Under the pieces are notes generated by a model. The model was not told the origin of the DNA. It saw only the letters and a list, made by a program, of their open reading frames with translations, and ran no database searches. The position numbers were made by a program, and so were the translations under genes. Of a DNA stretch of 64,000 nt, positions 1-64,000 are shown one piece after another. The first letter of the stretch is position 1. Each line of letters starts with the position of its first letter. The stretch is from Allofranklinella schreckenbergeri (GTDB lineage Bacteria > Pseudomonadota > Gammaproteobacteria > Burkholderiales > Burkholderiaceae_C): NCBI RefSeq assembly GCF_003703475.1, contig NZ_RDQM01000003.1, positions 1 through 64,000 on the forward strand, written 5' to 3'.

Positions 1-131
1 CTCCACCGCCACCACCGCCACCACCGCCTCCACCACCTCCACCACCTCCACCGCCTCCACCGCCTCCACCGCCTCCACCGCCTCCACCGCCTCCACCGCC
101 TCCACCGCCTCCACCGCCTCCACCGCCACCC
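1..131 (+). repeat. 9-bp tandem repeat encoding polyproline
   Basis: A G-poor tract built mainly of CCTCCACCG (Pro-Pro-Pro) with CCACCGCCA variants at the left edge. The unit is a multiple of three, so slippage would change tract length without breaking the frame. A run this long would be expected to need elongation factor P (known for polyproline). Confidence 0.9.
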
Positions 132-851
132 TTCGTCCCCAAACTGCCCCACACCGGCACCACCGACCAGCAGTGCTACGAGGCCGGCAGCGATGTTCTG
201 GTCGTCTGCGACAGCCCGGAAGCCCAAGACCTCAGCGGCCCGGAAAAACAGGACGGCATGCGCCGCCTCATCCATCCGCTGAGCTACAGCGCCGTATCCA
301 ATCCGGCAGGCGGCCATTACGACAAGACCGAATGCGTCAAGGACAACCACACCGGCCTGATCTGGGAAGGCAAGGTCAACCAAAGCGGGCATCTGCGGCA
401 TTACGCAAACCTCTACACCAACTGGGACAACAATCAGCCGGGCGATGCCGGCGCATACGTGGCAGAGGTCAATACCCAGGGCCTGTGCGGCTTCAACGAT
501 TGGCGTCTGCCCACCGTGCGGGAGCTGCAAGGCCTGGTGGACTACGGCAAACCCTCTCCAGGCCCCACTATCGACACCCATTGGTTCCCGCACACCTGGA
601 CCAGTGCCTGGAATTACGGCGGCACTTGGGCTTCCGATTCGGCTGCGGGCCATTCCGCCCGTGCCTGGGGCGTCAATTTCGGCTACGGCAGCGTCGTTGG
701 TGGCAGCTGCGGCGTGCGGTGCAGTTGGTGCGGGCCAGCCAGTGAAAAGCGTGGCCTTGGGCGGTCTGCCGCGTTGCAAAGCCTTGCCGGGGCACCTGCT
801 CCGGCCGCGCTTTGCAGCCCATACCAAGCCGCTTCTTGCCCGCTCGCGTAG
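3..851 (+). CDS. DUF1566 (Lcl C-terminal) protein with long polyproline tract, 5' partial, C-terminus frameshifted
   Basis: The reading frame is already open at the window edge. It begins with 43 consecutive proline codons (positions 3-131), largely a 9-bp unit CCTCCACCG repeated in frame. A DUF1566-like domain follows, with the hallmark segments TGLIWEGK, DWRLPTVREL and AWGVNFGYG. The usual ending, RRAVQLVRASQ then stop, is present in the next frame and ends at 745. In this frame the protein instead runs on through a degenerate repeat to 851. Compared with the paralogue at 957-1496 about 10 nt are missing near 690-710, which explains the shift. The family has a C-type-lectin-like fold and is usually exported; the proline run probably acts as a stalk or wall-spanning linker (inference). 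The true start lies upstream of the window. Confidence 0.7.
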   Translation, partial: PPPPPPPPPPPPPPPPPPPPPPPPPPPPPPPPPPPPPPPPPPPFVPKLPHTGTTDQQCYEAGSDVLVVCDSPEAQDLSGPEKQDGMRRLIHPLSYSAVSNPAGGHYDKTECVKDNHTGLIWEGKVNQSGHLRHYANLYTNWDNNQPGDAGAYVAEVNTQGLCGFNDWRLPTVRELQGLVDYGKPSPGPTIDTHWFPHTWTSAWNYGGTWASDSAAGHSARAWGVNFGYGSVVGGSCGVRCSWCGPASEKRGLGRSAALQSLAGAPAPAALCSPYQAASCPLA

Positions 852-865
852 AGATCGCGAGCAGC
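735..865. repeat. Degenerate copy of the long (family 2) repeat element
   Basis: Shares the blocks GGGCGGTCTGC, CGCGTTGCAAAGCC, GCTTTGCAGCCCAT and CCGCTTCTTGCCC, in order, with the complete element at 38022-38190. Its outer ends have decayed. The frameshifted DUF1566 frame reads through it and stops inside it. Confidence 0.6.
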
Positions 866-956
866 CGCCAAGCGCTGGCCCGCAATCCTTTCAATCTGCT
901 CTTCGTCAACCCTCGGCTTCCAAAGACCAGCTCATCCCCTTCAAAGCGAGATCACC

Positions 957-1496
957 ATGCCCACCATCCAACCCCCGCCACTCCCCCGCACAACCATCCG
1001 GCTCCCCTTGCGCTGGCGCACGGCCCTCGCCGCGCTGGCCCTGGGCGCAGCCGCCATGCCCGCACTGGCCGCCTGCCCCAGCAGCGCGCAGGGGCGCTTT
1101 GTGCCCACTGGTGCGAATAACGCCGAAGTGAAAGACACGGAAACGGGCCTGATCTGGCAGCGATGCAGTGTGGGCCGAAGCTGGGATGGCAACGCTTGCA
1201 CCGGCACAGTGAGCGCCATGACGCATGAAGCCGCCCTGGCCTACGCCAAAGGGCAGGCAGACTGGCGCCTGCCCGACGTGAAGGAGCTCAGCAGTCTGGT
1301 GGACCACGGTTGCACAAGGCCGACGATCGATGCCACGGTGTTCCCGGGCACCAGAGCGAGCTGGTACTGGACGGCCACGCCCTATGCGGGCGATTCCGCC
1401 AACGCCTGGGGCGTCGATTTCAACTATGGCGTCGCCAGCGGCAGCAACAGCCGCAGCGACCGGCGTGCGGTGCGGTTGGTGCGAACCAGTCAGTGA
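957..1496 (+). CDS. Exported DUF1566 (Lcl C-terminal) domain protein
   Basis: 179 residues. The N-terminus is a signal peptide: a basic stretch, a hydrophobic core TALAALALGAAAMPALA, and predicted cleavage before ACPSS. The rest is one DUF1566 module with TGLIWQR, DWRLPDVKEL, SWYWTATPY and AWGVDFNYG, ending RRAVRLVRTSQ, which is typical of this C-type-lectin-like family. It is a shorter paralogue of the gene just upstream and lacks the polyproline stalk. Only a weak ribosome-binding site (AGCGAG) precedes the ATG. The function is not known. Members are often surface or periplasmic, and this fold is also used by targets of diversity-generating retroelements. Confidence 0.75.
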   Translation: MPTIQPPPLPRTTIRLPLRWRTALAALALGAAAMPALAACPSSAQGRFVPTGANNAEVKDTETGLIWQRCSVGRSWDGNACTGTVSAMTHEAALAYAKGQADWRLPDVKELSSLVDHGCTRPTIDATVFPGTRASWYWTATPYAGDSANAWGVDFNYGVASGSNSRSDRRAVRLVRTSQ

Positions 1497-1678
1497 TTGG
1501 TGGGGGCGTAAAGGGCGGCCTTTGCGGCGGCGTGACTATAGCCGTGGCGCGGCCGAGGTGGTGCGTTGGGGTGGTTCGTTTGAGTGGCGCGTTTGGATAG
1601 GGCCGCCCCCGGCTTTGCCTTTACCATTGCCGCCTTTTTTGCGCGGGCCCTGAGAGCCTGCTTTCCGTTTTCTGCACC

Positions 1679-4600
1679 GTGCGACTCAACTCCATCAAGC
1701 TCTCGGGCTTCAAGTCCTTTGCCGAGCCCACCACCTTCATGCTGCCGGGGCAGATGGTGGGCGTGGTCGGCCCCAATGGCTGCGGCAAGTCCAACATCAT
1801 GGATGCCGTGCGCTGGGTGCTGGGCGAGTCCAAGGCCAGCGAGCTGCGCGGCGAATCCATGCAGGATGTGATCTTCAGCGGCACGCACACGCGCAAGGCC
1901 GCCAGCCGCTCCAGCGTGGAGCTGGTGTTCAACAACGACAGCCAGCGCGCGGGCGGGCAGTGGAACCAGTATGGCGAGATCGCCGTGCGCCGCACGCTCA
2001 CGCGCGAGGGCGCGAGCACCTACTACATCAACGGCCAGCAGGTGCGCCGCAAGGATGTGCAGGATGTGTTCATGGGCACGGGTCTGGGGCCGCGCGCCTA
2101 CGCCATCATCGGGCAGGGCACGATCAGCCGCATCATCGAATCCAAGCCCGAGGAGCTGCGGCTGTTTCTGGAGGAGGCCGCTGGCGTCTCCAAATACAAG
2201 GAGCGCCGCAAGGAGACCGAGGCGCGCCTGAAGGACACGCGCGAAAACCTCACCCGCATCGAGGACATCCTGCGCGAGCTGACGAAAAACCTGGCCCATT
2301 TGGAAGGCCAGGCCGAAGTAGCCGCGCAATACACCCGCTTGCAAGAGCAGGCGCAGCAGGCGCAGCAGCAGTTGTGGCTGCTGCGCCAGAACAAGGCGCA
2401 GCAAGAGCTGGACGAAGCCCAGCAGCACGGCCAACAGGCCGTGCAAGGCTTGCAGGCCCACACTGGCGAGATGGAAGAAGCTGCCGCGCGCATGGAGCAG
2501 GCGCGCGAGCTGCACTACGCCGCGGGCGAGCAAGTCAACGCCGCGCAAGGGGCGCTGTACGAGGCATCGGCCGAAGTGGGCAAGCTGGAAGCCGAAATCC
2601 GCTTCGTGCTCGAAGGCCAGCAGCGCGCCCAGCAGCGCCTGATCGCGCTGGAACAGCAATTGGCCCAATGGCAGGGCGCAGCAGGCCAATCCAGCGAAGA
2701 ACTCGCCACGCTGGACGATGACGACGCCAGCGCCGCCGAGCGCAACGAAACCCTGGCCGCCCAGGTGCAAGAGCAGGCGGCGTTGTTGCCCGAACTGGAG
2801 CAAGCCTGGAGCGAGGCCCGCCAGGCCGCCGAGCAAGCGCGCCAGCAGGCCCAGCAAGCCCAGCAGCAATTGCAAGTGCTGGCTGCCGAGCAGCGTGGCC
2901 TGCAAGAGCGCCAGCAGCAAACCCAGCAGCGGCTCGAGCGCATCGCGCAAGAGCGCAAAGGCTTGCAAGCCTTTGACGAAGCCCATTTGCAAGAGCAGCA
3001 AGCCGCGCTGGCCGCCGCGCGCGAGGAGGCCGAATTCAACCAAGCCGCCTGGGCCGAGCTGCACGACAGCATCCCCGGGCTGGACGAGCAGCGCCGCCAG
3101 GCCCAGCAGCGCCTGCAAGCCAGCGTGGGCCAGCTCGCCAGCCTGGAGGCGCGCCTGCACGCCCTGCGCGCCTTGCAAGAGAAAGTGCAGGCCGATGCCA
3201 AGCTCGCTCCCTGGCTGGCCGAGCAGGGGCTGGGCGACTTCCAGCAACTTTGGCAGCGCCTGCACGTCGATGCCGGGTGGGAGCAAGCCGTGGAAGCCGC
3301 GCTGCGCGAACGCATGGCCGCGCTGCCCGTTTCGCGGCTGGAGGCCGTGCGCGGCTTTGCCAGCGCCGAGCGCCGCCCGCCCGCCAAGCTGGTGTTCTAC
3401 GCCGAGGGGCAGGGCGGGGAAACGCCCGGCCAGGCCCCATCGGCCGCCTTGGGCTTGCCCGCCCTGGCCGACAAGCTGCGCTGCGACGACGCGCGCCTGA
3501 GCGCCGTGCTGGCCGACTGGCTGCATGGCTGCTACAGCGCCGCCCATCTGGACGATGCCCTGGCCGTGCGCGAGCGCCTGGCCCCCGGCGAGCAAATCCT
3601 GCTGGCCGCAGGCCATTGCATCACCCGCCACAGCCTGGGCTTTTACGCCGAGGACAGCGAGCAAGCCGGCCTGCTGGCGCGCGCGCAGGAAATCGAAACC
3701 CTGCAAGAACAATGCGCCGCGCAAGAAGCCACCGTGCAGGACGAGCGCAGCGCCCAGGCCCAGGCCGAAGCCGCCTACCAAAGCGCCGCCGCCGCCGTGC
3801 AGCAGCAGCGCGCCGCTGCCGACCAGACGCAAAAACGCGCCCACGACCTGCAAGTGCAGGTGCTGCGGCTGACGCAGGAGGCCGAACACCTGCGCTCCGC
3901 CCACGCCCGGCTCGATGGCGATTGGCAAGAACTGCAAGCCGCGCAAGAAGAACTGCAAGAGCGCGCCATGGATGCCGAGGCCCGCTTTGAAGAACTCGAC
4001 GCCCAACTGGCCGAGCTGCAAGAGCGCCAGCTCGCTTGCGACGACGCCAGCGCCAGCGCCGAGCGCCAGCTCACCCAGGCGCGCGAGCAGCAGCGCCAAC
4101 TCGAGCGCCAATGGCAGGAGGCGCAATTCGGCCTGCAAAGCCTGCAAAGCCGCCGCGAAGAATTGCAGCGCCACCTGCGCACCGCCGACCAGCAACTGCA
4201 CACCGTGCAGGCCGAAATGCAGGAGGCCCACATGGAGCTGGAGCGCCTGGCCGGGCACGCCGCGCTCGATGGGCTGGAACAGGCCCAGGCCCGCAAAGCC
4301 GAGCGCGAAGCCACCCTGCATCAGGCGCGCCAGCACTACGACGACATGGGCCGCCAACTGCGCGCCGCCGACGAAGCGCGCATGCAGCAAGAGCGGGCGC
4401 TGGAGCCGCTGCGCCAGCGCATCACCGAGCTGCGCCTGAAAGAGCAGGCCGCGCAACTGGCCTGGCAACAGTTCGAGGAGCTGCTCGTCGAAGCCGGGGC
4501 CGACAAAGCCGCCGTTGCCCAAAGCATCGCCGCAGGCCAGGTGCGGCTGGAGGGGCTGCAAGGCGAGATCGACCGCATGCAGCGCCAGATGCAGGCACTG

Positions 4601-5212
4601 GGCCCCGTCAACCTCGCTGCGCTGCAAGAGCTGGAGCAAGCCCGCGAGCGCGAAACCTACCTGGACGGCCAGGCCAAAGACCTGCAAGAAGCCATGCAAA
4701 CGCTGGAGCAGGCCATCCGCACCATCGATGCACAAACGCGCGAGCTGCTGCAAACCACCTTCGACACCGTCAACCGCCACTTTGGCGAAATGTTCCCCGA
4801 GCTGTTTGGCGGCGGCCAGGCCAAACTCATCATGACGGGTGGCGAAATCCTCGACGCAGGCGTGCAAGTCATGGCCCAGCCGCCGGGCAAGCGCAACCAG
4901 ACCATCCACTTGCTCTCCGGCGGCGAAAAAGCGCTCACCGCCATTGCGCTGGTGTTTGCCATCTTCCAGCTCAACCCCGCGCCGTTCTGCCTGCTCGACG
5001 AGGTGGACGCGCCGCTGGACGACGCCAACACCGAGCGCTACGCCCGCCTGGTCAAGCGCATGAGCGCCATGACCCAGTTCCTCTACATCAGCCACAACAA
5101 AATCGCCATGGAAATGGCCGAGCAGCTCATCGGCGTGACCATGCAGGAGCGGGGCGTCTCGCGCATCGTCGCCGTCGATATGCAGGAGGCGCTGGGCATG
5201 GCCGAAGGGTGA
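1679..5212 (+). CDS. smc: Chromosome segregation ATPase SMC
   Basis: 1177 residues, the usual SMC length. It has a Walker A motif GPNGCGKS at residues 31-38 and a Q-loop region, then a long Gln/Glu/Ala-rich coiled coil (about 170-500). The hinge is near 510-660, the return coiled coil near 670-1010. The C-terminal ABC half has signature LSGGEKALTA from 1079 and Walker B FCLLDEVD at 1103-1110. SMC forms the ATP-driven ring that compacts and orients newly replicated DNA with ScpA/ScpB. The start is a GTG; the conserved MRLNSIKLSGFKSF start fits known orthologues. In many betaproteobacteria zipA and ligA follow smc; here a repeat element and an unrelated gene follow, and zipA lies at 39.4 kb. 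Confidence 0.97.
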   Translation: MRLNSIKLSGFKSFAEPTTFMLPGQMVGVVGPNGCGKSNIMDAVRWVLGESKASELRGESMQDVIFSGTHTRKAASRSSVELVFNNDSQRAGGQWNQYGEIAVRRTLTREGASTYYINGQQVRRKDVQDVFMGTGLGPRAYAIIGQGTISRIIESKPEELRLFLEEAAGVSKYKERRKETEARLKDTRENLTRIEDILRELTKNLAHLEGQAEVAAQYTRLQEQAQQAQQQLWLLRQNKAQQELDEAQQHGQQAVQGLQAHTGEMEEAAARMEQARELHYAAGEQVNAAQGALYEASAEVGKLEAEIRFVLEGQQRAQQRLIALEQQLAQWQGAAGQSSEELATLDDDDASAAERNETLAAQVQEQAALLPELEQAWSEARQAAEQARQQAQQAQQQLQVLAAEQRGLQERQQQTQQRLERIAQERKGLQAFDEAHLQEQQAALAAAREEAEFNQAAWAELHDSIPGLDEQRRQAQQRLQASVGQLASLEARLHALRALQEKVQADAKLAPWLAEQGLGDFQQLWQRLHVDAGWEQAVEAALRERMAALPVSRLEAVRGFASAERRPPAKLVFYAEGQGGETPGQAPSAALGLPALADKLRCDDARLSAVLADWLHGCYSAAHLDDALAVRERLAPGEQILLAAGHCITRHSLGFYAEDSEQAGLLARAQEIETLQEQCAAQEATVQDERSAQAQAEAAYQSAAAAVQQQRAAADQTQKRAHDLQVQVLRLTQEAEHLRSAHARLDGDWQELQAAQEELQERAMDAEARFEELDAQLAELQERQLACDDASASAERQLTQAREQQRQLERQWQEAQFGLQSLQSRREELQRHLRTADQQLHTVQAEMQEAHMELERLAGHAALDGLEQAQARKAEREATLHQARQHYDDMGRQLRAADEARMQQERALEPLRQRITELRLKEQAAQLAWQQFEELLVEAGADKAAVAQSIAAGQVRLEGLQGEIDRMQRQMQALGPVNLAALQELEQARERETYLDGQAKDLQEAMQTLEQAIRTIDAQTRELLQTTFDTVNRHFGEMFPELFGGGQAKLIMTGGEILDAGVQVMAQPPGKRNQTIHLLSGGEKALTAIALVFAIFQLNPAPFCLLDEVDAPLDDANTERYARLVKRMSAMTQFLYISHNKIAMEMAEQLIGVTMQERGVSRIVAVDMQEALGMAEG

Positions 5213-5221
5213 ATTTTTCGT

Positions 5222-5296
5222 ATTCCAATCAAAGAAAAAGTGGCTTATTGACCATCATGCCGAAACATATGGATTTTTTATTCTTTGAATTGGAAT
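5222..5296 (-). repeat. Family 1 intergenic inverted repeat, copy 1
   Basis: 75 bp between smc and the next gene. Arms ATTCCAATCAAAG and CTTTGAATTGGAAT flank the core, which on the minus strand reads TGTTTCGGCATGATGG. AT-rich against a GC-rich background. See the finding on family 1. Confidence 0.85.
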
Positions 5297-5375
5297 TTTG
5301 CATAATCGCCACGCGCCCGAGCGGTTGGGCATGCTACCCTGCACGCCCCGTCCAAGCCCCCGCCCTTGTCGCACC

Positions 5376-6548
5376 ATGAGCGCCACCCTCCTTCTCACCC
5401 TCTGCACCGCGCCGCTGATCCTGCTGACCGCGCTGCCCTTTTTCAAGGCGCGGGCCTGGTGGGTGCGCATCTGGGATTTCCCGCGCCTGCAACTGGCCAT
5501 CCTGTTGGCGCTGGCCGCGCTGGCGCAAGTGTGGTGGCTGGATGTGGCCCGCCCAGCCCCCGCCGCGCTGCTGGCCGCCACCCTCGCCAGCCTGGGCTAC
5601 CAGCTCTGGTGGATCCTGCCCTACACCCGCCTGTGGCGGCGCGAAGTGCGCTGGGCCGATGCGCACGAAAGCGGCCCACGCCTGCGCATGCTCTCGGCCA
5701 ACGTGCTCACCCCCAACCGCAACGCGCCCGCGCTGCTGGCGCTCATCGCGCAGCACCGCCCCGACATCGTCGTCACGCTGGAGAGCGACGAGTGGTGGCA
5801 GGCGCAACTTGCCCCCCTGCACGCGCAATACCCCCATCGCCTGGCCTGCCCGCTGGACAACCTCTACGGCATGCACTTGTATTCGCGCCTGCCGCTGGAT
5901 CAGGCCAGCATCGAGTTTCTGGTCGAGGCCGATGTGCCTTCCATGCACGCCAGCGTGCTGCTGCACCCGGCCGGCAACGGCCGCGAAGCCGTGCGCGCGC
6001 GCCTGCACGTGTTGCACCCCGCACCGCCCAGCCCCAACGAGGCCGACAGCTCCACCGAGCGCGATGTGGAGCTGGTGATGGTGGCCAAAAGCCTGGAGCG
6101 AGAAGACGGCCCCATCATCGTTGCGGGCGACTTGAACGACGTGGGCTGGTCGCCCACCACGCGGCTGTTTCGCAAAATCAGCGGCCTGCTCGATCCGCGC
6201 GTGGGGCGCGGCATGCTCAACAGCTTTCACGCCCATTACTGGTTTGCGCGCTGGCCGCTGGACCACTTCTTCCACAGCGACCACTTCGAGCTGGTAGGCA
6301 TTCACCGCCTGCCCACCATCGGCTCCGATCACTTCCCCGTCATGATCGAGCTGCAATACCACCCGGCCAACAAGCACCAGCAAGAAGGCCTGCAAGCCAG
6401 CGGCCAAGACCGCCAGGAGGCCCGCGCCTTCCTGCGCGAGCAAGAGGCCAGCGCAGCCGACGTGCCCGAGCCAGCCGCGCAGGAGGGGCGGCGACTGGAC
6501 GGGCAGGGCAGGGGCCAACGCGCGAGAAATGAAAAGGCCGGTTGGTAA
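5376..6548 (+). CDS. Membrane-anchored endonuclease/exonuclease/phosphatase-family protein
   Basis: 390 residues from the ATG at 5376; the frame opens earlier but the upstream stretch lies partly in a repeat. The N-terminus has about three hydrophobic helices (TLLLTLCTAPLILLTALPFF, LAILLALAALAQVWW, ALLAATLASLGYQLWW). The EEP catalytic fold follows, with SANVLTPNRN, a metal-ligand Glu in VTLESDEWW, GDLNDVGWSP, and the terminal GSDHFP with the catalytic Asp-His. The family contains phosphodiesterases, DNases and lipases, and the substrate here cannot be read from sequence. The last 45 or so residues are a polar low-complexity tail ending inside a hairpin shared with the opposite strand. No obvious functional partner is adjacent. 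Confidence 0.8.
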   Translation: MSATLLLTLCTAPLILLTALPFFKARAWWVRIWDFPRLQLAILLALAALAQVWWLDVARPAPAALLAATLASLGYQLWWILPYTRLWRREVRWADAHESGPRLRMLSANVLTPNRNAPALLALIAQHRPDIVVTLESDEWWQAQLAPLHAQYPHRLACPLDNLYGMHLYSRLPLDQASIEFLVEADVPSMHASVLLHPAGNGREAVRARLHVLHPAPPSPNEADSSTERDVELVMVAKSLEREDGPIIVAGDLNDVGWSPTTRLFRKISGLLDPRVGRGMLNSFHAHYWFARWPLDHFFHSDHFELVGIHRLPTIGSDHFPVMIELQYHPANKHQQEGLQASGQDRQEARAFLREQEASAADVPEPAAQEGRRLDGQGRGQRARNEKAGW

Positions 6549-6556
6549 CCGGCCTT
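6534..6556 (-). terminator. Hairpin terminator for the minus-strand toxin-antitoxin unit
   Basis: A perfect 10-bp stem AAGGCCGGTT/AACCGGCCTT with a 3-base loop. On the minus strand it is followed by TTTTC, so it suits the minus-strand unit. It overlaps the stop of the plus-strand gene. Confidence 0.6.
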
Positions 6557-6576
6557 GAAAACTGCCCAGCCTCCTT

Positions 6577-6769
6577 TTAAAACCCCGCTTCTTTTTGATG
6601 GCGCACCGCCAAGATGGTGATCGCATCCCCATCCACACGGTACAAGGCCACAGCCAGCGCGGATCGCCTTGACGGCGCGCTGGGCCGCATCGGGGTTTTT
6701 GGGGAGAAGAAAGCGGTAAAGGCGTTGAAGATCGACCGCAGCGCGCGGCGACCAAATCAGCGATGGCAT
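6577..6769 (-). pseudogene. RelE/ParE-type toxin remnant with internal deletion and frameshift
   Basis: The frame opens with MPSLIWSPRAAVDLQRLYRF and continues to AIRAG, a normal ParE/RelE start. At about 6650 it then joins directly, in a different frame, to AVALYRVDGDAITILAVRHQ followed by KEAGF and a stop at 6577, a normal family C-terminus. Only about 64 codons remain of the usual 95-100, so roughly the middle third is lost and the two halves are out of frame. The start overlaps the antitoxin stop by 13 nt, the usual arrangement for these operons. The toxin should be inactive. Confidence 0.8.
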
Positions 6770-7038
6770 GGGGGCAGCGGCGCGTCTTCACCCGCTTGCA
6801 GCCTGGCTAGCCAGGCATCGACTTCTTCGCCTGTCAGGTGTAGCCCTGTGCGCTGGTATTCCTCCCAGGCCTCAAGGACATCTTGCTGGAAGGCCTGGCG
6901 CTTTTCTTCCCGCTCCAAATAGTTTTCTATGGCGGTGTGCAGCATGGCATGCGCCGTGCGGTTTTGGGTTTGCGCCAAATGCTGGATGCGCTGGTGCAGC
7001 GCTTCGTCCAGGTTGAGGGATAGGGCGATCGTTGGCAT
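6757..7038 (-). CDS. Ribbon-helix-helix (CopG/ParD-like) antitoxin
   Basis: 93 residues. The N-terminal MPTIALSLNLDEALHQRIQH matches a beta-strand plus helix DNA-binding domain, and the C-terminal acidic part (ENYLEREEKRQAF, EEYQRTGLHLTGEEVDAWL) is the likely toxin-wrapping tail. A strong Shine-Dalgarno AGGAGA lies just upstream (7046-7051 on the complement). It is the first gene of a two-gene unit with the broken toxin. It appears intact, so the cell may keep it as a solitary regulator or as an antidote against a related toxin elsewhere (inference). Confidence 0.75.
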   Translation of the reverse strand: MPTIALSLNLDEALHQRIQHLAQTQNRTAHAMLHTAIENYLEREEKRQAFQQDVLEAWEEYQRTGLHLTGEEVDAWLARLQAGEDAPLPPCHR

Positions 7039-7051
7039 GAGGCGTTCTCCT

Positions 7052-7071
7052 GAATATCGGCGAATATCGGC
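7052..7071. promoter_or_regulatory. Direct repeat, possible autoregulatory operator of the antitoxin
   Basis: GAATATCGGC occurs twice in tandem directly upstream of the antitoxin ribosome-binding site. Ribbon-helix-helix antitoxins usually bind short repeats in their own promoter, so this is a reasonable operator candidate. There is no direct proof. Confidence 0.35.
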
Positions 7072-7080
7072 GCCCGCACC

Positions 7081-8067
7081 TTAGCACAGCCAATCCACCG
7101 GCCAATCCCCTCCCGGCGGGCACTCCAGCGCCACGGTTTCACCGCTGCGCGGGTGGCTAAAGCGCAGCCGCCAGGCGTGCAAGAACATGCGGTTCAGGCC
7201 CTGCTTGGCCAGGCGTTTGTTCCAGTCGAAATCGCCGTATTTCTCATCGCCCGCGATAGGGTGGCCGCTGCTGGCGGTGTGTACGCGGATTTGGTGCGTG
7301 CGGCCGGTTTTGATCGTCACCTCGATCAGGCTGGTGGCGGGCATGCCCCGCTCGGGCTGGGCGGGCCAGGTGTGGCGCACGACGAACAGCGAGAGCGCGT
7401 GCATGCCCTCGGCGTCGCTTTTCTCCGTCGGGCGCACGCGGCGTTCGCCATCGGGCAGCAGGTATTTGCGCAGGGGCGTGTCCACCACCTTGCGGCGCTG
7501 GGGCCAGGCGCCTTTGACCACGGCCAGATAGGTTTTGCCCGTGCTGCGGGCGCGAAATTGGTCTTGCACGTGGGTCAAGGCGCTGCGGCGCTTGGCAATG
7601 AGCAAGATGCCCGAAGTCTCTTTATCCAGCCGGTGCACCAGCTCCAGAAAACGCGCCTCGGGGCGGGCGGCGCGCAACTGTTCGATGACGCCAAAGCTCA
7701 CGCCGCTGCCGCCGTGCACGGCCACGCCAGCGGGTTTGTGGATGGCCAGCAGCAGCTCGTCCTCGAACAGCACGGCAAATTCCCGCGCGGGCGCAGGTGT
7801 GCCGGGGGCGGCGTTTGCGCCCGCGTCACCCACGGCGCTGGCGCGCACGGGCGGCACGCGCACGATGTCGCCTGCGGCCAAGCGGCTGTCGGCCTGGGCG
7901 CGGCCTTTGTTCACGCGCACCTGGCCGCTGCGGATGAGGCGGTACACATGGCTTTTGGGCACGCCTTTGACGGTGCGAAACAGGAAGTTATCCAGCCGTT
8001 GGCCAGCCCATTCTTCCTGCACGGTCAAAAACTGGGCGGTGGGCGAGGGCGATGCGGGGGCGGACAT
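7081..8067 (-). CDS. rluC: 23S rRNA pseudouridine synthase RluC
   Basis: 328 residues from the ATG at 8067. A longer frame to 8112 adds a poor extension, so the MSAPASPSP start is preferred. An N-terminal S4 RNA-binding domain (GQRLDNFLF...RLIRSGQVRVN) precedes the RluA-family catalytic domain. That domain has HRLDKETSG with the nucleophilic Asp148, and KTGRTHQIRVH. The enzyme isomerises uridines 955, 2504 and 2580 (E. coli numbering) of 23S rRNA. In many proteobacteria rluC sits by rne; here it lies between the decayed toxin module and a family 1 repeat. Confidence 0.93.
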   Translation of the reverse strand: MSAPASPSPTAQFLTVQEEWAGQRLDNFLFRTVKGVPKSHVYRLIRSGQVRVNKGRAQADSRLAAGDIVRVPPVRASAVGDAGANAAPGTPAPAREFAVLFEDELLLAIHKPAGVAVHGGSGVSFGVIEQLRAARPEARFLELVHRLDKETSGILLIAKRRSALTHVQDQFRARSTGKTYLAVVKGAWPQRRKVVDTPLRKYLLPDGERRVRPTEKSDAEGMHALSLFVVRHTWPAQPERGMPATSLIEVTIKTGRTHQIRVHTASSGHPIAGDEKYGDFDWNKRLAKQGLNRMFLHAWRLRFSHPRSGETVALECPPGGDWPVDWLC

Positions 8068-8166
8068 GGCGGCAGGGCAGGGCAGAGAGCAAAAGCCGCG
8101 CACTGTAGCCAAGTTTGCGGCCGGTGAGGGGGTGGTGTGGCAGGGAGGCGGCTTTCCAAGTGTTTT

Positions 8167-8246
8167 ATTTCTATTTCAAGAGAAATAAAATATCCTTGTT
8201 TTGGCAACATTGATATAAAAGTAATTTTATATTGATATGTAATTTG
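8167..8246 (+). repeat. Family 1 intergenic inverted repeat, copy 2 (divergent)
   Basis: Left part TTTCTATTTCAAGAGAAATA is identical to that of the copy at 59305. The core is degenerate (TTGTTTTGGCAACATTGATA). It lies between the divergent rluC and xerD starts, one of only two copies in a divergent gap. Confidence 0.7.
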
Positions 8247-8364
8247 AAAATTCTGCAAAGCCCGCCTGGCAGGTAGGCGGAGCGCCCTAAGATGGCAGCT
8301 TTGCTGGATTTCCCGCTTGCTTTGCGCCTCCTTTTTGCCTTCTTTCCCGCCGCCCTGTATCCCG

Positions 8365-9306
8365 ATGAACGCGCCTGCCCTTGCCGCCGATCCCGCTGCG
8401 CCCGCCTTGCCCCGGCCTGACGATCAGGCGCTGATCGATCGTTTTATCGACAGCCTCTGGCTGCACGAAGGCCTGGCGCGCAACACCTTGTACGCCTACC
8501 GCAAGGATTTGGAGCTGCTGGCCGCCTGGCTGGCGCAACAGCAAGGGCCTGCGCTGCTGGCCGTGGGCGAGGGCGATGTGCACCAGTATTTCGCCGCCCG
8601 CCACAGCCAGACCAAGGCCAGCACGGCCAACCGCCGCCTGACGGTGCTCAAGCGCTTTTACCGCTGGGCGCACCGCGAGGGCCTATGCGCCAGCGACCCC
8701 ACCGCCCGCACGGATGCCGCCCGGCAAGCCCTGCGCGTGCCCAAGACGATGAGCGAGGCCCAGGTCGAGGCGCTGCTGGCCGCGCCCGACACCAGCACCG
8801 CGCTGGGCCTGCGCGACCGCGCCATGCTGGAGCTGCTCTACGCCAGCGGCCTGCGCGTGAGCGAGCTGGTGGCGCTGAAAACCTGGCAAATCCGCACCAA
8901 CGAAGGTGTGCTGCAAGTCACCGGCAAGGGCAGCAAGGAGCGCCTGGTGCCCTTTGGCGCCGTGGCTCAGCAATGGCTGGAGCGCTACGCGCAAGAGGGC
9001 CGGGCGCTCATCCTGGCCGGGCAGATGACGGACGATTTTTTCGTCACCGCGCGCGGCCAGGCCATGGGGCGCGCCATGTTCTGGGTGCTGATCAAGAAAT
9101 ACGCCGTGCAGGCGGGCATCACGCAATCGCTCTCGCCGCATACCTTGCGCCATGCCTTTGCCACGCATTTGCTCAACCACGGCGCGGATTTGCGCGCGGT
9201 GCAAATGCTGCTGGGGCATTCGGATATTTCCACCACCACCATTTACACCCACGTGGCGCGCGAGCGGCTGAAAAACCTGCACGCCGAGCACCACCCGCGC
9301 GGGTGA
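8365..9306 (+). CDS. xerD: Site-specific tyrosine recombinase XerD
   Basis: 313 residues from ATG 8365. An N-terminal SAM-like core-binding domain (residues about 20-110) precedes the catalytic domain. All six catalytic residues are visible: R164 (SGLRVSE), K188 (GKGSKER), H259 and R262 (HTLRHAF), H285 (LLGHSDIST) and the nucleophile Y294 (IYTHV). With XerC it resolves chromosome dimers at dif during FtsK-driven segregation. The length and [17 protein letters not shown] motif fit XerD rather than a phage integrase. No dif-like site was recognised nearby. Confidence 0.93.
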
Positions 9307-9410
9307 GCCGAGCTGCTGCTTGGGCGCCATGCCCTGGCGGATGGACAAAGCCCAGGCGCGCGCCTATGCTCTGGCGCGCTGTGCCAACACAACCCTCAGG
9401 AGAGACAAGC

Positions 9411-10814
9411 ATGCCTTCCAGCACCTCGAAAGACGCCGCCAAAAAAGCTGCCAAAACAGCGAAAAAAGCCGTGAAAAAAGCGCCGCCCCAAACGCCCGCC
9501 GATGCGCCCCAGACCGCAGCCCCCAGCCCAGAGCGCATGGCGCACGCGCTGCCTTCTTATCTGGACGCCAACGACCTGGGGCCTTGGGGCATTTACCTCA
9601 AACAAATCGATCGCGTCACCCCTTACCTGGGCCACCTGGCCAAATGGGTGGAAACGCTCAAACGCCCCAAGCGCTCGCTCATCGTCGATGTGCCGGTGGA
9701 GCTGGACGACGGCACCGTGGCCCACTTCGAGGGCTATCGCGTGCAGCACAACCTCTCGCGCGGCCCGGGCAAAGGCGGCGTGCGTTTTCACCAGGATGTC
9801 ACCCTCTCCGAAGTGATGGCGCTATCGGCCTGGATGTCGATCAAGAACGCCGCCGTCAACGTGCCCTATGGCGGCGCCAAAGGCGGCATCCGCATCGACC
9901 CGCGCAAATACTCGCAAAACGAGCTGGAGAAAGTCGCGCGCCGCTACACCAGCGAAATCGGCCTCATCATCGGCCCCACCAAGGACATCCCCGCCCCCGA
10001 CGTCAACACCAATGAGCGCGTGATGGCCTGGATGATGGACACCTACTCCATGAACGTGGGCAGCACCGCCACCGGCGTAGTCACCGGCAAGCCCATTGAG
10101 CTGGGCGGCTCCCTGGGCCGGCGCGAAGCCACCGGCCGGGGCGTGTTCACCGTCGGCGTGGAGGCAGCCAAGCTCGTCGGCCTGGAGATCGAAGGCGCAC
10201 GCGTGGCCGTACAAGGGCTGGGCAACGTCGGCGGCACCGCAGCCAAGCTGTTTGCCGATGCCGGCGCACGCATCGTCGCCGTGCAAGACCACACCGGCAG
10301 CATCTACCGCAAGGCCGGGCTGGATGTGGATGCCCTGCTCGAGCATGTGCGCACCAGCGGCGGCGTGGCGGGCTTCAAAAAGGCCGATGCCACCAGCGCC
10401 AAGGAATTCTGGGCCTGCGATTGCGACATCCTCATCCCCGCCGCGCTGGAAGGGCAGCTCACTGCCGACAACGCGCCACTGGTCAAAGCCCGCATGGTGA
10501 TCGAAGGCGCCAACGGCCCCACCACCCCGGCCGCGGACGATATCCTCAACGACAAAGGCGTGCTGGTGCTGCCCGACGTCATCGCCAACGCCGGCGGCGT
10601 GACGGTGAGCTACTTTGAATGGGTGCAGGACTTCTCCAGCTTTTTCTGGACGGAGGAAGAAATCAACCAGCGCCTGGTCAAGATCATGAAAGACGCCTTC
10701 AGCGCCGTCTGGCACGTGGCCCAGCAGCACAAAGTTTCGCTGCGCACAGCCACCTTCATCGTCGCCTGCTCGCGCATCCTGCAAGCGCGCGAACTGCGCG
10801 GCTTGTATCCATAA
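9411..10814 (+). CDS. gdhA: Glutamate dehydrogenase with Lys/Ala-rich N-terminal tail
   Basis: 467 residues. A good ribosome-binding site AGGAGA precedes ATG 9411. After an unusual tail rich in Ala, Lys and Pro (residues 7-35) comes a standard Glu/Leu/Phe/Val dehydrogenase. It has [10 protein letters not shown] (K121, substrate carboxylate), PYGGAKGG with catalytic K157, and the Rossmann motif GLGNVGG from residue 269. It interconverts 2-oxoglutarate plus ammonia with glutamate using NAD(P). Coenzyme preference was not assigned. A clear terminator follows. The basic tail resembles histone-H1-like repeats and is not needed for the fold. Confidence 0.93.
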
Positions 10815-10840
10815 GCTGCCACGCTGCGCTTGGCACGCAA

Positions 10841-10887
10841 AAAACGGGGCTGCTGGCGGTTGCAAGCCAGCGGCCCCGTTTTATTTC
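10841..10887 (+). terminator. Rho-independent terminator of gdhA
   Basis: Long hairpin: AAAACGGGGC and GCTGGC pair with GCCAGC and GCCCCGTTTT, followed by ATTTC. It is near-symmetric and could act on both strands. Confidence 0.8.
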
Positions 10888-11015
10888 AGGGGGTGCCCGT
10901 GTTTTGCCGCGGTTTGCACTGGATCAAGTCCAGGCCCTGCATTTGGGCCTACAGTGACGGCTGCGGGTTTTCCCGTATCGATTGATTGGGTTTTTCACAG
11001 AAAGGACAACACGAA

Positions 11016-11762
11016 ATGACAACCACGCAACGCACGGCTTTGGTCACGGGCGCTTTGGGCGGGCTGGGCACGGCCATCGTGCAGGCTTTGCACGAGGCGG
11101 GCCATCAGGTCATCGCCAGCGATTTGCCTGGGCAAGAGTGCCAGCAGGCTTGGGAGCAGGCGCAGCGTGAGGCGGGGCGCAACGTGCGTTTTTACGGCAT
11201 GGATGTGGCCGATTACGAGTCGGCACAGGCGCTGGCGCAGCAGTTGGAAAAAGAGGGCGTGCAGGTGGACATTCTCGTCAACAACGCGGGCATCACGCGC
11301 GATGGCACGTTCCGCAAGTTGAGCAAGGACAAGTGGGATGCCGTGCTGAGCACCAACCTGGATTCGATTTTCAACGTCACCAAGCCGTTTATCGATGGCA
11401 TGTGCACGCGCGGCTGGGGGCGCATCATCAATATCTCCTCGGTCAACGGCTCCAAGGGACAGTTCGGGCAAACCAACTACTCCACCGCCAAATCGGGCAT
11501 GTATGGCTTTACCAAGTCCCTGGCGCTGGAAGTGGCCAGCAAGGGCGTGACGGTCAACGCCATTTCGCCGGGCTATCTGGCCACGCAGATGGTGGAGGCC
11601 ATCCCCAAGGATGTGCTCGATCAAATCATCCCCACCATCCCCGTGCGCAAGCTGGGCAAGCCCGAGCACATTGCCCAACTGGTGGCTTTTGTTGCCAGCG
11701 ATGCGGGTGAATACATCACGGGCAGCAACATCGCCATCAACGGCGGCTTGCACATGTATTGA
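11016..11762 (+). CDS. phaB: Acetoacetyl-CoA reductase (3-oxoacyl reductase, SDR)
   Basis: 248 residues from ATG 11016, preceded by AAAGGA. Classical short-chain dehydrogenase: TGALGGLG cofactor loop (residues 11-18), NNAG, catalytic S142, Y155 (YSTAK) and K159. The segment SVNGSKGQFGQTNYSTAK and the C-terminus GGLHMY are characteristic of PhaB. It reduces acetoacetyl-CoA to (R)-3-hydroxybutyryl-CoA with NADPH for polyhydroxybutyrate synthesis. phaC and phaA, often in the same operon, are not next to it, so it is a stand-alone copy here. Confidence 0.92.
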   Translation: MTTTQRTALVTGALGGLGTAIVQALHEAGHQVIASDLPGQECQQAWEQAQREAGRNVRFYGMDVADYESAQALAQQLEKEGVQVDILVNNAGITRDGTFRKLSKDKWDAVLSTNLDSIFNVTKPFIDGMCTRGWGRIINISSVNGSKGQFGQTNYSTAKSGMYGFTKSLALEVASKGVTVNAISPGYLATQMVEAIPKDVLDQIIPTIPVRKLGKPEHIAQLVAFVASDAGEYITGSNIAINGGLHMY

Positions 11763-11887
11763 GGCTGGCTGATGGCCAGGGGGCCGGGCGTAGAATCGTT
11801 CGGCCTTTTGGCTGTGGTTGGTTGTGATTGGCTGCGGTCGGCTGTCGGGGCTGGCCGCTTTTGTTTGGCCTGAAACAGCGTTTGCTT

Positions 11888-12136
11888 ATGTATTTGCTTG
11901 GACTGTCCCTGATCTTGCTGGCGATGAAGTATTTCGCCGTAGGCCCGGTGGCCCAATGGCCCTGGTGGTGGATTGCCGTGCCGTTTGGCCTGACGGCGGC
12001 GTGGTGGGCATGGGCCGATTGGTCGGGCTACACCAAGCGCAAGATGATGGAGCGGGAGAACCGCAGAAAGGCCGAGCGCATCGAGCGCGACAAGCAGCGC
12101 CTGGGCCTGACGACGCAGCGGCGCAAGAAAAAATAA
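11888..12136 (+). CDS. Small Trp-rich membrane protein
   Basis: 82 residues. Two hydrophobic segments (MYLLGLSLILLAMKYFA and WWWIAVPFGLTAAWWAWADW) are followed by a strongly basic, charged tail ending RRKKK. It carries eight tryptophans and fits the betaproteobacterial small Trp-rich protein family (TIGR04438), whose function is unknown. It sits between phaB and ruvC with a GC-rich hairpin right after the stop. Confidence 0.75.
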   Translation: MYLLGLSLILLAMKYFAVGPVAQWPWWWIAVPFGLTAAWWAWADWSGYTKRKMMERENRRKAERIERDKQRLGLTTQRRKKK

Positions 12137-12165
12137 GCGGGGCGGGGCAGCCTTGCCCGCCCCGC
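12137..12165 (+). terminator. GC-rich hairpin after the Trp-rich protein gene
   Basis: GCGGGGCGGG pairs with CCCGCCCCGC around a short loop, directly after the stop codon. There is no T-tract, so it may be a weak terminator or an mRNA-stabilising 3' structure. Confidence 0.45.
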
Positions 12166-12202
12166 CGCAACGGCCCATGTAACTTGCTCATGTAATTTGC
12201 CC

Positions 12203-12751
12203 ATGCGCATTCTTGGCATAGACCCCGGCTTGCAGACGACAGGCTTTGGCGTGATCGACGCGCACGGCCAGCAGTTGCGCTATGTGGCCAGCGGCGCGAT
12301 CCGCACCACGGCGGCGCAGCGCGGCGATGTGCCGGGGCGGCTGAAAATCCTGTTTGACGGCATCGCGCAAATCACGCGCGAATACCAACCCGACCAGGCG
12401 TGCGTGGAGATCGTGTTCGTCAACGTCAACCCGCAATCGACGCTGCTGCTGGGCCAGGCGCGTGGGGCTTGCGTGACGGCGCTGGTGGCGCAAGGGCTGC
12501 CGGTGGCGGAGTACACCGCCTTGCAGATGAAAAAATCCATCACCGGCCACGGCCGGGCGGCCAAATCGCAAATCCAGGAGATGGCGCGCCGCCTGCTGCA
12601 ACTGCCTGGCCTGCCCGGCACGGATGCGGCCGATGCGCTGGGCCTGGCCATCACCCACGCCCACGCCCAGCGCACCCGCCAGGCGCTGGAGAAAACCGCC
12701 ACCTTGCAGCGCCGCCAGCACGCCATGTACAAGGCGGGGCGCAACTATTGA
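12203..12751 (+). CDS. ruvC: Holliday junction resolvase RuvC
   Basis: 182 residues from ATG 12203. The retroviral-integrase-like fold shows the four acidic residues D7 (GIDPG), E69 (CVEIVF), D141 and D144 (GTDAADALG). [18 protein letters not shown] is the family signature. It cuts Holliday junctions in the RuvABC complex. ruvA and ruvB are not adjacent. A family 1 repeat starts immediately after the stop. Confidence 0.96.
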
Positions 12752-12755
12752 TTAT

Positions 12756-12830
12756 TTACAAATCAATAGGAAATAAAACCGCCTTGTTTTGGCTTGATGG
12801 GTGTCAAGCAGATTTTCTAATGATTTGTAA
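12756..12830 (+). repeat. Family 1 intergenic inverted repeat, copy 3
   Basis: 75 bp with perfect 10-bp ends TTACAAATCA/TGATTTGTAA. Core CTTGTTTTGGCTTGATGGG. It lies between convergent genes, and its right part codes, on the minus strand, for the last residues of the methyltransferase. Confidence 0.9.
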
Positions 12831-13655
12831 CTCTCCACGTGGCGGGTGATGGGGAGATCTCTTGACGCGCCCGCCCTCACTGGCGCACTGGCTGGACGAG
12901 GCCGATGGGGTGGTGATGGCGGGCAGGCTTTGCGGCACGCGCCAGCGCCGCCAATGGGTTTCGAGCAGGCGGCAGCCGTGGACTTTTTTCACCGCCACGA
13001 GGAAATACACGCCGCCCAGCAGCGGCAGGCGATCGTGGCTGAGGCGATCGATCCAGCCCAGGCGCTCGTACCACTTGGCGTTTTGCAGCCGGGGCAGATG
13101 GCAGCCGAAGTGGCAGGCTTGCACTTCATAGCCCATCAAGTGCAGCCAATCGCGCAAGCGCAGGTAGCCAATGGACGCGCCCAGTTGCGCACCTGGTTGC
13201 GCGCGCGGCAGGCGAGGGCGCAGGCCCAAGGGGCGGGCGGGGTTGAAGCCGCTGACGATCAGCCGCCCTTCCGGGCGCAGCACGCGCGTGGCTTCGCGCA
13301 AGGCGGCGTGGGGCTGGTGGCTGATTTCCAGAGCGTGGGGCATGGCGATGAGGTCGAACTGGTCGGCGGCGAAGGGCAGGGCTTCGGCCGCAGCGATGAG
13401 TGTGGGGCGCGGCGCGTGGGCGCTGGCGGGCGTGGCGGTTGCGTAGGCAGGCTCGGCCCCTTCCTGCATGTGCCAGGCGTGCTGGATGCGGCTGCTGCGC
13501 AGGGCGGCAATGGCAGGGGTGCCGATGTGCAGGGCGTAGTAGCCAAAAAGGTCTTGCACGGCCTGGTCGTAATGGCGTTGCTGCCAGGCGCTGACGTAAC
13601 GGCCGGCGGCGCTGTCGTGCAGCCATTGGGCAAAGGTGGGGGGCGGTGCAGGCAT
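12804..13655 (-). CDS. Class I SAM-dependent methyltransferase
   Basis: 283 residues. A Methyltransf_11-type core is recognisable: AAEALPFAADQFDLIAMPHALE (motifs II-III) and EATRVLRPEGRLIVSGFNP (post-motif region). The glycine-rich motif I is poorly preserved around the residues before HAPRPTLIAA. The substrate is unknown; relatives lie near rnhA or gloB in many betaproteobacteria but not here. The last residues (LQIIRKSA) are encoded by the adjacent family 1 repeat, so the natural C-terminus was probably near VKKVHGCRLLE. Confidence 0.75.
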   Translation of the reverse strand: MPAPPPTFAQWLHDSAAGRYVSAWQQRHYDQAVQDLFGYYALHIGTPAIAALRSSRIQHAWHMQEGAEPAYATATPASAHAPRPTLIAAAEALPFAADQFDLIAMPHALEISHQPHAALREATRVLRPEGRLIVSGFNPARPLGLRPRLPRAQPGAQLGASIGYLRLRDWLHLMGYEVQACHFGCHLPRLQNAKWYERLGWIDRLSHDRLPLLGGVYFLVAVKKVHGCRLLETHWRRWRVPQSLPAITTPSASSSQCASEGGRVKRSPHHPPRGELQIIRKSA

Positions 13656-13675
13656 GGCTGGGTCTTGTCTCCTGT

Positions 13676-13750
13676 TTTTCTATCAAAGGAAAATGTGCTT
13701 TTTGTCTGTTTTGCCGTAATGGGTTTGTTTTATTTCCTTTGATTGGTTAT
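13676..13750 (+). repeat. Family 1 intergenic inverted repeat, copy 4
   Basis: Ends CTATCAAAGGAAAA and ATTTCCTTTGATTGGTTA, core TGTTTTGCCGTAATGGGT. Lies between the methyltransferase start and the 3' end of the peptide-binding protein gene. Confidence 0.85.
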
Positions 13751-13780
13751 TTTTGCGGCTAAGCGTCGTTGACAGGCTGG

Positions 13781-15646
13781 CTATGGAGTGGGTGAGGGCA
13801 GCGTGGCCCACCAATAGGCCATGGCCCAGTTCTCCAGCACCTGCACATACGGCGGCATGGGCGCTTGAAAGGCCAGGCGCTGGGCGTTGTACACAACGCG
13901 GAAGTTGCTGGCGTACCAGGCGGGCACCATGACGTTTTCGGCGGTGACGACGCGCTCCAGCGCGCGGCAGGCGGCCTGGTAGTCGGCCTGGGTGCCTGCC
14001 TGCACCATGCGGGCGATGAGGGCGTCCACCGCCGGGCTTTTCAGGCCGCTGTAGTTGGCCGAGCCGTTTTGATCGGCGGCGGCGCTGCCAAAGAGCTGGG
14101 CGTATTCCTGGCCGGGGTTGTGCGTGCCCTGGATGTTCAGCGAGGTGATGTCGTAGTCGAAAGCGTCCATGCGCTGGAGCATCAGCGCGAAATCGACGAC
14201 GCGAAAGCGCAGCTCGATGCCGATTTTTTGCAGGTTGCGCTGCCAGGGCGCGACGGTGCGGATGCCCGCTTCGTTGCTGTCCATCACCTCCAGCACCAGC
14301 GGCTGGCCCTGGGCGTTGCGCAGCGTGCCGCCCTGCAGCGTCCAGCCCGCCTGGGCCAGCAACTCGCGCGCCTGGCGCAGGTTCTCGCGCAGGCCGTGCT
14401 CGCTGTGGTCGGTGCGCGGCGGCTCGGGCATGGGGCCGAAGGCTTGGGGCGGAATCTGACCGCGCCAGGGTTCGAGCAAGGTCAGCTCGGCGGCGCTGGG
14501 CAGGCCCTCGGCGGCGCATTGGGTGTTGCCAAACAGGCCACGGACGCGGCGATAGCTGCCGTAGAACAGGCGGCGGTTCATCCACTCGTAATCCATCGCC
14601 AAGGCAAGAGCGCGGCGCACGCGCACATCTTGCAAATGGGGGCGGCGCAGGTTGAGAAAGTAGCTTTGAAAGCCTGTGGGGTTGCGGTGCTCGAACTCGG
14701 CCTTGACCAGCTCGCCGCTGTCAAAACGTCGCCCCTTGACGCGCCGCGCCCAGTCGCCCGCGCTGTGAAACTGCATCAGATCGAACTCGCCGGCCTTAAG
14801 GGCTTCGAGCCGCGCGGTGGCGTCCTTGTAAATGCGGATGGTGATGCGCTCGAAGTTGTGCGCGCCGGCGTTGACGGCCAGCTCGCGCCCCCAGTAATCG
14901 GGGTCGCGCACGTAGGTGATGTCGCGCCCGAAGACGACCGGGCCGATGCGGTAGGGGCCGCTGCCAATGGGCGTGTCGGTGATGATTTGGTCAAAGGGCT
15001 TGCGCTGCCCATCCGCGCCCAGGCCCCAGTCGCGGCTGAAGATGGGCAGGCCGCCCACGACCAGCGGCAGCTCGCGATCGGGGCTTTTGAAGTGAAAGCG
15101 CACGGTGCGCGCATCCAGCACCTCGGCGCGGGCGACTTTTTCCAGCAAGGTGGCGTAGCCGGGCGCGGCCTGGGCGCTGATGAGCGTCTCGAAACTGTGG
15201 CGCACATCCTCGGCCAGCACCGGCTTGCCGTTGTGAAAGCGCGCCTGGGCGCGGATGCGGAAGGTGGCCGAGAGGCGATCGGCCGCCATATCCACGCTCT
15301 CGGCCAGCAGGCCGTAGCCGGTGGAGGTCTCATCGAGCGCGCCAGTCAGCAAGCTCTCGAACAGCATGGCCTGCAAATAGGCCGGAGCCGAGCCGCGCAG
15401 GGTGAAGGGGTTGTATTTGTCGAAGGTGGAAGTGCGCAGATTGCTCACCAGGCGCAGCTCGCCGCCCTTGGGCGCGGCCGGATTGGCGTAGTCGAAATGG
15501 GCAAAGCCTGCCGGGTATTTGGGCTGGCCCCACAGCGCGTAGGCGTGGGAAGGCTCGGCCTGGGCGATGCCCGCGCCCAGGGCGCAAGCCAAAACTGCGG
15601 CCAGAGCGCCGCCACGCGCCAGCGCGCGCCATGCACGATGGTGCAC
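13781..15646 (-). CDS. Periplasmic substrate-binding protein of an oligopeptide ABC transporter (SBP family 5)
   Basis: 621 residues from a GTG at 15646. This start is chosen because it begins a classical signal peptide (HHRAWRALARGG, then ALAAVLACALGAGIAQA, cleaved before EPSHAYAL) and has AAGGGA upstream. In-frame ATGs at 15763 and 15805 would add a non-signal extension. The body is an SBP_bac_5 protein of the YejA type: PKYPAGFAHFDYANPAAPKGG, VRHSFETLIS, GSGPYRI and SLNIQGTHNPGQEY. It should bind peptides or related compounds for uptake. No permease or ATPase genes (yejBEF) lie nearby, so it either serves a distant transporter or is an orphan. Confidence 0.85.
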   Translation of the reverse strand: MHHRAWRALARGGALAAVLACALGAGIAQAEPSHAYALWGQPKYPAGFAHFDYANPAAPKGGELRLVSNLRTSTFDKYNPFTLRGSAPAYLQAMLFESLLTGALDETSTGYGLLAESVDMAADRLSATFRIRAQARFHNGKPVLAEDVRHSFETLISAQAAPGYATLLEKVARAEVLDARTVRFHFKSPDRELPLVVGGLPIFSRDWGLGADGQRKPFDQIITDTPIGSGPYRIGPVVFGRDITYVRDPDYWGRELAVNAGAHNFERITIRIYKDATARLEALKAGEFDLMQFHSAGDWARRVKGRRFDSGELVKAEFEHRNPTGFQSYFLNLRRPHLQDVRVRRALALAMDYEWMNRRLFYGSYRRVRGLFGNTQCAAEGLPSAAELTLLEPWRGQIPPQAFGPMPEPPRTDHSEHGLRENLRQARELLAQAGWTLQGGTLRNAQGQPLVLEVMDSNEAGIRTVAPWQRNLQKIGIELRFRVVDFALMLQRMDAFDYDITSLNIQGTHNPGQEYAQLFGSAAADQNGSANYSGLKSPAVDALIARMVQAGTQADYQAACRALERVVTAENVMVPAWYASNFRVVYNAQRLAFQAPMPPYVQVLENWAMAYWWATLPSPTP

Positions 15647-15928
15647 GGTCGGGGCATCCCTTTGGTCACGAGTGAAAGCGCGTTTGAAAAAGGCGGGCAG
15701 CCCCGCTGCCGCCAGCAGTGACTCGCCAGCGCCGCCGGGGCAGAAAAGCAGTCGATCGTCCATGCGAGAATTCTGCCCCACACGGGCTGTTTGCATTTGC
15801 GCCAAGCCTTTCGCCGCGCCCTCAACACCTGTTTTCTGGCTTCATTGCTGCTGGGGTTTGCCTTGGCGTGGGTGTTGCCGCTCGATCCCACGGCCTTGCG
15901 GGCCAGAGCTACTGATTCGGGACTGCCC

Positions 15929-16816
15929 ATGCCACCACCCACAAGGCGCACTGCCGCGCCGCGCTTCATCGAGCACCGCAGCGATCGGCTGCACCTGCTG
16001 GTGCGCGGCGCCGAGCACGCGCCGCAGGCGCCACGCTGCATGGGCGGCAGCGGACACTGCGTGCAGGCCGGGCTGTACGTCACGCTGCTGGTGCACGGCA
16101 GCCTGCAACTGCGTTGCGGCGACTGCGCCAGCGCGCCGCGCAGCGGCGGCATGCAGGTGCTGGCCGTGCGCGAGCCACTGCCCTGGAGCGCACAGGGCCA
16201 GGCCTGCGCGCTGTGCGCCGTGGGCGTGAGCATGCTGCGCGCCGATCTGCGCGCGCGGGCGCTGGAGGGTTGGTTTGACGGCCTGTTCGCCCCGCACCAG
16301 GCGCTGCGCCAGGTGCAGGTGGCGGCCGAGCCGCGCTGCCTGGCATTGGCGCAAGACATTCTGGGCAGCGACCCGCGCCAGCCCTTGGCGCTGATGCGGC
16401 TGGAGGCCGCCGCGCAAACCATCTTCCTGCGTGGCATTGCGGCGCTGGAGCAGGCGCGCGCGCCTGCGCCGCACGAGCGCCTGTTGCATCTGGCCGATGC
16501 GCTGGAGGCCGACCTGGCCCGCGCCTGGACGCTGGACGACATGGCGCGCCTGGCCGGCATGAGCGCGCGCAGCCTGAGCGCGGCCTTCCGCCGCGAGCTG
16601 GGCGACTCGCCCTTTGGCTGGCTGCGCCAGCGCCGCCTGCTGCGCGGCCGGCACATGGTGCTGGACGAGGGCCTGCCCATCGCCCTGGCGGCCGAGCGCC
16701 TGGGCTTCAGCAGCGCGGCGCACTTCAGCACCGCCTTTCGCGCCCATTTCGGCCAAACGCCCAGCCAGATGCGCCGCCAGGGCGGGCTTGCGCCGGGCCA
16801 GCAAGGGGGCGGCTAA
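15929..16816 (+). CDS. AraC-family regulator, likely of siderophore uptake
   Basis: 295 residues from ATG 15929. The frame opens at a TTG at 15791, but that adds a hydrophobic segment unusual for AraC proteins. The N-terminal sensing domain is Cys-rich (RCGDCAS, CALCAVG). The C-terminus is a double helix-turn-helix: WTLDDMARLAGMSARSLSAA, then ALAAERLGFSSAAHFSTAFR ahead of HFGQTPSQMRR. The layout (PchR-like regulator directly upstream of a TonB-dependent siderophore receptor) suggests it activates the receptor gene when the ferric siderophore is present. The ligand is unknown. Confidence 0.82.
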   Translation: MPPPTRRTAAPRFIEHRSDRLHLLVRGAEHAPQAPRCMGGSGHCVQAGLYVTLLVHGSLQLRCGDCASAPRSGGMQVLAVREPLPWSAQGQACALCAVGVSMLRADLRARALEGWFDGLFAPHQALRQVQVAAEPRCLALAQDILGSDPRQPLALMRLEAAAQTIFLRGIAALEQARAPAPHERLLHLADALEADLARAWTLDDMARLAGMSARSLSAAFRRELGDSPFGWLRQRRLLRGRHMVLDEGLPIALAAERLGFSSAAHFSTAFRAHFGQTPSQMRRQGGLAPGQQGGG

Positions 16817-16895
16817 GCGCCTGTTGAAGGCTCGCCAGGCAAACGCCTGCCAGTGGGCGGATGGTCACAGAGCCGGTTCAACGATCAACATGCTG

Positions 16896-16914
16896 GCAAA
16901 TGCAAATCATTCGC
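16896..16914. promoter_or_regulatory. Fur-box-like site upstream of the TonB-dependent receptor
   Basis: GCAAATGCAAATCATTCGC matches the 19-bp Fur consensus GATAATGATAATCATTATC at 13 positions, including the central AATCATT. It lies 75 bp before the receptor ATG, which is where iron-dependent repression would act. Inferred from sequence only. Confidence 0.55.
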
Positions 16915-16989
16915 CACTAAATGAAAGTGCACGGATGACCGGCAGCCTAGATTCCTCCATCACACATATCGCAGCATGGAGGCATCGCA

Positions 16990-19371
16990 ATGACAGCGCA
17001 GTTCGTTTCGCGGCCGTGGCAGCGCCGCGTTTTTTCTTCTTTTTCTTGTCCTTCTTCCTCTCCGGCAAACCCGCCCGGGTGGGCGCATGGCGTGCTGGCG
17101 ACGGCGGCGCTGGCCTGCCTGGCGGTGGCAGGCCCCGGCTGGGCGGCGCAGCCTGCCGCCCAGCCGGGCCAGCCGGGCCAGCCGGTGGTCGGCGAGCTGC
17201 CCACCGTGACCGTTCGCGGCGATGTGCTTGATGCGCCCGATGCGCCTGGCGAGGCCACTGCCGATGAAGGGCGCAGCGGCAAGCTGGCACAGCGCGCGCA
17301 GGGCGCGACCAAGACGGATACGCCGCTGCTGCGCACGCCGCAGTCGGTGTCCGTCATCACCGAGACGGCGCTGCGCGACAGCGGCGCCACCAGCCTTGAC
17401 CAGGCGCTGGCCTACCTGCCGGGCCTGTACGCGCCGGTGAGCGGCGGCAACGATTCCAGCCGCTACGACTTCGTCAGCCTGCGCGGGCAGAGCTACAACG
17501 GGGCAATGTTTTTCGATGGCATGCGCGCCAGCTTCGGCATTGGCAACCTGAGCCTGCCGCAGTTCGACCCCTGGCTGATCGAGCGCGTAGAGGTGCTGCG
17601 CGGCCCGGCATCGGCGCTGTACGGGCAGGGCTTGCCCGGCGGCCTGGTCAACGTGCGCGCCAAGCGCCCCAGTGCTCAAGCCTCCCAAGATGGCCGGGCG
17701 CAGCGCGCGGCCGGGCTGACGCTGGGCAGCCACGGCCAGCGCGCCCTGCGGCTGGATGTGGGCGGCCAGGCGGGCCAAGGCGCGCTGGCCTGGCGGCTGG
17801 CGGCGCTGGCGCGCGAGGCAGGCAACCAGATCGCGCATGTGCGCGAGCAGCGTGTGGCGCTGGCGCCTTCGCTGCGCTGGCGCATCGCGCCGGGCACGGC
17901 GCTGACGCTGCTGGCCAGCCACCACCGCGACCCCAAGGGCGGCTACTACCACAGCGCGCTGTCCATGCAGGGCACGCTCACGCCGCTGCCCGGCGGCGGG
18001 TACATCCCGCGCCGCTTTTTCGTGGGCGAGCCGGCCTTCGACCGCTTTACGCGCCGTCAAAGCACGCTGGGCTACGACTTTGAGCACGCCCTGGGCCAAA
18101 GCTGGCAATTGCGCCACGCGCTACGCGCCATCGACTCCCAGGCCGAGGTGCAGGCGCTCTCGGCCATTGCGCTGGCGCCGCCGGCCACGCTGATGCGCTC
18201 GGCCATGGCGGTGGATTCGCACACCCGCGCGCTGCTGAGCGACACCACGCTGCAAGGCCGGGTGCAAACCGGCGCTGCGCAGCACCACCTGCTGCTGGGG
18301 CTGGATGCCATGCGCAGCCGCACGCACCAGCGCCTGGGCATGAACCTGCAAGGATTGCCGCCCATCGACATCTGGCAGCCCGGCTACGGCCAGGCCATCG
18401 CCGCGCCCAATGGGCCAGACCGCGCCATGCTTTGGTCCGACACGCGCGACCGCGCCAGCCAGATCGGCCTGTACGCGCAAGACCAGATCGACTGGGGGCG
18501 CTGGAGCCTGACTCTGGGCGGCCGCTACGACATCGCCCGCAGCCGCAGCGGGCGCGAAGGCCGGCTGATGGGCGTGTTGCCCACCGACGCGGCCAGCCGC
18601 CAGCGCGACCGCGCCTTCTCCGGCCGCGCCGCGCTGGGTTACCGCTTGGGCGATGCACTGGCCGCCTACCTCAGCCACGGAAGCTCTTTCCTGCCGCAAA
18701 CCGGGATGGATGCGCGTGGCCAGGGCTATCGCCCGCTGACGGCCCGGCAATGGGAGGCGGGCCTCAAATACGCGCCGCCGCAAGGCGGTCTGCAACTGGC
18801 TGCTGCCATCTTCCAGATCCAGCAAAAGAACGCCCTCACGCCCGACCCCGAACCCAGCCACGTCTGCCCCGGCCTGACCGGCCCCGGTGCCTGCATGGTG
18901 CAAACCGGCCGCCAGCGCACCCGTGGGCTGGAGCTGGAGGCCAAGGCCGAGCTGGGCCGCACCAGCTTCGTGCACGCCAGCCTCACCCTGCTGGACGCGC
19001 GCATCACCGCCAGCAATGGCCCCGAGCTGGGCCAGCGCCCCGTCAACATCCCCGGGCGCACGGCCTCGCTCTGGCTCGACCACGCCCTCAGCCCCCAATG
19101 GCGCGTGAGCTTGGGCCTGCGCCACACCGGCAGCACCCATGCCGACCCCGCCAACACCGTGCGCGTGCCCGGCCACACGCTGATGGATGCCGCGCTGCGC
19201 TACCGCTTTGGCAGCGGCAGCAGCCATGACAGCGCCAGCGGCGAGCGCCCCAGCCTCACACTGCGCGCCAGCAACCTGGCCGACCGCCGCTACGTCAGCT
19301 GCGCCAGCGCCAGTTACTGCAACTGGGGCCGGGGCCGCACGCTCAGCGTTGAACTGCACTACCCCTGGTGA
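16990..19371 (+). CDS. TonB-dependent siderophore receptor
   Basis: 793 residues. A signal peptide ends near LACLAVAGPGWA. A TonB-box-like stretch ELPTVTVRGD follows, then the plug domain (TPQSVSVITE, YDFVSLRGQSYNGAMFFDG, IERVEVLRGPASALYGQGLPGG). The rest is a 22-strand-type barrel with the usual siderophore-receptor repeats and a C-terminal aromatic residue (VELHYPW). It imports a ferric siderophore across the outer membrane using TonB-ExbBD energy. A pair of cysteines in YVSCASASYC near the C-terminus is typical of the ferrichrome/pyoverdine group. It is preceded by an AraC regulator and a Fur-like site, and its stop overlaps the next start. Confidence 0.93.
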   Translation: MTAQFVSRPWQRRVFSSFSCPSSSPANPPGWAHGVLATAALACLAVAGPGWAAQPAAQPGQPGQPVVGELPTVTVRGDVLDAPDAPGEATADEGRSGKLAQRAQGATKTDTPLLRTPQSVSVITETALRDSGATSLDQALAYLPGLYAPVSGGNDSSRYDFVSLRGQSYNGAMFFDGMRASFGIGNLSLPQFDPWLIERVEVLRGPASALYGQGLPGGLVNVRAKRPSAQASQDGRAQRAAGLTLGSHGQRALRLDVGGQAGQGALAWRLAALAREAGNQIAHVREQRVALAPSLRWRIAPGTALTLLASHHRDPKGGYYHSALSMQGTLTPLPGGGYIPRRFFVGEPAFDRFTRRQSTLGYDFEHALGQSWQLRHALRAIDSQAEVQALSAIALAPPATLMRSAMAVDSHTRALLSDTTLQGRVQTGAAQHHLLLGLDAMRSRTHQRLGMNLQGLPPIDIWQPGYGQAIAAPNGPDRAMLWSDTRDRASQIGLYAQDQIDWGRWSLTLGGRYDIARSRSGREGRLMGVLPTDAASRQRDRAFSGRAALGYRLGDALAAYLSHGSSFLPQTGMDARGQGYRPLTARQWEAGLKYAPPQGGLQLAAAIFQIQQKNALTPDPEPSHVCPGLTGPGACMVQTGRQRTRGLELEAKAELGRTSFVHASLTLLDARITASNGPELGQRPVNIPGRTASLWLDHALSPQWRVSLGLRHTGSTHADPANTVRVPGHTLMDAALRYRFGSGSSHDSASGERPSLTLRASNLADRRYVSCASASYCNWGRGRTLSVELHYPW

Positions 19372-19841
19372 GCCGTATGCAACACGCCAACCCCACACCC
19401 CCCGCAACGGGCCTGGACGCCGACCTGGCCCGCCAAGTGCAGCAGCGCATGGACTTCAGCCACTGGCCTGCACTCATCGTGCGCATGCCCAGCGCGGATC
19501 AGGCCCCCATCCTGTTCGGCATGATCGAAGCCGCGCTGCAACGCGGCCAGCCCTTTGCCTTGGTGGCCGACATGGCCGAGTACCTCAGCGGCCCGCCCGA
19601 GACGCCCGAGCAGCGCAAGAGCGCCGCGCTGTGGCTCAAGCAGCACCGCCAAGCCTTTTTCGGCCTGTGCCGTGGCAACGTCTACGTGCTGGCCGACGAG
19701 CGCGCCCGAGCCGCCTTGCTGGCTTCAGGCCGCCAGCAGGCCAGCGCCAGCGGCCTGCCCATCGAAGCCGCCGCCACGCTGGAGGAGGCGCTGGCGCTGG
19801 CGCAGGGGCTGTTGGCACGCCACCAATCCGGCAATGCCTGA
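19368..19841 (+). CDS. Small conserved protein translationally coupled to the siderophore receptor (possible STAS-like fold)
   Basis: 157 residues from a GTG that overlaps the receptor stop by 4 nt; an ATG at 19377 is the alternative. The overlap implies co-translation and a shared iron-uptake role. There is no signal peptide or membrane segment. The alternating pattern WPALIVRMP, PFALVADMAEYL, WLKQHRQAFFGLCRGNVYVLADE, TLEEALALAQGLL recalls SpoIIAA/STAS-like proteins, but this is a weak resemblance. The function is not known. Confidence 0.7.
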   Translation: MSRMQHANPTPPATGLDADLARQVQQRMDFSHWPALIVRMPSADQAPILFGMIEAALQRGQPFALVADMAEYLSGPPETPEQRKSAALWLKQHRQAFFGLCRGNVYVLADERARAALLASGRQQASASGLPIEAAATLEEALALAQGLLARHQSGNA

Positions 19842-19988
19842 CAGGCATGCAGAGCATGCCGCCAAGCATGGGGATGGCCCATGCGAGAATCGCTCCCTAC
19901 AAGCAGGGCCGCCCCCGCGCGCCGTGGTGCAGCGGCAAAAAAGGGGAATCCGGCCCATCCCCGCATTGCAACGACAAGGAGTGTTTCC

Positions 19989-20780
19989 ATGGGTTTTCTC
20001 AGCGGCAAGAAATTGCTGATTACCGGCGTGCTGTCCAACCGTTCCATCGCCTACGGCATTGCCAAGGCCTGCCACGCGCAGGGCGCCGAGCTGGCTTTCA
20101 GCTACGTGGGCGAGCGCTTCAAAGACCGCATCAGCGAATTTGCCGCCGAGTTCGACTCCAAGCTCGTGTTCGATTGCGACGTCAGCGATGACGCGCAGAT
20201 CGAGCGGCTTTTTGCCGATCTGGCCGCGCAATGGGGCCAATTCGATGGCTTTGTGCACAGCATCGGCTTTGCGCCGCGCGAGGCCATTGCGGGCAATTTT
20301 CTGGACGGCCTGACGCGCGAGAACTTCCGCGTCGCGCACGACATCAGCGCCTACAGCTTTCCGGCCATGGCCAAGGCCGCGCTGCCGCACCTCAACCCGG
20401 GCGCTTCGCTGCTGACGCTGTCGTACCTGGGCGCCGAGCGCGCCGTGCCCAACTACAACACCATGGGCCTGGCCAAAGCCAGCCTGGAAGCGAGCGTGCG
20501 CTACCTGGCCGAAGCCGTCGGCCCGCAAGGCATCCGCGCCAACGGCATCAGCGCCGGGCCGATCAAGACCTTGGCCGCCAGCGGCATCAAGGATTTCGGC
20601 AAGCTGCTGGCCAACTTCGCTGCCACCTCGCCGCTGCGCCGCAACGTCACGATCGAGGATGTGGGCAATGCTGCGGCCTTTTTGCTCTCCGACCTGGCTT
20701 CGGGCATCACCAGCGAAATCCTCTACGTCGATGGTGGCTTCAGCCACACCATTGGCATGCCTTCGCCTTCTGAAGGGTAA
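19989..20780 (+). CDS. fabI: Enoyl-[acyl-carrier-protein] reductase (NADH) FabI
   Basis: 263 residues from ATG 19989, with AAGGAG eight bases upstream. SDR fold with the FabI-specific loop [13 protein letters not shown]. The active-site residues fall exactly at the E. coli numbers: Y146 (SYLGAER), Y156 (NYNTMG) and K163. It catalyses the last reduction of each fatty-acid elongation cycle. It is monocistronic here, with a family 1 repeat directly after the stop. Confidence 0.96.
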
Positions 20781-20783
20781 TTT

Positions 20784-20862
20784 TTTATCAATCAATAGGA
20801 TAAAAAATAACCTTGTTTCGGCTTGTTGGGTATAAATTTGTATTTCTTATGAAGTGCAATTA
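20784..20862 (+). repeat. Family 1 intergenic inverted repeat, copy 5
   Basis: Left ATCAATCAATAGGATAAAAA, core CCTTGTTTCGGCTTGTTGGG, right arm degenerate (TTTCTTATGAAGTGCAATT). Between fabI and the multicopper oxidase gene. Confidence 0.8.
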
Positions 20863-20973
20863 AAGCGGCAAGCCCACGCTGCGCCAGCCCTGGCATTCGG
20901 GCCATCCGAAGGGCCGGGCGGGCGGGGTGGGGCCGCAGCCTGGCAGGCCGCAGCGCCATTTCCCTTGTAACCC

Positions 20974-22533
20974 ATGCCATCCCATCCCTTGCCGCCATCC
21001 GCGCCTGTTTCCCCAATCTCCCGCCGCGCCAGCATGGGCGTCATGCTGGGCGCTTGCGCCGCAGTGGCTGCGCCGGGCCTGTTGTTCAGCCGCCCGCTGC
21101 TGGCGCGTACGGCGCGCGAACCGGCCCAGCGGCCCTGGCTGATTCAGCCCAAAGACCTGCAACCGGGCACCCCCCTGACCGCCGCGCCCCTGAAGGTCAA
21201 GCTGCCCGGCCTGGGCCAGCACGACATGAGCGCCTACAACGGTGCGTTGCCCGGCCCCACCATCCGCCTGCGCACCGGTCAAGCCTTTCGCCAGCAGGTG
21301 CGCAACCGCTTGAAGGAGGACACGGTGGTGCACTGGCACGGCCTGCCCGCGCCCACCGAGATGGACGGCCAGCCGCGCTACCCCCTGCGCCCGGGTGAGG
21401 ATGCCGATATCGCCTTCGACATCCGCCAGCGCGCCGGGCTGTACTGGTACCACCCCCATCCGCACGAAAAAACCGCCTCGCAAGCCTGGCAGGGCATGGC
21501 GGGCCTGATCGTCGTAGGTGATGAGGAGGAGGACGCGCTGGGCCTGCCCGCGGGCGAGCAGGAGCTGCTGCTGGTGCTGCGCGATGCCCAGCTCAACGGC
21601 AAGAAGAAATGGGTGTACCCCAACACCCCATCGGGCAGCCTGGGTGACTTCCCCATGGTCAACGGCGTGCCCTGGCCGCGCACGCGCCTGCCCAACCAAT
21701 GGGTGCGCTTGCGCATCCTCAACGGCGCCAACGCGCGCGTGTTCATGCTGCGCTGCCGCCACGGCAAAGAGGCGCTGCCGCTGGTGCTGATCGGCAACGA
21801 CGGCGGTTTGCTGGAAGCGCCCGCCACCGTCGAGCGCATCGAAATGGCCCCGGCCGAGCGCGTCGATGTGCTGCTGGATTTGCGCCGCATCGCCCCCGGC
21901 AGCCACATCGGCCTGCACTGCGAGGCCGCTGGCTGGAAATTGCTCGACATCGAAATCACCCAAGCGACCGCCCCCGCTGAAGGCCAGGCCGTCGCCTCCC
22001 CAGCCGCTGCCAATTGGGAGCCGCCCGCGCGCCTCTCGCGCATCGAGCCGCTGGCCCACCCCAGCACCGCCCCCGGCGCCAAGGCAGAAGACGCCGAGCC
22101 AGACCGCGCCTTCATCTTCCAGGACAACACCCTCATCAACGGCCTGACGCACGATATTTACCGCACCGACTTCGCCGTGCCCTTTGGCAAGGTCGAGCGC
22201 TGGCGCTTTGTAGCCATTGGCGAAACGCCGCACCCGGTGCACATGCACGGCGCGCACTTCCAAGTTGTGGGCGGCGCCGCCGCCGACGGCCAGCCGCGCC
22301 GCATCGAAGCTTGGGAAAAAGGCTGGAAAGACACCGTGCTGGCCCGCCCCGGTGAAGCGGTGGATGTGCTGGTGCGTTTTGACGCCTACGAAGGCAATTA
22401 CCTCTTGCACTGCCACAACCTGGAGCACGAGGACGGCGGCATGATGATGAACTTCCTCGTCTCCCGAAACATGGAAATGGCCCAGCGCCGCATCGAGGCT
22501 GAGCGGCTGTTCGGCTACGATCCGTTGTGCTGA
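20974..22533 (+). CDS. Tat-exported multicopper oxidase (CueO/laccase type)
   Basis: 519 residues. A twin-arginine signal (SRRASM, R17-R18, then a hydrophobic core) fits Tat export, and tatABC lies 4.4 kb downstream. All four copper-binding clusters are present: H120-W-H122-G, H160-P-H162-P-H164, H420-P-V-H423-M-H425 and H479-C480-H481...H485, with an axial Met close behind. It should couple oxidation of a substrate, perhaps Cu(I) or phenolics, to reduction of oxygen to water in the periplasm. It lacks the Met-rich insert of E. coli CueO. No copper-resistance genes are adjacent. Confidence 0.88.
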   Translation: MPSHPLPPSAPVSPISRRASMGVMLGACAAVAAPGLLFSRPLLARTAREPAQRPWLIQPKDLQPGTPLTAAPLKVKLPGLGQHDMSAYNGALPGPTIRLRTGQAFRQQVRNRLKEDTVVHWHGLPAPTEMDGQPRYPLRPGEDADIAFDIRQRAGLYWYHPHPHEKTASQAWQGMAGLIVVGDEEEDALGLPAGEQELLLVLRDAQLNGKKKWVYPNTPSGSLGDFPMVNGVPWPRTRLPNQWVRLRILNGANARVFMLRCRHGKEALPLVLIGNDGGLLEAPATVERIEMAPAERVDVLLDLRRIAPGSHIGLHCEAAGWKLLDIEITQATAPAEGQAVASPAAANWEPPARLSRIEPLAHPSTAPGAKAEDAEPDRAFIFQDNTLINGLTHDIYRTDFAVPFGKVERWRFVAIGETPHPVHMHGAHFQVVGGAAADGQPRRIEAWEKGWKDTVLARPGEAVDVLVRFDAYEGNYLLHCHNLEHEDGGMMMNFLVSRNMEMAQRRIEAERLFGYDPLC

Positions 22534-22536
22534 TGG

Positions 22537-22611
22537 TTTTTCGATCAAAGGAAATTTCGATCAACGCATATCATGCCGAAATAGGGTGATTTTATTTCCT
22601 TTGATTTAGAA
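22537..22611 (-). repeat. Family 1 intergenic inverted repeat, copy 6
   Basis: Arms GATCAAAGGAAAT and ATTTCCTTTGATT. On the minus strand the core is CTATTTCGGCATGATATG. It lies between the convergent oxidase and DUF192 genes. Confidence 0.85.
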
Positions 22612-22662
22612 TTTTCAGGTATTTTCAGCATGCGCCAAGGCTTGAACGCTAACGCTTGATGG

Positions 22663-23205
22663 TTAGCGCTTGAACGGCCCGCCTTTGAGCTTGCTGCCAG
22701 GCCCCAGGTTGCGCTGGGCGAACCAGCCTTGGTTCATCTCCAGCACGTAGCGCACGGGTTTTTCGGAGCAGTGCGAGTCGGTCGTCATGGGCTGCATGTC
22801 GGCCAGGTTGACGATGACGCCTTGCTCGTCGATGAAGGCGGCGGTCAGTGGCAGCCAGGTGTTTTTCATCCAGAAGCACTGCACGGCGGGGCGCTCGAAG
22901 ACGAACAGCATGCCTTCCTGCGCGGGCATGCTGGCGCGGAACATCAGGCCCACTTGGCGCTGCGTGGGGGTGCTGGCAATTTGCGCATCAATGCGGTGCA
23001 TGAGGATGGAGAGGGTGGCGCGTGGCAAATCCAATTGCGCCAGGTTGCTATTGGGCGCCGTGTTGGGGGCTGCGCTTTGGGCTGTATTGGACGCAGGGGC
23101 GGGCGCAGCAGGCGCGCTTTGTGCCGGCGGCGTTTGTGGCGTTTGGGCGAGGGCGGTGGCGCTCAGCATCAAGCTGGCGAGGGCGGCGGTGGCGGTGCGA
23201 AGCAT
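22663..23205 (-). CDS. Exported DUF192 family protein
   Basis: 180 residues. A signal peptide (MLRTATAALASLMLSATALA) and an Ala/Pro/Gln/Ser linker are followed by a DUF192 domain: STPTQRQVGLMFR, EGMLFVFE, CFWMKNTWLPL, AFIDEQGVIV and YVLEMNQGWF. The biochemical role of this family is unknown. It lies 30 bp downstream of coaBC on the same strand and is probably co-transcribed with it. Confidence 0.85.
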   Translation of the reverse strand: MLRTATAALASLMLSATALAQTPQTPPAQSAPAAPAPASNTAQSAAPNTAPNSNLAQLDLPRATLSILMHRIDAQIASTPTQRQVGLMFRASMPAQEGMLFVFERPAVQCFWMKNTWLPLTAAFIDEQGVIVNLADMQPMTTDSHCSEKPVRYVLEMNQGWFAQRNLGPGSKLKGGPFKR

Positions 23206-23235
23206 GGTGTTTGGCGAGGTAGGGGGAGGGTTTGT

Positions 23236-24540
23236 TCAGTCTTTGGACAGGCGTGCGGCAATTTCCGCTACCAGATGGCGCGCCAGCGTTGTTTTGCTGG
23301 CGCGGGGCAGTTCGGTGTGGCCGTGCGCGTCAAAGAGGGTGAGCTGGTTGTCGTCCTGCCCGAAGGTGGCGGGGCCGATGTTGCCCACCAGCAGCGGAAT
23401 GCCTTTGCGCAGGCGTTTGGCGCTGGCGTGTTCGATGAGGTTGTCGCTCTCGGCGGCAAAGCCGACGCAGTACAGCAGGCCGCTGCGGGCGCGCTCGCTG
23501 GCGGCGATGGTGGCGAGGATGTCGGGGTTTTCCACAAACTCCAGCATGGGCGTGGCCTGGCCTGCGGTTTTCTTGATTTTGCTGTGCGCCACTTCGGCGG
23601 GGCGCCAATCGGCGACGGCGGCGGTGGCGATGAAGATGTCGCTGCGCTCAGCCTCGGTCAGGGTCGCTTGCAGCATTTGCCGGGCCGATTGCACGTCGAT
23701 GCGTGCCACGCCGCGTGGCGTGGGCAGGGCGACAGGGCCGCTGATGAGGGTGACGGCTGCGCCCGCCGCTTGCGCGGCCTGGGCGATGGCAAAGCCCATC
23801 TTGCCGCTGGAGCGGTTGGTGATGCCACGTACGGGGTCGATGGCTTCGAAGGTGGGGCCTGCGGTGATGAGCAGGCGTTTGCCCGCCAGAGTTTTGGGGG
23901 TGAAGTGGGCGATGAGCTCGTGCAGGATTTCGGGCGGCTCCAGCATGCGACCATCGCCGGTTTCGCCGCAAGCTTGCTCGCCGCAGCCGACGCCCAGGGA
24001 AAAAGCGCCGTCTTGCACCACCTGGCGCAGGTTGCGCACAGTGCTGGGGTGCTGCCACATCTCGCGGTTCATGGCGGGGGCGATGAGCAGCGGCACGCGC
24101 TCCAGCGGGCGCGCCAGGCACAGCAGGCTGAGCAACTCATCGGCGCGCCCTTGCGCCAGGCGGGCGATGAAATCGGCGCTGCATGGGGCCAGCACGATGG
24201 CATCGGCCTCGCGGCTGAGCTGGATGTGGGCCATGTTGTCGCTGGCGCGGCTGTCCCATTGCGAGAGGAACACCGGCCGCCCCGAGAGGGCTTGCATGGT
24301 CACCGGGGTGATGAATTGGCAGGCGGCTTCGGTCATCACCACCTGCACGCGCGCGCCCGCCTTGGTGAGCAGGCGGCACAGCTCGGCCGATTTGTAGCAG
24401 GCGATGCCGCCAGTCAGACCCAGCACGATATGCTTGCCAGCCAACTCCAGCGGTTGGGCGGCGAATTGCGCGGGGGGGGTGGAAGATGTGGGAGAGGGCG
24501 TATCGGGCGCCTGGCCCGTGTGGGGCTTGGGGTAGGGCAT
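23236..24540 (-). CDS. coaBC: Bifunctional phosphopantothenoylcysteine decarboxylase/phosphopantothenate-cysteine ligase
   Basis: 434 residues. The N-terminal flavoprotein half (CoaC) has GLTGGIACYKSAELCR, the active-site-type segment SDNMAHIQLSREADAIVLAP and PAMNREMW. The C-terminal ligase half (CoaB) has [20 protein letters not shown] and SGKMGFAIA, with DIFIATAAVADWRP and the KIKK motif. It makes 4'-phosphopantetheine from phosphopantothenate, cysteine and CTP in coenzyme A synthesis. dut, a frequent neighbour in relatives, is not here; a DUF192 gene follows. Confidence 0.95.
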   Translation of the reverse strand: MPYPKPHTGQAPDTPSPTSSTPPAQFAAQPLELAGKHIVLGLTGGIACYKSAELCRLLTKAGARVQVVMTEAACQFITPVTMQALSGRPVFLSQWDSRASDNMAHIQLSREADAIVLAPCSADFIARLAQGRADELLSLLCLARPLERVPLLIAPAMNREMWQHPSTVRNLRQVVQDGAFSLGVGCGEQACGETGDGRMLEPPEILHELIAHFTPKTLAGKRLLITAGPTFEAIDPVRGITNRSSGKMGFAIAQAAQAAGAAVTLISGPVALPTPRGVARIDVQSARQMLQATLTEAERSDIFIATAAVADWRPAEVAHSKIKKTAGQATPMLEFVENPDILATIAASERARSGLLYCVGFAAESDNLIEHASAKRLRKGIPLLVGNIGPATFGQDDNQLTLFDAHGHTELPRASKTTLARHLVAEIAARLSKD

Positions 24541-24660
24541 GAAAGGGCGCGAAGTCGTCGGAGAGGTTTCGCCTGGGCGAAAAACGCGCCCCGCAGGGCG
24601 CAGCGGCGCGCGGCATCCTAACTGAAAAGCGGCGCAGCCTGTTGGCCAGCGGGGGGCTTG

Positions 24661-24712
24661 GCAAATCCGCTTCTAGCCCACTCGTGCAGAGATCGTGAAC
24701 AGGCGCTTATAG
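24661..24712 (-). repeat. Right-end fragment of the family 2 repeat
   Basis: AAATCCGCTTCTAGCCCACT followed by CGTGCAGAGATCGTGAACAGGCGCT matches the right end of the complete element at 38022-38190. It abuts the 3' end of rimI. Confidence 0.6.
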
Positions 24713-25207
24713 CCGCTTGCGCATGATGAGGGCGTGCTCGCGCGCTTTGCCTTCCAATGGGTAATAGTTTTTGCGCACGGCAATTGGCTCGTAGCCCAGG
24801 CGGGCGTACAGCGCCTGGGCGGCGAGGTTGCTCTCGCGCACTTCCAGCCACACTTGCGCGGCGCCTTGCTGCCAAGCCCAGGTGTGCATGGCCTGCATCA
24901 AAAGCTGCCCCAAGCCCCGGCCGCGGCAAGCGGCTGCGACGGTGAGGGTGAGCAAGTGGGCCTCCTCCACCCCGGGCATGGCGACAAGGTAGCCCAGCAG
25001 GCGGCATTGCGGGCCTTGTTGTGGGTTTTGGGGCGGGTTTTGATGTGGGCCTTGATGCCATAGGGCGGGCATGTAGCAGCCTGTGGCCAATGAGTCGGCG
25101 AAGTTGCCGCGGCTCCAGGGGTGGCTGTGGCTGGCTTGTTCCAGGGCCATGACTTGGTCCAGATCGTCTGGCGTCATGGCGCGCCATTGCAGGTGTGAGG
25201 CAGGCAT
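24707..25207 (-). CDS. rimI: Ribosomal-protein-S18-alanine N-acetyltransferase RimI
   Basis: 166 residues from the ATG at 25207; an upstream ATG-less extension is less likely. GNAT fold: [17 protein letters not shown] at the start, [20 protein letters not shown] (acetyl-CoA pyrophosphate loop RGRGLG) and [20 protein letters not shown]. It acetylates the N-terminal alanine of ribosomal protein S18. A short Gln/Pro-rich insertion ([13 protein letters not shown]) sits before the beta-4 strand. tsaB, its usual partner gene, is absent nearby. Confidence 0.88.
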
Positions 25208-25356
25208 GGGCAGAGAAGGGGGGAGGGGGGCGCTCGCAGCCGTGGCGCCGTGCGGGGCTTGCGCCCTCGCATACAATGAAAAGCGCCCCGGGTGGGTTTG
25301 CGCCGTGTGACGGTGCGCCGCGCGCCCGGCCCTTGAAACGAGTTTGGAGTGAATGC

Positions 25357-25590
25357 ATGGGCAGTTTATCGATTTGGCACTGGCTGATCGTCTTGCTGGT
25401 GGTGGTAATGATTTTTGGCACGAAGAAGCTGCGCAATATCGGCAGCGATCTGGGCGGTGCGGTCAAGGGCTTCAAGGAAGGCATGCGTGAGGAAGAAAAA
25501 ACCGCCGATGCCGCCAAGGTGCAAGACCAAAGCGCTGCGGCCAACGCGCCCGCTCCCGCAATCGATGTGCAGGCCAAGGAAAAGAGCTGA
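25357..25590 (+). CDS. tatA: Sec-independent protein translocase subunit TatA
   Basis: 77 residues. GGAG precedes ATG 25357. One N-terminal membrane helix ([15 protein letters not shown]), the FGTKKL hinge and an amphipathic helix ([19 protein letters not shown]) are the TatA pattern, followed by an acidic/Ala-rich tail. TatA polymerises to form the passage for folded twin-arginine proteins. It is the first gene of tatA-tatB-tatC. Confidence 0.95.
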
Positions 25591-25687
25591 GAAATGGCCA
25601 TGCTTTGGCCGCATCGTCTTGGCGCCCCGCGCGGGCGCCGCTGTTTTTTTGGATCTCCTTTCGTAGCCGGCCCGTCCGGCTTTTGAC

Positions 25688-26269
25688 ATGTTTGATCTCG
25701 GTATTTCCAAAATCATGCTCATTGGCGTGGTCGCGCTGGTGGTCATCGGCCCTGAGCGCCTGCCACGGGTGGCCCGGACGGTGGGCGCCTTGATGGGCAA
25801 GGCCCAGCGCTACGTCAACGAAGTCAAGCGGGAGGTGAACCAGGCCATCGAAATCGATGAGCTGAACAAGGCCAAAGCCTCCATCGAAAGCGCCGCGCGT
25901 GATCTGGAGCACAGCGTGCGCACGCATGCCAGCGATTTTCAGCAAGGTGTGCAGACCCTCTCGCAAGACGTGAGCAAAGAGGTGGCCCCGGCCAGCGCAG
26001 GCGCTGCCCAGCCGCAGGACGATAAGGCCCAGTGGGAGGGGGCGTGGGAGACGCTGGAGAGCGACACCCCCGAGGACGCCTCCCGGCGCGAATTCATCGC
26101 CGCAGGCGCATCCAGCGTGGCGCCGGTGGCCTATGTGCCGCCGCGCAAGAACTGGCGCAGCCGCCGCCAGGCCGTGCCCGCCTGGTACAAGGCGCGCCAG
26201 CAGGTGCGCACGCGTTTGCGCTCGGGCACGGCGCGGGCGGCGCGTTCAAAGTCAGGGCCAATGGCCTGA
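25688..26269 (+). CDS. tatB: Sec-independent protein translocase subunit TatB
   Basis: 193 residues. MFDLGISKIMLIGVVALVVIGPERLPRVAR read in segments gives the single helix and the GPERLP hinge typical of TatB. It is followed by a long amphipathic helix with many charges and a basic C-terminal tail. TatB with TatC receives twin-arginine signal peptides. It lies 97 bp after tatA. Confidence 0.95.
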   Translation: MFDLGISKIMLIGVVALVVIGPERLPRVARTVGALMGKAQRYVNEVKREVNQAIEIDELNKAKASIESAARDLEHSVRTHASDFQQGVQTLSQDVSKEVAPASAGAAQPQDDKAQWEGAWETLESDTPEDASRREFIAAGASSVAPVAYVPPRKNWRSRRQAVPAWYKARQQVRTRLRSGTARAARSKSGPMA

Positions 26270-26411
26270 ATATGCCTGGCCCAAGCGCATCGGCGTTGCT
26301 GATGGCCCTGATGGTCCTGTTGTCGCCTGCCCCGCTGCCGCCTATTGATTCATCCGCAGCCTGCCGCTTGCCTTGGGCGGGCCGCTATTTCCCGTTTCCC
26401 CGTTTTCCCTC

Positions 26412-27221
26412 ATGGCCTCCACCTCTGACGACCACGACGAACTGGCTGGCACCGAGCAGCCTTTTGTGCAGCACCTTGTGGAGCTGCGCAACCGCATCCT
26501 GTATGCGTTTTTGGGTTTTTTGGCGGCGGTCATCGGCCTGATGATCTGGCCCGGCCCGGCCGCGCTGATCGACTTCATCGCCTTGCCCATCCGCGCGCAC
26601 ATGCCGCCCGATGCCAAGCTGATTGCCGTGGGCGTGCTCTCGCCGTTTCTGGTGCCGCTCAAGGTGGTGCTGATGACGGCGCTGCTGGTGGCGCTGCCCT
26701 GGTTGATCTACCAGATCTGGGCCTTTGTGGCGCCGGGGCTTTACAGCCACGAAAAGCGCTTTGCGCTGCCGCTGATTCTGATTGGCAGCTTGCTGGCCTA
26801 TGTGGGCATTGGGTTTGTGCAGTTTGTGGTGCTGGATAACCTGTTCGAGTTCATCCAGAAAGTCTCGCCCGAAAGCGTGGCGGCCACGCCGGACGTGGCC
26901 TCGTATGTGAGCGTGATCCTCTCGCTCTACATCGGTTTTGCGCTGGCCTTTCAGGTGCCGGTGGTGGTGATGCTGCTGGTGCAGGCCAAGCTGGTGCCGG
27001 TGGAGAAGCTGCGCGCCTTCCGGCCTTACTTCATCATCGTGGCCTTTGTGTTCTGCGCCATCGTCACGCCGCCAGACCCCATCTCCATGCTGGCGCTGGC
27101 CATTCCCATGTGCTTGCTCTACGAAGTGGGGCTGTGGGCGGCGCGCTGGTTCCAATCCAAGGAAACCGCCGTGGCAGAAACGTCTGCGTCCTCGAATTCT
27201 TCCGAAAATACAAATCAATAA
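26412..27221 (+). CDS. tatC: Sec-independent protein translocase subunit TatC
   Basis: 269 residues from ATG 26412. The conserved cytoplasmic start FVQHLVELRNRILYA and six membrane spans are visible, with FVAPGLYSHEKR and the PPDPISMLALAIPM loop. TatC binds the twin-arginine motif. The final codons (Thr-Asn-Gln-stop) lie inside a family 1 repeat that supplies the stop codon. The usual upstream his genes of betaproteobacterial tat operons are absent. Confidence 0.96.
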   Translation: MASTSDDHDELAGTEQPFVQHLVELRNRILYAFLGFLAAVIGLMIWPGPAALIDFIALPIRAHMPPDAKLIAVGVLSPFLVPLKVVLMTALLVALPWLIYQIWAFVAPGLYSHEKRFALPLILIGSLLAYVGIGFVQFVVLDNLFEFIQKVSPESVAATPDVASYVSVILSLYIGFALAFQVPVVVMLLVQAKLVPVEKLRAFRPYFIIVAFVFCAIVTPPDPISMLALAIPMCLLYEVGLWAARWFQSKETAVAETSASSNSSENTNQ

Positions 27222-27282
27222 GAAAAATTATGCGCATTTTTCGGCATGATGGTATTGAAGTGTTTTTTATTATTGATTTGAA
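27209..27282 (+). repeat. Family 1 intergenic inverted repeat, copy 7
   Basis: Perfect ends CAAATCAATA/TATTGATTTG, core ATTTTTCGGCATGATGGTAT. Overlaps the 3' end of tatC and gives its TAA. Confidence 0.9.
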
Positions 27283-27315
27283 ATATTCATTGTTGGCCTG
27301 AGAGGGATAGCACCG

Positions 27316-28038
27316 ATGGACCTGCCTTTTCCCAGCCGAGCGCAGCCAGAATTGGCCGCTTCGGCCCCGCCCATGATCGCCGCCGAGGGCCTGAGCAAAA
27401 CGGTGCAGGACTCCAGCGGCACCCTGCCCATCCTGCAAGACATCAACGTGGCCTTTGCGGCGCAGACCACGGCTGCCATCGTGGGCGCATCCGGCTCGGG
27501 CAAAAGCACGCTGCTGTCGCTGCTGGCGGGGCTGGATACGCCCACCGCTGGCACCGTCCGCCTGGCCGGGCAGGACATCTTCGCCCTGGATGAAGACCAG
27601 CGCGCCGCGCTGCGCGCGCAGAAAACCGGCTTCGTGTTCCAGAACTTCCAACTGCTGGGCAGCCTGACGGCGCTGGAAAACGTCATGCTGCCGCTGGAGC
27701 TGGCCGGCCAGCGCCAGGCCAGGGCGATGGCGACGCAAATGCTCCAGCGCGTGGGGCTGGGCCAGCGGCTGGGCCACTACCCGCGCGTGCTCTCCGGCGG
27801 TGAGCAGCAGCGCGTGGCGCTGGCGCGCGCCTTCGTCGTGCGCCCGCAAGTGCTGTTCGCCGACGAGCCCACCGGCAGTCTGGATTACGCCACCGGCCAG
27901 GCGGTGATGGCGCTGATGCTGGAGCTGAACCAGGAGCTGGGCACCACCCTCATCATGGTCACGCACGACCGGGAACTGGCCGCGCGCTGCCAGCAGCGCG
28001 TGCGCATGGAGGCCGGGCGCATCGTGGCCGATGCCTGA
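27316..28038 (+). CDS. ABC transporter ATP-binding protein (LolD/YbbA/MacB-type), orphan
   Basis: 240 residues. Walker [10 protein letters not shown] at 57-65, [23 protein letters not shown] (Q-loop and the LolD-type helix), signature [14 protein letters not shown], Walker [13 protein letters not shown] and H-loop VTHDRE. This subgroup works with FtsX-fold permeases in mechanotransmission or lipoprotein release. YbbA homologues normally sit beside a ybbP permease and the tesA esterase; neither gene is here, so the partner must be elsewhere or lost. Confidence 0.9.
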
Positions 28039-28271
28039 GCGCCTGCGCGCCTGCGCAAAATCCCTGCCCGCAGCCCAGGCTGCTTGACACGCCCCTCACG
28101 CCAGGCTGCCAGCCTTGGCGGGAGGGCGCAGAGTTCATAACACGCTCTAGAATGCCGCATTGGCCTGCGCCCGCAGGCCGTTGTTGTTTGCGGGCTGCGC
28201 GTTGTGCGCACGGCGCGGGTTGCGCCCCCGCATCGGCATCCCCCGCTTCTCCCATCCTGTATCGCCCTGCC

Positions 28272-31067
28272 ATGCAAGAAAAATACGATCCCGCAGCGGT
28301 TGAATCCGCCGCCCAAGCCCACTGGCGCGCGCAAGACGCCTACCGCGTCACCGAAGACGCCAGCCGCCCCAAGTACTACGCCTGCTCCATGCTGCCTTAC
28401 CCCAGCGGCAAGCTGCACATGGGCCACGTGCGCAACTACACCATCAACGACATGCTCACGCGCTCCCTGCGCATGCAGGGCTACAACGTGCTCATGCCGA
28501 TGGGCTGGGATGCGTTTGGCCTGCCGGCTGAAAACGCCGCCATCAAAAACGGTGTGCCGCCGGCCAAGTGGACGTACGAGAACATCGACTACATGAAGGG
28601 CCAGATGCAGGCCATGGGCCTGGCCATCGACTGGAGCCGTGAAATCGCCACGTGCGACCCCGACTACTACAAGTGGAACCAGTGGCTGTTTTTGAAGATG
28701 CTGGAAAAAGGCATCGCCTACCGCAAAACCCAGATGGTGAACTGGGACCCGGTGGACCAAACCGTGCTGGCCAATGAGCAGGTGATCGAAGGGCGCGGCT
28801 GGCGCACCGGCGCGCTGGTGGAAAAGCGCGAAATCCCCGGCTACTACCTCAAGATCACCGATTACGCGCAAGAGCTGCTCGACCACGTGCAAGTGGGCAA
28901 CCCCCAGGCCACGCTCACCGGCTGGCCTGACAAGGTGCGGCTGATGCAGGAGAACTGGATTGGCAAAAGCGAGGGCGTGCGCTTTGCCTTCACCTTCACG
29001 CCGGGGCAGGGCATCCCTCACCCCCAACCCCTCTCCCGCGAGCAGGAGAGGGGGGCGTCCGGCCTGGGGCTGTCGCCCCAGGAGGCTTTCGAGCTGGGCC
29101 GCATGTACGTCTTCACCACCCGCGCCGACACCATCATGGGCGTGACCTTCTGCGCCGTCGCCCCCGAGCACCCGCTGGCCGCGCACGCCGCGCAGAACAA
29201 CCCGGCGCTGGCCGCCTTCATCGAAAAATGCCAACAGGGCGGCACGACCGAGGCCGAGCTGGCGCTGAAGGAAAAAGAGGGCATGGACACGGGCCTGACC
29301 GTAACTCACCCGCTCACCGGCCAAGCCCTGCCCGTGTGGGTGGGCAACTACGTGCTGATGAGCTATGGCGACGGCGCCGTGATGGGCGTGCCCGGCCACG
29401 ACGAGCGCGACTTTGCCTTTGCCCACAAATACGGCCTGCCCATCCAGCAAGTGGTGCAAGTAGGCGATGAAAGCTACGACGCCAGCCAGTGGCAAGACTG
29501 GTATGGCGACAAGGAACGCGGCGTGTGCGTCAACTCCGGTCATCTGGACGGCATGAACTACGCCACCGCCGTGAACACCGTGGCCGCCGAACTGGCCGAA
29601 AAAGGCCTGGGTGAGAAAAAAACCACCTGGCGCCTGCGCGACTGGGGCATCAGCCGCCAGCGCTACTGGGGCACGCCCATCCCCATCATCCACTGCGAGC
29701 ACTGCGGCCCGCAGCCCGTGCCGGAAAAAGACCTGCCCGTGCGCCTGCCCGAAGACCTGGTGCCCGATGGCGGCGGCAGCCCGTTGGCCAAGCACGAAGC
29801 CTTCCACGCGGGCGTGACCTGCCCGAAATGCGGCGCGCCCGCGCGGCGCGAGACGGACACCATGGACACCTTCGTGGACAGCTCCTGGTACTTCATGCGC
29901 TACTGCAATCCGCGCGATGACCAGCACATGGTGGCCGAGGCCGCACAGCAACATTGGATGCCGATGGACCAGTACATCGGTGGCATCGAGCACGCCATCT
30001 TGCACCTGCTGTATGCGCGTTTCTGGACCAAAGTCATGCGCGACCTGGGGCTGGTGAAGATCGACGAGCCTTTCACCCGCCTGCTCACGCAAGGCATGGT
30101 GCTCAACCACATCTACAGCCGCCGCACCGCCAAGGGCGCCAAAGATTACTTCTGGCCCAAGGACGTGGAGCACGTGTTCGACGATGCAGGCAAGATCATC
30201 GGCGCCAAGCTCAAAAACGCGGCGGAAAGCAGCGATGGCCTGCTACCCGCAGGCACGCCCATCGACTACGAAGGCGTGGGCACCATGAGCAAATCCAAAA
30301 ACAACGGCGTGGATCCGCAAGAGCTGATCGCCCAATACGGCGCCGACACCGCGCGCCTGTACACCATGTTCACCGCGCCGCCCGAGCTGACGCTGGAGTG
30401 GAACGACTCCGCCGTCGAGGGCAGCTACCGCTTCTTGCGCCGGGTGTGGAACTTCGGCGCCAAGCTGCACGGCATGGCGGGCGTGGCTGCGGCCATTGCC
30501 GCGCTGCCTGCCAAAGGCGCTGCCCACAGCGCGCCGCAAGCCGACTTCGGCAAGGCCGCCAAAGCCCTGCGCTACGACATCCACAGCGTGTTGGGCCAAG
30601 TCGATTTCGACTACCAGCGCATGCAATACAACACCGTCGTCTCCGGCGCGATGAAGATGCTCAACGCCCTCGAAGCCTTCAAAGCCGATGAGGCAAGTGC
30701 TGATGCCGCCGGTGATGCCACTGCGCTGGCCGAGAGCTTTGGCATCCTGCTGCGCGTGCTTTACCCCGCCACGCCGCACATTGCCCATGTGCTTTGGCAG
30801 GAGCTGGGCTACGCCGCCGTCATGGGCGACTTGCTTGACGCCCCCTGGCCCAAGGCCGATGCCGCCGCGCTGGAGCAGGACGAAATCGAATACATGCTGC
30901 AAATCAACGGCAAGCTGCGCGGCAGCATCACGGTGCCCGCCAGCGCCGACAAGGCCGCCATCGAAGCTGCCGCCTTGGCCTCGCCCGCGTTCGAGAAACA
31001 AGCTGCGGGCGCCGCGCCCAAGAAAATCATCGTCGTGCCCAAAAAGCTGGTGAACGTGGTGGTGTGA
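28272..31067 (+). CDS. leuS: Leucyl-tRNA synthetase with repeat-derived insertion in the editing domain
   Basis: 931 residues from ATG 28272. Class I synthetase: HMGH at residues 49-52 in PSGKLHMGH, the CP1 editing domain (about 225-430, with [11 protein letters not shown] and GVPGHDERD) and TMSKS at 671-675. It charges tRNA-Leu and edits mischarged products. Around residues 248-265 the editing domain contains [17 protein letters not shown]. This is encoded by a copy of the CCCTCACCCCAACCCTCTCC type hairpin repeat read in frame. It lies between two conserved strands, so it is probably a tolerated surface loop. lptE follows closely. Confidence 0.95.
29014..29055 (+). repeat. Family 3 hairpin repeat inserted in frame in leuS
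   Basis: CCCTCACCCCCAACCCCTCT followed by CCCGCGAGCAGGAGAGGGG. Closely matches the intergenic copy at 59497-59535. Length and phase keep the leuS frame open. Confidence 0.8.
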
Positions 31068-31154
31068 TGCCGTTGCCCGCAAGCCTTGGCCTTGGCCGCC
31101 AGGCCAAAGCCAAGGCTTGCCGCACCGCCACGCTCAAGCCCTTGGAGAAAACCC

Positions 31155-31697
31155 ATGCAACGCCGCCAATTCCTGACCCGCAGCGCAACCGCCACAGCCG
31201 CTGCCGTTGTGACCGTGACAGCCGCCGCCAGCCTGAGCGCCTGCGGCTTTGCGCTGCGCGGCTCGGCCAATTACCCCTTCAAATCCGTCTTTATCCAGGC
31301 GGCGGACGCCTCGCCGCTGGCGCGCCAATTGCAGCGCACGCTGGAGGCCGCGGGCATCACCGTGCTGCGCGCCCCCAGCAGCCCGCAGATGGCCGAGAAA
31401 GTCTTTGAATTGCTGCAAGAGCAGCATGAGAGGGTGGTGGTGAGCCAATCGGCCGCTGGCAACGTGCGCGAGCTGCAATTGCGCTTGCGTGTGCGCTACC
31501 GCCTCACATCCGCCCATGCGCCAACCAGCAGCCAGGCCAGCGGGCAGACCGCCGCGCAGACGACGGAGCTGCTGCAAACGCGCGATCTCAATTACGACGA
31601 AACCTACGCCCTGGCCAAGGAGGAAGAAGCGCAAATGCTGTTTCGCGATATGCAGGCGGATTTGGTCGGGCAGATTGTGCGGCGTTTGGCAAGCTGA
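31155..31697 (+). CDS. lptE: LPS-assembly lipoprotein LptE
   Basis: 180 residues from ATG 31155. A lipoprotein signal with lipobox LSAC (C30) is followed directly by GFALRGS, the LptE/RlpB signature, and a C-terminal YALAKEEEAQMLFRDMQADL segment. It plugs the LptD barrel that places lipopolysaccharide in the outer leaflet. It follows leuS as in most betaproteobacteria, but holA, the usual third gene, is replaced by a family 1 repeat and rluD. Confidence 0.93.
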   Translation: MQRRQFLTRSATATAAAVVTVTAAASLSACGFALRGSANYPFKSVFIQAADASPLARQLQRTLEAAGITVLRAPSSPQMAEKVFELLQEQHERVVVSQSAAGNVRELQLRLRVRYRLTSAHAPTSSQASGQTAAQTTELLQTRDLNYDETYALAKEEEAQMLFRDMQADLVGQIVRRLAS

Positions 31698-31700
31698 TTT

Positions 31701-31774
31701 TTCAAATCAAAAAGAAACAAAATCGCCTTGTTTTGGCATGATGGGTATATAATCAATTTTACTTTGATTGGATG
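31701..31774 (+). repeat. Family 1 intergenic inverted repeat, copy 8
   Basis: Ends CAAATCAAAAAG and ACTTTGATTGGAT, core CCTTGTTTTGGCATGATGGG. Starts within a few bases of the lptE stop. Confidence 0.9.
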
Positions 31775-31849
31775 TATTGCCGTGATGCCGGAGCGGCTTT
31801 GATTTCTTGCAGGCCGCTGTCCCCTTCAATCCCCCTTTCCTTGCTTGCC

Positions 31850-32962
31850 ATGAGCTGCCACCGCACCGAATGCCCGGATGGGCCTGCATCGCGTCTGGAC
31901 GCGGCGGCCCAGGCCAGCGATGCTGCCGAGTTGGAACTGGCCGCCGAGCAGCGCTGCGGCCAGATCGTCGCAGCCTGGCACGGGCAGCGGCTGGACAAGG
32001 TGGTGCTGGAGCTGGCGGGCGAGTTCTCGCGCAGCCACTTGCAGCAGCTCATCAAAAGCGGCCAAGTGCTGCTCGATGGCCAATGCATCACCAAGCCCGC
32101 GCACAAGGTGCAAGTGGGCCAGCGCATCGCCATCACCTTGCAGGCCACGGCGCAAAGCCAGGCTTTTGTGCCCCAGGCCATGCCTTTGCCCATCGTGTAT
32201 GAGGACGAGGCCATATTGGTCATCGACAAGCCCGCGGGCCTGGTCGTGCACCCGGCGGCGGGCAACTGGAGCGGCACCTTGCTCAACGGCTTGCTGGCCT
32301 ACGACAGCGCCCTGGCCCGCTTGCCGCGCGCGGGCATCGTGCACCGGCTGGACAAAGACACCAGCGGGCTGATGGTGGTGGCCAAAACCCTGCCCGCGCA
32401 AACCGCGCTGGTCGAGCGCATTGCCGCGCGGCAAGTCTCGCGGCAGTACCTGGCCGTGGCCAGCCGCAGCGCGCAGGCGCGCAGCCCCTGGCAGGCGGTG
32501 GGCGAGAGCGTGCGGGTGGATGCGCCCATTGGCCGCGATCCGCGCAACCGCTTGCGCATGGCGGTGCTGGAGAGCTGCCCGCCGGGCAAGCCCGCGCAAA
32601 CCGATATGCGCCTGCTGGCGGGTGCGCCAGCCGATAACGATGTTGATGCCGCTGCGCTGCAAGCTGCACAACCCGCACAGCTCGTGCAACCCGCGCAGGC
32701 CCGTTTTGCCTTGCTGCACTGCAGCTTGCACACGGGCCGCACACACCAGATTCGCGTCCACGCCCGCCATCTGGGCTGGCCTTTGGTGGGCGATGCCACT
32801 TATGGCGGCCCGCCCCATGCGGCCATCGCCCGCCAGGCTTTGCATGCCTGGCGCCTGGGGCTGGAGCACCCGCTCACCGGCCAGGCCTTGCAGTGGCACA
32901 GCCCTTTGCCTGCCGATATGCAGGCGTTGCTGGCGGCGCTGGGTCTGCCGCTGCCTGAATAG
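31850..32962 (+). CDS. rluD: 23S rRNA pseudouridine synthase RluD
   Basis: 370 residues from ATG 31850. S4 domain (GQRLDKVVLELAGEFSRSHL, then LIKSGQVLLDG) and the RluA catalytic domain with HRLDKDTSGLMVVAK (nucleophile D168) and LHTGRTHQIRVHARHLGWP. It makes pseudouridines 1911, 1915 and 1917 in helix 69 of 23S rRNA (family knowledge). An Ala/Gln/Pro-rich insertion (residues about 255-280) precedes the TGRTHQIR motif. bamD and yfiH, common neighbours, are not adjacent. Confidence 0.92.
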   Translation: MSCHRTECPDGPASRLDAAAQASDAAELELAAEQRCGQIVAAWHGQRLDKVVLELAGEFSRSHLQQLIKSGQVLLDGQCITKPAHKVQVGQRIAITLQATAQSQAFVPQAMPLPIVYEDEAILVIDKPAGLVVHPAAGNWSGTLLNGLLAYDSALARLPRAGIVHRLDKDTSGLMVVAKTLPAQTALVERIAARQVSRQYLAVASRSAQARSPWQAVGESVRVDAPIGRDPRNRLRMAVLESCPPGKPAQTDMRLLAGAPADNDVDAAALQAAQPAQLVQPAQARFALLHCSLHTGRTHQIRVHARHLGWPLVGDATYGGPPHAAIARQALHAWRLGLEHPLTGQALQWHSPLPADMQALLAALGLPLPE

Positions 32963-33008
32963 AGGTGAGGGGAGGGCGCTCCGGGATGCCTCGGGGTGCA
33001 AAAAAATC

Positions 33009-33082
33009 CATTTCAAAAAAAATAAAACCACCATGTTTCGGCATGGTGGTTTTTAAATGGTTTTTACTTTGATTTGCAATTT
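33009..33082 (+). repeat. Family 1 intergenic inverted repeat, copy 9
   Basis: Contains the best inner hairpin of the family: CCACCATG, loop TTTCGG, CATGGTGG. Right arm TTTTTACTTTGATTTGCAA. Between the convergent rluD and PhoH genes. Confidence 0.9.
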
Positions 33083-33102
33083 ATGGGTTGGGCCAAGCCT
33101 TC

Positions 33103-34842
33103 CTACAGCACTTCGCTGGCGTAGTCCGCCAGGCGTGAGCGCTCGCCGCGCGCGAGGGTGACGTGGCCGCAATAGGCCCAACCTTTGAAGCGATCGACGG
33201 CGTAGGTCAGGCCGCTGGAGCCTTCGGTCAGGTAGGGCGTGTCGATCTGCGCCAGGTTGCCCATGCAGACGATTTTGGTGCCGGGGCCGGCGCGCGTGAC
33301 CAGCGTCTTGATTTGCTTGGGTGTGAGGTTTTGCGCCTCATCGATGATGAGGTATTTGTTCAGAAAAGTGCGCCCGCGCATGAAGTTCATGCTCTTGATC
33401 TTGATGCGGTTGCGGATGAGGTCGTTGCCCACGTTGTGCGTCCAGTTGGGGCCGCTGGGGCTGGCGCTGCCTTTGGTGAGAAACTCCAGGTTGTCGTCCA
33501 GCGCGCCCATCCACGGGCCCATTTTTTCTTCTTCCGTGCCGGGCAGAAAGCCGATGTCCTCGCCCACGTTGACGGTGGCGCGCGTCATGATGATTTCGCT
33601 GTAGCGGCGCTCGTCGAGCACCTGGCGCAAACCGGCGGCCAGGGCCATGAGGGTTTTGCCCGTGCCTGCGGTGCCGGCGAGGGTGACGAAGTCGATCTCC
33701 GGGTCCATCAGCAGGTTCAGGGCGAAGTTTTGCTCGCGGTTGCGCGCCGTCACGCCCCAGACGTTGTTCTTGGCGCTGGTGTAGTCGCGCAGGGTGCGCA
33801 GCACGGCGCTGTTGCCCTGCACCTCCTGCACGATGGTGTAAATGCCCGCCTCGCCCGGTGCTTCGTAATAGACGAATTGGTTGACCAGCAGCTCGGCCGC
33901 AATGGGGCCGTGGATGCGGTAATAGGTGTGGCCCTGCGCTTGCCAGCTCTCGAGCTTTTTGCCCTGCTTGGTCCAGAAGTCCGCGGGCAGGGCGAGGGTG
34001 CCGCTGTAGAGCAGCTCGTCGTCATCCAGAACTTTGTCGTTTTGGTAATCCTCGGCCAGCATGCCCAGCGCGCGGGCTTTGACGCGCATGTTGATGTCTT
34101 TGGAAACGAGGATGACTTCGCGCCCCGGGTGCTGTTTTTGCAGGGCATGGACGACGCCCAGAATCTGGTTGTCGGCCTTGCTCTTGGGCAGGCTGGCGGG
34201 CAGCTCGGTATCGAGCAGGCTGGTCTGGAAAATCAGGCGGCCCGTGGCCTGTTTTTGCCCCGTGGCATTGAGGGGCAGGCCAGCGCTGAGGTCGCCGTCG
34301 CTGAGCGATACCAGCGCATCCAGGTTGCGGCTGACCTGGCGGCCATTGCGGGCCACTTCGGTGGCGCCGCGCTTGTGCGAATCGAGCTCTTCGAGCACCA
34401 CCAGAGAGAGATAAATATCGTGCTCCTCAAAGCGGAACAGGGAAGTGGGGTCGTGCAGCAAAACGTTGGTGTCCAGCACGAACAGCCGCGTGGCCTGCTC
34501 GTGCTCGGGGCTGCTGACGCGTGTGCGTGTGCGCCGCACCTTGCTGGCGCGTGCGGGCGCAGGCGTGGCCTGGGGCGCAGGCGCGGTCGCTGGCGCGCTG
34601 GCGGCTGTGTGCTGAACCGCTTGTGACGCTTGGGGGGTCTTGGCCCGGCTGCGTGCAGCCGCAGGCTTGGCCGTGGTTGCTGGGGGGATTGCCGCTTGGG
34701 GCAATTCAACCGCATCGGCCGTATCAGGCGCACCAGCGTTGGCTGCAACCACCAGCTTGGCGCGATTGGGGCGCGCGGCAGCAGCGCTGGCGCTGGGCTG
34801 AACCTTGGTTCCACGACGTTTGGGAGCAGGAGGCAATGGCAT
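33103..34842 (-). CDS. PIN domain-PhoH ATPase fusion protein
   Basis: 579 residues. An Ala/Pro-rich, basic leader (1-110) is followed by a PIN nuclease-like domain ([37 protein letters not shown]). The C-terminal PhoH helicase/ATPase domain (about 350-579) has Walker A GTAGTGKT and Walker [10 protein letters not shown]. This PIN-PhoH arrangement is known for PhoH2/YlaK proteins, which act as RNA unwinding and cleaving enzymes; no small antitoxin gene (phoAT type) was seen upstream. It is monocistronic. Confidence 0.88.
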
Positions 34843-34868
34843 GGCGGTACAGGAAATAAAGAGTGGAG

Positions 34869-34910
34869 AGAAATGCGCTCGCGCAGAGATTTTGAACAGG
34901 CTCTGACAGG
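34869..34910 (-). repeat. Right-end fragment of the family 2 repeat
   Basis: CGCTCGCGCAGAGATTTTGA followed by ACAGGCTCTGA matches the right terminus of the element at 38022-38190. It lies just 5' of the PhoH gene. Confidence 0.65.
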
Positions 34911-34920
34911 GCCGAACAAC

Positions 34921-35487
34921 TCAAGGCGCGACAACGCGGCTTTTGCCGGTGAGGTAAAACTGCCCGCCGGCGACGTAGTGCAGTGTTTTCAGAGAATCGT
35001 CCACATCATCGAAGTGCCAATGCCCCTGGCGGAATACGCGCTCATCAGCCCAGGCGGCGAGGACTTCACCAATGAACAAATCGTAAGCCTGCTGATTGTG
35101 CGGCTCGGGCAGCAAGCGGCAAACCAGATAGGCCGCACAGCCTTGCACCAGCGGCACATCAAAGCCGTCCTGGTAAAACAGCTTGGCCCCTGCCTGGTGG
35201 ATTTTTTCCTGGTTGTGCTTGCGGCTCTCGCCCATGGCCATCACCAATTGGGCTTGGCTGGCAAAGGGCACCTGCAGGGCAAATTGGCCACTGCCTTCGA
35301 TCAATGGGCGCGTGAAAGTGGACTTGTCGATCACGACGGTGACACGCGCAGGGGAGAAATCCAGCGCGCAGGCCCAGGAGGCGGACATGACGTTTTCAAC
35401 GCCGCCGTGCTTGGCCGACACCATGACAGTGGGGCCGTGGTTGATGAGGCGAAAGGATTTTTCGAGGGGTACAGGCTGCAAGAACAT
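34921..35487 (-). CDS. Flavin reductase-like (FMN-binding split-barrel) protein
   Basis: 188 residues from the ATG at 35487; ATG 35499 is also possible. LEKSFRLINHGPTVMVSAKHGG and NVMSASWACALDFSPARVTVV are the N-terminal signature of DIM6/NTAB-type flavin-binding proteins, followed by SGQFALQVPF and IGEVLAAWADERVF. It probably binds FMN and acts as a flavin reductase or flavoprotein oxidoreductase; the substrate is unknown. It is divergent from the pirin gene, near other small redox genes. Confidence 0.82.
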   Translation of the reverse strand: MFLQPVPLEKSFRLINHGPTVMVSAKHGGVENVMSASWACALDFSPARVTVVIDKSTFTRPLIEGSGQFALQVPFASQAQLVMAMGESRKHNQEKIHQAGAKLFYQDGFDVPLVQGCAAYLVCRLLPEPHNQQAYDLFIGEVLAAWADERVFRQGHWHFDDVDDSLKTLHYVAGGQFYLTGKSRVVAP

Positions 35488-35775
35488 AGGGCTGTGCATT
35501 GGACAAATGCGGCCCTTGAGCATAGCAGCCCTATCGACTGCGGCAATGCCCCGACAGATGCCGCCCGGCGTTTGTCTGTGCCCGACTGCGCATGCTGGCG
35601 TGCATGGCGACATTTTCGGTAACCATGGCAATGGAAACAGGGTTTTCAATTCCATTCTTGCAACAATGTGGTGGTGTTTGAGCTATTTAATCTATTTGTT
35701 TGCTCTATCACAATGCGAGCATGTTCTGGGCGATGCCCGTCGCATCCGCCCTTTTGCAATAGTCAGGAGTACAGA

Positions 35776-36489
35776 ATGAAAACCCTCTACCACGCTGCCG
35801 CTAGCCGAGGCGATGCTCACCACGGTTGGTTAAATAGCCGCCACACTTTCAGCTTTGCCAACTATTACGACCCCGATCGCATGGGTTTTGGCGCGTTGCG
35901 CGTGATCAATGACGATCAAGTGGCCGGCGGCGCTGGCTTTGGCACCCACCCGCACCAGGATATGGAGATCATCTCCATCCCCTTGCAAGGCGACTTGGCG
36001 CACCGCGACAGCATGGGCAATGGCAGCATCATCAAGCATGGTGATATTCAAGTCATGTCCGCTGGCACTGGCGTGACGCATAGCGAAATGAACGCCAATG
36101 CCGATGCGCCGGTGAAGTTTTTGCAAATTTGGGTTTTCCCGAAACACCGTGGGGTGCAGCCGCGTTACCAACAGATCACCCTGGCCGATGAGGCCCGGCC
36201 CAACGACTTTCAGCAAATCCTCTCGCCCAACGCCGACGATGCGGGGGTGTGGATTCATCAGGATGCCTGGTTTTCGTTGGCCAAGTTCGAGCGCGGCACA
36301 CGCAAGACCTACAGTGTGAAAAAGCCGGGCAATGGCGTGTATGTTTTCGTCATTGAAGGCGAGGCCAAGGTGGCTGGGCAAATCCTGCAACGCCGTGATG
36401 GCCTGGGCGTGTGGGAAGCCGATGCCTTTGAGGTAGAGGCGTTGGCCGATGCTGAAATCCTGTTGATGGACGTGCCGATGGCGCCTTGA
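35776..36489 (+). CDS. Pirin family protein (YhhW/YhaK-like, quercetinase fold)
   Basis: 237 residues; a strong AGGAG lies upstream of ATG 35776. Bicupin: N-terminal cupin with RGDAHHGWLNSRHTFSFANY, FGALRVINDDQV, GTHPHQDMEIIS (metal-binding His residues) and GTGVTHSEMN. Bacterial pirins bind a metal, some degrade quercetin and others act as redox sensors. Its place beside GST and flavin-dependent enzymes fits a stress role (inference). Confidence 0.9.
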   Translation: MKTLYHAAASRGDAHHGWLNSRHTFSFANYYDPDRMGFGALRVINDDQVAGGAGFGTHPHQDMEIISIPLQGDLAHRDSMGNGSIIKHGDIQVMSAGTGVTHSEMNANADAPVKFLQIWVFPKHRGVQPRYQQITLADEARPNDFQQILSPNADDAGVWIHQDAWFSLAKFERGTRKTYSVKKPGNGVYVFVIEGEAKVAGQILQRRDGLGVWEADAFEVEALADAEILLMDVPMAP

Positions 36490-36633
36490 AAATGACGCCG
36501 GGTCAGAGCCTGTAACCAATCTCTCTGTGGCGTTGGCCGCCCGGCCCTCTATGCTTTGCCCTTGCCTCCATTTCTCTGGCAAGGGCCATTGCACCCAAGA
36601 AATAACCCAAGAAATTGAACCCGAGGAACAACG

Positions 36634-37254
36634 ATGAGCATGAAGCTTTATTACGCCCCCGGCACTTGCGCGCTGGCTTGCTGGATTGCCATGGAATGGG
36701 CTGGCGCCCAGTACGAGGCCATTCGCGCCGATTATTCTTCTGAAGAGTACAAGCGCATCAACCCGCTGGCGGCTGTGCCTGCGCTGGATATTGGCGGCAA
36801 GCGTGCCGTGACCCAGGCGCCGGCCATCTTGCAGTACATCGCCGATTTGCACCCGGAGGCGGACATTGGCAGCAACGAAGGGCTGGTCAATGCTTTTGAG
36901 ATGAATGAAACGCTTTCCTTCCTGGCCAGCGATTTGCATCCAGCGTTCTGGCCGCTGTTCTTCCCGCAGCGCTACACCACCGACACCAGTGAAGCAGCGC
37001 TGGAGAAGGCCAGGCAAGCCGCCTTCGCCCGCATCGACCGAGCCATGCAGCATTTGGACAAGCTGATCGCCGCAGGCAATGGCCACGTTTATCAAGGCAA
37101 GCGCAGCATCGCCGATGCCTATGCCTTCGTGATGGCGCGCTGGACTGAATACACCCCCAAGCACTGGCGCGAATACCCCCATGTGGCCGCCCTGATGCAG
37201 CGCATGGAGCAAGACCCGGCTGTGCAGAAAGTGCTGCAAGCACAAAAAGCATAA
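36634..37254 (+). CDS. Glutathione S-transferase, beta class-like
   Basis: 206 residues, RBS GAGGAA before ATG 36634. Thioredoxin-like N-terminal domain with APGTCALA (the Cys of beta-class enzymes, C12 here), NPLAAVPALD with the cis-Pro, and TQAPAILQYIAD (glutathione gamma-Glu binding). An all-helical C-terminal domain follows. It conjugates or reduces electrophiles or peroxides with glutathione. Confidence 0.9.
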   Translation: MSMKLYYAPGTCALACWIAMEWAGAQYEAIRADYSSEEYKRINPLAAVPALDIGGKRAVTQAPAILQYIADLHPEADIGSNEGLVNAFEMNETLSFLASDLHPAFWPLFFPQRYTTDTSEAALEKARQAAFARIDRAMQHLDKLIAAGNGHVYQGKRSIADAYAFVMARWTEYTPKHWREYPHVAALMQRMEQDPAVQKVLQAQKA

Positions 37255-37413
37255 GCGTTTTGCTTTGCAATGGCGGGCAGAGTGGCTTGCCATTGCGTAG
37301 CGACTGCATAGCGTTTGCACGACGTTGGCAGCGTTGGCATGTGGCCGATGGCTATGCGTTGATGCCGACCGATCCCGTGCTTTGGTTTGTTCTACGTTTG
37401 CCCGATTTGCTCC

Positions 37414-38025
37414 ATGGCCTCCTACCTTTCACCCACCCTGGCATGGCGTAGCCCTGTTTTGCTCCTGCTGTTGAGCAGCCTAGCCATCGCTGCCTGCGCC
37501 CAGGCCAAGGCGCAAGGCAGTCCCGAAGATCAGCGCCCGACCCAGGCTGCGCACCTGCGGCTGGTGGACGCCCTGGACCGCCCGCAGGATGGCTATTGCC
37601 TGGATATCCTCGGCTCCGGGCCGTACATCCGCTTTGACATGCCGATGACCGCGCACAACTGCAAGCCGGGGCTGTATGCCGACGAGGCCGTGGTCTGGGA
37701 TGCCGATGGCAAGATCCGCTTTCCTGCCTACAACGTCTGCGCCACCGTGGCGGGCATCCAGCAAACCGTGTTGCCCGGTGCCGCCGTCATGCCGCGCCAG
37801 TGCGATGAGCGCAGCCCGTTTCTGGAAGCGCAGCATCTGCAACGCTTCATTCACCGGCCCGATGGCCGGGTGGAGCTGGCCGGCTCGGGCTTGTGCCTGT
37901 CGGCGGGGGCCGAGTCGGCGCGCACCTTCGACCCGGATCACCGCTGGCGCACCCTGTCCATGCAGCGCTGTGAGGACGTACCACTGGCACGCTCGCGCTG
38001 GCAGTTGAGCGCGCCCAAGCCCTGA
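37414..38025 (+). CDS. Putative secreted lipoprotein with beta-trefoil-like Cys-rich domain
   Basis: 203 residues from ATG 37414. Signal sequence with lipobox I25-A-A-C28. The mature part has six or more cysteines and repeating motifs GYCLDILGSG, YNVCATVAG, SGLCLSAGAE and a final RWQL. These recall ricin-B/beta-trefoil lectin folds, but this is inference from pattern only. No partner gene is evident. Its stop codon overlaps the left end of the full family 2 repeat. Confidence 0.65.
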   Translation: MASYLSPTLAWRSPVLLLLLSSLAIAACAQAKAQGSPEDQRPTQAAHLRLVDALDRPQDGYCLDILGSGPYIRFDMPMTAHNCKPGLYADEAVVWDADGKIRFPAYNVCATVAGIQQTVLPGAAVMPRQCDERSPFLEAQHLQRFIHRPDGRVELAGSGLCLSAGAESARTFDPDHRWRTLSMQRCEDVPLARSRWQLSAPKP

Positions 38026-38190
38026 GAGCCTGTTCAAAATCTTTGCACGGCGGTCAAGAGAGCGGATTTGGGCGGTCTGCGGCGTTGCAAAGCCTCGCCA
38101 TAGCCCGAGCTATGGCTACGTTTTGCGCCTTGCAGCCCATCCCAAACCGCTTCTTGCCCACTCGCGCCGAGATTTTGCACAGGCTCTGAG
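38022..38190. mobile_element. Complete family 2 repeat, MITE-like element
   Basis: 169 bp. Terminal inverted repeats CTGAGAGCCTGTTCAAAATC (left) and CTCAGAGCCTGTGCAAAATC (right, complement). An internal perfect palindrome GCCATAGC-CCGA-GCTATGGC lies near the middle. It has no coding capacity. Other fragments in the window: 735-865, 24661-24712, 34869-34910, 42735-42768 and 43449-43484. Confidence 0.75.
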
Positions 38191-38236
38191 CCGCAACCAG
38201 AACCCACCATCCACCAGCCACCCCAAGAAAGCCCGC

Positions 38237-38776
38237 ATGTCCCCCCAAGCCGTACTCGATTTCTGGTTCAACGAAGACCATCAGCCACTCTGGTTCAAAA
38301 AGAGCGAGGATTTCGACGCAAAAATCCGCGAGCGCTTTGCCGTGCTGTGGCAGCAGGCCGCATATTCGGAGCTCGATGGCTGGCGCGAAACCTTGCAAGG
38401 GCGGCTGGCGGAAATCATCGTGCTCGACCAGTTCTCGCGCAACCTGTTTCGCGCCAGCCCCATAGCCTTTGCCCAGGACAACATGGCTGTGGCGCTGGCG
38501 CAGGAGGCCGTGCGCCAGCCGGGCTTTGCCGACATGCAGCCCACTGAGCGACACTTCATGCTGATGCCGCTGATGCACAGCGAGAGCCGCCGCATCCATG
38601 AACAGGCGGTAGCGCTGTTCGAGCGCTACACCACGCCGTATGCGCTGGATTTTGAAATCAAGCACAAGGTCATCATCGACCGCTTTGGCCGTTACCCGCA
38701 CCGCAATGCCGTGCTGGGGCGCGAGAGCACGGCTGAAGAAATCGCTTTTTTGCAAGAGCCTGGCTCATCTTTCTGA
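38237..38776 (+). CDS. DUF924 family protein
   Basis: 179 residues from ATG 38237. Typical DUF924 landmarks: VLDFWFNEDHQPLWFKK, LAEIIVLDQFSRNLFR, ERHFMLMPLMHSE and FGRYPHRNAVLGR. TPR-like helical fold; the function is unknown. The family 2 repeat ends 47 bp upstream, so this element may contribute to its leader. Confidence 0.9.
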   Translation: MSPQAVLDFWFNEDHQPLWFKKSEDFDAKIRERFAVLWQQAAYSELDGWRETLQGRLAEIIVLDQFSRNLFRASPIAFAQDNMAVALAQEAVRQPGFADMQPTERHFMLMPLMHSESRRIHEQAVALFERYTTPYALDFEIKHKVIIDRFGRYPHRNAVLGRESTAEEIAFLQEPGSSF

Positions 38777-38821
38777 GAGCGCCACCAACAGGCGCTTGGT
38801 TTTTCTTCGAGGAGTTTTTTT

Positions 38822-39361
38822 ATGACCCGTATGGCCCTTGTCGTTGGCAGCTTGGCGAAAAAATCGCTGAATCGTGCCATTGCCCACCACATCACCGCCC
38901 AGGCCCCTGCCGGGTTCGCCATTGAGGAAGTCCAAATTGGCGATTTGCCGCTTTACACGCAAGACCTGGACGGCATGGAGGTGCCAGCTTACGAGCGTGT
39001 GCGCACACAGCTCAAAGCTGCTGACGTGGTGTTGATTGCCAGCCCCGAGCACAATCGCAGCATTCCGGCAGCGCTGAAGAATTTGCTCGATATCGCCTCG
39101 CGTCCGGCAGGGCAAGGCCTCTGGGGAGGCAAGAAAGTGGCCATCCTCACCGCCTCGCCCGGTGCCTATGGTGGCATCAACAGCGGCCTGCACCTGCGCC
39201 AAAGCCTGCAAGCGATGGGGGCGGATCTTTTGATCGCGCCTGAAGTTTTCTTGAGCCGGGCGCACACCGCTTTGGGTGAAGATGGGCAGGTCAGCAATGA
39301 AAGTACGGCGGCTTTCCTCGATAAATTCGCCACTGCCTTCTACGCCTGGGCCGGGCGCTGA
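38822..39361 (+). CDS. NADPH-dependent FMN reductase (chromate/quinone reductase-like)
   Basis: 179 residues with a strong GAGGAG RBS. Flavodoxin-like fold: VVGSLAKKSLNRAIA (FMN phosphate loop), YTQDLDGMEVP, SPEHNRSIPAALKNLLD (NADPH_dep_FMN_red signature) and LTASPGAYGGIN. It reduces quinones, azo dyes or metals, protecting from redox stress. It lies 45 bp after the DUF924 gene and is possibly co-transcribed. Confidence 0.9.
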   Translation: MTRMALVVGSLAKKSLNRAIAHHITAQAPAGFAIEEVQIGDLPLYTQDLDGMEVPAYERVRTQLKAADVVLIASPEHNRSIPAALKNLLDIASRPAGQGLWGGKKVAILTASPGAYGGINSGLHLRQSLQAMGADLLIAPEVFLSRAHTALGEDGQVSNESTAAFLDKFATAFYAWAGR

Positions 39362-39440
39362 GCGCGCATGGCGCCCGACTGGCTGGTTGGCCGCGCGGCG
39401 CGCCGGGGCAAAGCGCAGCGTGTCCCTAAAATAGCCGGTC

Positions 39441-40718
39441 ATGAGCACTTTGCACATCACCTTCGCACTTCTGGGCGCGGCCGTTATTCTGGCCGTCATT
39501 GTTTACAACCTTTGGTACAACGCCAGGCATGCACCGCGCAAGGCGCGGGAGGCGGTGGCCGATGCCACGCCGCAAAGCGATGTGCGGCGTGAGCCAGCGC
39601 TGGATGGTTCGGCCCAGGCTCTGGATGCGCCCGAAGGGCTGCGCGAGCCGGGTTGGGTGGATGGGCAAGGCCCGGGGCCAGACGCAGCCAAACCAACAGG
39701 GCTGTTTGGCCAGGGGCGCAGGGTGAAATCCAAAGCCGCGCAAGCCGGGCAGAGCAGAGCAACGGGGCTGACGCCAATGCCAACGGCGGCCCAGCAGGAT
39801 GAGGCGCAGGCGTTGGCCGTGCAGGCTGCGCAGGCGGGCCTTGAGCCTGCCGCGCATTCCCCCTCGCCTGCCGCGCCAGCGCCTGCCGAGCCGCCCAGCC
39901 AAGAGTTCGACAGCCTGGTCTTCAGCGTGGCGCCGCTGGCGTTGGACAAGCCCGTCTCGGGCGAGGCCGCTTTGGCTGCGCTGCCGCCCACCCACCGCAT
40001 TGGCAAAAAGCAGTTTTTGGTGCAGGGCTTGAACATCCAGACGCGGCAGTGGGAAGCGCCGCATGCAGGCTCGCGCTACAGCGAGTTCCAGGCGGCCATT
40101 CAACTGGCCAACCGGCAGGGCGCGCTCAACGAGCTGGAGTTTTCGGAGTTCGTGCTGAAAACGCAGGATTTCGCCGATGCCATCGGCGCCGAGCCGGATT
40201 TTCCCGACATGCTGCATGAAGTGGCGCGGGGGCGCGAGGTGGACGGTTTCGCCGCCGCCAACGATGCTGTGCTGAATCTGATGCTGGTGGCCCAGCGCGC
40301 GACGTGGAGCCCCGGCTACATCAACCAATGCGCGGCGCGCCACGGCTTCAAGCCCTCGCTCACGCCAGGCCGCCTGGTGCTGCCCGCAGTGCAGCCGCAT
40401 ATGCCGCCGGTTTTGGCGCTGAGCTACGACTCGCAGGCGGCGATGGCCGACGATTTGGATCACACACCGATCAACGAGATCTTGTTCACCCTGGATGTGC
40501 CCAATGTGGACCGGGCGGAAAACGCGTTTGAGCGCCTGCGCCACATCCTCGGCGAGCTGGCTGAGACCATGGAGGGCAACATTACCGACCCCGACGGGCG
40601 CAAGCTGCCAGCGATGGCGATCGAGTCCATTGGAGCGGATTTGAACCAGCTTTACGAGGCGCTGGAGGCTAGGGGCTTTCCGGCGGGTAGCCCATCGGCG
40701 TTAAAGCTGTTTAGTTGA
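39441..40718 (+). CDS. zipA: Cell division protein ZipA
   Basis: 425 residues. One N-terminal membrane helix (ITFALLGAAVILAVIVYNLWY), a long Ala/Pro/Gln-rich linker (about 30-160) and a C-terminal FtsZ-binding domain with LVFSVAP, DVPNVDRAENAFERL and SIGADLNQLYEALEARGFPAGS. ZipA tethers FtsZ to the membrane early in division. In relatives it follows smc and precedes ligA; here it is 34 kb from smc and ligA is not seen. Confidence 0.92.
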   Translation: MSTLHITFALLGAAVILAVIVYNLWYNARHAPRKAREAVADATPQSDVRREPALDGSAQALDAPEGLREPGWVDGQGPGPDAAKPTGLFGQGRRVKSKAAQAGQSRATGLTPMPTAAQQDEAQALAVQAAQAGLEPAAHSPSPAAPAPAEPPSQEFDSLVFSVAPLALDKPVSGEAALAALPPTHRIGKKQFLVQGLNIQTRQWEAPHAGSRYSEFQAAIQLANRQGALNELEFSEFVLKTQDFADAIGAEPDFPDMLHEVARGREVDGFAAANDAVLNLMLVAQRATWSPGYINQCAARHGFKPSLTPGRLVLPAVQPHMPPVLALSYDSQAAMADDLDHTPINEILFTLDVPNVDRAENAFERLRHILGELAETMEGNITDPDGRKLPAMAIESIGADLNQLYEALEARGFPAGSPSALKLFS

Positions 40719-40798
40719 TTTTACAATTCAATGTAAATTTGATTTGATGCCTAAATTGCCGAAATAGGCGGATATTTTTTCTTATTGATGTGTAAAAA
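40719..40798 (-). repeat. Family 1 intergenic inverted repeat, copy 10
   Basis: Ends GATTTTACAATTCAAT and TATTGATGTGTAAAA; on the minus strand the core is CTATTTCGGCAATTTAGG. Its right end merges with the terminator of the minus-strand gene. Confidence 0.8.
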
Positions 40799-40830
40799 GG
40801 CGCCGCCGCTTAGACAAGCGGTGGCGCCTT
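40797..40830 (-). terminator. Rho-independent terminator of the VWA protein gene
   Basis: On the minus strand AAGGCGCCACCGCTT, loop GTCT, AAGCGGCGGCGCCTT, then TTTAC. It lies 28 bp after the stop of the minus-strand gene. Confidence 0.85.
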
Positions 40831-40857
40831 GGCGTTTGTGTGCTTGCATCACACGCT

Positions 40858-42627
40858 CTAACGCGCTGCAGAAAGCGCGGCCGCTTTGCGCACCAGCTCC
40901 ACCATGCCTTGGCGCTCGCCATACGGGTCTGCGCCGCGGGCGCTCTCTGCCAGGCGGGCGATGGCGGCCCAATCCATGCTGCCGTTGTACTGCCCGCCCT
41001 TCAAAGCCTGGCCAAAGGCGGCGGCGGCGATGGCAAAGCGCGTATCCGCATCGGCCCCATCCAGTGCGACGGCCCGCTGGGCCACGGGCGCGCTCATGCT
41101 GGCGCTGCTTTGGCCCCGGGCAGGCTTGTAGTGCAGTTGGATAAAGGCGTACTCGCCCGCGCCATTGGGCTGCGCGGCCTCTGCTTTGGGCGCGGTGGGG
41201 CTGTGTGGGGTTGCGTAGCGGCGAGGCTCCAGCCAGCCGGGCGCGCCCTGGGGGATGAATTCGTACAGCGCCGTGACGCTGTGGCCTGCGCCGATATCGC
41301 CTGCATCCACGCGGTCGTTGTTGAAATCCTCCTGCCGCAAAGTGCGGTTTTCGTAGCCCACCAGGCGGTATTCCTTGACGGTGGCGGGGTTGAACTCCAC
41401 CTGCACCTTCACATCGTGCGCCACGGTGGCCAGGGTGGAGGAGAGCTGGCGCACCAGCACCTTGCGCGCTTCGGCCGACTGGTCGATGTAGCTGTAATTG
41501 CCATCGCCCACATCGGCCATTTGCTCCATCAGCTCGTCGTTGTAATTGCCCTGGCCAAAGCCCAGGGTGGACAGCGAAATGCCGCTGTTGCGCTTATCGG
41601 CGACCAGGCTTTTCAGCGCCTGGGTGTCGCTGATGCCGACGTTGAAATCCCCATCCGTGGCCAGCAGGATGCGGTTGATGCCTTTGGGCTTGAAGTGCTT
41701 TTCGGCGCTGTCGTAGGCCATGCGGATGGCCGATTCGCCCGCCGTGGAGCCATAGGCGCTGAGCTGCTGCAGCGCGCTGTAAATGGCGTCGAAGCGGTCG
41801 CCTGCCGTGGCTGGCAGCAGCGTGCCGACGGAGCCGGCGTAGGTAATCAGCGTCAGCGTGTCTTGCGCGCGCAGGTGGGCGGCGAAGTAGCACACGGTTT
41901 TTTGCGCCAGATCGAGCTTGCCAGGCTGATCCATCGAGCCGGAGGTGTCGATGAGGAACACCAAATTCGCAGGCGGCAGCGCGCCCGCCTGCATCTCGGC
42001 GGCCTTGATGCCAATGCGCAGCAGCTTGGCATGCTTTTGCCAGGGCGAATCCACCACCGCGCTATGCACGGCAAAGGGTTGGCCGTCGCGCGGCTGAGCC
42101 CAGTCGTAGCTGAAGTAATTGACCATCTCCTCCAGCCGCACCGCATCGGCCGGCGGCAGATGGCCGCCGTTGAGGTAGCGGCGCACGTTGGCGTAGCTGC
42201 CCGTATCCACATCAATGCTGAAGGTGGAAACCGGCTGCTGTGCGGTGCTGTGCACCGGGTTGGGGGCGTAATGGGCATAGCGTTCGCGCTGCGCGGGCGG
42301 CAGGGGCGCGATGGCGTCTAGCGCGGCGTTGCGTTTGGGCTGGGAGAGCACCGCAGGCGCAAACTCCAAAACCGCTGGGGCCGTCGTGCTCGTTATGGCC
42401 TGCGCCCTATGTACCGGCAGGCTGGCCTCGGGCACACGGCGCGGAGCCAGCCGAATCTGCTCGCAGCGCTGCATTTTTTCGGCCACGCCGCCGGGTGGCG
42501 ATGCGGCTGCGTGCGCACCTTCGGGGGGCGCGGCTGCGTGCGCTGCCGCAGGGGCCGCATACGCCCAGCCGCTGGCCAGCGCGTGCGCCGCCAAAACCAA
42601 CATGGGCCACGGGGTGGGATGGGACAT
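40858..42627 (-). CDS. Exported von Willebrand factor A / DUF3520 protein (YfbK-like)
   Basis: 589 residues from the ATG at 42627, which has a perfect AAGGAGG upstream. Signal peptide MLVLAAHALASGWAYA. An Ala-rich linker is followed by a conserved YfbK N-terminal domain (PVSTFSIDVDTGSYANVRRYL, VRLEEMVNYFSYDW). The VWA domain has MIDAS motif DTSGSM, and the C-terminal DUF3520 has RQLSSTLATVAHDVKVQVEF and VGYENR. Such proteins bind divalent metal and partner proteins at the cell envelope; the precise function is unknown. Confidence 0.88.
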   Translation of the reverse strand: MSHPTPWPMLVLAAHALASGWAYAAPAAAHAAAPPEGAHAAASPPGGVAEKMQRCEQIRLAPRRVPEASLPVHRAQAITSTTAPAVLEFAPAVLSQPKRNAALDAIAPLPPAQRERYAHYAPNPVHSTAQQPVSTFSIDVDTGSYANVRRYLNGGHLPPADAVRLEEMVNYFSYDWAQPRDGQPFAVHSAVVDSPWQKHAKLLRIGIKAAEMQAGALPPANLVFLIDTSGSMDQPGKLDLAQKTVCYFAAHLRAQDTLTLITYAGSVGTLLPATAGDRFDAIYSALQQLSAYGSTAGESAIRMAYDSAEKHFKPKGINRILLATDGDFNVGISDTQALKSLVADKRNSGISLSTLGFGQGNYNDELMEQMADVGDGNYSYIDQSAEARKVLVRQLSSTLATVAHDVKVQVEFNPATVKEYRLVGYENRTLRQEDFNNDRVDAGDIGAGHSVTALYEFIPQGAPGWLEPRRYATPHSPTAPKAEAAQPNGAGEYAFIQLHYKPARGQSSASMSAPVAQRAVALDGADADTRFAIAAAAFGQALKGGQYNGSMDWAAIARLAESARGADPYGERQGMVELVRKAAALSAAR

Positions 42628-42734
42628 GGGGAAACCTCCTTGCATGGGTGGGGTGTGAGATGCCGCACATGATGCAAGCAGATCGCTTGGTTGCCGGGGC
42701 GTAAGCGGCTGGCGGCGATGGCAAAGATGTAAGA

Positions 42735-42768
42735 ACCTGTTCAAAATCTTTGCACGGCGCTCTGCCAA
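42735..42768 (+). repeat. Left-end fragment of the family 2 repeat
   Basis: ACCTGTTCAAAATCTTTGCA followed by CGGCG is nearly identical to the left end of the element at 38022. It lies in the divergent gap between the VWA gene and rdgB. Confidence 0.7.
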
Positions 42769-42839
42769 GCGCGGGGCATGCTGCGCCGATAATGGCCGCT
42801 TTTTTCTCCCGACTACTCAGAACAGAAAGAGCGCAGCCC

Positions 42840-43448
42840 ATGCAAATCGTCCTGGCCTCCAACAACCGCGGCAAGCTCCAGGAGCTGCAAGCCCTGTTTG
42901 CTCCTCTGGGCGTTGAGCTGATTGCCCAAGGCACGCTGTTTGAGGGCGAGGCCGAGGAGCCGCATTGCACCTTCGTCGAAAACGCCTTGGCCAAAGCCCG
43001 CTTTGCCGCAGCGAAAACGGGCCTGCCCGCCATTGCCGATGATGCGGGCCTGTGCGTGGCGGCCTTTGGCGGCCAGCCTGGCGTGCAAACCGCCTATTAC
43101 TGCACGCAATTTGGTTACGAAAAAAACGACGCCAACAACGTCACCGCCTTGCTGGAGCAAATGCAAGGCGTGGCCGATCGGCGCGCCCACATGGTCAGCA
43201 CGCTGGTGGGCGTGCGCAGCCCGCAAGACCCGGAGCCGCTGATCGCCATCGGCCGTGTCGGCGTGGAAATCGCCCCGCAGCGCCAAGGGCAAGGCGGATT
43301 TGGCTTCGATCCCGTACTGCTGGTGCCTGAGCTGGGCCAAACCTTTGCCCAGTTGAGCGAGGAGCGCAAAAACCACTACAGCCACCGTGGCCGCGCCGCG
43401 CGCCAAATGCAAGAGCTGGTGCGCCAGCATTGGCTGGCTGCCGCCTGA
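42840..43448 (+). CDS. rdgB: XTP/dITP diphosphatase (RdgB/HAM1)
   Basis: 202 residues from ATG 42840. ASNNRGKLQELQALF (substrate loop), FVENALAKARFAA, IADDAGLCVAAFGGQPGV and GFGFDPVLLVPELGQTFAQL are diagnostic. It hydrolyses deaminated purine nucleoside triphosphates (XTP, dITP) to monophosphates and so cleans the nucleotide pool. rph and hemW, its usual neighbours, are missing here. Confidence 0.95.
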   Translation: MQIVLASNNRGKLQELQALFAPLGVELIAQGTLFEGEAEEPHCTFVENALAKARFAAAKTGLPAIADDAGLCVAAFGGQPGVQTAYYCTQFGYEKNDANNVTALLEQMQGVADRRAHMVSTLVGVRSPQDPEPLIAIGRVGVEIAPQRQGQGGFGFDPVLLVPELGQTFAQLSEERKNHYSHRGRAARQMQELVRQHWLAAA

Positions 43449-43484
43449 GCGCCTGTTCGCAGGTTGTCGCAGGCTCTGAGCGCC
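43449..43484. repeat. Minimal remnant of family 2 repeat ends
   Basis: GCGCCTGTTCGCAGGTTGTC followed by GCAGGCTCTGAGCGC: the two termini of the element almost fused, with the interior missing. Lies between rdgB and the TolC-type gene. Confidence 0.45.
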
Positions 43485-43529
43485 CTGTTGCAGCCCGCGC
43501 CCGAGCCACCGTGTGATTCTCTTTTTTCC

Positions 43530-44888
43530 ATGCGAGCCTTCTTCACCGCCATCGCCCCCGTCGTCCCTGTTGCCCTGGCCCTGTTTACCTGGGCCGCTGC
43601 CACCAGCGCCCAGGCGCAAAGCCTGCTGCACATGGTGGAAAGCGCCACGGGCTACGACGCCGCCTGGCGCGCCGCCAGCGCCGCCCAGCAGGCGTCCCAG
43701 CACCGCAGCGCCCAGGCGCGCGCGCCGCTGCTGCCGCAAGTGGGCGTGGGTGCGGAGCTGGCGCGCGGCTACACGCGCCTGCACCCGCCGGGGGTCAGCC
43801 ACGCGGGGGCTCAGGCCCAGTGGGCGCTGCAAGCCTCGCAGACGCTGTACCGCCCAGCGCAAAAAATCACTTTCGCGCAAAGCCAGTTGGCGGCCAGGCA
43901 GGCGGTCCACCAGCTCGATGCCGCTGCACAAGAGCTGATCGTGCGCATTGCCCAGGCCTATTTCAACGCCTTGGCCGCGCAGGATGCGCTGCGTTTCGTG
44001 CAAGCGCAAAAAGCCGCAGTGCAGGAGCAACTGGCGGCGGCCGAGCGCAACTTCGAGGTGGGCAACGCCACCATCACCGACACGCGTGAGGCCCAGGCGC
44101 GCTTTGACCTGATCCGCGCGCAGGAAATCGCCGCTGCCAACGATTGGCAGGTGAAAAAACTGGCCCTCGAGCAAGCCACCGGGCTGCACCAGGCCCGCCC
44201 CTGGCCGCTGCGCGAGCCAGTGCAATTGCCCACGCTGGAGCCGCGCGAGGCGCAAGCCTGGGTGGAGCAGGCGCTGGCGCATCAGCCCCACATCCAGCAA
44301 GCCCGGCTGGGGCTGGAGATGGCCCAATTGGAGACGGAAAAAGCCCGCGCAGGCCACCAGCCCACGGTGGATCTCAAAGCCAGCGTCACGGGCAGCCACA
44401 CCCCCGATGGCAGCGCCATCGCCCCGCATTTGCGGCGCTCGCAGCAGGCACAAGTGGGCGTGGCGCTGAATCTGCCCTTGTTTGCGGGCTTTGCCGTGCA
44501 AAGCCGCGTGCAGGAAAGCCTGGCGCTGCAAGAGCAGGCCCGCGCCCAGCTCGACGGCGCGCGTCGCCACAGCGAGCAGGCGGTGCGCGAGGCGTTTTAC
44601 GGCCTGCAATCGGGGCTGAGCCAGGTGCAGGCTTTGCAGGCGGCAGAGGCTTCCAGCCTGAGCGCGCTGGAGGCCAACCAGTTGGGCTACCAAGTGGGCG
44701 TGCGCATCAACATCGATGTGCTCAATGCCCAAAGCCAGTTGTTCCAGACCCGCCGCGAGTTGGCTCAGGCCCGCTATCAGGTGCTGATGGGGCATTTGCG
44801 CCTGGCCCAGGCCAGCGGTTTGCTGGATTGGCAGGCCCTGCGCCGTATCAACGCGCTGCTGGCTGAGCCGGACTCCCATCAACCTTGA
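43530..44888 (+). CDS. TolC-family outer membrane channel protein
   Basis: 452 residues from ATG 43530; signal peptide cleaved after TSAQA. The two long OEP repeats of TolC are visible: ELIVRIAQAYFNALAAQDALRF and AERNFEVGNATITDTREAQARFDL in the first half, VREAFYGLQSGLSQVQALQAAE and QVGVRINIDVLNAQSQLFQTRR in the second. It forms the trimeric exit duct for type I secretion or RND/ABC efflux. No inner membrane partners are adjacent. Two family 1 repeats follow. Confidence 0.92.
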   Translation: MRAFFTAIAPVVPVALALFTWAAATSAQAQSLLHMVESATGYDAAWRAASAAQQASQHRSAQARAPLLPQVGVGAELARGYTRLHPPGVSHAGAQAQWALQASQTLYRPAQKITFAQSQLAARQAVHQLDAAAQELIVRIAQAYFNALAAQDALRFVQAQKAAVQEQLAAAERNFEVGNATITDTREAQARFDLIRAQEIAAANDWQVKKLALEQATGLHQARPWPLREPVQLPTLEPREAQAWVEQALAHQPHIQQARLGLEMAQLETEKARAGHQPTVDLKASVTGSHTPDGSAIAPHLRRSQQAQVGVALNLPLFAGFAVQSRVQESLALQEQARAQLDGARRHSEQAVREAFYGLQSGLSQVQALQAAEASSLSALEANQLGYQVGVRINIDVLNAQSQLFQTRRELAQARYQVLMGHLRLAQASGLLDWQALRRINALLAEPDSHQP

Positions 44889-44899
44889 TGAAAAGCCTT

Positions 44900-44979
44900 A
44901 ATAACCAATCAAAAGGATAAAAAATATGGCTGTTTCGGCAAGCTGGAAGGTGCTTGTGTTTTCCTTTTGATTGGTTATT
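44900..44979 (+). repeat. Family 1 intergenic inverted repeat, copy 11 (most symmetric)
   Basis: 80 bp with 18-bp perfect inverted ends AATAACCAATCAAAAGGA / TCCTTTTGATTGGTTATT. Core CTGTTTCGGCAAGCTGGAAG. Best reference copy of the ends. Confidence 0.95.
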
Positions 44980-45000
44980 GAGGTGTAAGGAGGGCTTTGG

Positions 45001-45080
45001 TTTTATCGATCAATAGGAAACAAAATTGCCATTTTTCGGCTTGATGGGTAGATGCCCTGTTTTCCTTTGAATGAAGTATT
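45001..45080 (+). repeat. Family 1 intergenic inverted repeat, copy 12 (tandem neighbour)
   Basis: Left ATCGATCAATAGGAAACAAA, core CATTTTTCGGCTTGATGGGT, right TTTTCCTTTGAATGAAGTA. Only 21 bp after copy 11, in the same orientation, at the 3' end of dprA. Confidence 0.85.
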
Positions 45081-45082
45081 GC

Positions 45083-46354
45083 CTATGCCTGCGCCAACCG
45101 CTGAAACAGCCCGCCGGGCAGGCGCGCGAGATGGCCTGCCAGCTCCAGCTCCAGCAATTGGGTTTGCAAGAGGGCAGTGGGCAGGCCGGTGCGCTCGGCC
45201 AGGCTCTCAAGGCTGACAGGGTCGTAGCCCAGCGCTTGCAGCAGGGCCTGGGCGTTGGTGGGTGCAGCGGCTGGGTGCGCTTCGGCTGGAGCAGTTTCGG
45301 CAGGGCGGGTGTCGGCTTCAGCGTCGGCTGCTGGCGTGGGGGAGGTTGGGCTGGGCGCGATTGGGCCGGGCGTGCCAGTTGCCGTCGCGGGCGGCTGTAG
45401 CGACAGCTCCTCCAGCACATCGGCCACATGGTCCACCAGCTTGGCGCCTTGCTTGATCAGCCAGTGGCAGCCTTTGGATTGGGGCGAGTGGATGGAGCCG
45501 GGGATGGCCATGACTTCGCGCCCTTGCTCCAGCGCCAGCCGGGCCGAGAGCAGCGAGCCGGAAGGTTGGGTGGCTTCAACCACGAGCGTGGCCTGGCTCA
45601 AGCCGGTGATGATGCGGTTGCGCTTGGGGAAATGCGTTGCCAGCGGTGGTGCGCCCAGGGGCTGCTCGGTCAGCAGCAGGCCGTTTTGGGCGATGCGCTG
45701 GGCCAGCGGTTTGTGGCTGGCGGGGTAGATGCGATCGGCGCCGGTGCCCATGACGGCGACGGTGGCTGGCGCAGCGCTGTTGGCCTGGGCGGCGTGCAGT
45801 GCGCCTTCATGCGCGGCGGCGTCGATGCCACGGGCCAGCCCGGAGACGATGCTCACGCCCGCCGCTTGCAACCAGGCGGCAAATTGGTGGGCGTTTTGCG
45901 CGCCCTGGGCGGTGGGCTGGCGGCTGCCGACGATGGCGACGTTGGCGGCGCTGCACTGCCACCAGGGCGGCTGGCCCGCTTCGGGGTGCAGCCAGCGCGT
46001 GGCGCCCACGGCGTAAAGCGCCAAGGGCGGGTCTGTCAGCTCGCGCAGGCTGGCTGGGTAGTGTGCGTCGGCCAGAGTCCAGATGGCGCGCGCGACGCCG
46101 GGCAGCGCCGGGTCGCCTTCCAGCCAGGCGCGGGCTTGCTCAAGATAGGCCAGGGTGGTATCGCTGAGGGTGAGCACCGCTTCCACCAAGGCGCGCTGGC
46201 CGAGCACGGGCAGCAGGGTATCGGCGCTTTGGGCGAAGATGGCTTGCGGGCTGCCAAAGGCTTGCAGTAGCCGCGCCGCGCGCATTGCACCAATGCCGGG
46301 GCACTGGCTCAGGCGCAGCCAGGGGGCGATGGCGGCAAAGTCGTGGGCGGGCAT
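45083..46354 (-). CDS. dprA: DNA-processing protein DprA (Smf)
   Basis: 423 residues. N-terminal helix-hairpin-helix/SAM region (WLRLSQCPGIGAMRAARLLQ). Rossmann-like core with VAIVGSRQPTAQG, VSGLARGIDAAAHEGAL, GTGADRIYPA, FPKRNRIITGLSQATLVVEA and GSLLSARLALEQGREVMAIPG. A Pro/Ala/Thr linker then a C-terminal winged-helix domain (DPVSLESLAERTGLPTALLQ). DprA loads RecA on incoming single-stranded DNA in natural transformation. Suggests competence; other com genes are not in the window. Confidence 0.94.
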   Translation of the reverse strand: MPAHDFAAIAPWLRLSQCPGIGAMRAARLLQAFGSPQAIFAQSADTLLPVLGQRALVEAVLTLSDTTLAYLEQARAWLEGDPALPGVARAIWTLADAHYPASLRELTDPPLALYAVGATRWLHPEAGQPPWWQCSAANVAIVGSRQPTAQGAQNAHQFAAWLQAAGVSIVSGLARGIDAAAHEGALHAAQANSAAPATVAVMGTGADRIYPASHKPLAQRIAQNGLLLTEQPLGAPPLATHFPKRNRIITGLSQATLVVEATQPSGSLLSARLALEQGREVMAIPGSIHSPQSKGCHWLIKQGAKLVDHVADVLEELSLQPPATATGTPGPIAPSPTSPTPAADAEADTRPAETAPAEAHPAAAPTNAQALLQALGYDPVSLESLAERTGLPTALLQTQLLELELAGHLARLPGGLFQRLAQA

Positions 46355-46394
46355 GGCGCGCTGGGGTAGTGTTGTTAACTGGCGCTAACTTGCG

Positions 46395-49300
46395 CTAATT
46401 GGCGGTGGGGCCGCGATGGTGCGCCTGAATGAGTTGCTCAAATTCCTCCAGCGGCTGGGGTACGCCAGTGTAGTAGCCCTGCCAGATGTAGCAGCCGTGG
46501 GCTTTGAGGAAGTCGATCTGGGCCTGGTTTTCCACGCCTTCGGCGACGACTTGCAGGCCCAGGCTGGAGCCCAGGGCGACGGCGGAGCGCAGGATGTTGG
46601 GCCGCGGCGGTGGTGAGGAGGGCGGGGGCGGCGGCGGTGTGGTGACGGCGTGGCCGCTGCTGGGCTTGTCGCCAGGGCTGGCCGGGGGAGTGTGGTTGAT
46701 AAAGCGTGCATCGAATTTGATGCTGCTCAGCGGCAGGCTTTCGAGCTGGCTGAGCCAGGAGTGGCCCACGCCGAAGTCGTCCAGCGCAAAGCGTACGCCG
46801 TAGGCATGTAGTTGGGTGATGGTGGCGCTGCTGCGCTCAATGTCGGTGAGCAAGACGCTTTCGCTGATTTCCAGAATCAGCCGGCTCGCGGGCGCGCCGC
46901 TGCTGGTGAGTGCTTGCAATACGGTTTGGGCAAATTGTTTTTGCCGGAATTGCCGCGGGCTGATGTTGACCGAGAGGCTGAGCTGGGCCGTTTCGGGCCG
47001 TCTGGACCATTTGAGCAATTGGCGGCAGGCTTGCGCCAGCACCCAGTTGCCCAGCGGGATGATGAGTTCGCTGCATTCGGCAATGGGGAGGAATTTGCCG
47101 GGGGCGATGACGCCTTGCTCGGCATGGTTCCAGCGCAGCAGCACTTCGGCGCCGATCAGGCGTGCGGGGTCGCTGCGGCCGTCCATTTGCGGCTGGAAAT
47201 ACAGCATGAATTGCCCCAGCGCGAGGCCGGCGCGGATTTCTTCTTCCAGCGCGGCGCGGGCTTGCGCGCGCGCTTGCAGTTGCGGCTCGTAGAACTGGGG
47301 CTGCGAGAGCTGGCCCTGGCGGGCCTGGAAGGCGGCGATGTCCACGCGGCGCAGCAGTTCGCTGCTGCTGTGCTGGGCGCTGCGGAATATGGTCACGCCA
47401 ATGCAGGTTTGGAGTCTGATGTGCCCGCCTTGCCCAAAGGGGGCGCTGAGCGCGTCGAGGATTTGGCGGCCCAGGTCCTCGCTCATGCGCACGCATTCCT
47501 CTTCTTCGCGGCCACAATGGGCCAGCAAGACGGTGAATTCCGCAGCCTGGGTGCGGGCGATGGTTTGCCCGGAGGGCACGATTTGCGTCAGCCGGGCAGC
47601 GACCTGGCGGACCAGCTCTTGCGCCACGCTGGATTCCAGCGTGGCGGAGAGGGCGGCGAGGTTTTCCAGGCTGATGAGCATCAGCGCGTTGCAGCAGGGC
47701 TGGCCGGGGTTGATTTGCTGCGCTTGCTGGAGGCGGTCGAGCAGCAGGTGGCGGTTGGGCAGGTTGGTGCCGGGGTCGTAAAACGCGTGCAGGCGGATTT
47801 CGTCTTCGGCTTTTTTGTGCTCCGTCAAGTCCACCAGCGTGAGCACGAGCTGGTCTTCTTGCACGATGCCGGAGAGGGCCAGAACTTTTTGCCGCTGGCT
47901 GCGCCGGGGTTTGGGGATGTCAAAGAGGATTTCCTGCGGCTCCAGGATGCCGTCGCTGGCGATAGCCGCCGAGAGCAGTTGCTGCCAGCGCTCGATCAGG
48001 TCTTCGCGTTGGCGGGGCGAGAGCGGCAGGCTTTGCCACCATTGGTCGAGGGTTTCCGGTGCAGGCTCGCGCACTTCACTGAAGCAGCGGAAGTTGGCGT
48101 TCATGAAGGTGATGTGCATTTGCGTGTCCACAGTGCACATGCCCACGGGCAATTGCTCGAAGATGCTTTGGCTTTTCTCGATGCGCCGTTGCAGGCGGGC
48201 CTGCAGCGTGCGCGCCTGGGTTTGATCGCGCAGGATGAGCAACTCGCGCGGGGTGGGCGAGGTGCTTTCCGGCTCGCTGGTGTAGCGGATTTTGAGCAGG
48301 TCCACCCACACGAAATGCCCCAGGCTGTGCAGCAGGCGCAGGTTGGGTTGCTGCTCGTAGAGGTATTCGGCGTTGGGCGAGGGCAGCGGCTGGCAGGCGT
48401 CGAGCTTGGGCAGATCGTCGGGGTGGACGATGGCGCGCAGCGTCAGGCGCTTCATCGCATCCTGACCATATCCGAGCATTTGCGCCAGCCGTGGCGAGAG
48501 GTTGTAGAACTGGCCGCTGTGGTCGGTTTCGGCCGCTGCCAGTTGCGGGTGGTTGATGAAGGCGAAGTAACGCTGCCAGCCTTTGTAGGCGTAATCCTGA
48601 TAGCGGGTGAGGTGGTAGGCCAGCTCCAGCTCGCGCCAGCGGTGGTGAACCAGGCACAGCAGCATGCCCAGCAGGCCAGCGCCAAACAGGCTCCAGGGCA
48701 GCAGGGGCGGCGGCGGGGGGGTGAGGTTGTTTGCCGCAAAGACCAAGTGCAGCGGCTGCCCCACCACTTGGGCAGAGAGGTGCAGCTCGTCTTGCTCCCA
48801 TTCCAGTACGGGCTGAGGGTATTGGGCGGCATGGCTGGGCCGCAGGTGCGCGCTCAAAGGAAAGGGCAGTTGGCGCTCGATTTCGTGCAGCCATTCGGTA
48901 AAGCGCAAGTCCATCAGCATCACCATGCTCTCGGGCAGCACTTGAGGCGTGCCGTGCGCGGGAATGGCCACAAGTGTGAGTTTGCTGGGCTGGGCAATGG
49001 CTTGCACTTCCACGTTGCTCGAGCGCCCATCTTCCAGCAAGCGCCGCACGGGCAGGCCCAGCGCACTGGCTTGGCTGGCGGGCACCAGTCGCAAGACATG
49101 CGAGGAGGCCAAATCCTGGTTTTGCATGGCCGCGCTCCACTGCTCGCCCAGTGATGCGCCGGAGGCATCCTGGTTATCCAGGCTGCTTTGCAGCCCGCGC
49201 AGAAAGCGCGCATACGCATTGGCGCTTTTTTGCAGGGCATGCAGGTATTGCAGCGCATGCGTTTGCAGTTGCTGGCGCGCCAGAGCCTGACGCTCGGCCG

Positions 49301-49427
49301 CATCGGTGCGCCATAGCAGCACGGCGGCGCTGACCATGAGGGCAAAAATAGGCAGCGCGTAAATCCAGAAGCGCGAAGGCGGAAAGTCGCCTGCGTGGAC
49401 TTGGGGCTGAGGGCTGGAATCGGACAA
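46395..49427 (-). CDS. Membrane PAS-like/degenerate GGDEF/EAL protein
   Basis: 1010 residues if it starts at the TTG at 49427; the open frame extends to 49547 but that stretch contains a TATAAT (49474-49479) likely to be the gene's own -10. Two membrane helices (WIYALPIFALMVSAAVLLW and LFGAGLLGMLLCLVHH) bracket an external sensor region. PAS-like segments, a degenerate GGDEF domain (signature replaced by QAAEF) and an EAL domain follow. EAL retains EVLLRW, SVNISPRQF, EISESVLL, DDFGVG, IKFD and VAEGVE, so cyclic-di-GMP hydrolysis is plausible. A proline-rich insertion interrupts the EAL domain before LGLQVVAEGVE. Confidence 0.85.
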   Translation of the reverse strand: MSDSSPQPQVHAGDFPPSRFWIYALPIFALMVSAAVLLWRTDAAERQALARQQLQTHALQYLHALQKSANAYARFLRGLQSSLDNQDASGASLGEQWSAAMQNQDLASSHVLRLVPASQASALGLPVRRLLEDGRSSNVEVQAIAQPSKLTLVAIPAHGTPQVLPESMVMLMDLRFTEWLHEIERQLPFPLSAHLRPSHAAQYPQPVLEWEQDELHLSAQVVGQPLHLVFAANNLTPPPPPLLPWSLFGAGLLGMLLCLVHHRWRELELAYHLTRYQDYAYKGWQRYFAFINHPQLAAAETDHSGQFYNLSPRLAQMLGYGQDAMKRLTLRAIVHPDDLPKLDACQPLPSPNAEYLYEQQPNLRLLHSLGHFVWVDLLKIRYTSEPESTSPTPRELLILRDQTQARTLQARLQRRIEKSQSIFEQLPVGMCTVDTQMHITFMNANFRCFSEVREPAPETLDQWWQSLPLSPRQREDLIERWQQLLSAAIASDGILEPQEILFDIPKPRRSQRQKVLALSGIVQEDQLVLTLVDLTEHKKAEDEIRLHAFYDPGTNLPNRHLLLDRLQQAQQINPGQPCCNALMLISLENLAALSATLESSVAQELVRQVAARLTQIVPSGQTIARTQAAEFTVLLAHCGREEEECVRMSEDLGRQILDALSAPFGQGGHIRLQTCIGVTIFRSAQHSSSELLRRVDIAAFQARQGQLSQPQFYEPQLQARAQARAALEEEIRAGLALGQFMLYFQPQMDGRSDPARLIGAEVLLRWNHAEQGVIAPGKFLPIAECSELIIPLGNWVLAQACRQLLKWSRRPETAQLSLSVNISPRQFRQKQFAQTVLQALTSSGAPASRLILEISESVLLTDIERSSATITQLHAYGVRFALDDFGVGHSWLSQLESLPLSSIKFDARFINHTPPASPGDKPSSGHAVTTPPPPPPSSPPPRPNILRSAVALGSSLGLQVVAEGVENQAQIDFLKAHGCYIWQGYYTGVPQPLEEFEQLIQAHHRGPTAN

Positions 49428-49473
49428 GGCGGCTATCCGCAGGCGAAGCGGTGTGTAACAAAAAAAGGCAGCG

Positions 49474-49479
49474 ATTATA
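49474..49479 (-). promoter_or_regulatory. Candidate -10 box of the EAL protein gene
   Basis: TATAAT on the minus strand, about 47 bp upstream of the TTG proposed as start. A convincing -35 was not identified. Confidence 0.35.
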
Positions 49480-49537
49480 AATTTGGAAACATTTTGGTGT
49501 TTTTTACTGCCCTTGGTAGCGCTGATGCATGATTTTT

Positions 49538-49612
49538 TTGCAATCAATAGGAATAAAAATTTGGCTATTTTGGCTTGATGGTAATCAAATTAATTTTATT
49601 TTGATTTGTAAA
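49538..49612 (+). repeat. Family 1 intergenic inverted repeat, copy 13 (divergent)
   Basis: Left GCAATCAATAGGAATAAAAA, core GGCTATTTTGGCTTGATGGT, right TTTTATTTTGATTTGTAA. Lies between the divergent EAL and PTS IIC genes. Confidence 0.85.
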
Positions 49613-49714
49613 GATGGTTTGAGATCAGATGGCTGGCGCGCGCTGCACGCACAGCACTGGGAGCCGAGGGCGTGGATAAGACCCAGACTCAGCTTTTATT
49701 TGGCGGGGTTATTA

Positions 49715-49736
49715 TGCTCAAATTGAGCAATATAAT
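49715..49736 (+). promoter_or_regulatory. Palindrome overlapping a -10 box before the PTS IIC gene
   Basis: TGCTCAA-A-TTGAGCA, a 7-bp perfect inverted repeat, is followed two bases later by TATAAT, 33 bp before the ATG. A repressor or activator site next to the -10 is suggested. Confidence 0.45.
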
Positions 49737-49768
49737 CGCCATCCTTTTTCAACTCTTGGGTCCGAGCC

Positions 49769-50788
49769 ATGTCTGCCTCTTCTTTCCTGCGATCGCGCAA
49801 TATCGAGTTTTCGCTTAAGCGCTACGGTATTGACGCCCTCAATTACATGACGCTGGGGCTGTTTGGCTCGCTGGTGATTGGCCTGATTCTCAAAACCGTG
49901 GGTGGCTGGCTGGGCCAGCCCTGGTTGGTGGAGGCAGGGAGCATGGCGCAGCAAAGCATGGGGGCGGCCATTGGCGTGGCGGTGGCTTATGGCTTGCAGG
50001 GGCCGCCCATCGTGGTGTTTGCCAGCGCTGCCATTGGCGCGCTGGGCGCCAAAATGGGCGGTCCCGTGGGCTGTTTTGTGGCAGTGGCCGCCGCCACGGA
50101 GGCCAGCAAGCTGGTGAGCAAAACGACCCCGCTGGACATCATCGTCACCCCCGCCACGGCCCTGGTGACAGGCTTTTTGGTGGCGCACTGGATTTCGCCT
50201 TTCATCGGCAATGTGCTGGAGATCACGGGGCAAAGCATCCAGTGGGCGATGACTTTGCAGCCGTTTCTCATGAGCATCGTGCTGGCCGTGGTGATGGGCA
50301 TGATCCTCACCGGGCCGACATCCAGCGCCGCTTTGGCGATTTCGCTGAACCTGGGCGGTTTGGCTGGTGGCGCAGCCACCGTGGGCTGCGCCACGCAGAT
50401 GGTGGGGTTTGCCGTGATGAGCTGGCGCGATAACGGCGTTTCCGGCCTGCTCAGCCAAGGCCTGGGCACCAGCATGCTGCAACTGCCCAATATCGTGCGC
50501 AACCCGCGTATTTGGATTCCGCCCATTCTGACTTCGGCCATTCTGGGGCCAGTAGCGGCTTTGGTGTTTGAGATGCAAAACGTGCCCAGCGGCTCTGGCA
50601 TGGGCACCAGCGGCTTGGTGGGGCAGGTCGGCACGCTCGCAGCGATGGGCGGCAGCGCCCAGGTCTGGCTGGGCATTGCCTTGCTGCACTTTATTTTGCC
50701 GGCCGTGCTGTGCGCGCTGTTTGCCGCTTTGCTGCGCCGTGCGGGCTGGATCAAACCCGGCGATATGAAGGTGAATGCGCGGATTTAA
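49769..50788 (+). CDS. PTS-type sugar transporter subunit IIC (EIIC_2 family), orphan
   Basis: 339 residues with about nine hydrophobic spans. Family landmarks: IDALNYMTLGLFGSLVIGLI, GAAIGVAVAYGLQGPPIVVF, TGPTSSAALAISLNLGGLAGGAATVGCATQ (read as two segments) and GMGTSGLVGQVG. It belongs to the compact EIIC-like permease group (PF13303). No EIIA, EIIB, HPr or EI genes lie nearby, so it may not work as a true phosphotransferase permease. The substrate is unknown. Confidence 0.82.
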   Translation: MSASSFLRSRNIEFSLKRYGIDALNYMTLGLFGSLVIGLILKTVGGWLGQPWLVEAGSMAQQSMGAAIGVAVAYGLQGPPIVVFASAAIGALGAKMGGPVGCFVAVAAATEASKLVSKTTPLDIIVTPATALVTGFLVAHWISPFIGNVLEITGQSIQWAMTLQPFLMSIVLAVVMGMILTGPTSSAALAISLNLGGLAGGAATVGCATQMVGFAVMSWRDNGVSGLLSQGLGTSMLQLPNIVRNPRIWIPPILTSAILGPVAALVFEMQNVPSGSGMGTSGLVGQVGTLAAMGGSAQVWLGIALLHFILPAVLCALFAALLRRAGWIKPGDMKVNARI

Positions 50789-50947
50789 CGAAATTTAAAG
50801 GTGTTTTCCGTCATGTAAGGGTATTTCCCTAGCTTCGGTTTTTGACATAAAGCAAATAAAAGGCATGGCGAGGACTTGCCCGCCCACCGCTGGCGGCGGC
50901 CCCTTCCATAATGCTTTGGCACACTCTAACCAAGAGAGGAGACACGC

Positions 50948-51766
50948 ATGCAGCCTGAACTCGCAGGGATACCCGAAACGATGCTGTGGACACTGCACAA
51001 CCGCGCATCGGAAGCGGCGCGGCCCGATGGATGCCTGGAGGATCCCAAATGCCTGGAGATTTACCAGGCGCTGGAGTACGACTACGAACGCAATTTCGGG
51101 GAGCCGGACGGCTCGCATGGTGTGCGCTCCCATATATTCGACGAGCGTATTCGAGCGTTTTTGGCGGAATATCCCAACGCCACCATCATCAATCTGGGCG
51201 AGGGGCTGGAGACACAACGCTACCGTATTGATGCACCCCAGGCCCTGTGGGTCAGCGTGGACGTGCCAGAGGCCATTGCCATCCGCGAGCGCTTTATCGC
51301 CCCAGATGACCAGCACCTGCACATCGGCAAAAGTGCGCTGGATACGACCTGGTTTGATGAAGTGCCGCCCCATGGCCCTTACTTCATCAGCGCCCAAGGG
51401 CTGTTCATGTACTTCAAAGAGGCCGAATTGGCCGCATTGGTAGGGGCGCTGGCAACGCGCTTTCCTGGCGCGATTCTGATGTTCGACTACCTCAACCATG
51501 CGCTGTCGCTGCTGAGCACCAGCGCCTATGGCTGGATGAAAACGTCGCACTATCGCACTCCCCCGATGCCTTGGGGCATCGATCGCAGCGCATTGAAGCC
51601 CACCCTCTCGCGCTGGATCGGGCGGGAGGTGGATGTGCACAACGTCACCTTCGAGTTTCCGCGCGGCCCGCTGCGCTGGCTGATCCCCGCGCTGGAAGGC
51701 TGGGCGCCGTTCTGGGCCGACAAGATGCCGGGCGCTTGCTGGCTGCAATTGCCGCCGCGCGCATAG
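50948..51766 (+). CDS. Leucine carboxyl methyltransferase-fold (TcmP-like) methyltransferase
   Basis: 272 residues, strong GAGAGGAG before ATG 50948. LCM-family landmarks: VRSHIFDERIRAFLAEYPNA read up to TIINLGEGLETQRYRID (SAM motif I variant), WVSVDVPEAIAIRERF, FISAQGLFMYF and GAILMFDYLNHAL. These enzymes methylate carboxyl or hydroxyl groups on polyketides or other small molecules. Stand-alone; the substrate cannot be predicted. Confidence 0.82.
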   Translation: MQPELAGIPETMLWTLHNRASEAARPDGCLEDPKCLEIYQALEYDYERNFGEPDGSHGVRSHIFDERIRAFLAEYPNATIINLGEGLETQRYRIDAPQALWVSVDVPEAIAIRERFIAPDDQHLHIGKSALDTTWFDEVPPHGPYFISAQGLFMYFKEAELAALVGALATRFPGAILMFDYLNHALSLLSTSAYGWMKTSHYRTPPMPWGIDRSALKPTLSRWIGREVDVHNVTFEFPRGPLRWLIPALEGWAPFWADKMPGACWLQLPPRA

Positions 51767-51964
51767 CTTGCACCCGTGGCGCGGGGCGGCTGGGGGCGCC
51801 CGATGATGGGTGGGCTGATGGGCTGGGGTGATGGGCTGGGGTGATGAACCCGCCTGGACACCAAGTGGCCGGTTCTACAATCCGGGTTTACGCCAGCCTG
51901 GCGCTTGGGTGCGCCAAGCTGGCGTTTCTCCCCCCAATTTCCACCTTGCATTGAAGGACCTTGC

Positions 51965-53161
51965 ATGTCTTTGTTTTCCGCCGTCGAAATGGCCCCGCGC
52001 GATCCCATTCTGGGCCTGAACGAACAATTCGCTGCCGATGCCAACCCCAAGAAAGTCAACTTGGGCGTGGGCGTGTATTTCGATGAAAACGGCAAGCTGC
52101 CCCTGCTGCAAGCCGTGGCCCAGGCCGAAGCGGCGCTGCAAGCCGATCCCAAGGCGCGCGGCTATTTGCCTATCGACGGCTTGGCCGCTTACGACCAGGC
52201 GGTGAAAGAGCTGGTGTTTGGCAAAGACAGCGAGCCGGTGCAATCGGGCCGCGTGGCGACCGTGCAAGCCTTGGGCGGCACGGGCGGCTTGAAGGTGGGG
52301 GCCGATTTTCTGAAAAAGCTCCAGCCGGGTGCCAAGGTGCTGATTTCCGATCCGAGCTGGGAGAACCACCGCGCGATCTTCACCAATGCAGGCTTTGAAG
52401 TGGGCACTTACGCTTACTACGATGCCGCTGCGCGTGGCGTGAACTTCCAGGGCATGTTGGCCGACTTGAATGCCGCGGCCGAAGGCACCATCGTGGTGCT
52501 GCACGCCTGCTGCCACAACCCCACGGGCTATGACTTGACGCCCGAGCAGTGGGATCAGGTTGTGGAGGTGGTGAAGGCCCGCAAGCTGACGGCCTTTTTG
52601 GACATGGCCTATCAAGGTTTCTCCCAGGGCCTGGCGGAAGACGGTGCGGCTGTGCACAAATTCGTGCAAGCGGGGCTGAACTTCCTGGTTTCCACCTCGT
52701 TTTCCAAGAGCTTCAGCCTGTATGGCGAGCGTGTGGGCGCGCTTTCCATCGTGGCGGCGAACAAGGATGAAGCCGCCCGTGTGCTCAGCCAGCTCAAGAT
52801 TGCCGTGCGTACCAACTATTCCAACCCGCCCACGCACGGGGCGGCTGTGGTGGCTTATGTGCTCAACAACCCCGAGCTGCGCGCTTTGTGGGAAAAGGAA
52901 CTGGGCCAAATGCGCACGCGCATCAAGGCCATGCGCCAGAAGCTGGTGGACAGCCTCAAGGCCGCGGGGGTGACGCAGGATTTGTCCTATATCACCACGC
53001 AAATTGGCATGTTCAGCTATTCGGGCCTGTCGAAAGAGCAAATGGTGCGTTTGCGCAATGAGTTCGGCGTGTACGGCGTCGATAGCGGCCGCATTTGCGT
53101 GGCTGCGCTGAATGAGCACAACATTGGCCATGTGGCCGAATCCATTGCCAAGGTGTTGTAA
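51965..53161 (+). CDS. tyrB: Aromatic-amino-acid/aspartate aminotransferase (class I)
   Basis: 398 residues from ATG 51965. SAVEMAPRDPILGLNEQFAAD, VNLGVGVYFDENGKLPLL, HACCHNPTGYD and the PLP-binding STSFSKSFSLYGERVG (K248) match the AspC/TyrB subfamily I-alpha. It transfers amino groups between aromatic amino acids or aspartate and 2-oxoglutarate. uvrB, which often follows tyrB in relatives, is absent. A strong terminator follows. Confidence 0.93.
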   Translation: MSLFSAVEMAPRDPILGLNEQFAADANPKKVNLGVGVYFDENGKLPLLQAVAQAEAALQADPKARGYLPIDGLAAYDQAVKELVFGKDSEPVQSGRVATVQALGGTGGLKVGADFLKKLQPGAKVLISDPSWENHRAIFTNAGFEVGTYAYYDAAARGVNFQGMLADLNAAAEGTIVVLHACCHNPTGYDLTPEQWDQVVEVVKARKLTAFLDMAYQGFSQGLAEDGAAVHKFVQAGLNFLVSTSFSKSFSLYGERVGALSIVAANKDEAARVLSQLKIAVRTNYSNPPTHGAAVVAYVLNNPELRALWEKELGQMRTRIKAMRQKLVDSLKAAGVTQDLSYITTQIGMFSYSGLSKEQMVRLRNEFGVYGVDSGRICVAALNEHNIGHVAESIAKVL

Positions 53162-53178
53162 GGCTTTTGGAAATACCT

Positions 53179-53234
53179 AAAAAAAGCGCTGCCCGCGTTG
53201 GCCTTTGACGGCCACGCGGGCAGCGCTTTTTTTG
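53179..53234 (+). terminator. Strong bidirectional terminator after tyrB
   Basis: AAAAAAGCGCTGCCCGCG pairs with CGCGGGCAGCGCTTTTTT, with an inner TGGCC/GGCCA stem. A-tract and T-tract on either side. Confidence 0.9.
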
Positions 53235-53276
53235 TGCTGGCTTTGCCTGCAAGCTATGCAGGTTGCGGCCATAAAT

Positions 53277-53298
53277 AAACCCCGCAGGTGCGGGGTTT
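53277..53298. terminator. Second short hairpin in the tyrB/ABC-F gap
   Basis: Perfect 10-bp palindromic arms AAACCCCGCA/TGCGGGGTTT, ending in TTT. Could terminate either strand. Confidence 0.6.
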
Positions 53299-53620
53299 GA
53301 AAAGGGAAGTCTGTTGTTCGAGTTCTTCAGGTTTTCCCACCGAGAAACTATCCAGTGATGCCGTTGCATTGCCAGCCAATGGTGTTGGTTGGGCTGGCGG
53401 CGTTATGGGGCTTTATGGGCTTTGAAGGCTTTAGCCGTTTAACGCTTGCGATCGCGGTCGTCTTCGGGCCAGATGAATGTGCTTTGAATGCTCACGCTTT
53501 TCTCCTGAAAAGTGACAGATGGGCACTTCAACGCGCACTGGCGGCAGGCGTTGACAGAAGGGGATAAAAAAATGCGCCGCTCTCCCGCCGCCTCGCCTGC
53601 CTGCTGGCCCTTTCCTTTCA
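53299..53620. other. Gap of about 320 bp without an assigned gene
   Basis: Holds no long convincing reading frame. Its only notable content is a possible 18-codon reading frame on the minus strand (53439-53495), listed separately. The frames that cross it are unsupported by codon pattern or family match. Confidence 0.5.
53439..53495 (-). CDS. Possible 18-residue microprotein
   Basis: GTG start with AGGAGA exactly five bases upstream on the minus strand, encoding MSIQSTFIWPEDDRDRKR and a TAA. The ribosome-binding site and spacing are excellent, the peptide is hydrophilic and charged. No family is recognised, and a chance occurrence is possible. Confidence 0.3.
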   Translation of the reverse strand: MSIQSTFIWPEDDRDRKR

Positions 53621-55600
53621 TCAGGCGCTGTCTGCCTGCTGCATGAGGTTTTGCAACTCTTCCGAAAGCGTCAGCCATTCTTCCTCCGCAGCTTCAATGC
53701 TGGTTTGCAAGGCTTTGATTTTTTTGCCGCTTTCGGCCCATTGGGCGGGCGTGGCGTCGCTGCCCAGTGCGGCTTCCAGGGCGTCTTTTTCGCCTTGCCA
53801 CTGGGCCATGTTTTTTTCCAGGGCCTGGATTTTTTTCTTCAAGGGCTGGGTTTTTTCCGCCAGTTTTTGCCGTGTCTGGGCTTGCTGGCGGCGCAGCTCG
53901 CGCTGGTTGACGGGGGGCGGGGCGGCTGCATCAGGGGCGGCGGCGCTGGCCTGGGCTTTGCGTTCTTCAAAGCGGGCGCGGATTTCGCGTTGTTGCTCCA
54001 GCACGTGACGTTGGTAGTCCTCCAGATCGCCGTCGAATTCTTGCACTTGTGCGTTGCTGACCAGCCAGAACTGATCGCTGACGGCGCGCAGCAGGGCGCG
54101 GTCGTGGCTGACGAGCATCAGCGCGCCTTCAAAGCTGTTGAGGGCCATGCCCAGGGCTTCTCGGGTGGCCAGGTCGAGGTGGTTGGTTGGCTCGTCCAGC
54201 AGCAGCAGGCCGGGGCGCTGCCACACCAGCGAGGCCAGCACCAGGCGCGCCTTTTCTCCGCCGCTCATGGTGCCGATGGGTTGGGTCACCATGTCGCCGC
54301 TGAAGTTGAAGCTGCCCAGGAAGTTGCGCAAATCCTGCTCGCGCGCCGGGTTGGGCGGGGTGGCGCCAAAGCTGCGGGCCAGGCGGGTGAAGTGTTCCAG
54401 CGGGGTGTCGGCCGCGCTGAGCACATCCAGCTCTTGCTGGGCGAAGTAGCCGATGCTCAGGCCCTTGCCTTGGATGATTTCGCCCGAGAGCAGCGGCACG
54501 TCGCCGACGATGGATTTGATGAGTGTGGATTTGCCCTGGCCGTTGGCGCCGAGGATGCCGATGCGCTGGCCGGCCTGCACGGACAGTTGCACCTGCCGCA
54601 AGATGGTTTTGCGCTCGCTGCCGTCTTTGGTCTGGTAGCCCATGTCGGCGCGGCGGATGGTCAGCATGGGGTTGGGCAGCGCCAGCGGCTGGCCGAAGGT
54701 GAATTGGAATTCGGCCTCGGCCAGCACGGGGGCGACGCGCTCCATGCGCTCGAGCGCCTTGATGCGGCTTTGCGCCTGGCGGGCTTTGGTGGCTTTGGCT
54801 TTGAAGCGGTCGATGAATTTTTGCAGGTGGGCGATTTTTTCCTGCTGGCGGGCAAAGGCAGCCTGCTGCTGCTGCATCGCCAGGGCACGCTGCTGTTCGA
54901 AAAAGCTGTAGTTGCCGCCGTAGCGGGTGAGGGTTTGCTGCTCCAGGTGCAGGGTGACGCCGGTGGTGGCGTCGAGAAATTCGCGGTCGTGGCTGATGAC
55001 GAGCAGCGTGCCGCTGTAGCGGGCCAGCCAGCCTTCCAGCCAGATCAGCGCGTCCAGGTCCAGGTGGTTGGTGGGTTCGTCCAGCAGCAGCACGTCGCTG
55101 GGGCACATGAGGGCGCGGGCCAGTTGCAGGCGCATGCGCCAGCCGCCGGAGAAGCTGTTGACGGGCCGCTCCAGCTCATCGGGCTGAAAGCCCAGCCCCA
55201 GGATCAGGGTTTGCGCGCGGGCGCGGGCATCGTAGGCGCCGGCATCGGCCAGTTCGGCATGGGCCTGGGCGATGGCCATGCCGTCTGCGGCGGCTTCGGC
55301 GTCGGCCAGGCGGCGTTGGGCTTGCAATAAGCGGTCGTCGCCTTGCAGCACGAAGTCGGTGGCGGCTTGATCCGTCTCGGGCATGTTTTGCGCCACCTGG
55401 GCCAGCCGCCAGCCTGCGGGCATGGAGAAGCTGCCGCCTTCCTCATGCAGGCTGCCGTTGAACAGGGCGAACAGGGTGGATTTGCCCGCGCCGTTGCGGC
55501 CGACCAGGGCGACTTTTTCGCCCGGTTGCAAGGTGGCGCTGGCGCCGTCGAGCAGGACTTTGGCGCCACGGCGCAGCACGATATTTTTCAGAACAATCAT
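53621..55600 (-). CDS. ABC-F family ATPase (YheS-like)
   Basis: 659 residues. Two ABC domains without membrane spans: Walker A GRNGAGKS (34-41) and GANGQGKS; signatures FSGGWRMRLQLARAL and MSGGEKARLVLASL; Walker B LLLDEPTNHLDL in both. A linker rich in Gln, Arg and Lys (QQQQAAFARQQEKIAHLQKF) joins them, and a basic coiled-coil C-terminal domain follows. ABC-F proteins act on the ribosome (translation factor role); the subgroup resembles YheS. Confidence 0.92.
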   Translation of the reverse strand: MIVLKNIVLRRGAKVLLDGASATLQPGEKVALVGRNGAGKSTLFALFNGSLHEEGGSFSMPAGWRLAQVAQNMPETDQAATDFVLQGDDRLLQAQRRLADAEAAADGMAIAQAHAELADAGAYDARARAQTLILGLGFQPDELERPVNSFSGGWRMRLQLARALMCPSDVLLLDEPTNHLDLDALIWLEGWLARYSGTLLVISHDREFLDATTGVTLHLEQQTLTRYGGNYSFFEQQRALAMQQQQAAFARQQEKIAHLQKFIDRFKAKATKARQAQSRIKALERMERVAPVLAEAEFQFTFGQPLALPNPMLTIRRADMGYQTKDGSERKTILRQVQLSVQAGQRIGILGANGQGKSTLIKSIVGDVPLLSGEIIQGKGLSIGYFAQQELDVLSAADTPLEHFTRLARSFGATPPNPAREQDLRNFLGSFNFSGDMVTQPIGTMSGGEKARLVLASLVWQRPGLLLLDEPTNHLDLATREALGMALNSFEGALMLVSHDRALLRAVSDQFWLVSNAQVQEFDGDLEDYQRHVLEQQREIRARFEERKAQASAAAPDAAAPPPVNQRELRRQQAQTRQKLAEKTQPLKKKIQALEKNMAQWQGEKDALEAALGSDATPAQWAESGKKIKALQTSIEAAEEEWLTLSEELQNLMQQADSA

Positions 55601-55700
55601 GGCGCGCGATTATCGGGGTGATGGGCGGGTGGGCGGCTTGAGGCGCGGGCGGTGGTTGGGGTCTTCTGGGGTGTTTTTTGCGCCTTTTGCTTGTTTGTTT

Positions 55701-55772
55701 TATAAATCAAAGGATAAAAAATTGCCTTGTTCCGGCATGATGGTATTAAAGACGTTTTTACTTTGATTGGTT
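55701..55772 (+). repeat. Family 1 intergenic inverted repeat, copy 14
   Basis: Left AAATCAAAGGATAAAAAATT, core GCCTTGTTCCGGCATGATGG, right TTTTTACTTTGATTGGTTA. At the 3' end of mfd. Confidence 0.9.
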
Positions 55773-55777
55773 AATAC

Positions 55778-58700
55778 TTATTGGGAGGGTTTGGCGGCTG
55801 CCGCCGCACCCTCATCGGGCGGTAGCGGCTCGCCCAGGTGGCGCAGCAGATCGCGGATGGTTTGCACGCGCTCGTGCAGGTGGGGCAGTTCGCGTTCGAT
55901 GCGCAGCTTGTCGTTGCCGGCGAGTTTGATGTGCTTGTTTTTCTGGATCAGCTCGATGATGCGCATGGGCTGCACGGGCGGGTTGGGGCGGAAGGCGATG
56001 GTGATGGCTGCGGGCGTGGCGTCGATGCGCTGTACGCCGTAAGGCTCGGTGAGGATGCGCAGGCGGTGCGTGTCGATGAGCGCTTGCACGGGCGCGGGGG
56101 GCTTGCCGAAGCGGTCAACGATTTCCTCCAGCAGATTGTCCACGGCGTCGGTGGTCTGGGCGGTGGCCAGGCGTTTGTAGAAGGACAGGCGCAGGTGCAC
56201 GTCGCCGCAATAGTCGTCGGGCAGCAGGGCGGGGCTGTGCAGGTTGATTTCGGCCACGGCTTGCATGGGCGCGAGCAGGTCGGGCTCTTTGCCCGCTTTG
56301 AGGGCTTTGACGGCGTCGGCCAGCATCTCGTTGTAGAGGGTGAAGCCAATTTCCAGCATGTTGCCGCTTTGGCTTTCGCCCAGCAGTTCGCCCGCGCCGC
56401 GGATTTCCAGATCGTGCATGGCCAGGTAAAAGCCGCTGCCCAGCTCCTCCATTTGCTGGATGGCTTGCAGGCGCTGCTCGGCCTGGCGGGTGAGGCTTTG
56501 CACATCGGGCACCATCAGATAAGCGTAGGCTTGGTGGTGGCTGCGGCCCACGCGCCCGCGCAACTGGTGCAATTGCGCCAGGCCGAATTTGTCGGCGCGG
56601 CTGATGACGATGGTGTTGGCCGAGGGCACGTCGATGCCGGTTTCGATGATGGTGGAGCACAACAGCAGGTTGTAGCGCTGGGCGACGAAGTCGCGCATGA
56701 CGCGCTCGAGCTCGCGCTCGGGCATTTGGCCGTGGGCGATGGCGATGCGCGCTTCGGGTAGGATTTCTTGCAGCTTGTCGCGGCGCAGCTCGATGGTGTC
56801 CACCTCGTTGTGCAGGAAGTAGGCCTGGCCGCCGCGCTTGAGTTCGCGCAGCACGGCTTCGCGAATCACGCTTTGGTTTTCGCTGCGCACAAAGGTTTTG
56901 ATGGCCAGGCGCTTTTGCGGCGCGGTGGCGATGACGGAGAGATCGCGCAGCCCTTCCAGCGCCATGCCCAGGGTGCGGGGGATGGGTGTGGCGGTGAGCG
57001 TGAGCACGTCCACTTCGGCGCGCAGTTGCTTCATGGCCTCTTTGTGGCGCACGCCGAAGCGGTGCTCCTCGTCGATGATGAGCAGGCCCAGGTTTTTGAA
57101 GTCGATGGAGGAGGACAGCAGCTTGTGCGTGCCCACGACGATATCGACCGAGCCATCGGCCAGCCCCTTGGCGGCGGCGTTGATTTCGCGCGTGGTGCGA
57201 AAGCGGCTCATCTCGGCGATCTTGACGGGCCATTTGGCAAAGCGGTCCACCAGGGTTTGGTAGTGCTGCTCGGCCAGCAGCGTGGTGGGGGCGAGAAAGG
57301 CCACTTGCTTGCCGCCGAGCACGGCCACGAAGGCGGCGCGCAGGGCGACTTCGGTCTTGCCAAAGCCCACATCGCCGCAGACGAGGCGATCCATGGGCTG
57401 GGGGCTGAGCATGTCGGCAATGACGGCCTGGATGGCGGCGCTTTGGTCGGGCGTTTCCTCGAAGCCGAAATCGTTGGCGAAGGTTTCGTACTCGCTGGCA
57501 TCAAGGCGGAAGGCATGGCCTTGGCGCGCAGCGCGGCGGGCGTAGATGTTGAGCAGCTCGGCGGCCACGTCGCGCACTTGCTCGGCGGCCTTGCGTTTGG
57601 CTTTTTCCCACTGGCCCGATCCCAGGCGGTGCAGCGGCGCTTCGTCGGCGGCCACGCCGCTGTAGCGGCTGATTTGCTGCAATTGGCTCACGGGCACGTA
57701 GAGCACGGCTTCGCCCGCGTATTCCAGATGCAGGAATTCTTGCAAGGCGGCGCTGCCGTCGGGGTTTTTCTGGCCCATGTCCATGTGCAGCAGGCCGCGG
57801 TAGCGGCCGATGCCGTGCTGGGCGTGCACGACGGGATCGCCGATTTTCAGCTCGGCCAGGTCTTTGACCATGCCTTCGACGCTGCTGGCCTGCTCGTAGC
57901 GGCGGCGGCGGCGCGTGGAGGGCGCGGCGTTGAACAGCTCCGTTTCGGTGACGAAATCGATGCCCGCCTCGCTCCAGCCGAAGCCGCGTTGCAGGACGCT
58001 GGTGGCGATGCCGATTTTTTCGTCGCTGGCGATGAATTCGGCCAGGCTGTCAAAGCCGGGCGTGCTCAGGCCGCTGGCGCGGAAAAAATCCGCCAGGCTC
58101 TCGCGCCGTCCGGCGCTTTCGGCCAGCACCAGCACGCGCTGGGCGCTGCTGCGCAGGTGCGCTTGCAGGCGCGAGAGCGGGTCTGGCGCGCCGCGCACGG
58201 CGGCGATGTCGGGCAGGGCGGTGAAGTCGGCGCGGTGGGCGGCGTCGCTATCGGCCTGGGCATCGCTGGCGGGCGGGCGCAGCGACAGTTGCGCCAGCGG
58301 CTTGCAGAGGCGGAAAAACTGCTCGGCGCTGAGAAACAGCGCCTCGGGCGGCAGGGCGGGGCGCTCCTGGTCGTGCCGGGCGATGCGCCAGCGCTCTTGC
58401 GTGTCCTGCGCGAAGCGCTCCAGCGCCACATCCAGCGGGCCGTGCAGGGCCAGCGTGGCGGCCTGGCCCAGGTAGTCGAAGACGGTGGCGGTTTCTTCAA
58501 AGAACAGCGGCAGGTAGTACTCGATGCCTGCGGTGGCAACGCCGTTGCCCATGTCCTTGTAGATGCGGCTTTTGGTCGGGTCGCCCTCCATCAGCTCGCG
58601 CCAGCGGGTGCGAAAGCGTGTGCGCGCGTCTTCATCCATGGGGAATTCGCGCCCGGGCAGCAGGCGGATTTCCTGCACCAGCGCCTGGCTGCGCTGGGTG

Positions 58701-59290
58701 TCGGGGTCGAAGGTGCGGATGGAGTCGATCTCGTCGTCGAACAAATCGATGCGGTAGGGGTGGGCCGCGCCGTTGGGGAATAAATCGATCAGGCTGCCGC
58801 GCACGGCGTATTCGCCCGGGCCGACGACTTGGCCTACGTGCTGGTAGCCCGCCATGGTGAGCTGGGCCTTGAGCTGGGCTTCATCCAGTTGCTGGCCAGT
58901 CTGGAACTGGAAGGTGTAGGCGGCCAGAAAGGCGGGCGGGGCCAGGCGGTACAGCGCGGTGGTGGCGGGGATGAGCAGCACATCGGCCTGGCCCTGGACG
59001 ATGCTCCATAGCGTGGCCAGGCGCTCGCTGATGAGGTCTTGGTGGGGGGAGAAGTTGTCGTAGGGCAGCGTCTCCCAGTCGGGGAACAGGCACAGGCGCA
59101 GCGCGGGATCGAAAAACGCCATTTCGCGCAGCAGGCGCAAGGCATCGCGCGCATCGGCGGTGACGACGGCCAGGCGGCGACCGGCGGCTTTCTCCCGCAC
59201 GGCCAGTTGCGTCAGCAACAGGGCGTCGGCAGAGCCAACGGGCATGGGCAAGGTGTAGCGCTGGCCGGGGGTGAGCTTGGGCAGTTGCAT
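55778..59290 (-). CDS. mfd: Transcription-repair coupling factor Mfd
   Basis: 1170 residues. N-terminal UvrB-homology module (LFPDWETLPYDNFSPHQDLI, PGEYAVRGSLIDLFP), RNA-polymerase interaction domain (DPVVHAQHGIGRYRGL), then an RecG-like translocase: Walker A GDVGFGKT at 639-646, DEEH in LIIDEEHRFGV, TATPIPRTL and QLRGRVGRS. The C-terminal TRCF domain follows. It removes stalled RNA polymerase at lesions and recruits UvrA. ispD-ispF, commonly downstream, are not present. Confidence 0.97.
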   Translation of the reverse strand: MQLPKLTPGQRYTLPMPVGSADALLLTQLAVREKAAGRRLAVVTADARDALRLLREMAFFDPALRLCLFPDWETLPYDNFSPHQDLISERLATLWSIVQGQADVLLIPATTALYRLAPPAFLAAYTFQFQTGQQLDEAQLKAQLTMAGYQHVGQVVGPGEYAVRGSLIDLFPNGAAHPYRIDLFDDEIDSIRTFDPDTQRSQALVQEIRLLPGREFPMDEDARTRFRTRWRELMEGDPTKSRIYKDMGNGVATAGIEYYLPLFFEETATVFDYLGQAATLALHGPLDVALERFAQDTQERWRIARHDQERPALPPEALFLSAEQFFRLCKPLAQLSLRPPASDAQADSDAAHRADFTALPDIAAVRGAPDPLSRLQAHLRSSAQRVLVLAESAGRRESLADFFRASGLSTPGFDSLAEFIASDEKIGIATSVLQRGFGWSEAGIDFVTETELFNAAPSTRRRRRYEQASSVEGMVKDLAELKIGDPVVHAQHGIGRYRGLLHMDMGQKNPDGSAALQEFLHLEYAGEAVLYVPVSQLQQISRYSGVAADEAPLHRLGSGQWEKAKRKAAEQVRDVAAELLNIYARRAARQGHAFRLDASEYETFANDFGFEETPDQSAAIQAVIADMLSPQPMDRLVCGDVGFGKTEVALRAAFVAVLGGKQVAFLAPTTLLAEQHYQTLVDRFAKWPVKIAEMSRFRTTREINAAAKGLADGSVDIVVGTHKLLSSSIDFKNLGLLIIDEEHRFGVRHKEAMKQLRAEVDVLTLTATPIPRTLGMALEGLRDLSVIATAPQKRLAIKTFVRSENQSVIREAVLRELKRGGQAYFLHNEVDTIELRRDKLQEILPEARIAIAHGQMPERELERVMRDFVAQRYNLLLCSTIIETGIDVPSANTIVISRADKFGLAQLHQLRGRVGRSHHQAYAYLMVPDVQSLTRQAEQRLQAIQQMEELGSGFYLAMHDLEIRGAGELLGESQSGNMLEIGFTLYNEMLADAVKALKAGKEPDLLAPMQAVAEINLHSPALLPDDYCGDVHLRLSFYKRLATAQTTDAVDNLLEEIVDRFGKPPAPVQALIDTHRLRILTEPYGVQRIDATPAAITIAFRPNPPVQPMRIIELIQKNKHIKLAGNDKLRIERELPHLHERVQTIRDLLRHLGEPLPPDEGAAAAAKPSQ

Positions 59291-59304
59291 GGCGGAGGCT
59301 TGTT

Positions 59305-59382
59305 GATTTCTATTTCAAGAGAAATAAAAATGCCTTATTTCGGCATACTGGGTATTGTTTTGATTTTTCTTTGATTAGTATA
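59305..59382 (+). repeat. Family 1 intergenic inverted repeat, copy 15
   Basis: Left TTTCTATTTCAAGAGAAATA identical to copy 2; core GCCTTATTTCGGCATACTGG; right TTTTTCTTTGATTAGTA. Immediately upstream of the mfd start. Confidence 0.85.
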
Positions 59383-59404
59383 AATAGTTGGTCTTTGCGC
59401 ATGG

Positions 59405-59535
59405 GACTCCCTCCCCTGCGGCACGCGGGGCAGGGTCGGGGTGGGGGGCGCAGGGTCTGCAAGTGGCAGCACCCGCGCGTTGCTGGCGCAATGCCACCCT
59501 CACCCCAACCCTCTCCCGCAAGCGGGAGAGGGGGA
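59405..59535. repeat. Inverted pair of family 3 hairpin repeats
   Basis: A minus-oriented degenerate copy (59409-59446, ending GGGCAGGGTCGGGGTGGGG) and a plus-oriented copy (59497-59535, CCCTCACCCCAACCCTCTCC then CGCAAGCGGGAGAGGGG) face each other across 50 bp. The plus copy is itself a hairpin. Related to the piece inside leuS. Confidence 0.75.
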
Positions 59536-59547
59536 AACGGAAAGCGA

Positions 59548-60024
59548 TCAAGCTGAAAACGACGCGGCGGCGCTGGGCAGCCATTCTTGCGCCCAGAGGG
59601 CGGCGGCGGTTTCGGGGTCGGTCACTTCGCTGGCGTCGATGGTGAAGATCTCGCCAATGCGCTGCGCGCCCAGGTCTTGCAGGCGGGCGTCGAACAGGCG
59701 TCCGCCTGCGGCGAAGGTGTCGTCGTAAAAGCTGTCGCCCAGGGCGATGACGCCGTAGCGCAGGGCGCCGAGGTAGCGCGGGCGGGCGTCCAGATCGGCG
59801 TAAAGGGGCTGGAGGTTTTCGGGCAGGTCGCCGCTGCCGTGGGTGGAGGTGCAAATGAGCACGGGGCCTTGGGCGGCGGCGGCTTCCAGCGCTTCGCCGG
59901 TGGTGTCGGCCTGGGCGAGGATGAGCGTGGAGCCGGTGAGCTGTGGCTTGAGCACTTGTTGCACGGTTTGGGCGACGTACAAGGCGGTGTCACTGACGGT
60001 GCCGACGATGAAGGTCAGATGCAT
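59548..60024 (-). CDS. Flavodoxin-domain protein (MioC-like)
   Basis: 158 residues from the ATG at 60024. [18 protein letters not shown] (phosphate loop) and [40 protein letters not shown] are the FMN-binding loops of short-chain flavodoxins of the MioC type. It would carry electrons via FMN. It lies 66 bp downstream of the DUF3482 GTPase on the same strand and may share its transcript. Confidence 0.88.
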
Positions 60025-60090
60025 GGCGGGTGTCGGGGTGGTGATGGGGCAGGGGCGTTGCGTTGGCACTCTGAGCAGGCGCGGTCGAAA

Positions 60091-61746
60091 TCAGCTTGCG
60101 CTGGTGCTGGTGTTGGTGCCTGTGCTTGCGCTGGTTTCAGGCCTGGAGCTGTCATGGTCGGCGCTGGGGCCGCTGGGCGGGTTGTGCGCCGCCGTGGGGT
60201 GTGGGCGGGCCTGGCGCTTGGGTTTGGGGTAGAGCTGCTGCATGGCGGCCAGAACGATGTTGCCCACCAGCGCGCGCAGTTCTTCATGAATGGGCTGGCT
60301 GGCCGATTCGTCATTCTCCGGCGCGGCGCGCAGGCGTTGCCAGAGGCTGTGCAGGCGCGTTTTCTGCGGCGCGGTGTGTTGTTGCAGGGCTTCGTGCCAG
60401 TGCGCGGGGGCAGGCAGGCTGGATTCGGCTTCGCTGTAATGGCCCCGGCCGCGGCCAAAGTGGGCGATGGCGAGGTATTTGAGCATGCCCGCGTGCAGCA
60501 GGGAGTCGAGAAAGTCGTCAGAGAGCTGGACTTGGTGCTCGGTTTGCTCGCGGATGCGGTTGAGGCCCAGGGCCGCGCCGGCAAAGGTGAAGGCGCCCGC
60601 CAGCGCGCCCAGCAAAGCGCCCGCGCCCATGCTCAGGCCGCCGGTGGCCAGATCGGCGCCCAGCCCGCCTGCGGCGCCACTGGCGAGCGCGCCCAGCAGG
60701 CCCATTTGGCGCATGTCCAGCGGCTGGTGGATGGTGAAGTATTCGCGCAGTTGGGCGTGGATTTCGGCGGCGGCACGGCCGTCGAGGCGGTGCAGCTCCA
60801 GCAGGGTTTCGGTGCTGCGCAGGTCTTCTTTTTGCAGGTGGCGCAGCAGTTTTTGCATGGCTTGCTGCTCGGCATCGGGCGGGGCGGCGTTGACCGTGCC
60901 GCTTGCGCCCAGGGGGAGGAGGTTTTTCAGCGTGTCCCACGAGGGCAGGGGGCTGCGCGTGGCGGCGGCCACGGGTTCCTTCCAGCGCGCGGCCTGGGTC
61001 AGCAGCGTGGCGATGGCGGCCATGCTGGCGTCAAAGCGCTGGCGGTTGGCGCTTTCCCAGGTGGCGACGATGCGCTGGTAGGCGGCTTGTTTGCCGGGGG
61101 GGACGAGTGGCTGCACGGCGTGGAACAGGCGCTGCTCGTGCATCCAGCTGCGGGTGAAGGCGTCGAGCGCGAGCACGTCGCAGACCATGGGTTTGTATTG
61201 CGCCAGCGCGCGCGTCCAGGTGCGCACGTCTTCATCTTGCTGGCGGACGGTTTGCGGCGCGCCGGTCTGGTTGAGCAGCACGACCACGGGCCGCCCCAGC
61301 CAGCGCAGCAGGTGCATTTCGGCGTCGAGGTAGCCCGCATCGGCGGGGTTTTCGGCGGCGTTGACGAGGTAGAGCACCACATCGGCGCTGTCGCGCGCGG
61401 CGCGCATGGCGCGCTGGCTCATCCAGAAGGGTTTGTCGCGCCAGCGATCCCAGATGTTGCTCAGCAGCCAGCCCATGGGGTTGCTTTGCTGTTGCAGGCG
61501 CTGGTAGAGCCGCACGGAGTCGCCAAAGCCGGGGGTATCCCACAGCCGCAGCTCATCGCCTTCGGGCGTGCGCACCAGGGTGTGGGCGTCGGCGGTGTCG
61601 GTGACGTGGGGGGCGTCGCGGATGTCGCCCACGTCCTGCCCCAACAGGGTGCGCGTGAGGGTGGTTTTGCCGATGTTGGTGTGCGAGATCAAACACCATT
61701 GCACAAGCGTGCCTTGGGGGATGGCGGTCAGTTCCTGCTGGGACAT
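60091..61746 (-). CDS. GTPase/DUF3482 domain protein
   Basis: 551 residues. N-terminal GTPase: G1 is SHTNIGKTT, an unusual variant lacking the first Gly of GxxxxGK[ST]; switch I region with THR-like TDTADAHT; G3 DTPG in LWDTPGFGDS; G4-like NQTG. The C-terminal DUF3482 part has a glycine/alanine-rich hydrophobic hairpin (GLLGALASGAAGGLGADLAT and LSMGAGALLGALAGAFTFAG), probably membrane-inserting, and a Ser/Thr/Pro tail. It is paired with a DUF2868 membrane protein gene 47 bp upstream, a conserved couple of unknown role. Confidence 0.88.
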   Translation of the reverse strand: MSQQELTAIPQGTLVQWCLISHTNIGKTTLTRTLLGQDVGDIRDAPHVTDTADAHTLVRTPEGDELRLWDTPGFGDSVRLYQRLQQQSNPMGWLLSNIWDRWRDKPFWMSQRAMRAARDSADVVLYLVNAAENPADAGYLDAEMHLLRWLGRPVVVLLNQTGAPQTVRQQDEDVRTWTRALAQYKPMVCDVLALDAFTRSWMHEQRLFHAVQPLVPPGKQAAYQRIVATWESANRQRFDASMAAIATLLTQAARWKEPVAAATRSPLPSWDTLKNLLPLGASGTVNAAPPDAEQQAMQKLLRHLQKEDLRSTETLLELHRLDGRAAAEIHAQLREYFTIHQPLDMRQMGLLGALASGAAGGLGADLATGGLSMGAGALLGALAGAFTFAGAALGLNRIREQTEHQVQLSDDFLDSLLHAGMLKYLAIAHFGRGRGHYSEAESSLPAPAHWHEALQQHTAPQKTRLHSLWQRLRAAPENDESASQPIHEELRALVGNIVLAAMQQLYPKPKRQARPHPTAAHNPPSGPSADHDSSRPETSASTGTNTSTSAS

Positions 61747-61793
61747 CTGGTGGGGGAGCCAATGGCGTGGGGGCTGGGGATGTTTTGGGAGCG

Positions 61794-63287
61794 TCAGGCG
61801 CCAGGAACGGCGGGCGTCTGCGCGCTGGGTGCGGCGGCCTGGGCAGCGTGAGCGGGCAAACCGATGAATTGCGCTTGCATGCCGTGGCTTTCGACAAAGA
61901 CTTGCCAGAGGTGGCTGCGCTCGGCAATGCGGTGGCGGGCTGCTTCCGTATCGCCCAGACGCTGGGCGAATTCATGGCCATACAGCCAGACGCCGCGCGC
62001 CCCGGGCACGTGGGCCTCGAACTGTGCCAACGCTGCGCCGTGGGTTTCTTCCTCGGGCGTGGCGGCCATGTTGAACAGTAGCGCTTGCAAATGCGGCTGG
62101 GCGCTCTCCAGCGTGTGGGCGAAGCGGCCCTCGCCCTCGCCATATTCCAGCGTGGGGGCAAAGTGCACATGGGCGGCGGCGCCAAAGTGTTGCTGCACGA
62201 ATTGCACCACTTGCTGCTGGCGCTGGTTGTTCATCACCATGCTGAAGGGGTGGACGGCCACGGTGGTGGCGTCGCTGGAGAAATCGCGCGCGATTTTCTG
62301 GAAGTACGGCTCATCGAGCGGCAGGTGCAGCGTTTTGGACAGGCCCAGCGCCGCAACCCAGTTCCACACCGCCAGCAGCACGCGCGGCAGCACCACCGTC
62401 AGCGCCAGCAAGGTGCTGTAGGCAATTATCCATTGCCGACCGTTTTGCTGCTGACCGGCGGGCCAGCTTTGCAGTTGCTCGATTTGCTCCAGGCTCCAGG
62501 CGGGCATGCCCAACAGGGTTTGGGCGGGCCAGCTCAGCCAATGGGCCAGGGTGTGCATGTGTTGCGGCGTCAGCCAGGTGCTTTCCCAGCCAACGCGGTA
62601 TTCGGCAAACATGCCCGTGAACCACAGCGCCGCCCCTACGCCGATGGCCAGGGCGGCGGCGCACAAGTGGGTGAGGCTGCGCAGCACGCGGGCGTGGCGG
62701 GCGTGGCTGTAGGGCATCCAATCGGCCATGAAGCGCTGGTAGATGGTGCGCAGGTAGCCGTCTTTGTCTTTCAGGCCCAGCGCGCTGCGCGTCCACCAGT
62801 TTGTGACGGGGCGCAGGGCTTCCAGCCCCAATTCATCGACCTCGCCAGGGCGCCTGGGGCGCAGCAGGCGCCGCAGCCACAAAACGGCCATCACCACGTA
62901 CATCGCCAGGTTCCAGAAGATGATGGCCAGCAGCGGCCAGGCCATGAGGTTGAGGCGGTGCGGCTCGGCAATCTTCTCCGTGGCAAAGCCCAGCAGCAGC
63001 GCCAAAAGCGGCAGCCACCACAGCAGCGAGGCAGCGCGGCGCGGGCGGCGCAGCGGGCCAATGGCCGGTTGGGCGTGGGAGGCCAGTCGCAGCAGCAAAT
63101 CGGCGCGGTGCACCGCCAAACGCTCCAACTGGCGCGCACCGCCCTTGCCCAGGCGCAGCTCGCGCAGCGTGCGCTCAGTGGCCTGGCGCACATCCTTGTC
63201 CAAGAGCAGGGGGGGGTGCCCAGGGGGCGGGGGCTGGGTTTCGATGGCCTTGGCCAACAATACATCGCGGTACTGCTGTTCATTCAT
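61794..63287 (-). CDS. DUF2868 membrane protein
   Basis: 497 residues from the ATG at 63287. After a soluble start (EQQYRDVLLAKAIE) there are about four membrane spans: LLWWLPLLALLLGFATE, LMAWPLLAIIFWNLAMYVVMAVLWL, LCAAALAIGVGAALWFTGMF and IIAYSTLLALTVVLPRVLLAVW. The C-terminal 170 residues are soluble. DUF2868 genes regularly precede DUF3482 GTPase genes, and together they likely form a membrane GTPase system. Function unknown. Confidence 0.88.
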   Translation of the reverse strand: MNEQQYRDVLLAKAIETQPPPPGHPPLLLDKDVRQATERTLRELRLGKGGARQLERLAVHRADLLLRLASHAQPAIGPLRRPRRAASLLWWLPLLALLLGFATEKIAEPHRLNLMAWPLLAIIFWNLAMYVVMAVLWLRRLLRPRRPGEVDELGLEALRPVTNWWTRSALGLKDKDGYLRTIYQRFMADWMPYSHARHARVLRSLTHLCAAALAIGVGAALWFTGMFAEYRVGWESTWLTPQHMHTLAHWLSWPAQTLLGMPAWSLEQIEQLQSWPAGQQQNGRQWIIAYSTLLALTVVLPRVLLAVWNWVAALGLSKTLHLPLDEPYFQKIARDFSSDATTVAVHPFSMVMNNQRQQQVVQFVQQHFGAAAHVHFAPTLEYGEGEGRFAHTLESAQPHLQALLFNMAATPEEETHGAALAQFEAHVPGARGVWLYGHEFAQRLGDTEAARHRIAERSHLWQVFVESHGMQAQFIGLPAHAAQAAAPSAQTPAVPGA

Positions 63288-63518
63288 GGGGCTGGAATAG
63301 GGGCGAGGCAGCCGCGCGCCGTGCAAGGGGCTGGGCTGATTTTGGGGCAAGTGGCGCGGTGGAGGCAGCCAACTGGGAAAACGCCCTGGGCGAGTGCAAG
63401 CGGCCCTCGAATGGGCCATCCAGGAATTCCATTTTTGAAACGGAATAAGGCACCGCTGCCATGCACCGAGCGTGGCTTATGAGCTTATGATAAACGGTCT
63501 TTGGTCAACGAAAATCCT

Positions 63519-64000
63519 ATGCGCAAAGCACCTTCCAGCCCTGCACAGCCGCCCGCCACGGACGACGAAGGGGTGCCTGTTTCCGTCAAGATTCGTGAGC
63601 GCCTGCAAGCGCAGGGGCGCCGCTACAACGCCAACGACAACATCGCCGATTGCCTGAACCCGGGCGAGCTGGAAGCCTTGCTGGACGAGGTGGAGGGCAA
63701 GATGCAGGCCGTGCTCGACAGCATGGTGATCGACACCGCAGGCGACCACAACACCCGCAACACGGCGCGCCGCGTGGCCAAGATGTATTTGACGGAGGTC
63801 TTTCGCGGGCGCTACGTCAACGCGCCGGACATCACCGAGTTCCCCAACGTCGAACGCCTCAACGAGCTGATGATCGTCGGCCCGCTGACCGTGCGCAGCG
63901 CATGCAGCCACCACCTCTGCCCCGTGATCGGCAAAGTCTGGATCGGTGTGCTGCCCAACCAGAACACCAACGTCATCGGCCTGTCCAAATACGCCCGGCT
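63519..64000 (+). CDS. folE: GTP cyclohydrolase I, 3' end outside the window
   Basis: 160 residues visible from ATG 63519; the frame is open at the window end. LGEAL-like region LDEVEGKMQAVLDSMVID, DHNTRNTARRVAKMYLTEVF and the zinc/catalytic segment TVRSACSHHLCPVIGKVWIG are diagnostic. It converts GTP to dihydroneopterin triphosphate, the first step of tetrahydrofolate/pterin synthesis. The DUF2868 gene is divergent, 231 bp away; nothing else was seen in that gap. Confidence 0.95.
   Translation, partial: MRKAPSSPAQPPATDDEGVPVSVKIRERLQAQGRRYNANDNIADCLNPGELEALLDEVEGKMQAVLDSMVIDTAGDHNTRNTARRVAKMYLTEVFRGRYVNAPDITEFPNVERLNELMIVGPLTVRSACSHHLCPVIGKVWIGVLPNQNTNVIGLSKYAR

Follow-up and report, generated by a model that had tools for sequence, protein, structure and literature searches.

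Element copies in the window

The window, that is the whole 64-kb stretch analysed, contains 15 copies of a short AT-rich inverted-repeat element, most of which are found close to a stop codon. All 15 had been listed in an initial annotation, and all were found in place, in a gap-free alignment of 84 columns. When a sequence-only model (R1) was built from these copies, each scored 51-72 bits, and the next-best match in the window (17.8 bits) was one copy read backwards.

Convergent gaps hold the copies at 12752..12830 (+ strand, 69 bits with R1) and 40719..40798 (-, 60.5 bits), both of which abut a stop codon, and the copy at 33002..33081 (+, 64 bits), whose core lies inside a strong predicted hairpin. 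Divergent gaps hold the copies at 8163..8244 (+, 51.2 bits) and 49533..49612 (+, 59.3 bits). The copy at 5221..5299 (-, 66.1 bits) is located 8 nt past the stop of an SMC gene (1679-5212), that at 22537..22616 (-, 64 bits) 3 nt past the stop of a multicopper oxidase gene, and that at 55695..55775 (+, 65.8 bits) 2 nt from the stop of the minus-strand gene at 55778-59290. At 20781..20861 (+, 61.5 bits) the element abuts a stop codon, at 27204..27284 (+, 52.9 bits) it overlaps the end of the upstream ORF, and at 31696..31773 (+, 71.7 bits) it is found at the end of the gene following LeuRS. An adjacent pair is formed by a copy with long, near-perfect arms and a compensated arm change in the close relative G008 (44898..44977; +, 57.6 bits) and a copy separated by 4 nt from the facing gene's stop (45001..45078; +, 60.8 bits). 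Distances of 27 nt to a stop and 19 nt to a start codon were observed for the copy at 13675..13753 (-, 51.4 bits); for the copy at 59303..59382 (+, 57.8 bits), they are 165 nt and 12 nt, respectively. The copies beginning at 12752, 13675, 20781, 22537, 31696, 33002, 40719, 45001, 49533 and 55695 are kept in G008.

According to the initial annotation, 13 of the 15 copies touch a gene's 3' end. Indeed, 13 are in convergent or tandem gaps and two in divergent gaps, but 12 are within 40 nt of a stop codon, and one of the 13, the copy at 59303, is near a start codon.

Copy number and structure of the element

The core as first described occurs six times in the 64-kb window when up to three mismatches are allowed, compared with a mean of 0 in 100 shuffles. 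The 14-base core TTTCGGCATGATGG, with at most one mismatch, was found 150 times in the 2.82-Mb genome and its reversed control once. A whole-genome model search gave at least 150 copies (150 of 1577 candidates were scored and all of these were significant), and 117 model matches, of which 106 were kept, were obtained in the window and 20 further stretches (459 kb of the genome). Using a profile made from 95 copies, 198 copies of at least 20 bits were observed in 859 kb of the window's genome (G000), or approximately one copy per 4.3 kb, and 126 in 510 kb of G008. The same profile gave no match in 455 kb of G002 and none in sequence with 100-bp blocks shuffled. The total for G000 is estimated at approximately 650 copies when scaled by length, or 520 when scaled by the genome-wide count of the exact 14-mer, and the lower figure is the safer one because element positions partly guided the choice of stretches. 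The profile scan suggested in the initial annotation thus yielded many further copies in G000 and G008, and the expectation of hundreds per chromosome was borne out.

The unit is about 80 bp long. Its arms, TTTTTACnAATCAAAAGGAAAtAAAAT and ATTTTCCTTTGATTtGnAAA, are inverted and flank a linear core, TTTnGGCA, which is located close to the centre. The consensus of the 95 copies is TTTTTACaAATCAAAAGGAAAtAAAATaaCCtTGTTTCGGCATGATGGtaATaAAgTtgATTTTCCTTTGATTTGaAAA, and the columns conserved in at least 94 % of them are A14, G18-A21, T35-T37, G39-C41, T62-T64 and T69-G70. The outermost bases are poorly conserved in this alignment although inverted arms are present. The spacing between the left arm and the core is 13 nt in 111 of the 124 copies (of 188) in which both marks were found. 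The right arm mark is at 32 nt in 61 of 118 copies; a second group of 25 copies, at 37 nt, may stem from a loose search pattern. In agreement with the AT-richness noted at the outset, the element forms an AT island whose right edge is softer and whose left edge is sharp, the GC content dropping there from about 0.54 to 0.13.

The closest pair among the 95 sampled G000 copies is 86 % identical, so there is no sign of recent copying. Identity to the nearest copy is 0.762 and exceeds the 0.732 of column-shuffled copies slightly, which indicates that some shared ancestry remains. Gene conversion among copies was considered and not adopted, as no near-identical pair was seen among the 95; short converted tracts may nevertheless exist.

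Position relative to genes

Genes were called by our own codon-usage script, in which single calls may be wrong. On this basis, the 198 G000 copies are distributed over tandem (124), convergent (51) and divergent (17) gaps and stretch ends (6), and three are inside a called gene. When gaps of at least 60 bp in G000 were considered, an element was present in 45 of 83 gaps between convergent genes, in 121 of 305 tandem gaps and in 16 of 90 divergent ones; in G008, the occupied gaps were 37 of 54, 69 of 177 and 11 of 56, respectively. Occupancy is higher in convergent than in divergent gaps in both genomes (p = 6 × 10−7 in G000 and 3 × 10−7 in G008), and about half of the sampled convergent gaps hold an element.

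The 124 tandem copies in G000 lie at a median of 14.5 nt past the upstream stop. For 117 of them, the distance to the stop was 15 nt versus 52 nt under uniform placement, and 100 of the 175 copies with a neighbouring stop are 0-20 nt from it. A preference for 3' ends was therefore found when copies were counted against gene ends, as had been proposed. Divergent gaps are occupied too and their copies score little lower (median 42.7 versus 47.1, p = 0.41), so the role may not be strictly one of 3' ends.

Orientation of the tandem copies to the gene is near random (59 same and 65 opposite in G000, 41 and 30 in G008), which argues against a strand-specific RNA. Scores are slightly higher for anti-oriented copies in each of the two genomes (p = 0.064 and 0.066).

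Distribution among genomes

Two closely related Comamonadaceae, G000 and G008, are the carriers in number among the genomes searched. The exact core is found 55 times in G000 and 44 times in G008, 0 or 1 time in the eight other genus genomes examined, and no more than once in any other genome among 299 sampled from the family. In the sister genomes, the model search detected three copies in G007 and one each in G002 and G009. When 399 family genomes were searched with the model at an E-value of 1e-5, only G000 and G007 matched; G008 is missing from this result, and the search filters lose weak matches.

At least one pair of elements in G007 is located in a prpC-acnD tract (L122:8599-12690; the gene names are a reading of the translations) that is 96 % identical to G000 over about 4 kb. 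Long matches of another region are mostly 70-87 % identical, and because of this difference the tract, with its elements, was probably received by recombination in a recent exchange between species.

A contig binned as Flavobacteriales (L048, JADZGG010000154.1) contains the exact 19-base core and gives no model match at an E-value of 0.1. When one copy was searched for spread by plasmids and phages, no plasmid match and a single 30-base phage match (E-value 0.07) were obtained. The exact 14-mer is present in at least 120 viral-contig stretches, which was judged to be chance from the match list alone.

Probable insertion, retention and divergence of the copies

Seven gene pairs with an element between them are adjacent both in G000 and in a sister genome. 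Their gaps differ from those of the sister by -73, 52, 58, 88, 97, 119 and 187 bp (median +88 bp), compared with a median of 0 for 35 element-free pairs (one-sided p = 0.003). The counterpart gaps in the sisters gave no profile hit; across 1.02 Mb of sister sequence, hits were confined to L122 and L125. These few cases (seven gaps, one of them 73 bp shorter) suggest that the elements probably entered by insertion in the ancestor of both carriers, after which the family stayed in place.

G000 and G008 share 92 % of four-fold sites (33,993 sites; divergence 8.2 %). All 59 G000 sites examined hold a copy of at least 20 bits in G008, and all 65 G008 sites, a set that overlaps the 59, have a profile hit in G000 (64 of at least 20 bits and one of 14.7 bits). 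The MITE/REP-like character proposed in the initial annotation is compatible with the origin of the family, the shared gaps being about one element longer, but no sign of present movement was seen.

Over the 59 ortholog pairs, divergence was 6.3 % in the left arm (48/764; columns 9-21), 7.4 % in the core (35/472) and 7.6 % in the right arm (67/885), whereas the two parts of the inner spacer diverged by 26.6 % (110/413) and 26.0 % (184/708) and the flanks by 13 % (855/6505). Intermediate values were observed for columns 22-27 (10 %), columns 43-48 (16 %) and the outer ends (13.5 % and 17.9 %). AT content alone does not explain this pattern because the same copies are their own control and the A and T of the spacer diverge by 24 % and 22 %. 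The slow divergence is most simply explained by selection acting on the arms and the core at sites that stay fixed. The conserved core of the first description thus stands as a selected one, but the best conserved part is TTTnGGC together with parts of the arms, and not the whole 20-mer.

Selfish or neutral behaviour is what is commonly assumed for small repeats in bacteria. The copies could be dead MITE- or REPIN-like relics without a host function, found past stop codons since insertions elsewhere are harmful. This would agree with copies that are intergenic and randomly oriented, that show no sign of movement and no transposase, and that enlarge their gaps by about one element. Relics of this kind are nevertheless unlikely, given arms and core that diverge by 6-8 % against 26 % in the spacer of the same copies, the retention of every examined site, and the crowding against the stop codon.

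The divergence of the spacer (26 %) also exceeds that of other intergenic sequence (7.1 %), the flanks and four-fold sites. Spacer hypermutation is not claimed, since the spacer may be simply unconstrained: divergence is 40 % at four-fold sites where G000 has A or T and 4-5 % where it has G or C, which points to a strong third-position GC preference, and this preference may slow the rest.

RNA structure and terminator signals

Another possibility is that the element acts as RNA, an AU-rich hairpin at the 3' end of the mRNA that terminates or protects the transcript, the palindrome working from either strand. In favour of it are the placement directly past stop codons and the better pairing of a copy's own arms compared with swapped ones (z = -4). 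One clear compensated arm change is seen between G000 and G008, in the window copy at 44898. When the 46 ortholog pairs with changes in both arms were compared, the native pairing won in 16 cases and the hybrid in 10, with 20 ties. An inner RNA hairpin at the core was rejected, as own halves had no clear advantage over swapped ones (z = -1.5).

The core behaves as a linear sequence: column 34, the would-be partner of C41, is G in only 57 % of copies, and TTTnGGC is near invariant except at n. RNAalifold gave no consensus structure for the 15 window copies. Among the top 30 column pairs by mutual information, one linked the left arm to the right end (columns 9 and 79); it was the last of the 30 and out of pairing register, and the strongest pairs were within the left arm and correspond to its one-base register shift. 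No Rfam 15 family matched the window at the gathering threshold, nor the region 31600-33200, which holds two copies, at an E-value of 1.

Terminator-like hairpins were only mildly rarer beside tandem elements (24/179 versus 77/344, p = 0.014); in convergent gaps with an element, no such reduction was observed (47/157 versus 32/123, p = 0.51). When the element was masked, the terminator-like signal was lost from 4 of the 179 tandem and 24 of the 157 convergent ends that have an element. At convergent ends, some copies hold or complete such a hairpin (whole versus masked, 39/87 versus 22/87 in G000 and 32/70 versus 25/70 in G008), whereas tandem copies add little (16/113 both whole and masked in G000, 12/66 versus 8/66 in G008). 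Most copies lack a GC-rich stem with a U tract, and most elements are not classical intrinsic terminators; few copies agree with the transcription terminator first suggested, if the term is taken classically. Random orientation and a linear core that is indifferent to pairing speak against a strand-specific RNA role, and we regard the RNA explanation as improbable.

Comparison with known repeats and mobile elements

The element is a member of the broad class of small palindromic repeats. MITEs, Correia/NEMIS, ERIC, BOX and RUP are short, non-coding repeats with inverted ends that are present in many intergenic copies. The element is likewise short and non-coding, with inverted arms and many copies inserted intergenically. 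Unlike them, it has poorly defined outer ends, is strongly concentrated near stop codons and is conserved site by site. In the sampled sequence, neither a target duplication nor a parent IS was found: direct repeats in the flanks were not clearly more frequent than with shuffled partners (matching 5- to 6-mers were seen in no more than 2-4 % of copies), and the multi-copy 853-bp DDE_Tnp_1 IS, the sole IS read in the sampled stretches, was rejected as parent because its ends, AGAACCTGTTCAAAATCTTTT, are unlike the arms. DDE_Tnp_1 was matched 12 times in G000 and five times in G008.

As with Rho-independent (bidirectional) terminators, an inverted repeat is found in convergent gaps and after stops, with a hairpin in a minority of convergent copies; the AT-rich stem, the long loop, the general lack of a GC-rich stem with a U tract and the sequence-conserved core differ from them. 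A REPIN consists of two inverted REP units with a diverse spacer between them (PMC8049555). Hundreds of intergenic palindromic elements and long persistence are shared with the present family; inverted arms and a variable spacer are present here too, but with a conserved core within the spacer. In contrast, the present elements are AT-rich, near-rigid 80-bp units, found in one lineage only among the genomes searched, and no RAYT (Y1_Tnp, PF01797) was detected in G000 (99 % complete) or G008 (80 % complete). PF01797 was matched in five of 10 genus genomes. The IS110 transposase (PF01548) gave no match in G000 or G008. The transposase or RAYT search proposed at the outset thus returned no RAYT, and no IS with matching ends, in the sampled carriers. 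Multi-term literature queries, which are weak evidence of absence, returned nothing recognised as this element.

Half-elements away from full copies amounted to two left and five right ends, the best of 8-9 bits, and no credible solo ends were found, in 1.37 Mb from the two carriers, which included about 30 % of G000. Still-active non-autonomous elements, a sequence population kept up by an unrecognised transposase, are very improbable: the copies do look much as if drawn around a master sequence, which would be expected of a REPIN population, but no gain or loss was seen at the 59 and 65 examined sites despite 8 % four-fold divergence, no pair of the 95 copies exceeds 86 % identity, and neither the two transposase families (G008 being 80 % complete) nor credible solo ends (in 1.37 Mb) were detected.

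Proposed origin and role

The explanation that we favour, with confidence and doubt in about equal measure, is an extinct MITE- or REPIN-like burst whose copies were domesticated at gene 3' ends as sites that work in either orientation, the gene-end function being a putative one. The existence of the family, the range of its copy number, its position, its retention and its constraint are established by the data above. A non-autonomous MITE- or REPIN-like element would have spread into intergenic sites in the ancestor of both carriers, movement would then have stopped, and the surviving copies would have been domesticated, with arms and core held by selection at each site. Each copy would most likely be an orientation-independent DNA site at a gene 3' end, bound by a putative protein through core and arms. 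Extrusion of a hairpin or cruciform may assist, because pairing is slightly better between own than between swapped arms. The site would block or insulate transcription running out of the gene. A protein-binding site, which the initial annotation had offered among other roles, fits the linear core, the rigid spacing and the random orientation, but its protein is for now hypothetical.

More tentatively, and with considerable doubt, the family may be a lineage-specific punctuation, in which an inserted burst became several hundred arm-core-arm sites and a dedicated protein reads them in either orientation and ends or insulates transcription. The same copies can be traced site by site between two genomes, and the nearly element-free sisters represent the state before. 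Whether a repeat burst can be converted to a genome-wide gene-end signal thereby becomes testable, and a putative binding protein would be the candidate to seek.

Other repeats

A second repeat, approximately CTCGCGCAGAGATTTTGAACAGGCTCTGA, was observed in the window at 843-871, 24681-24709, 34878-34906 and 38161-38189. It resembles the end AGAACCTGTTCAAAATCT of the 853-bp DDE_Tnp_1 IS (L255:3918-4770), which is present in several copies, and probably represents solo ends or remnants of that IS. Gaps of G002 and G007 also contain similar 10-mers. A tandem 9-bp repeat, approximately CTCCACCGC, is found at the left edge of the window (1-130).
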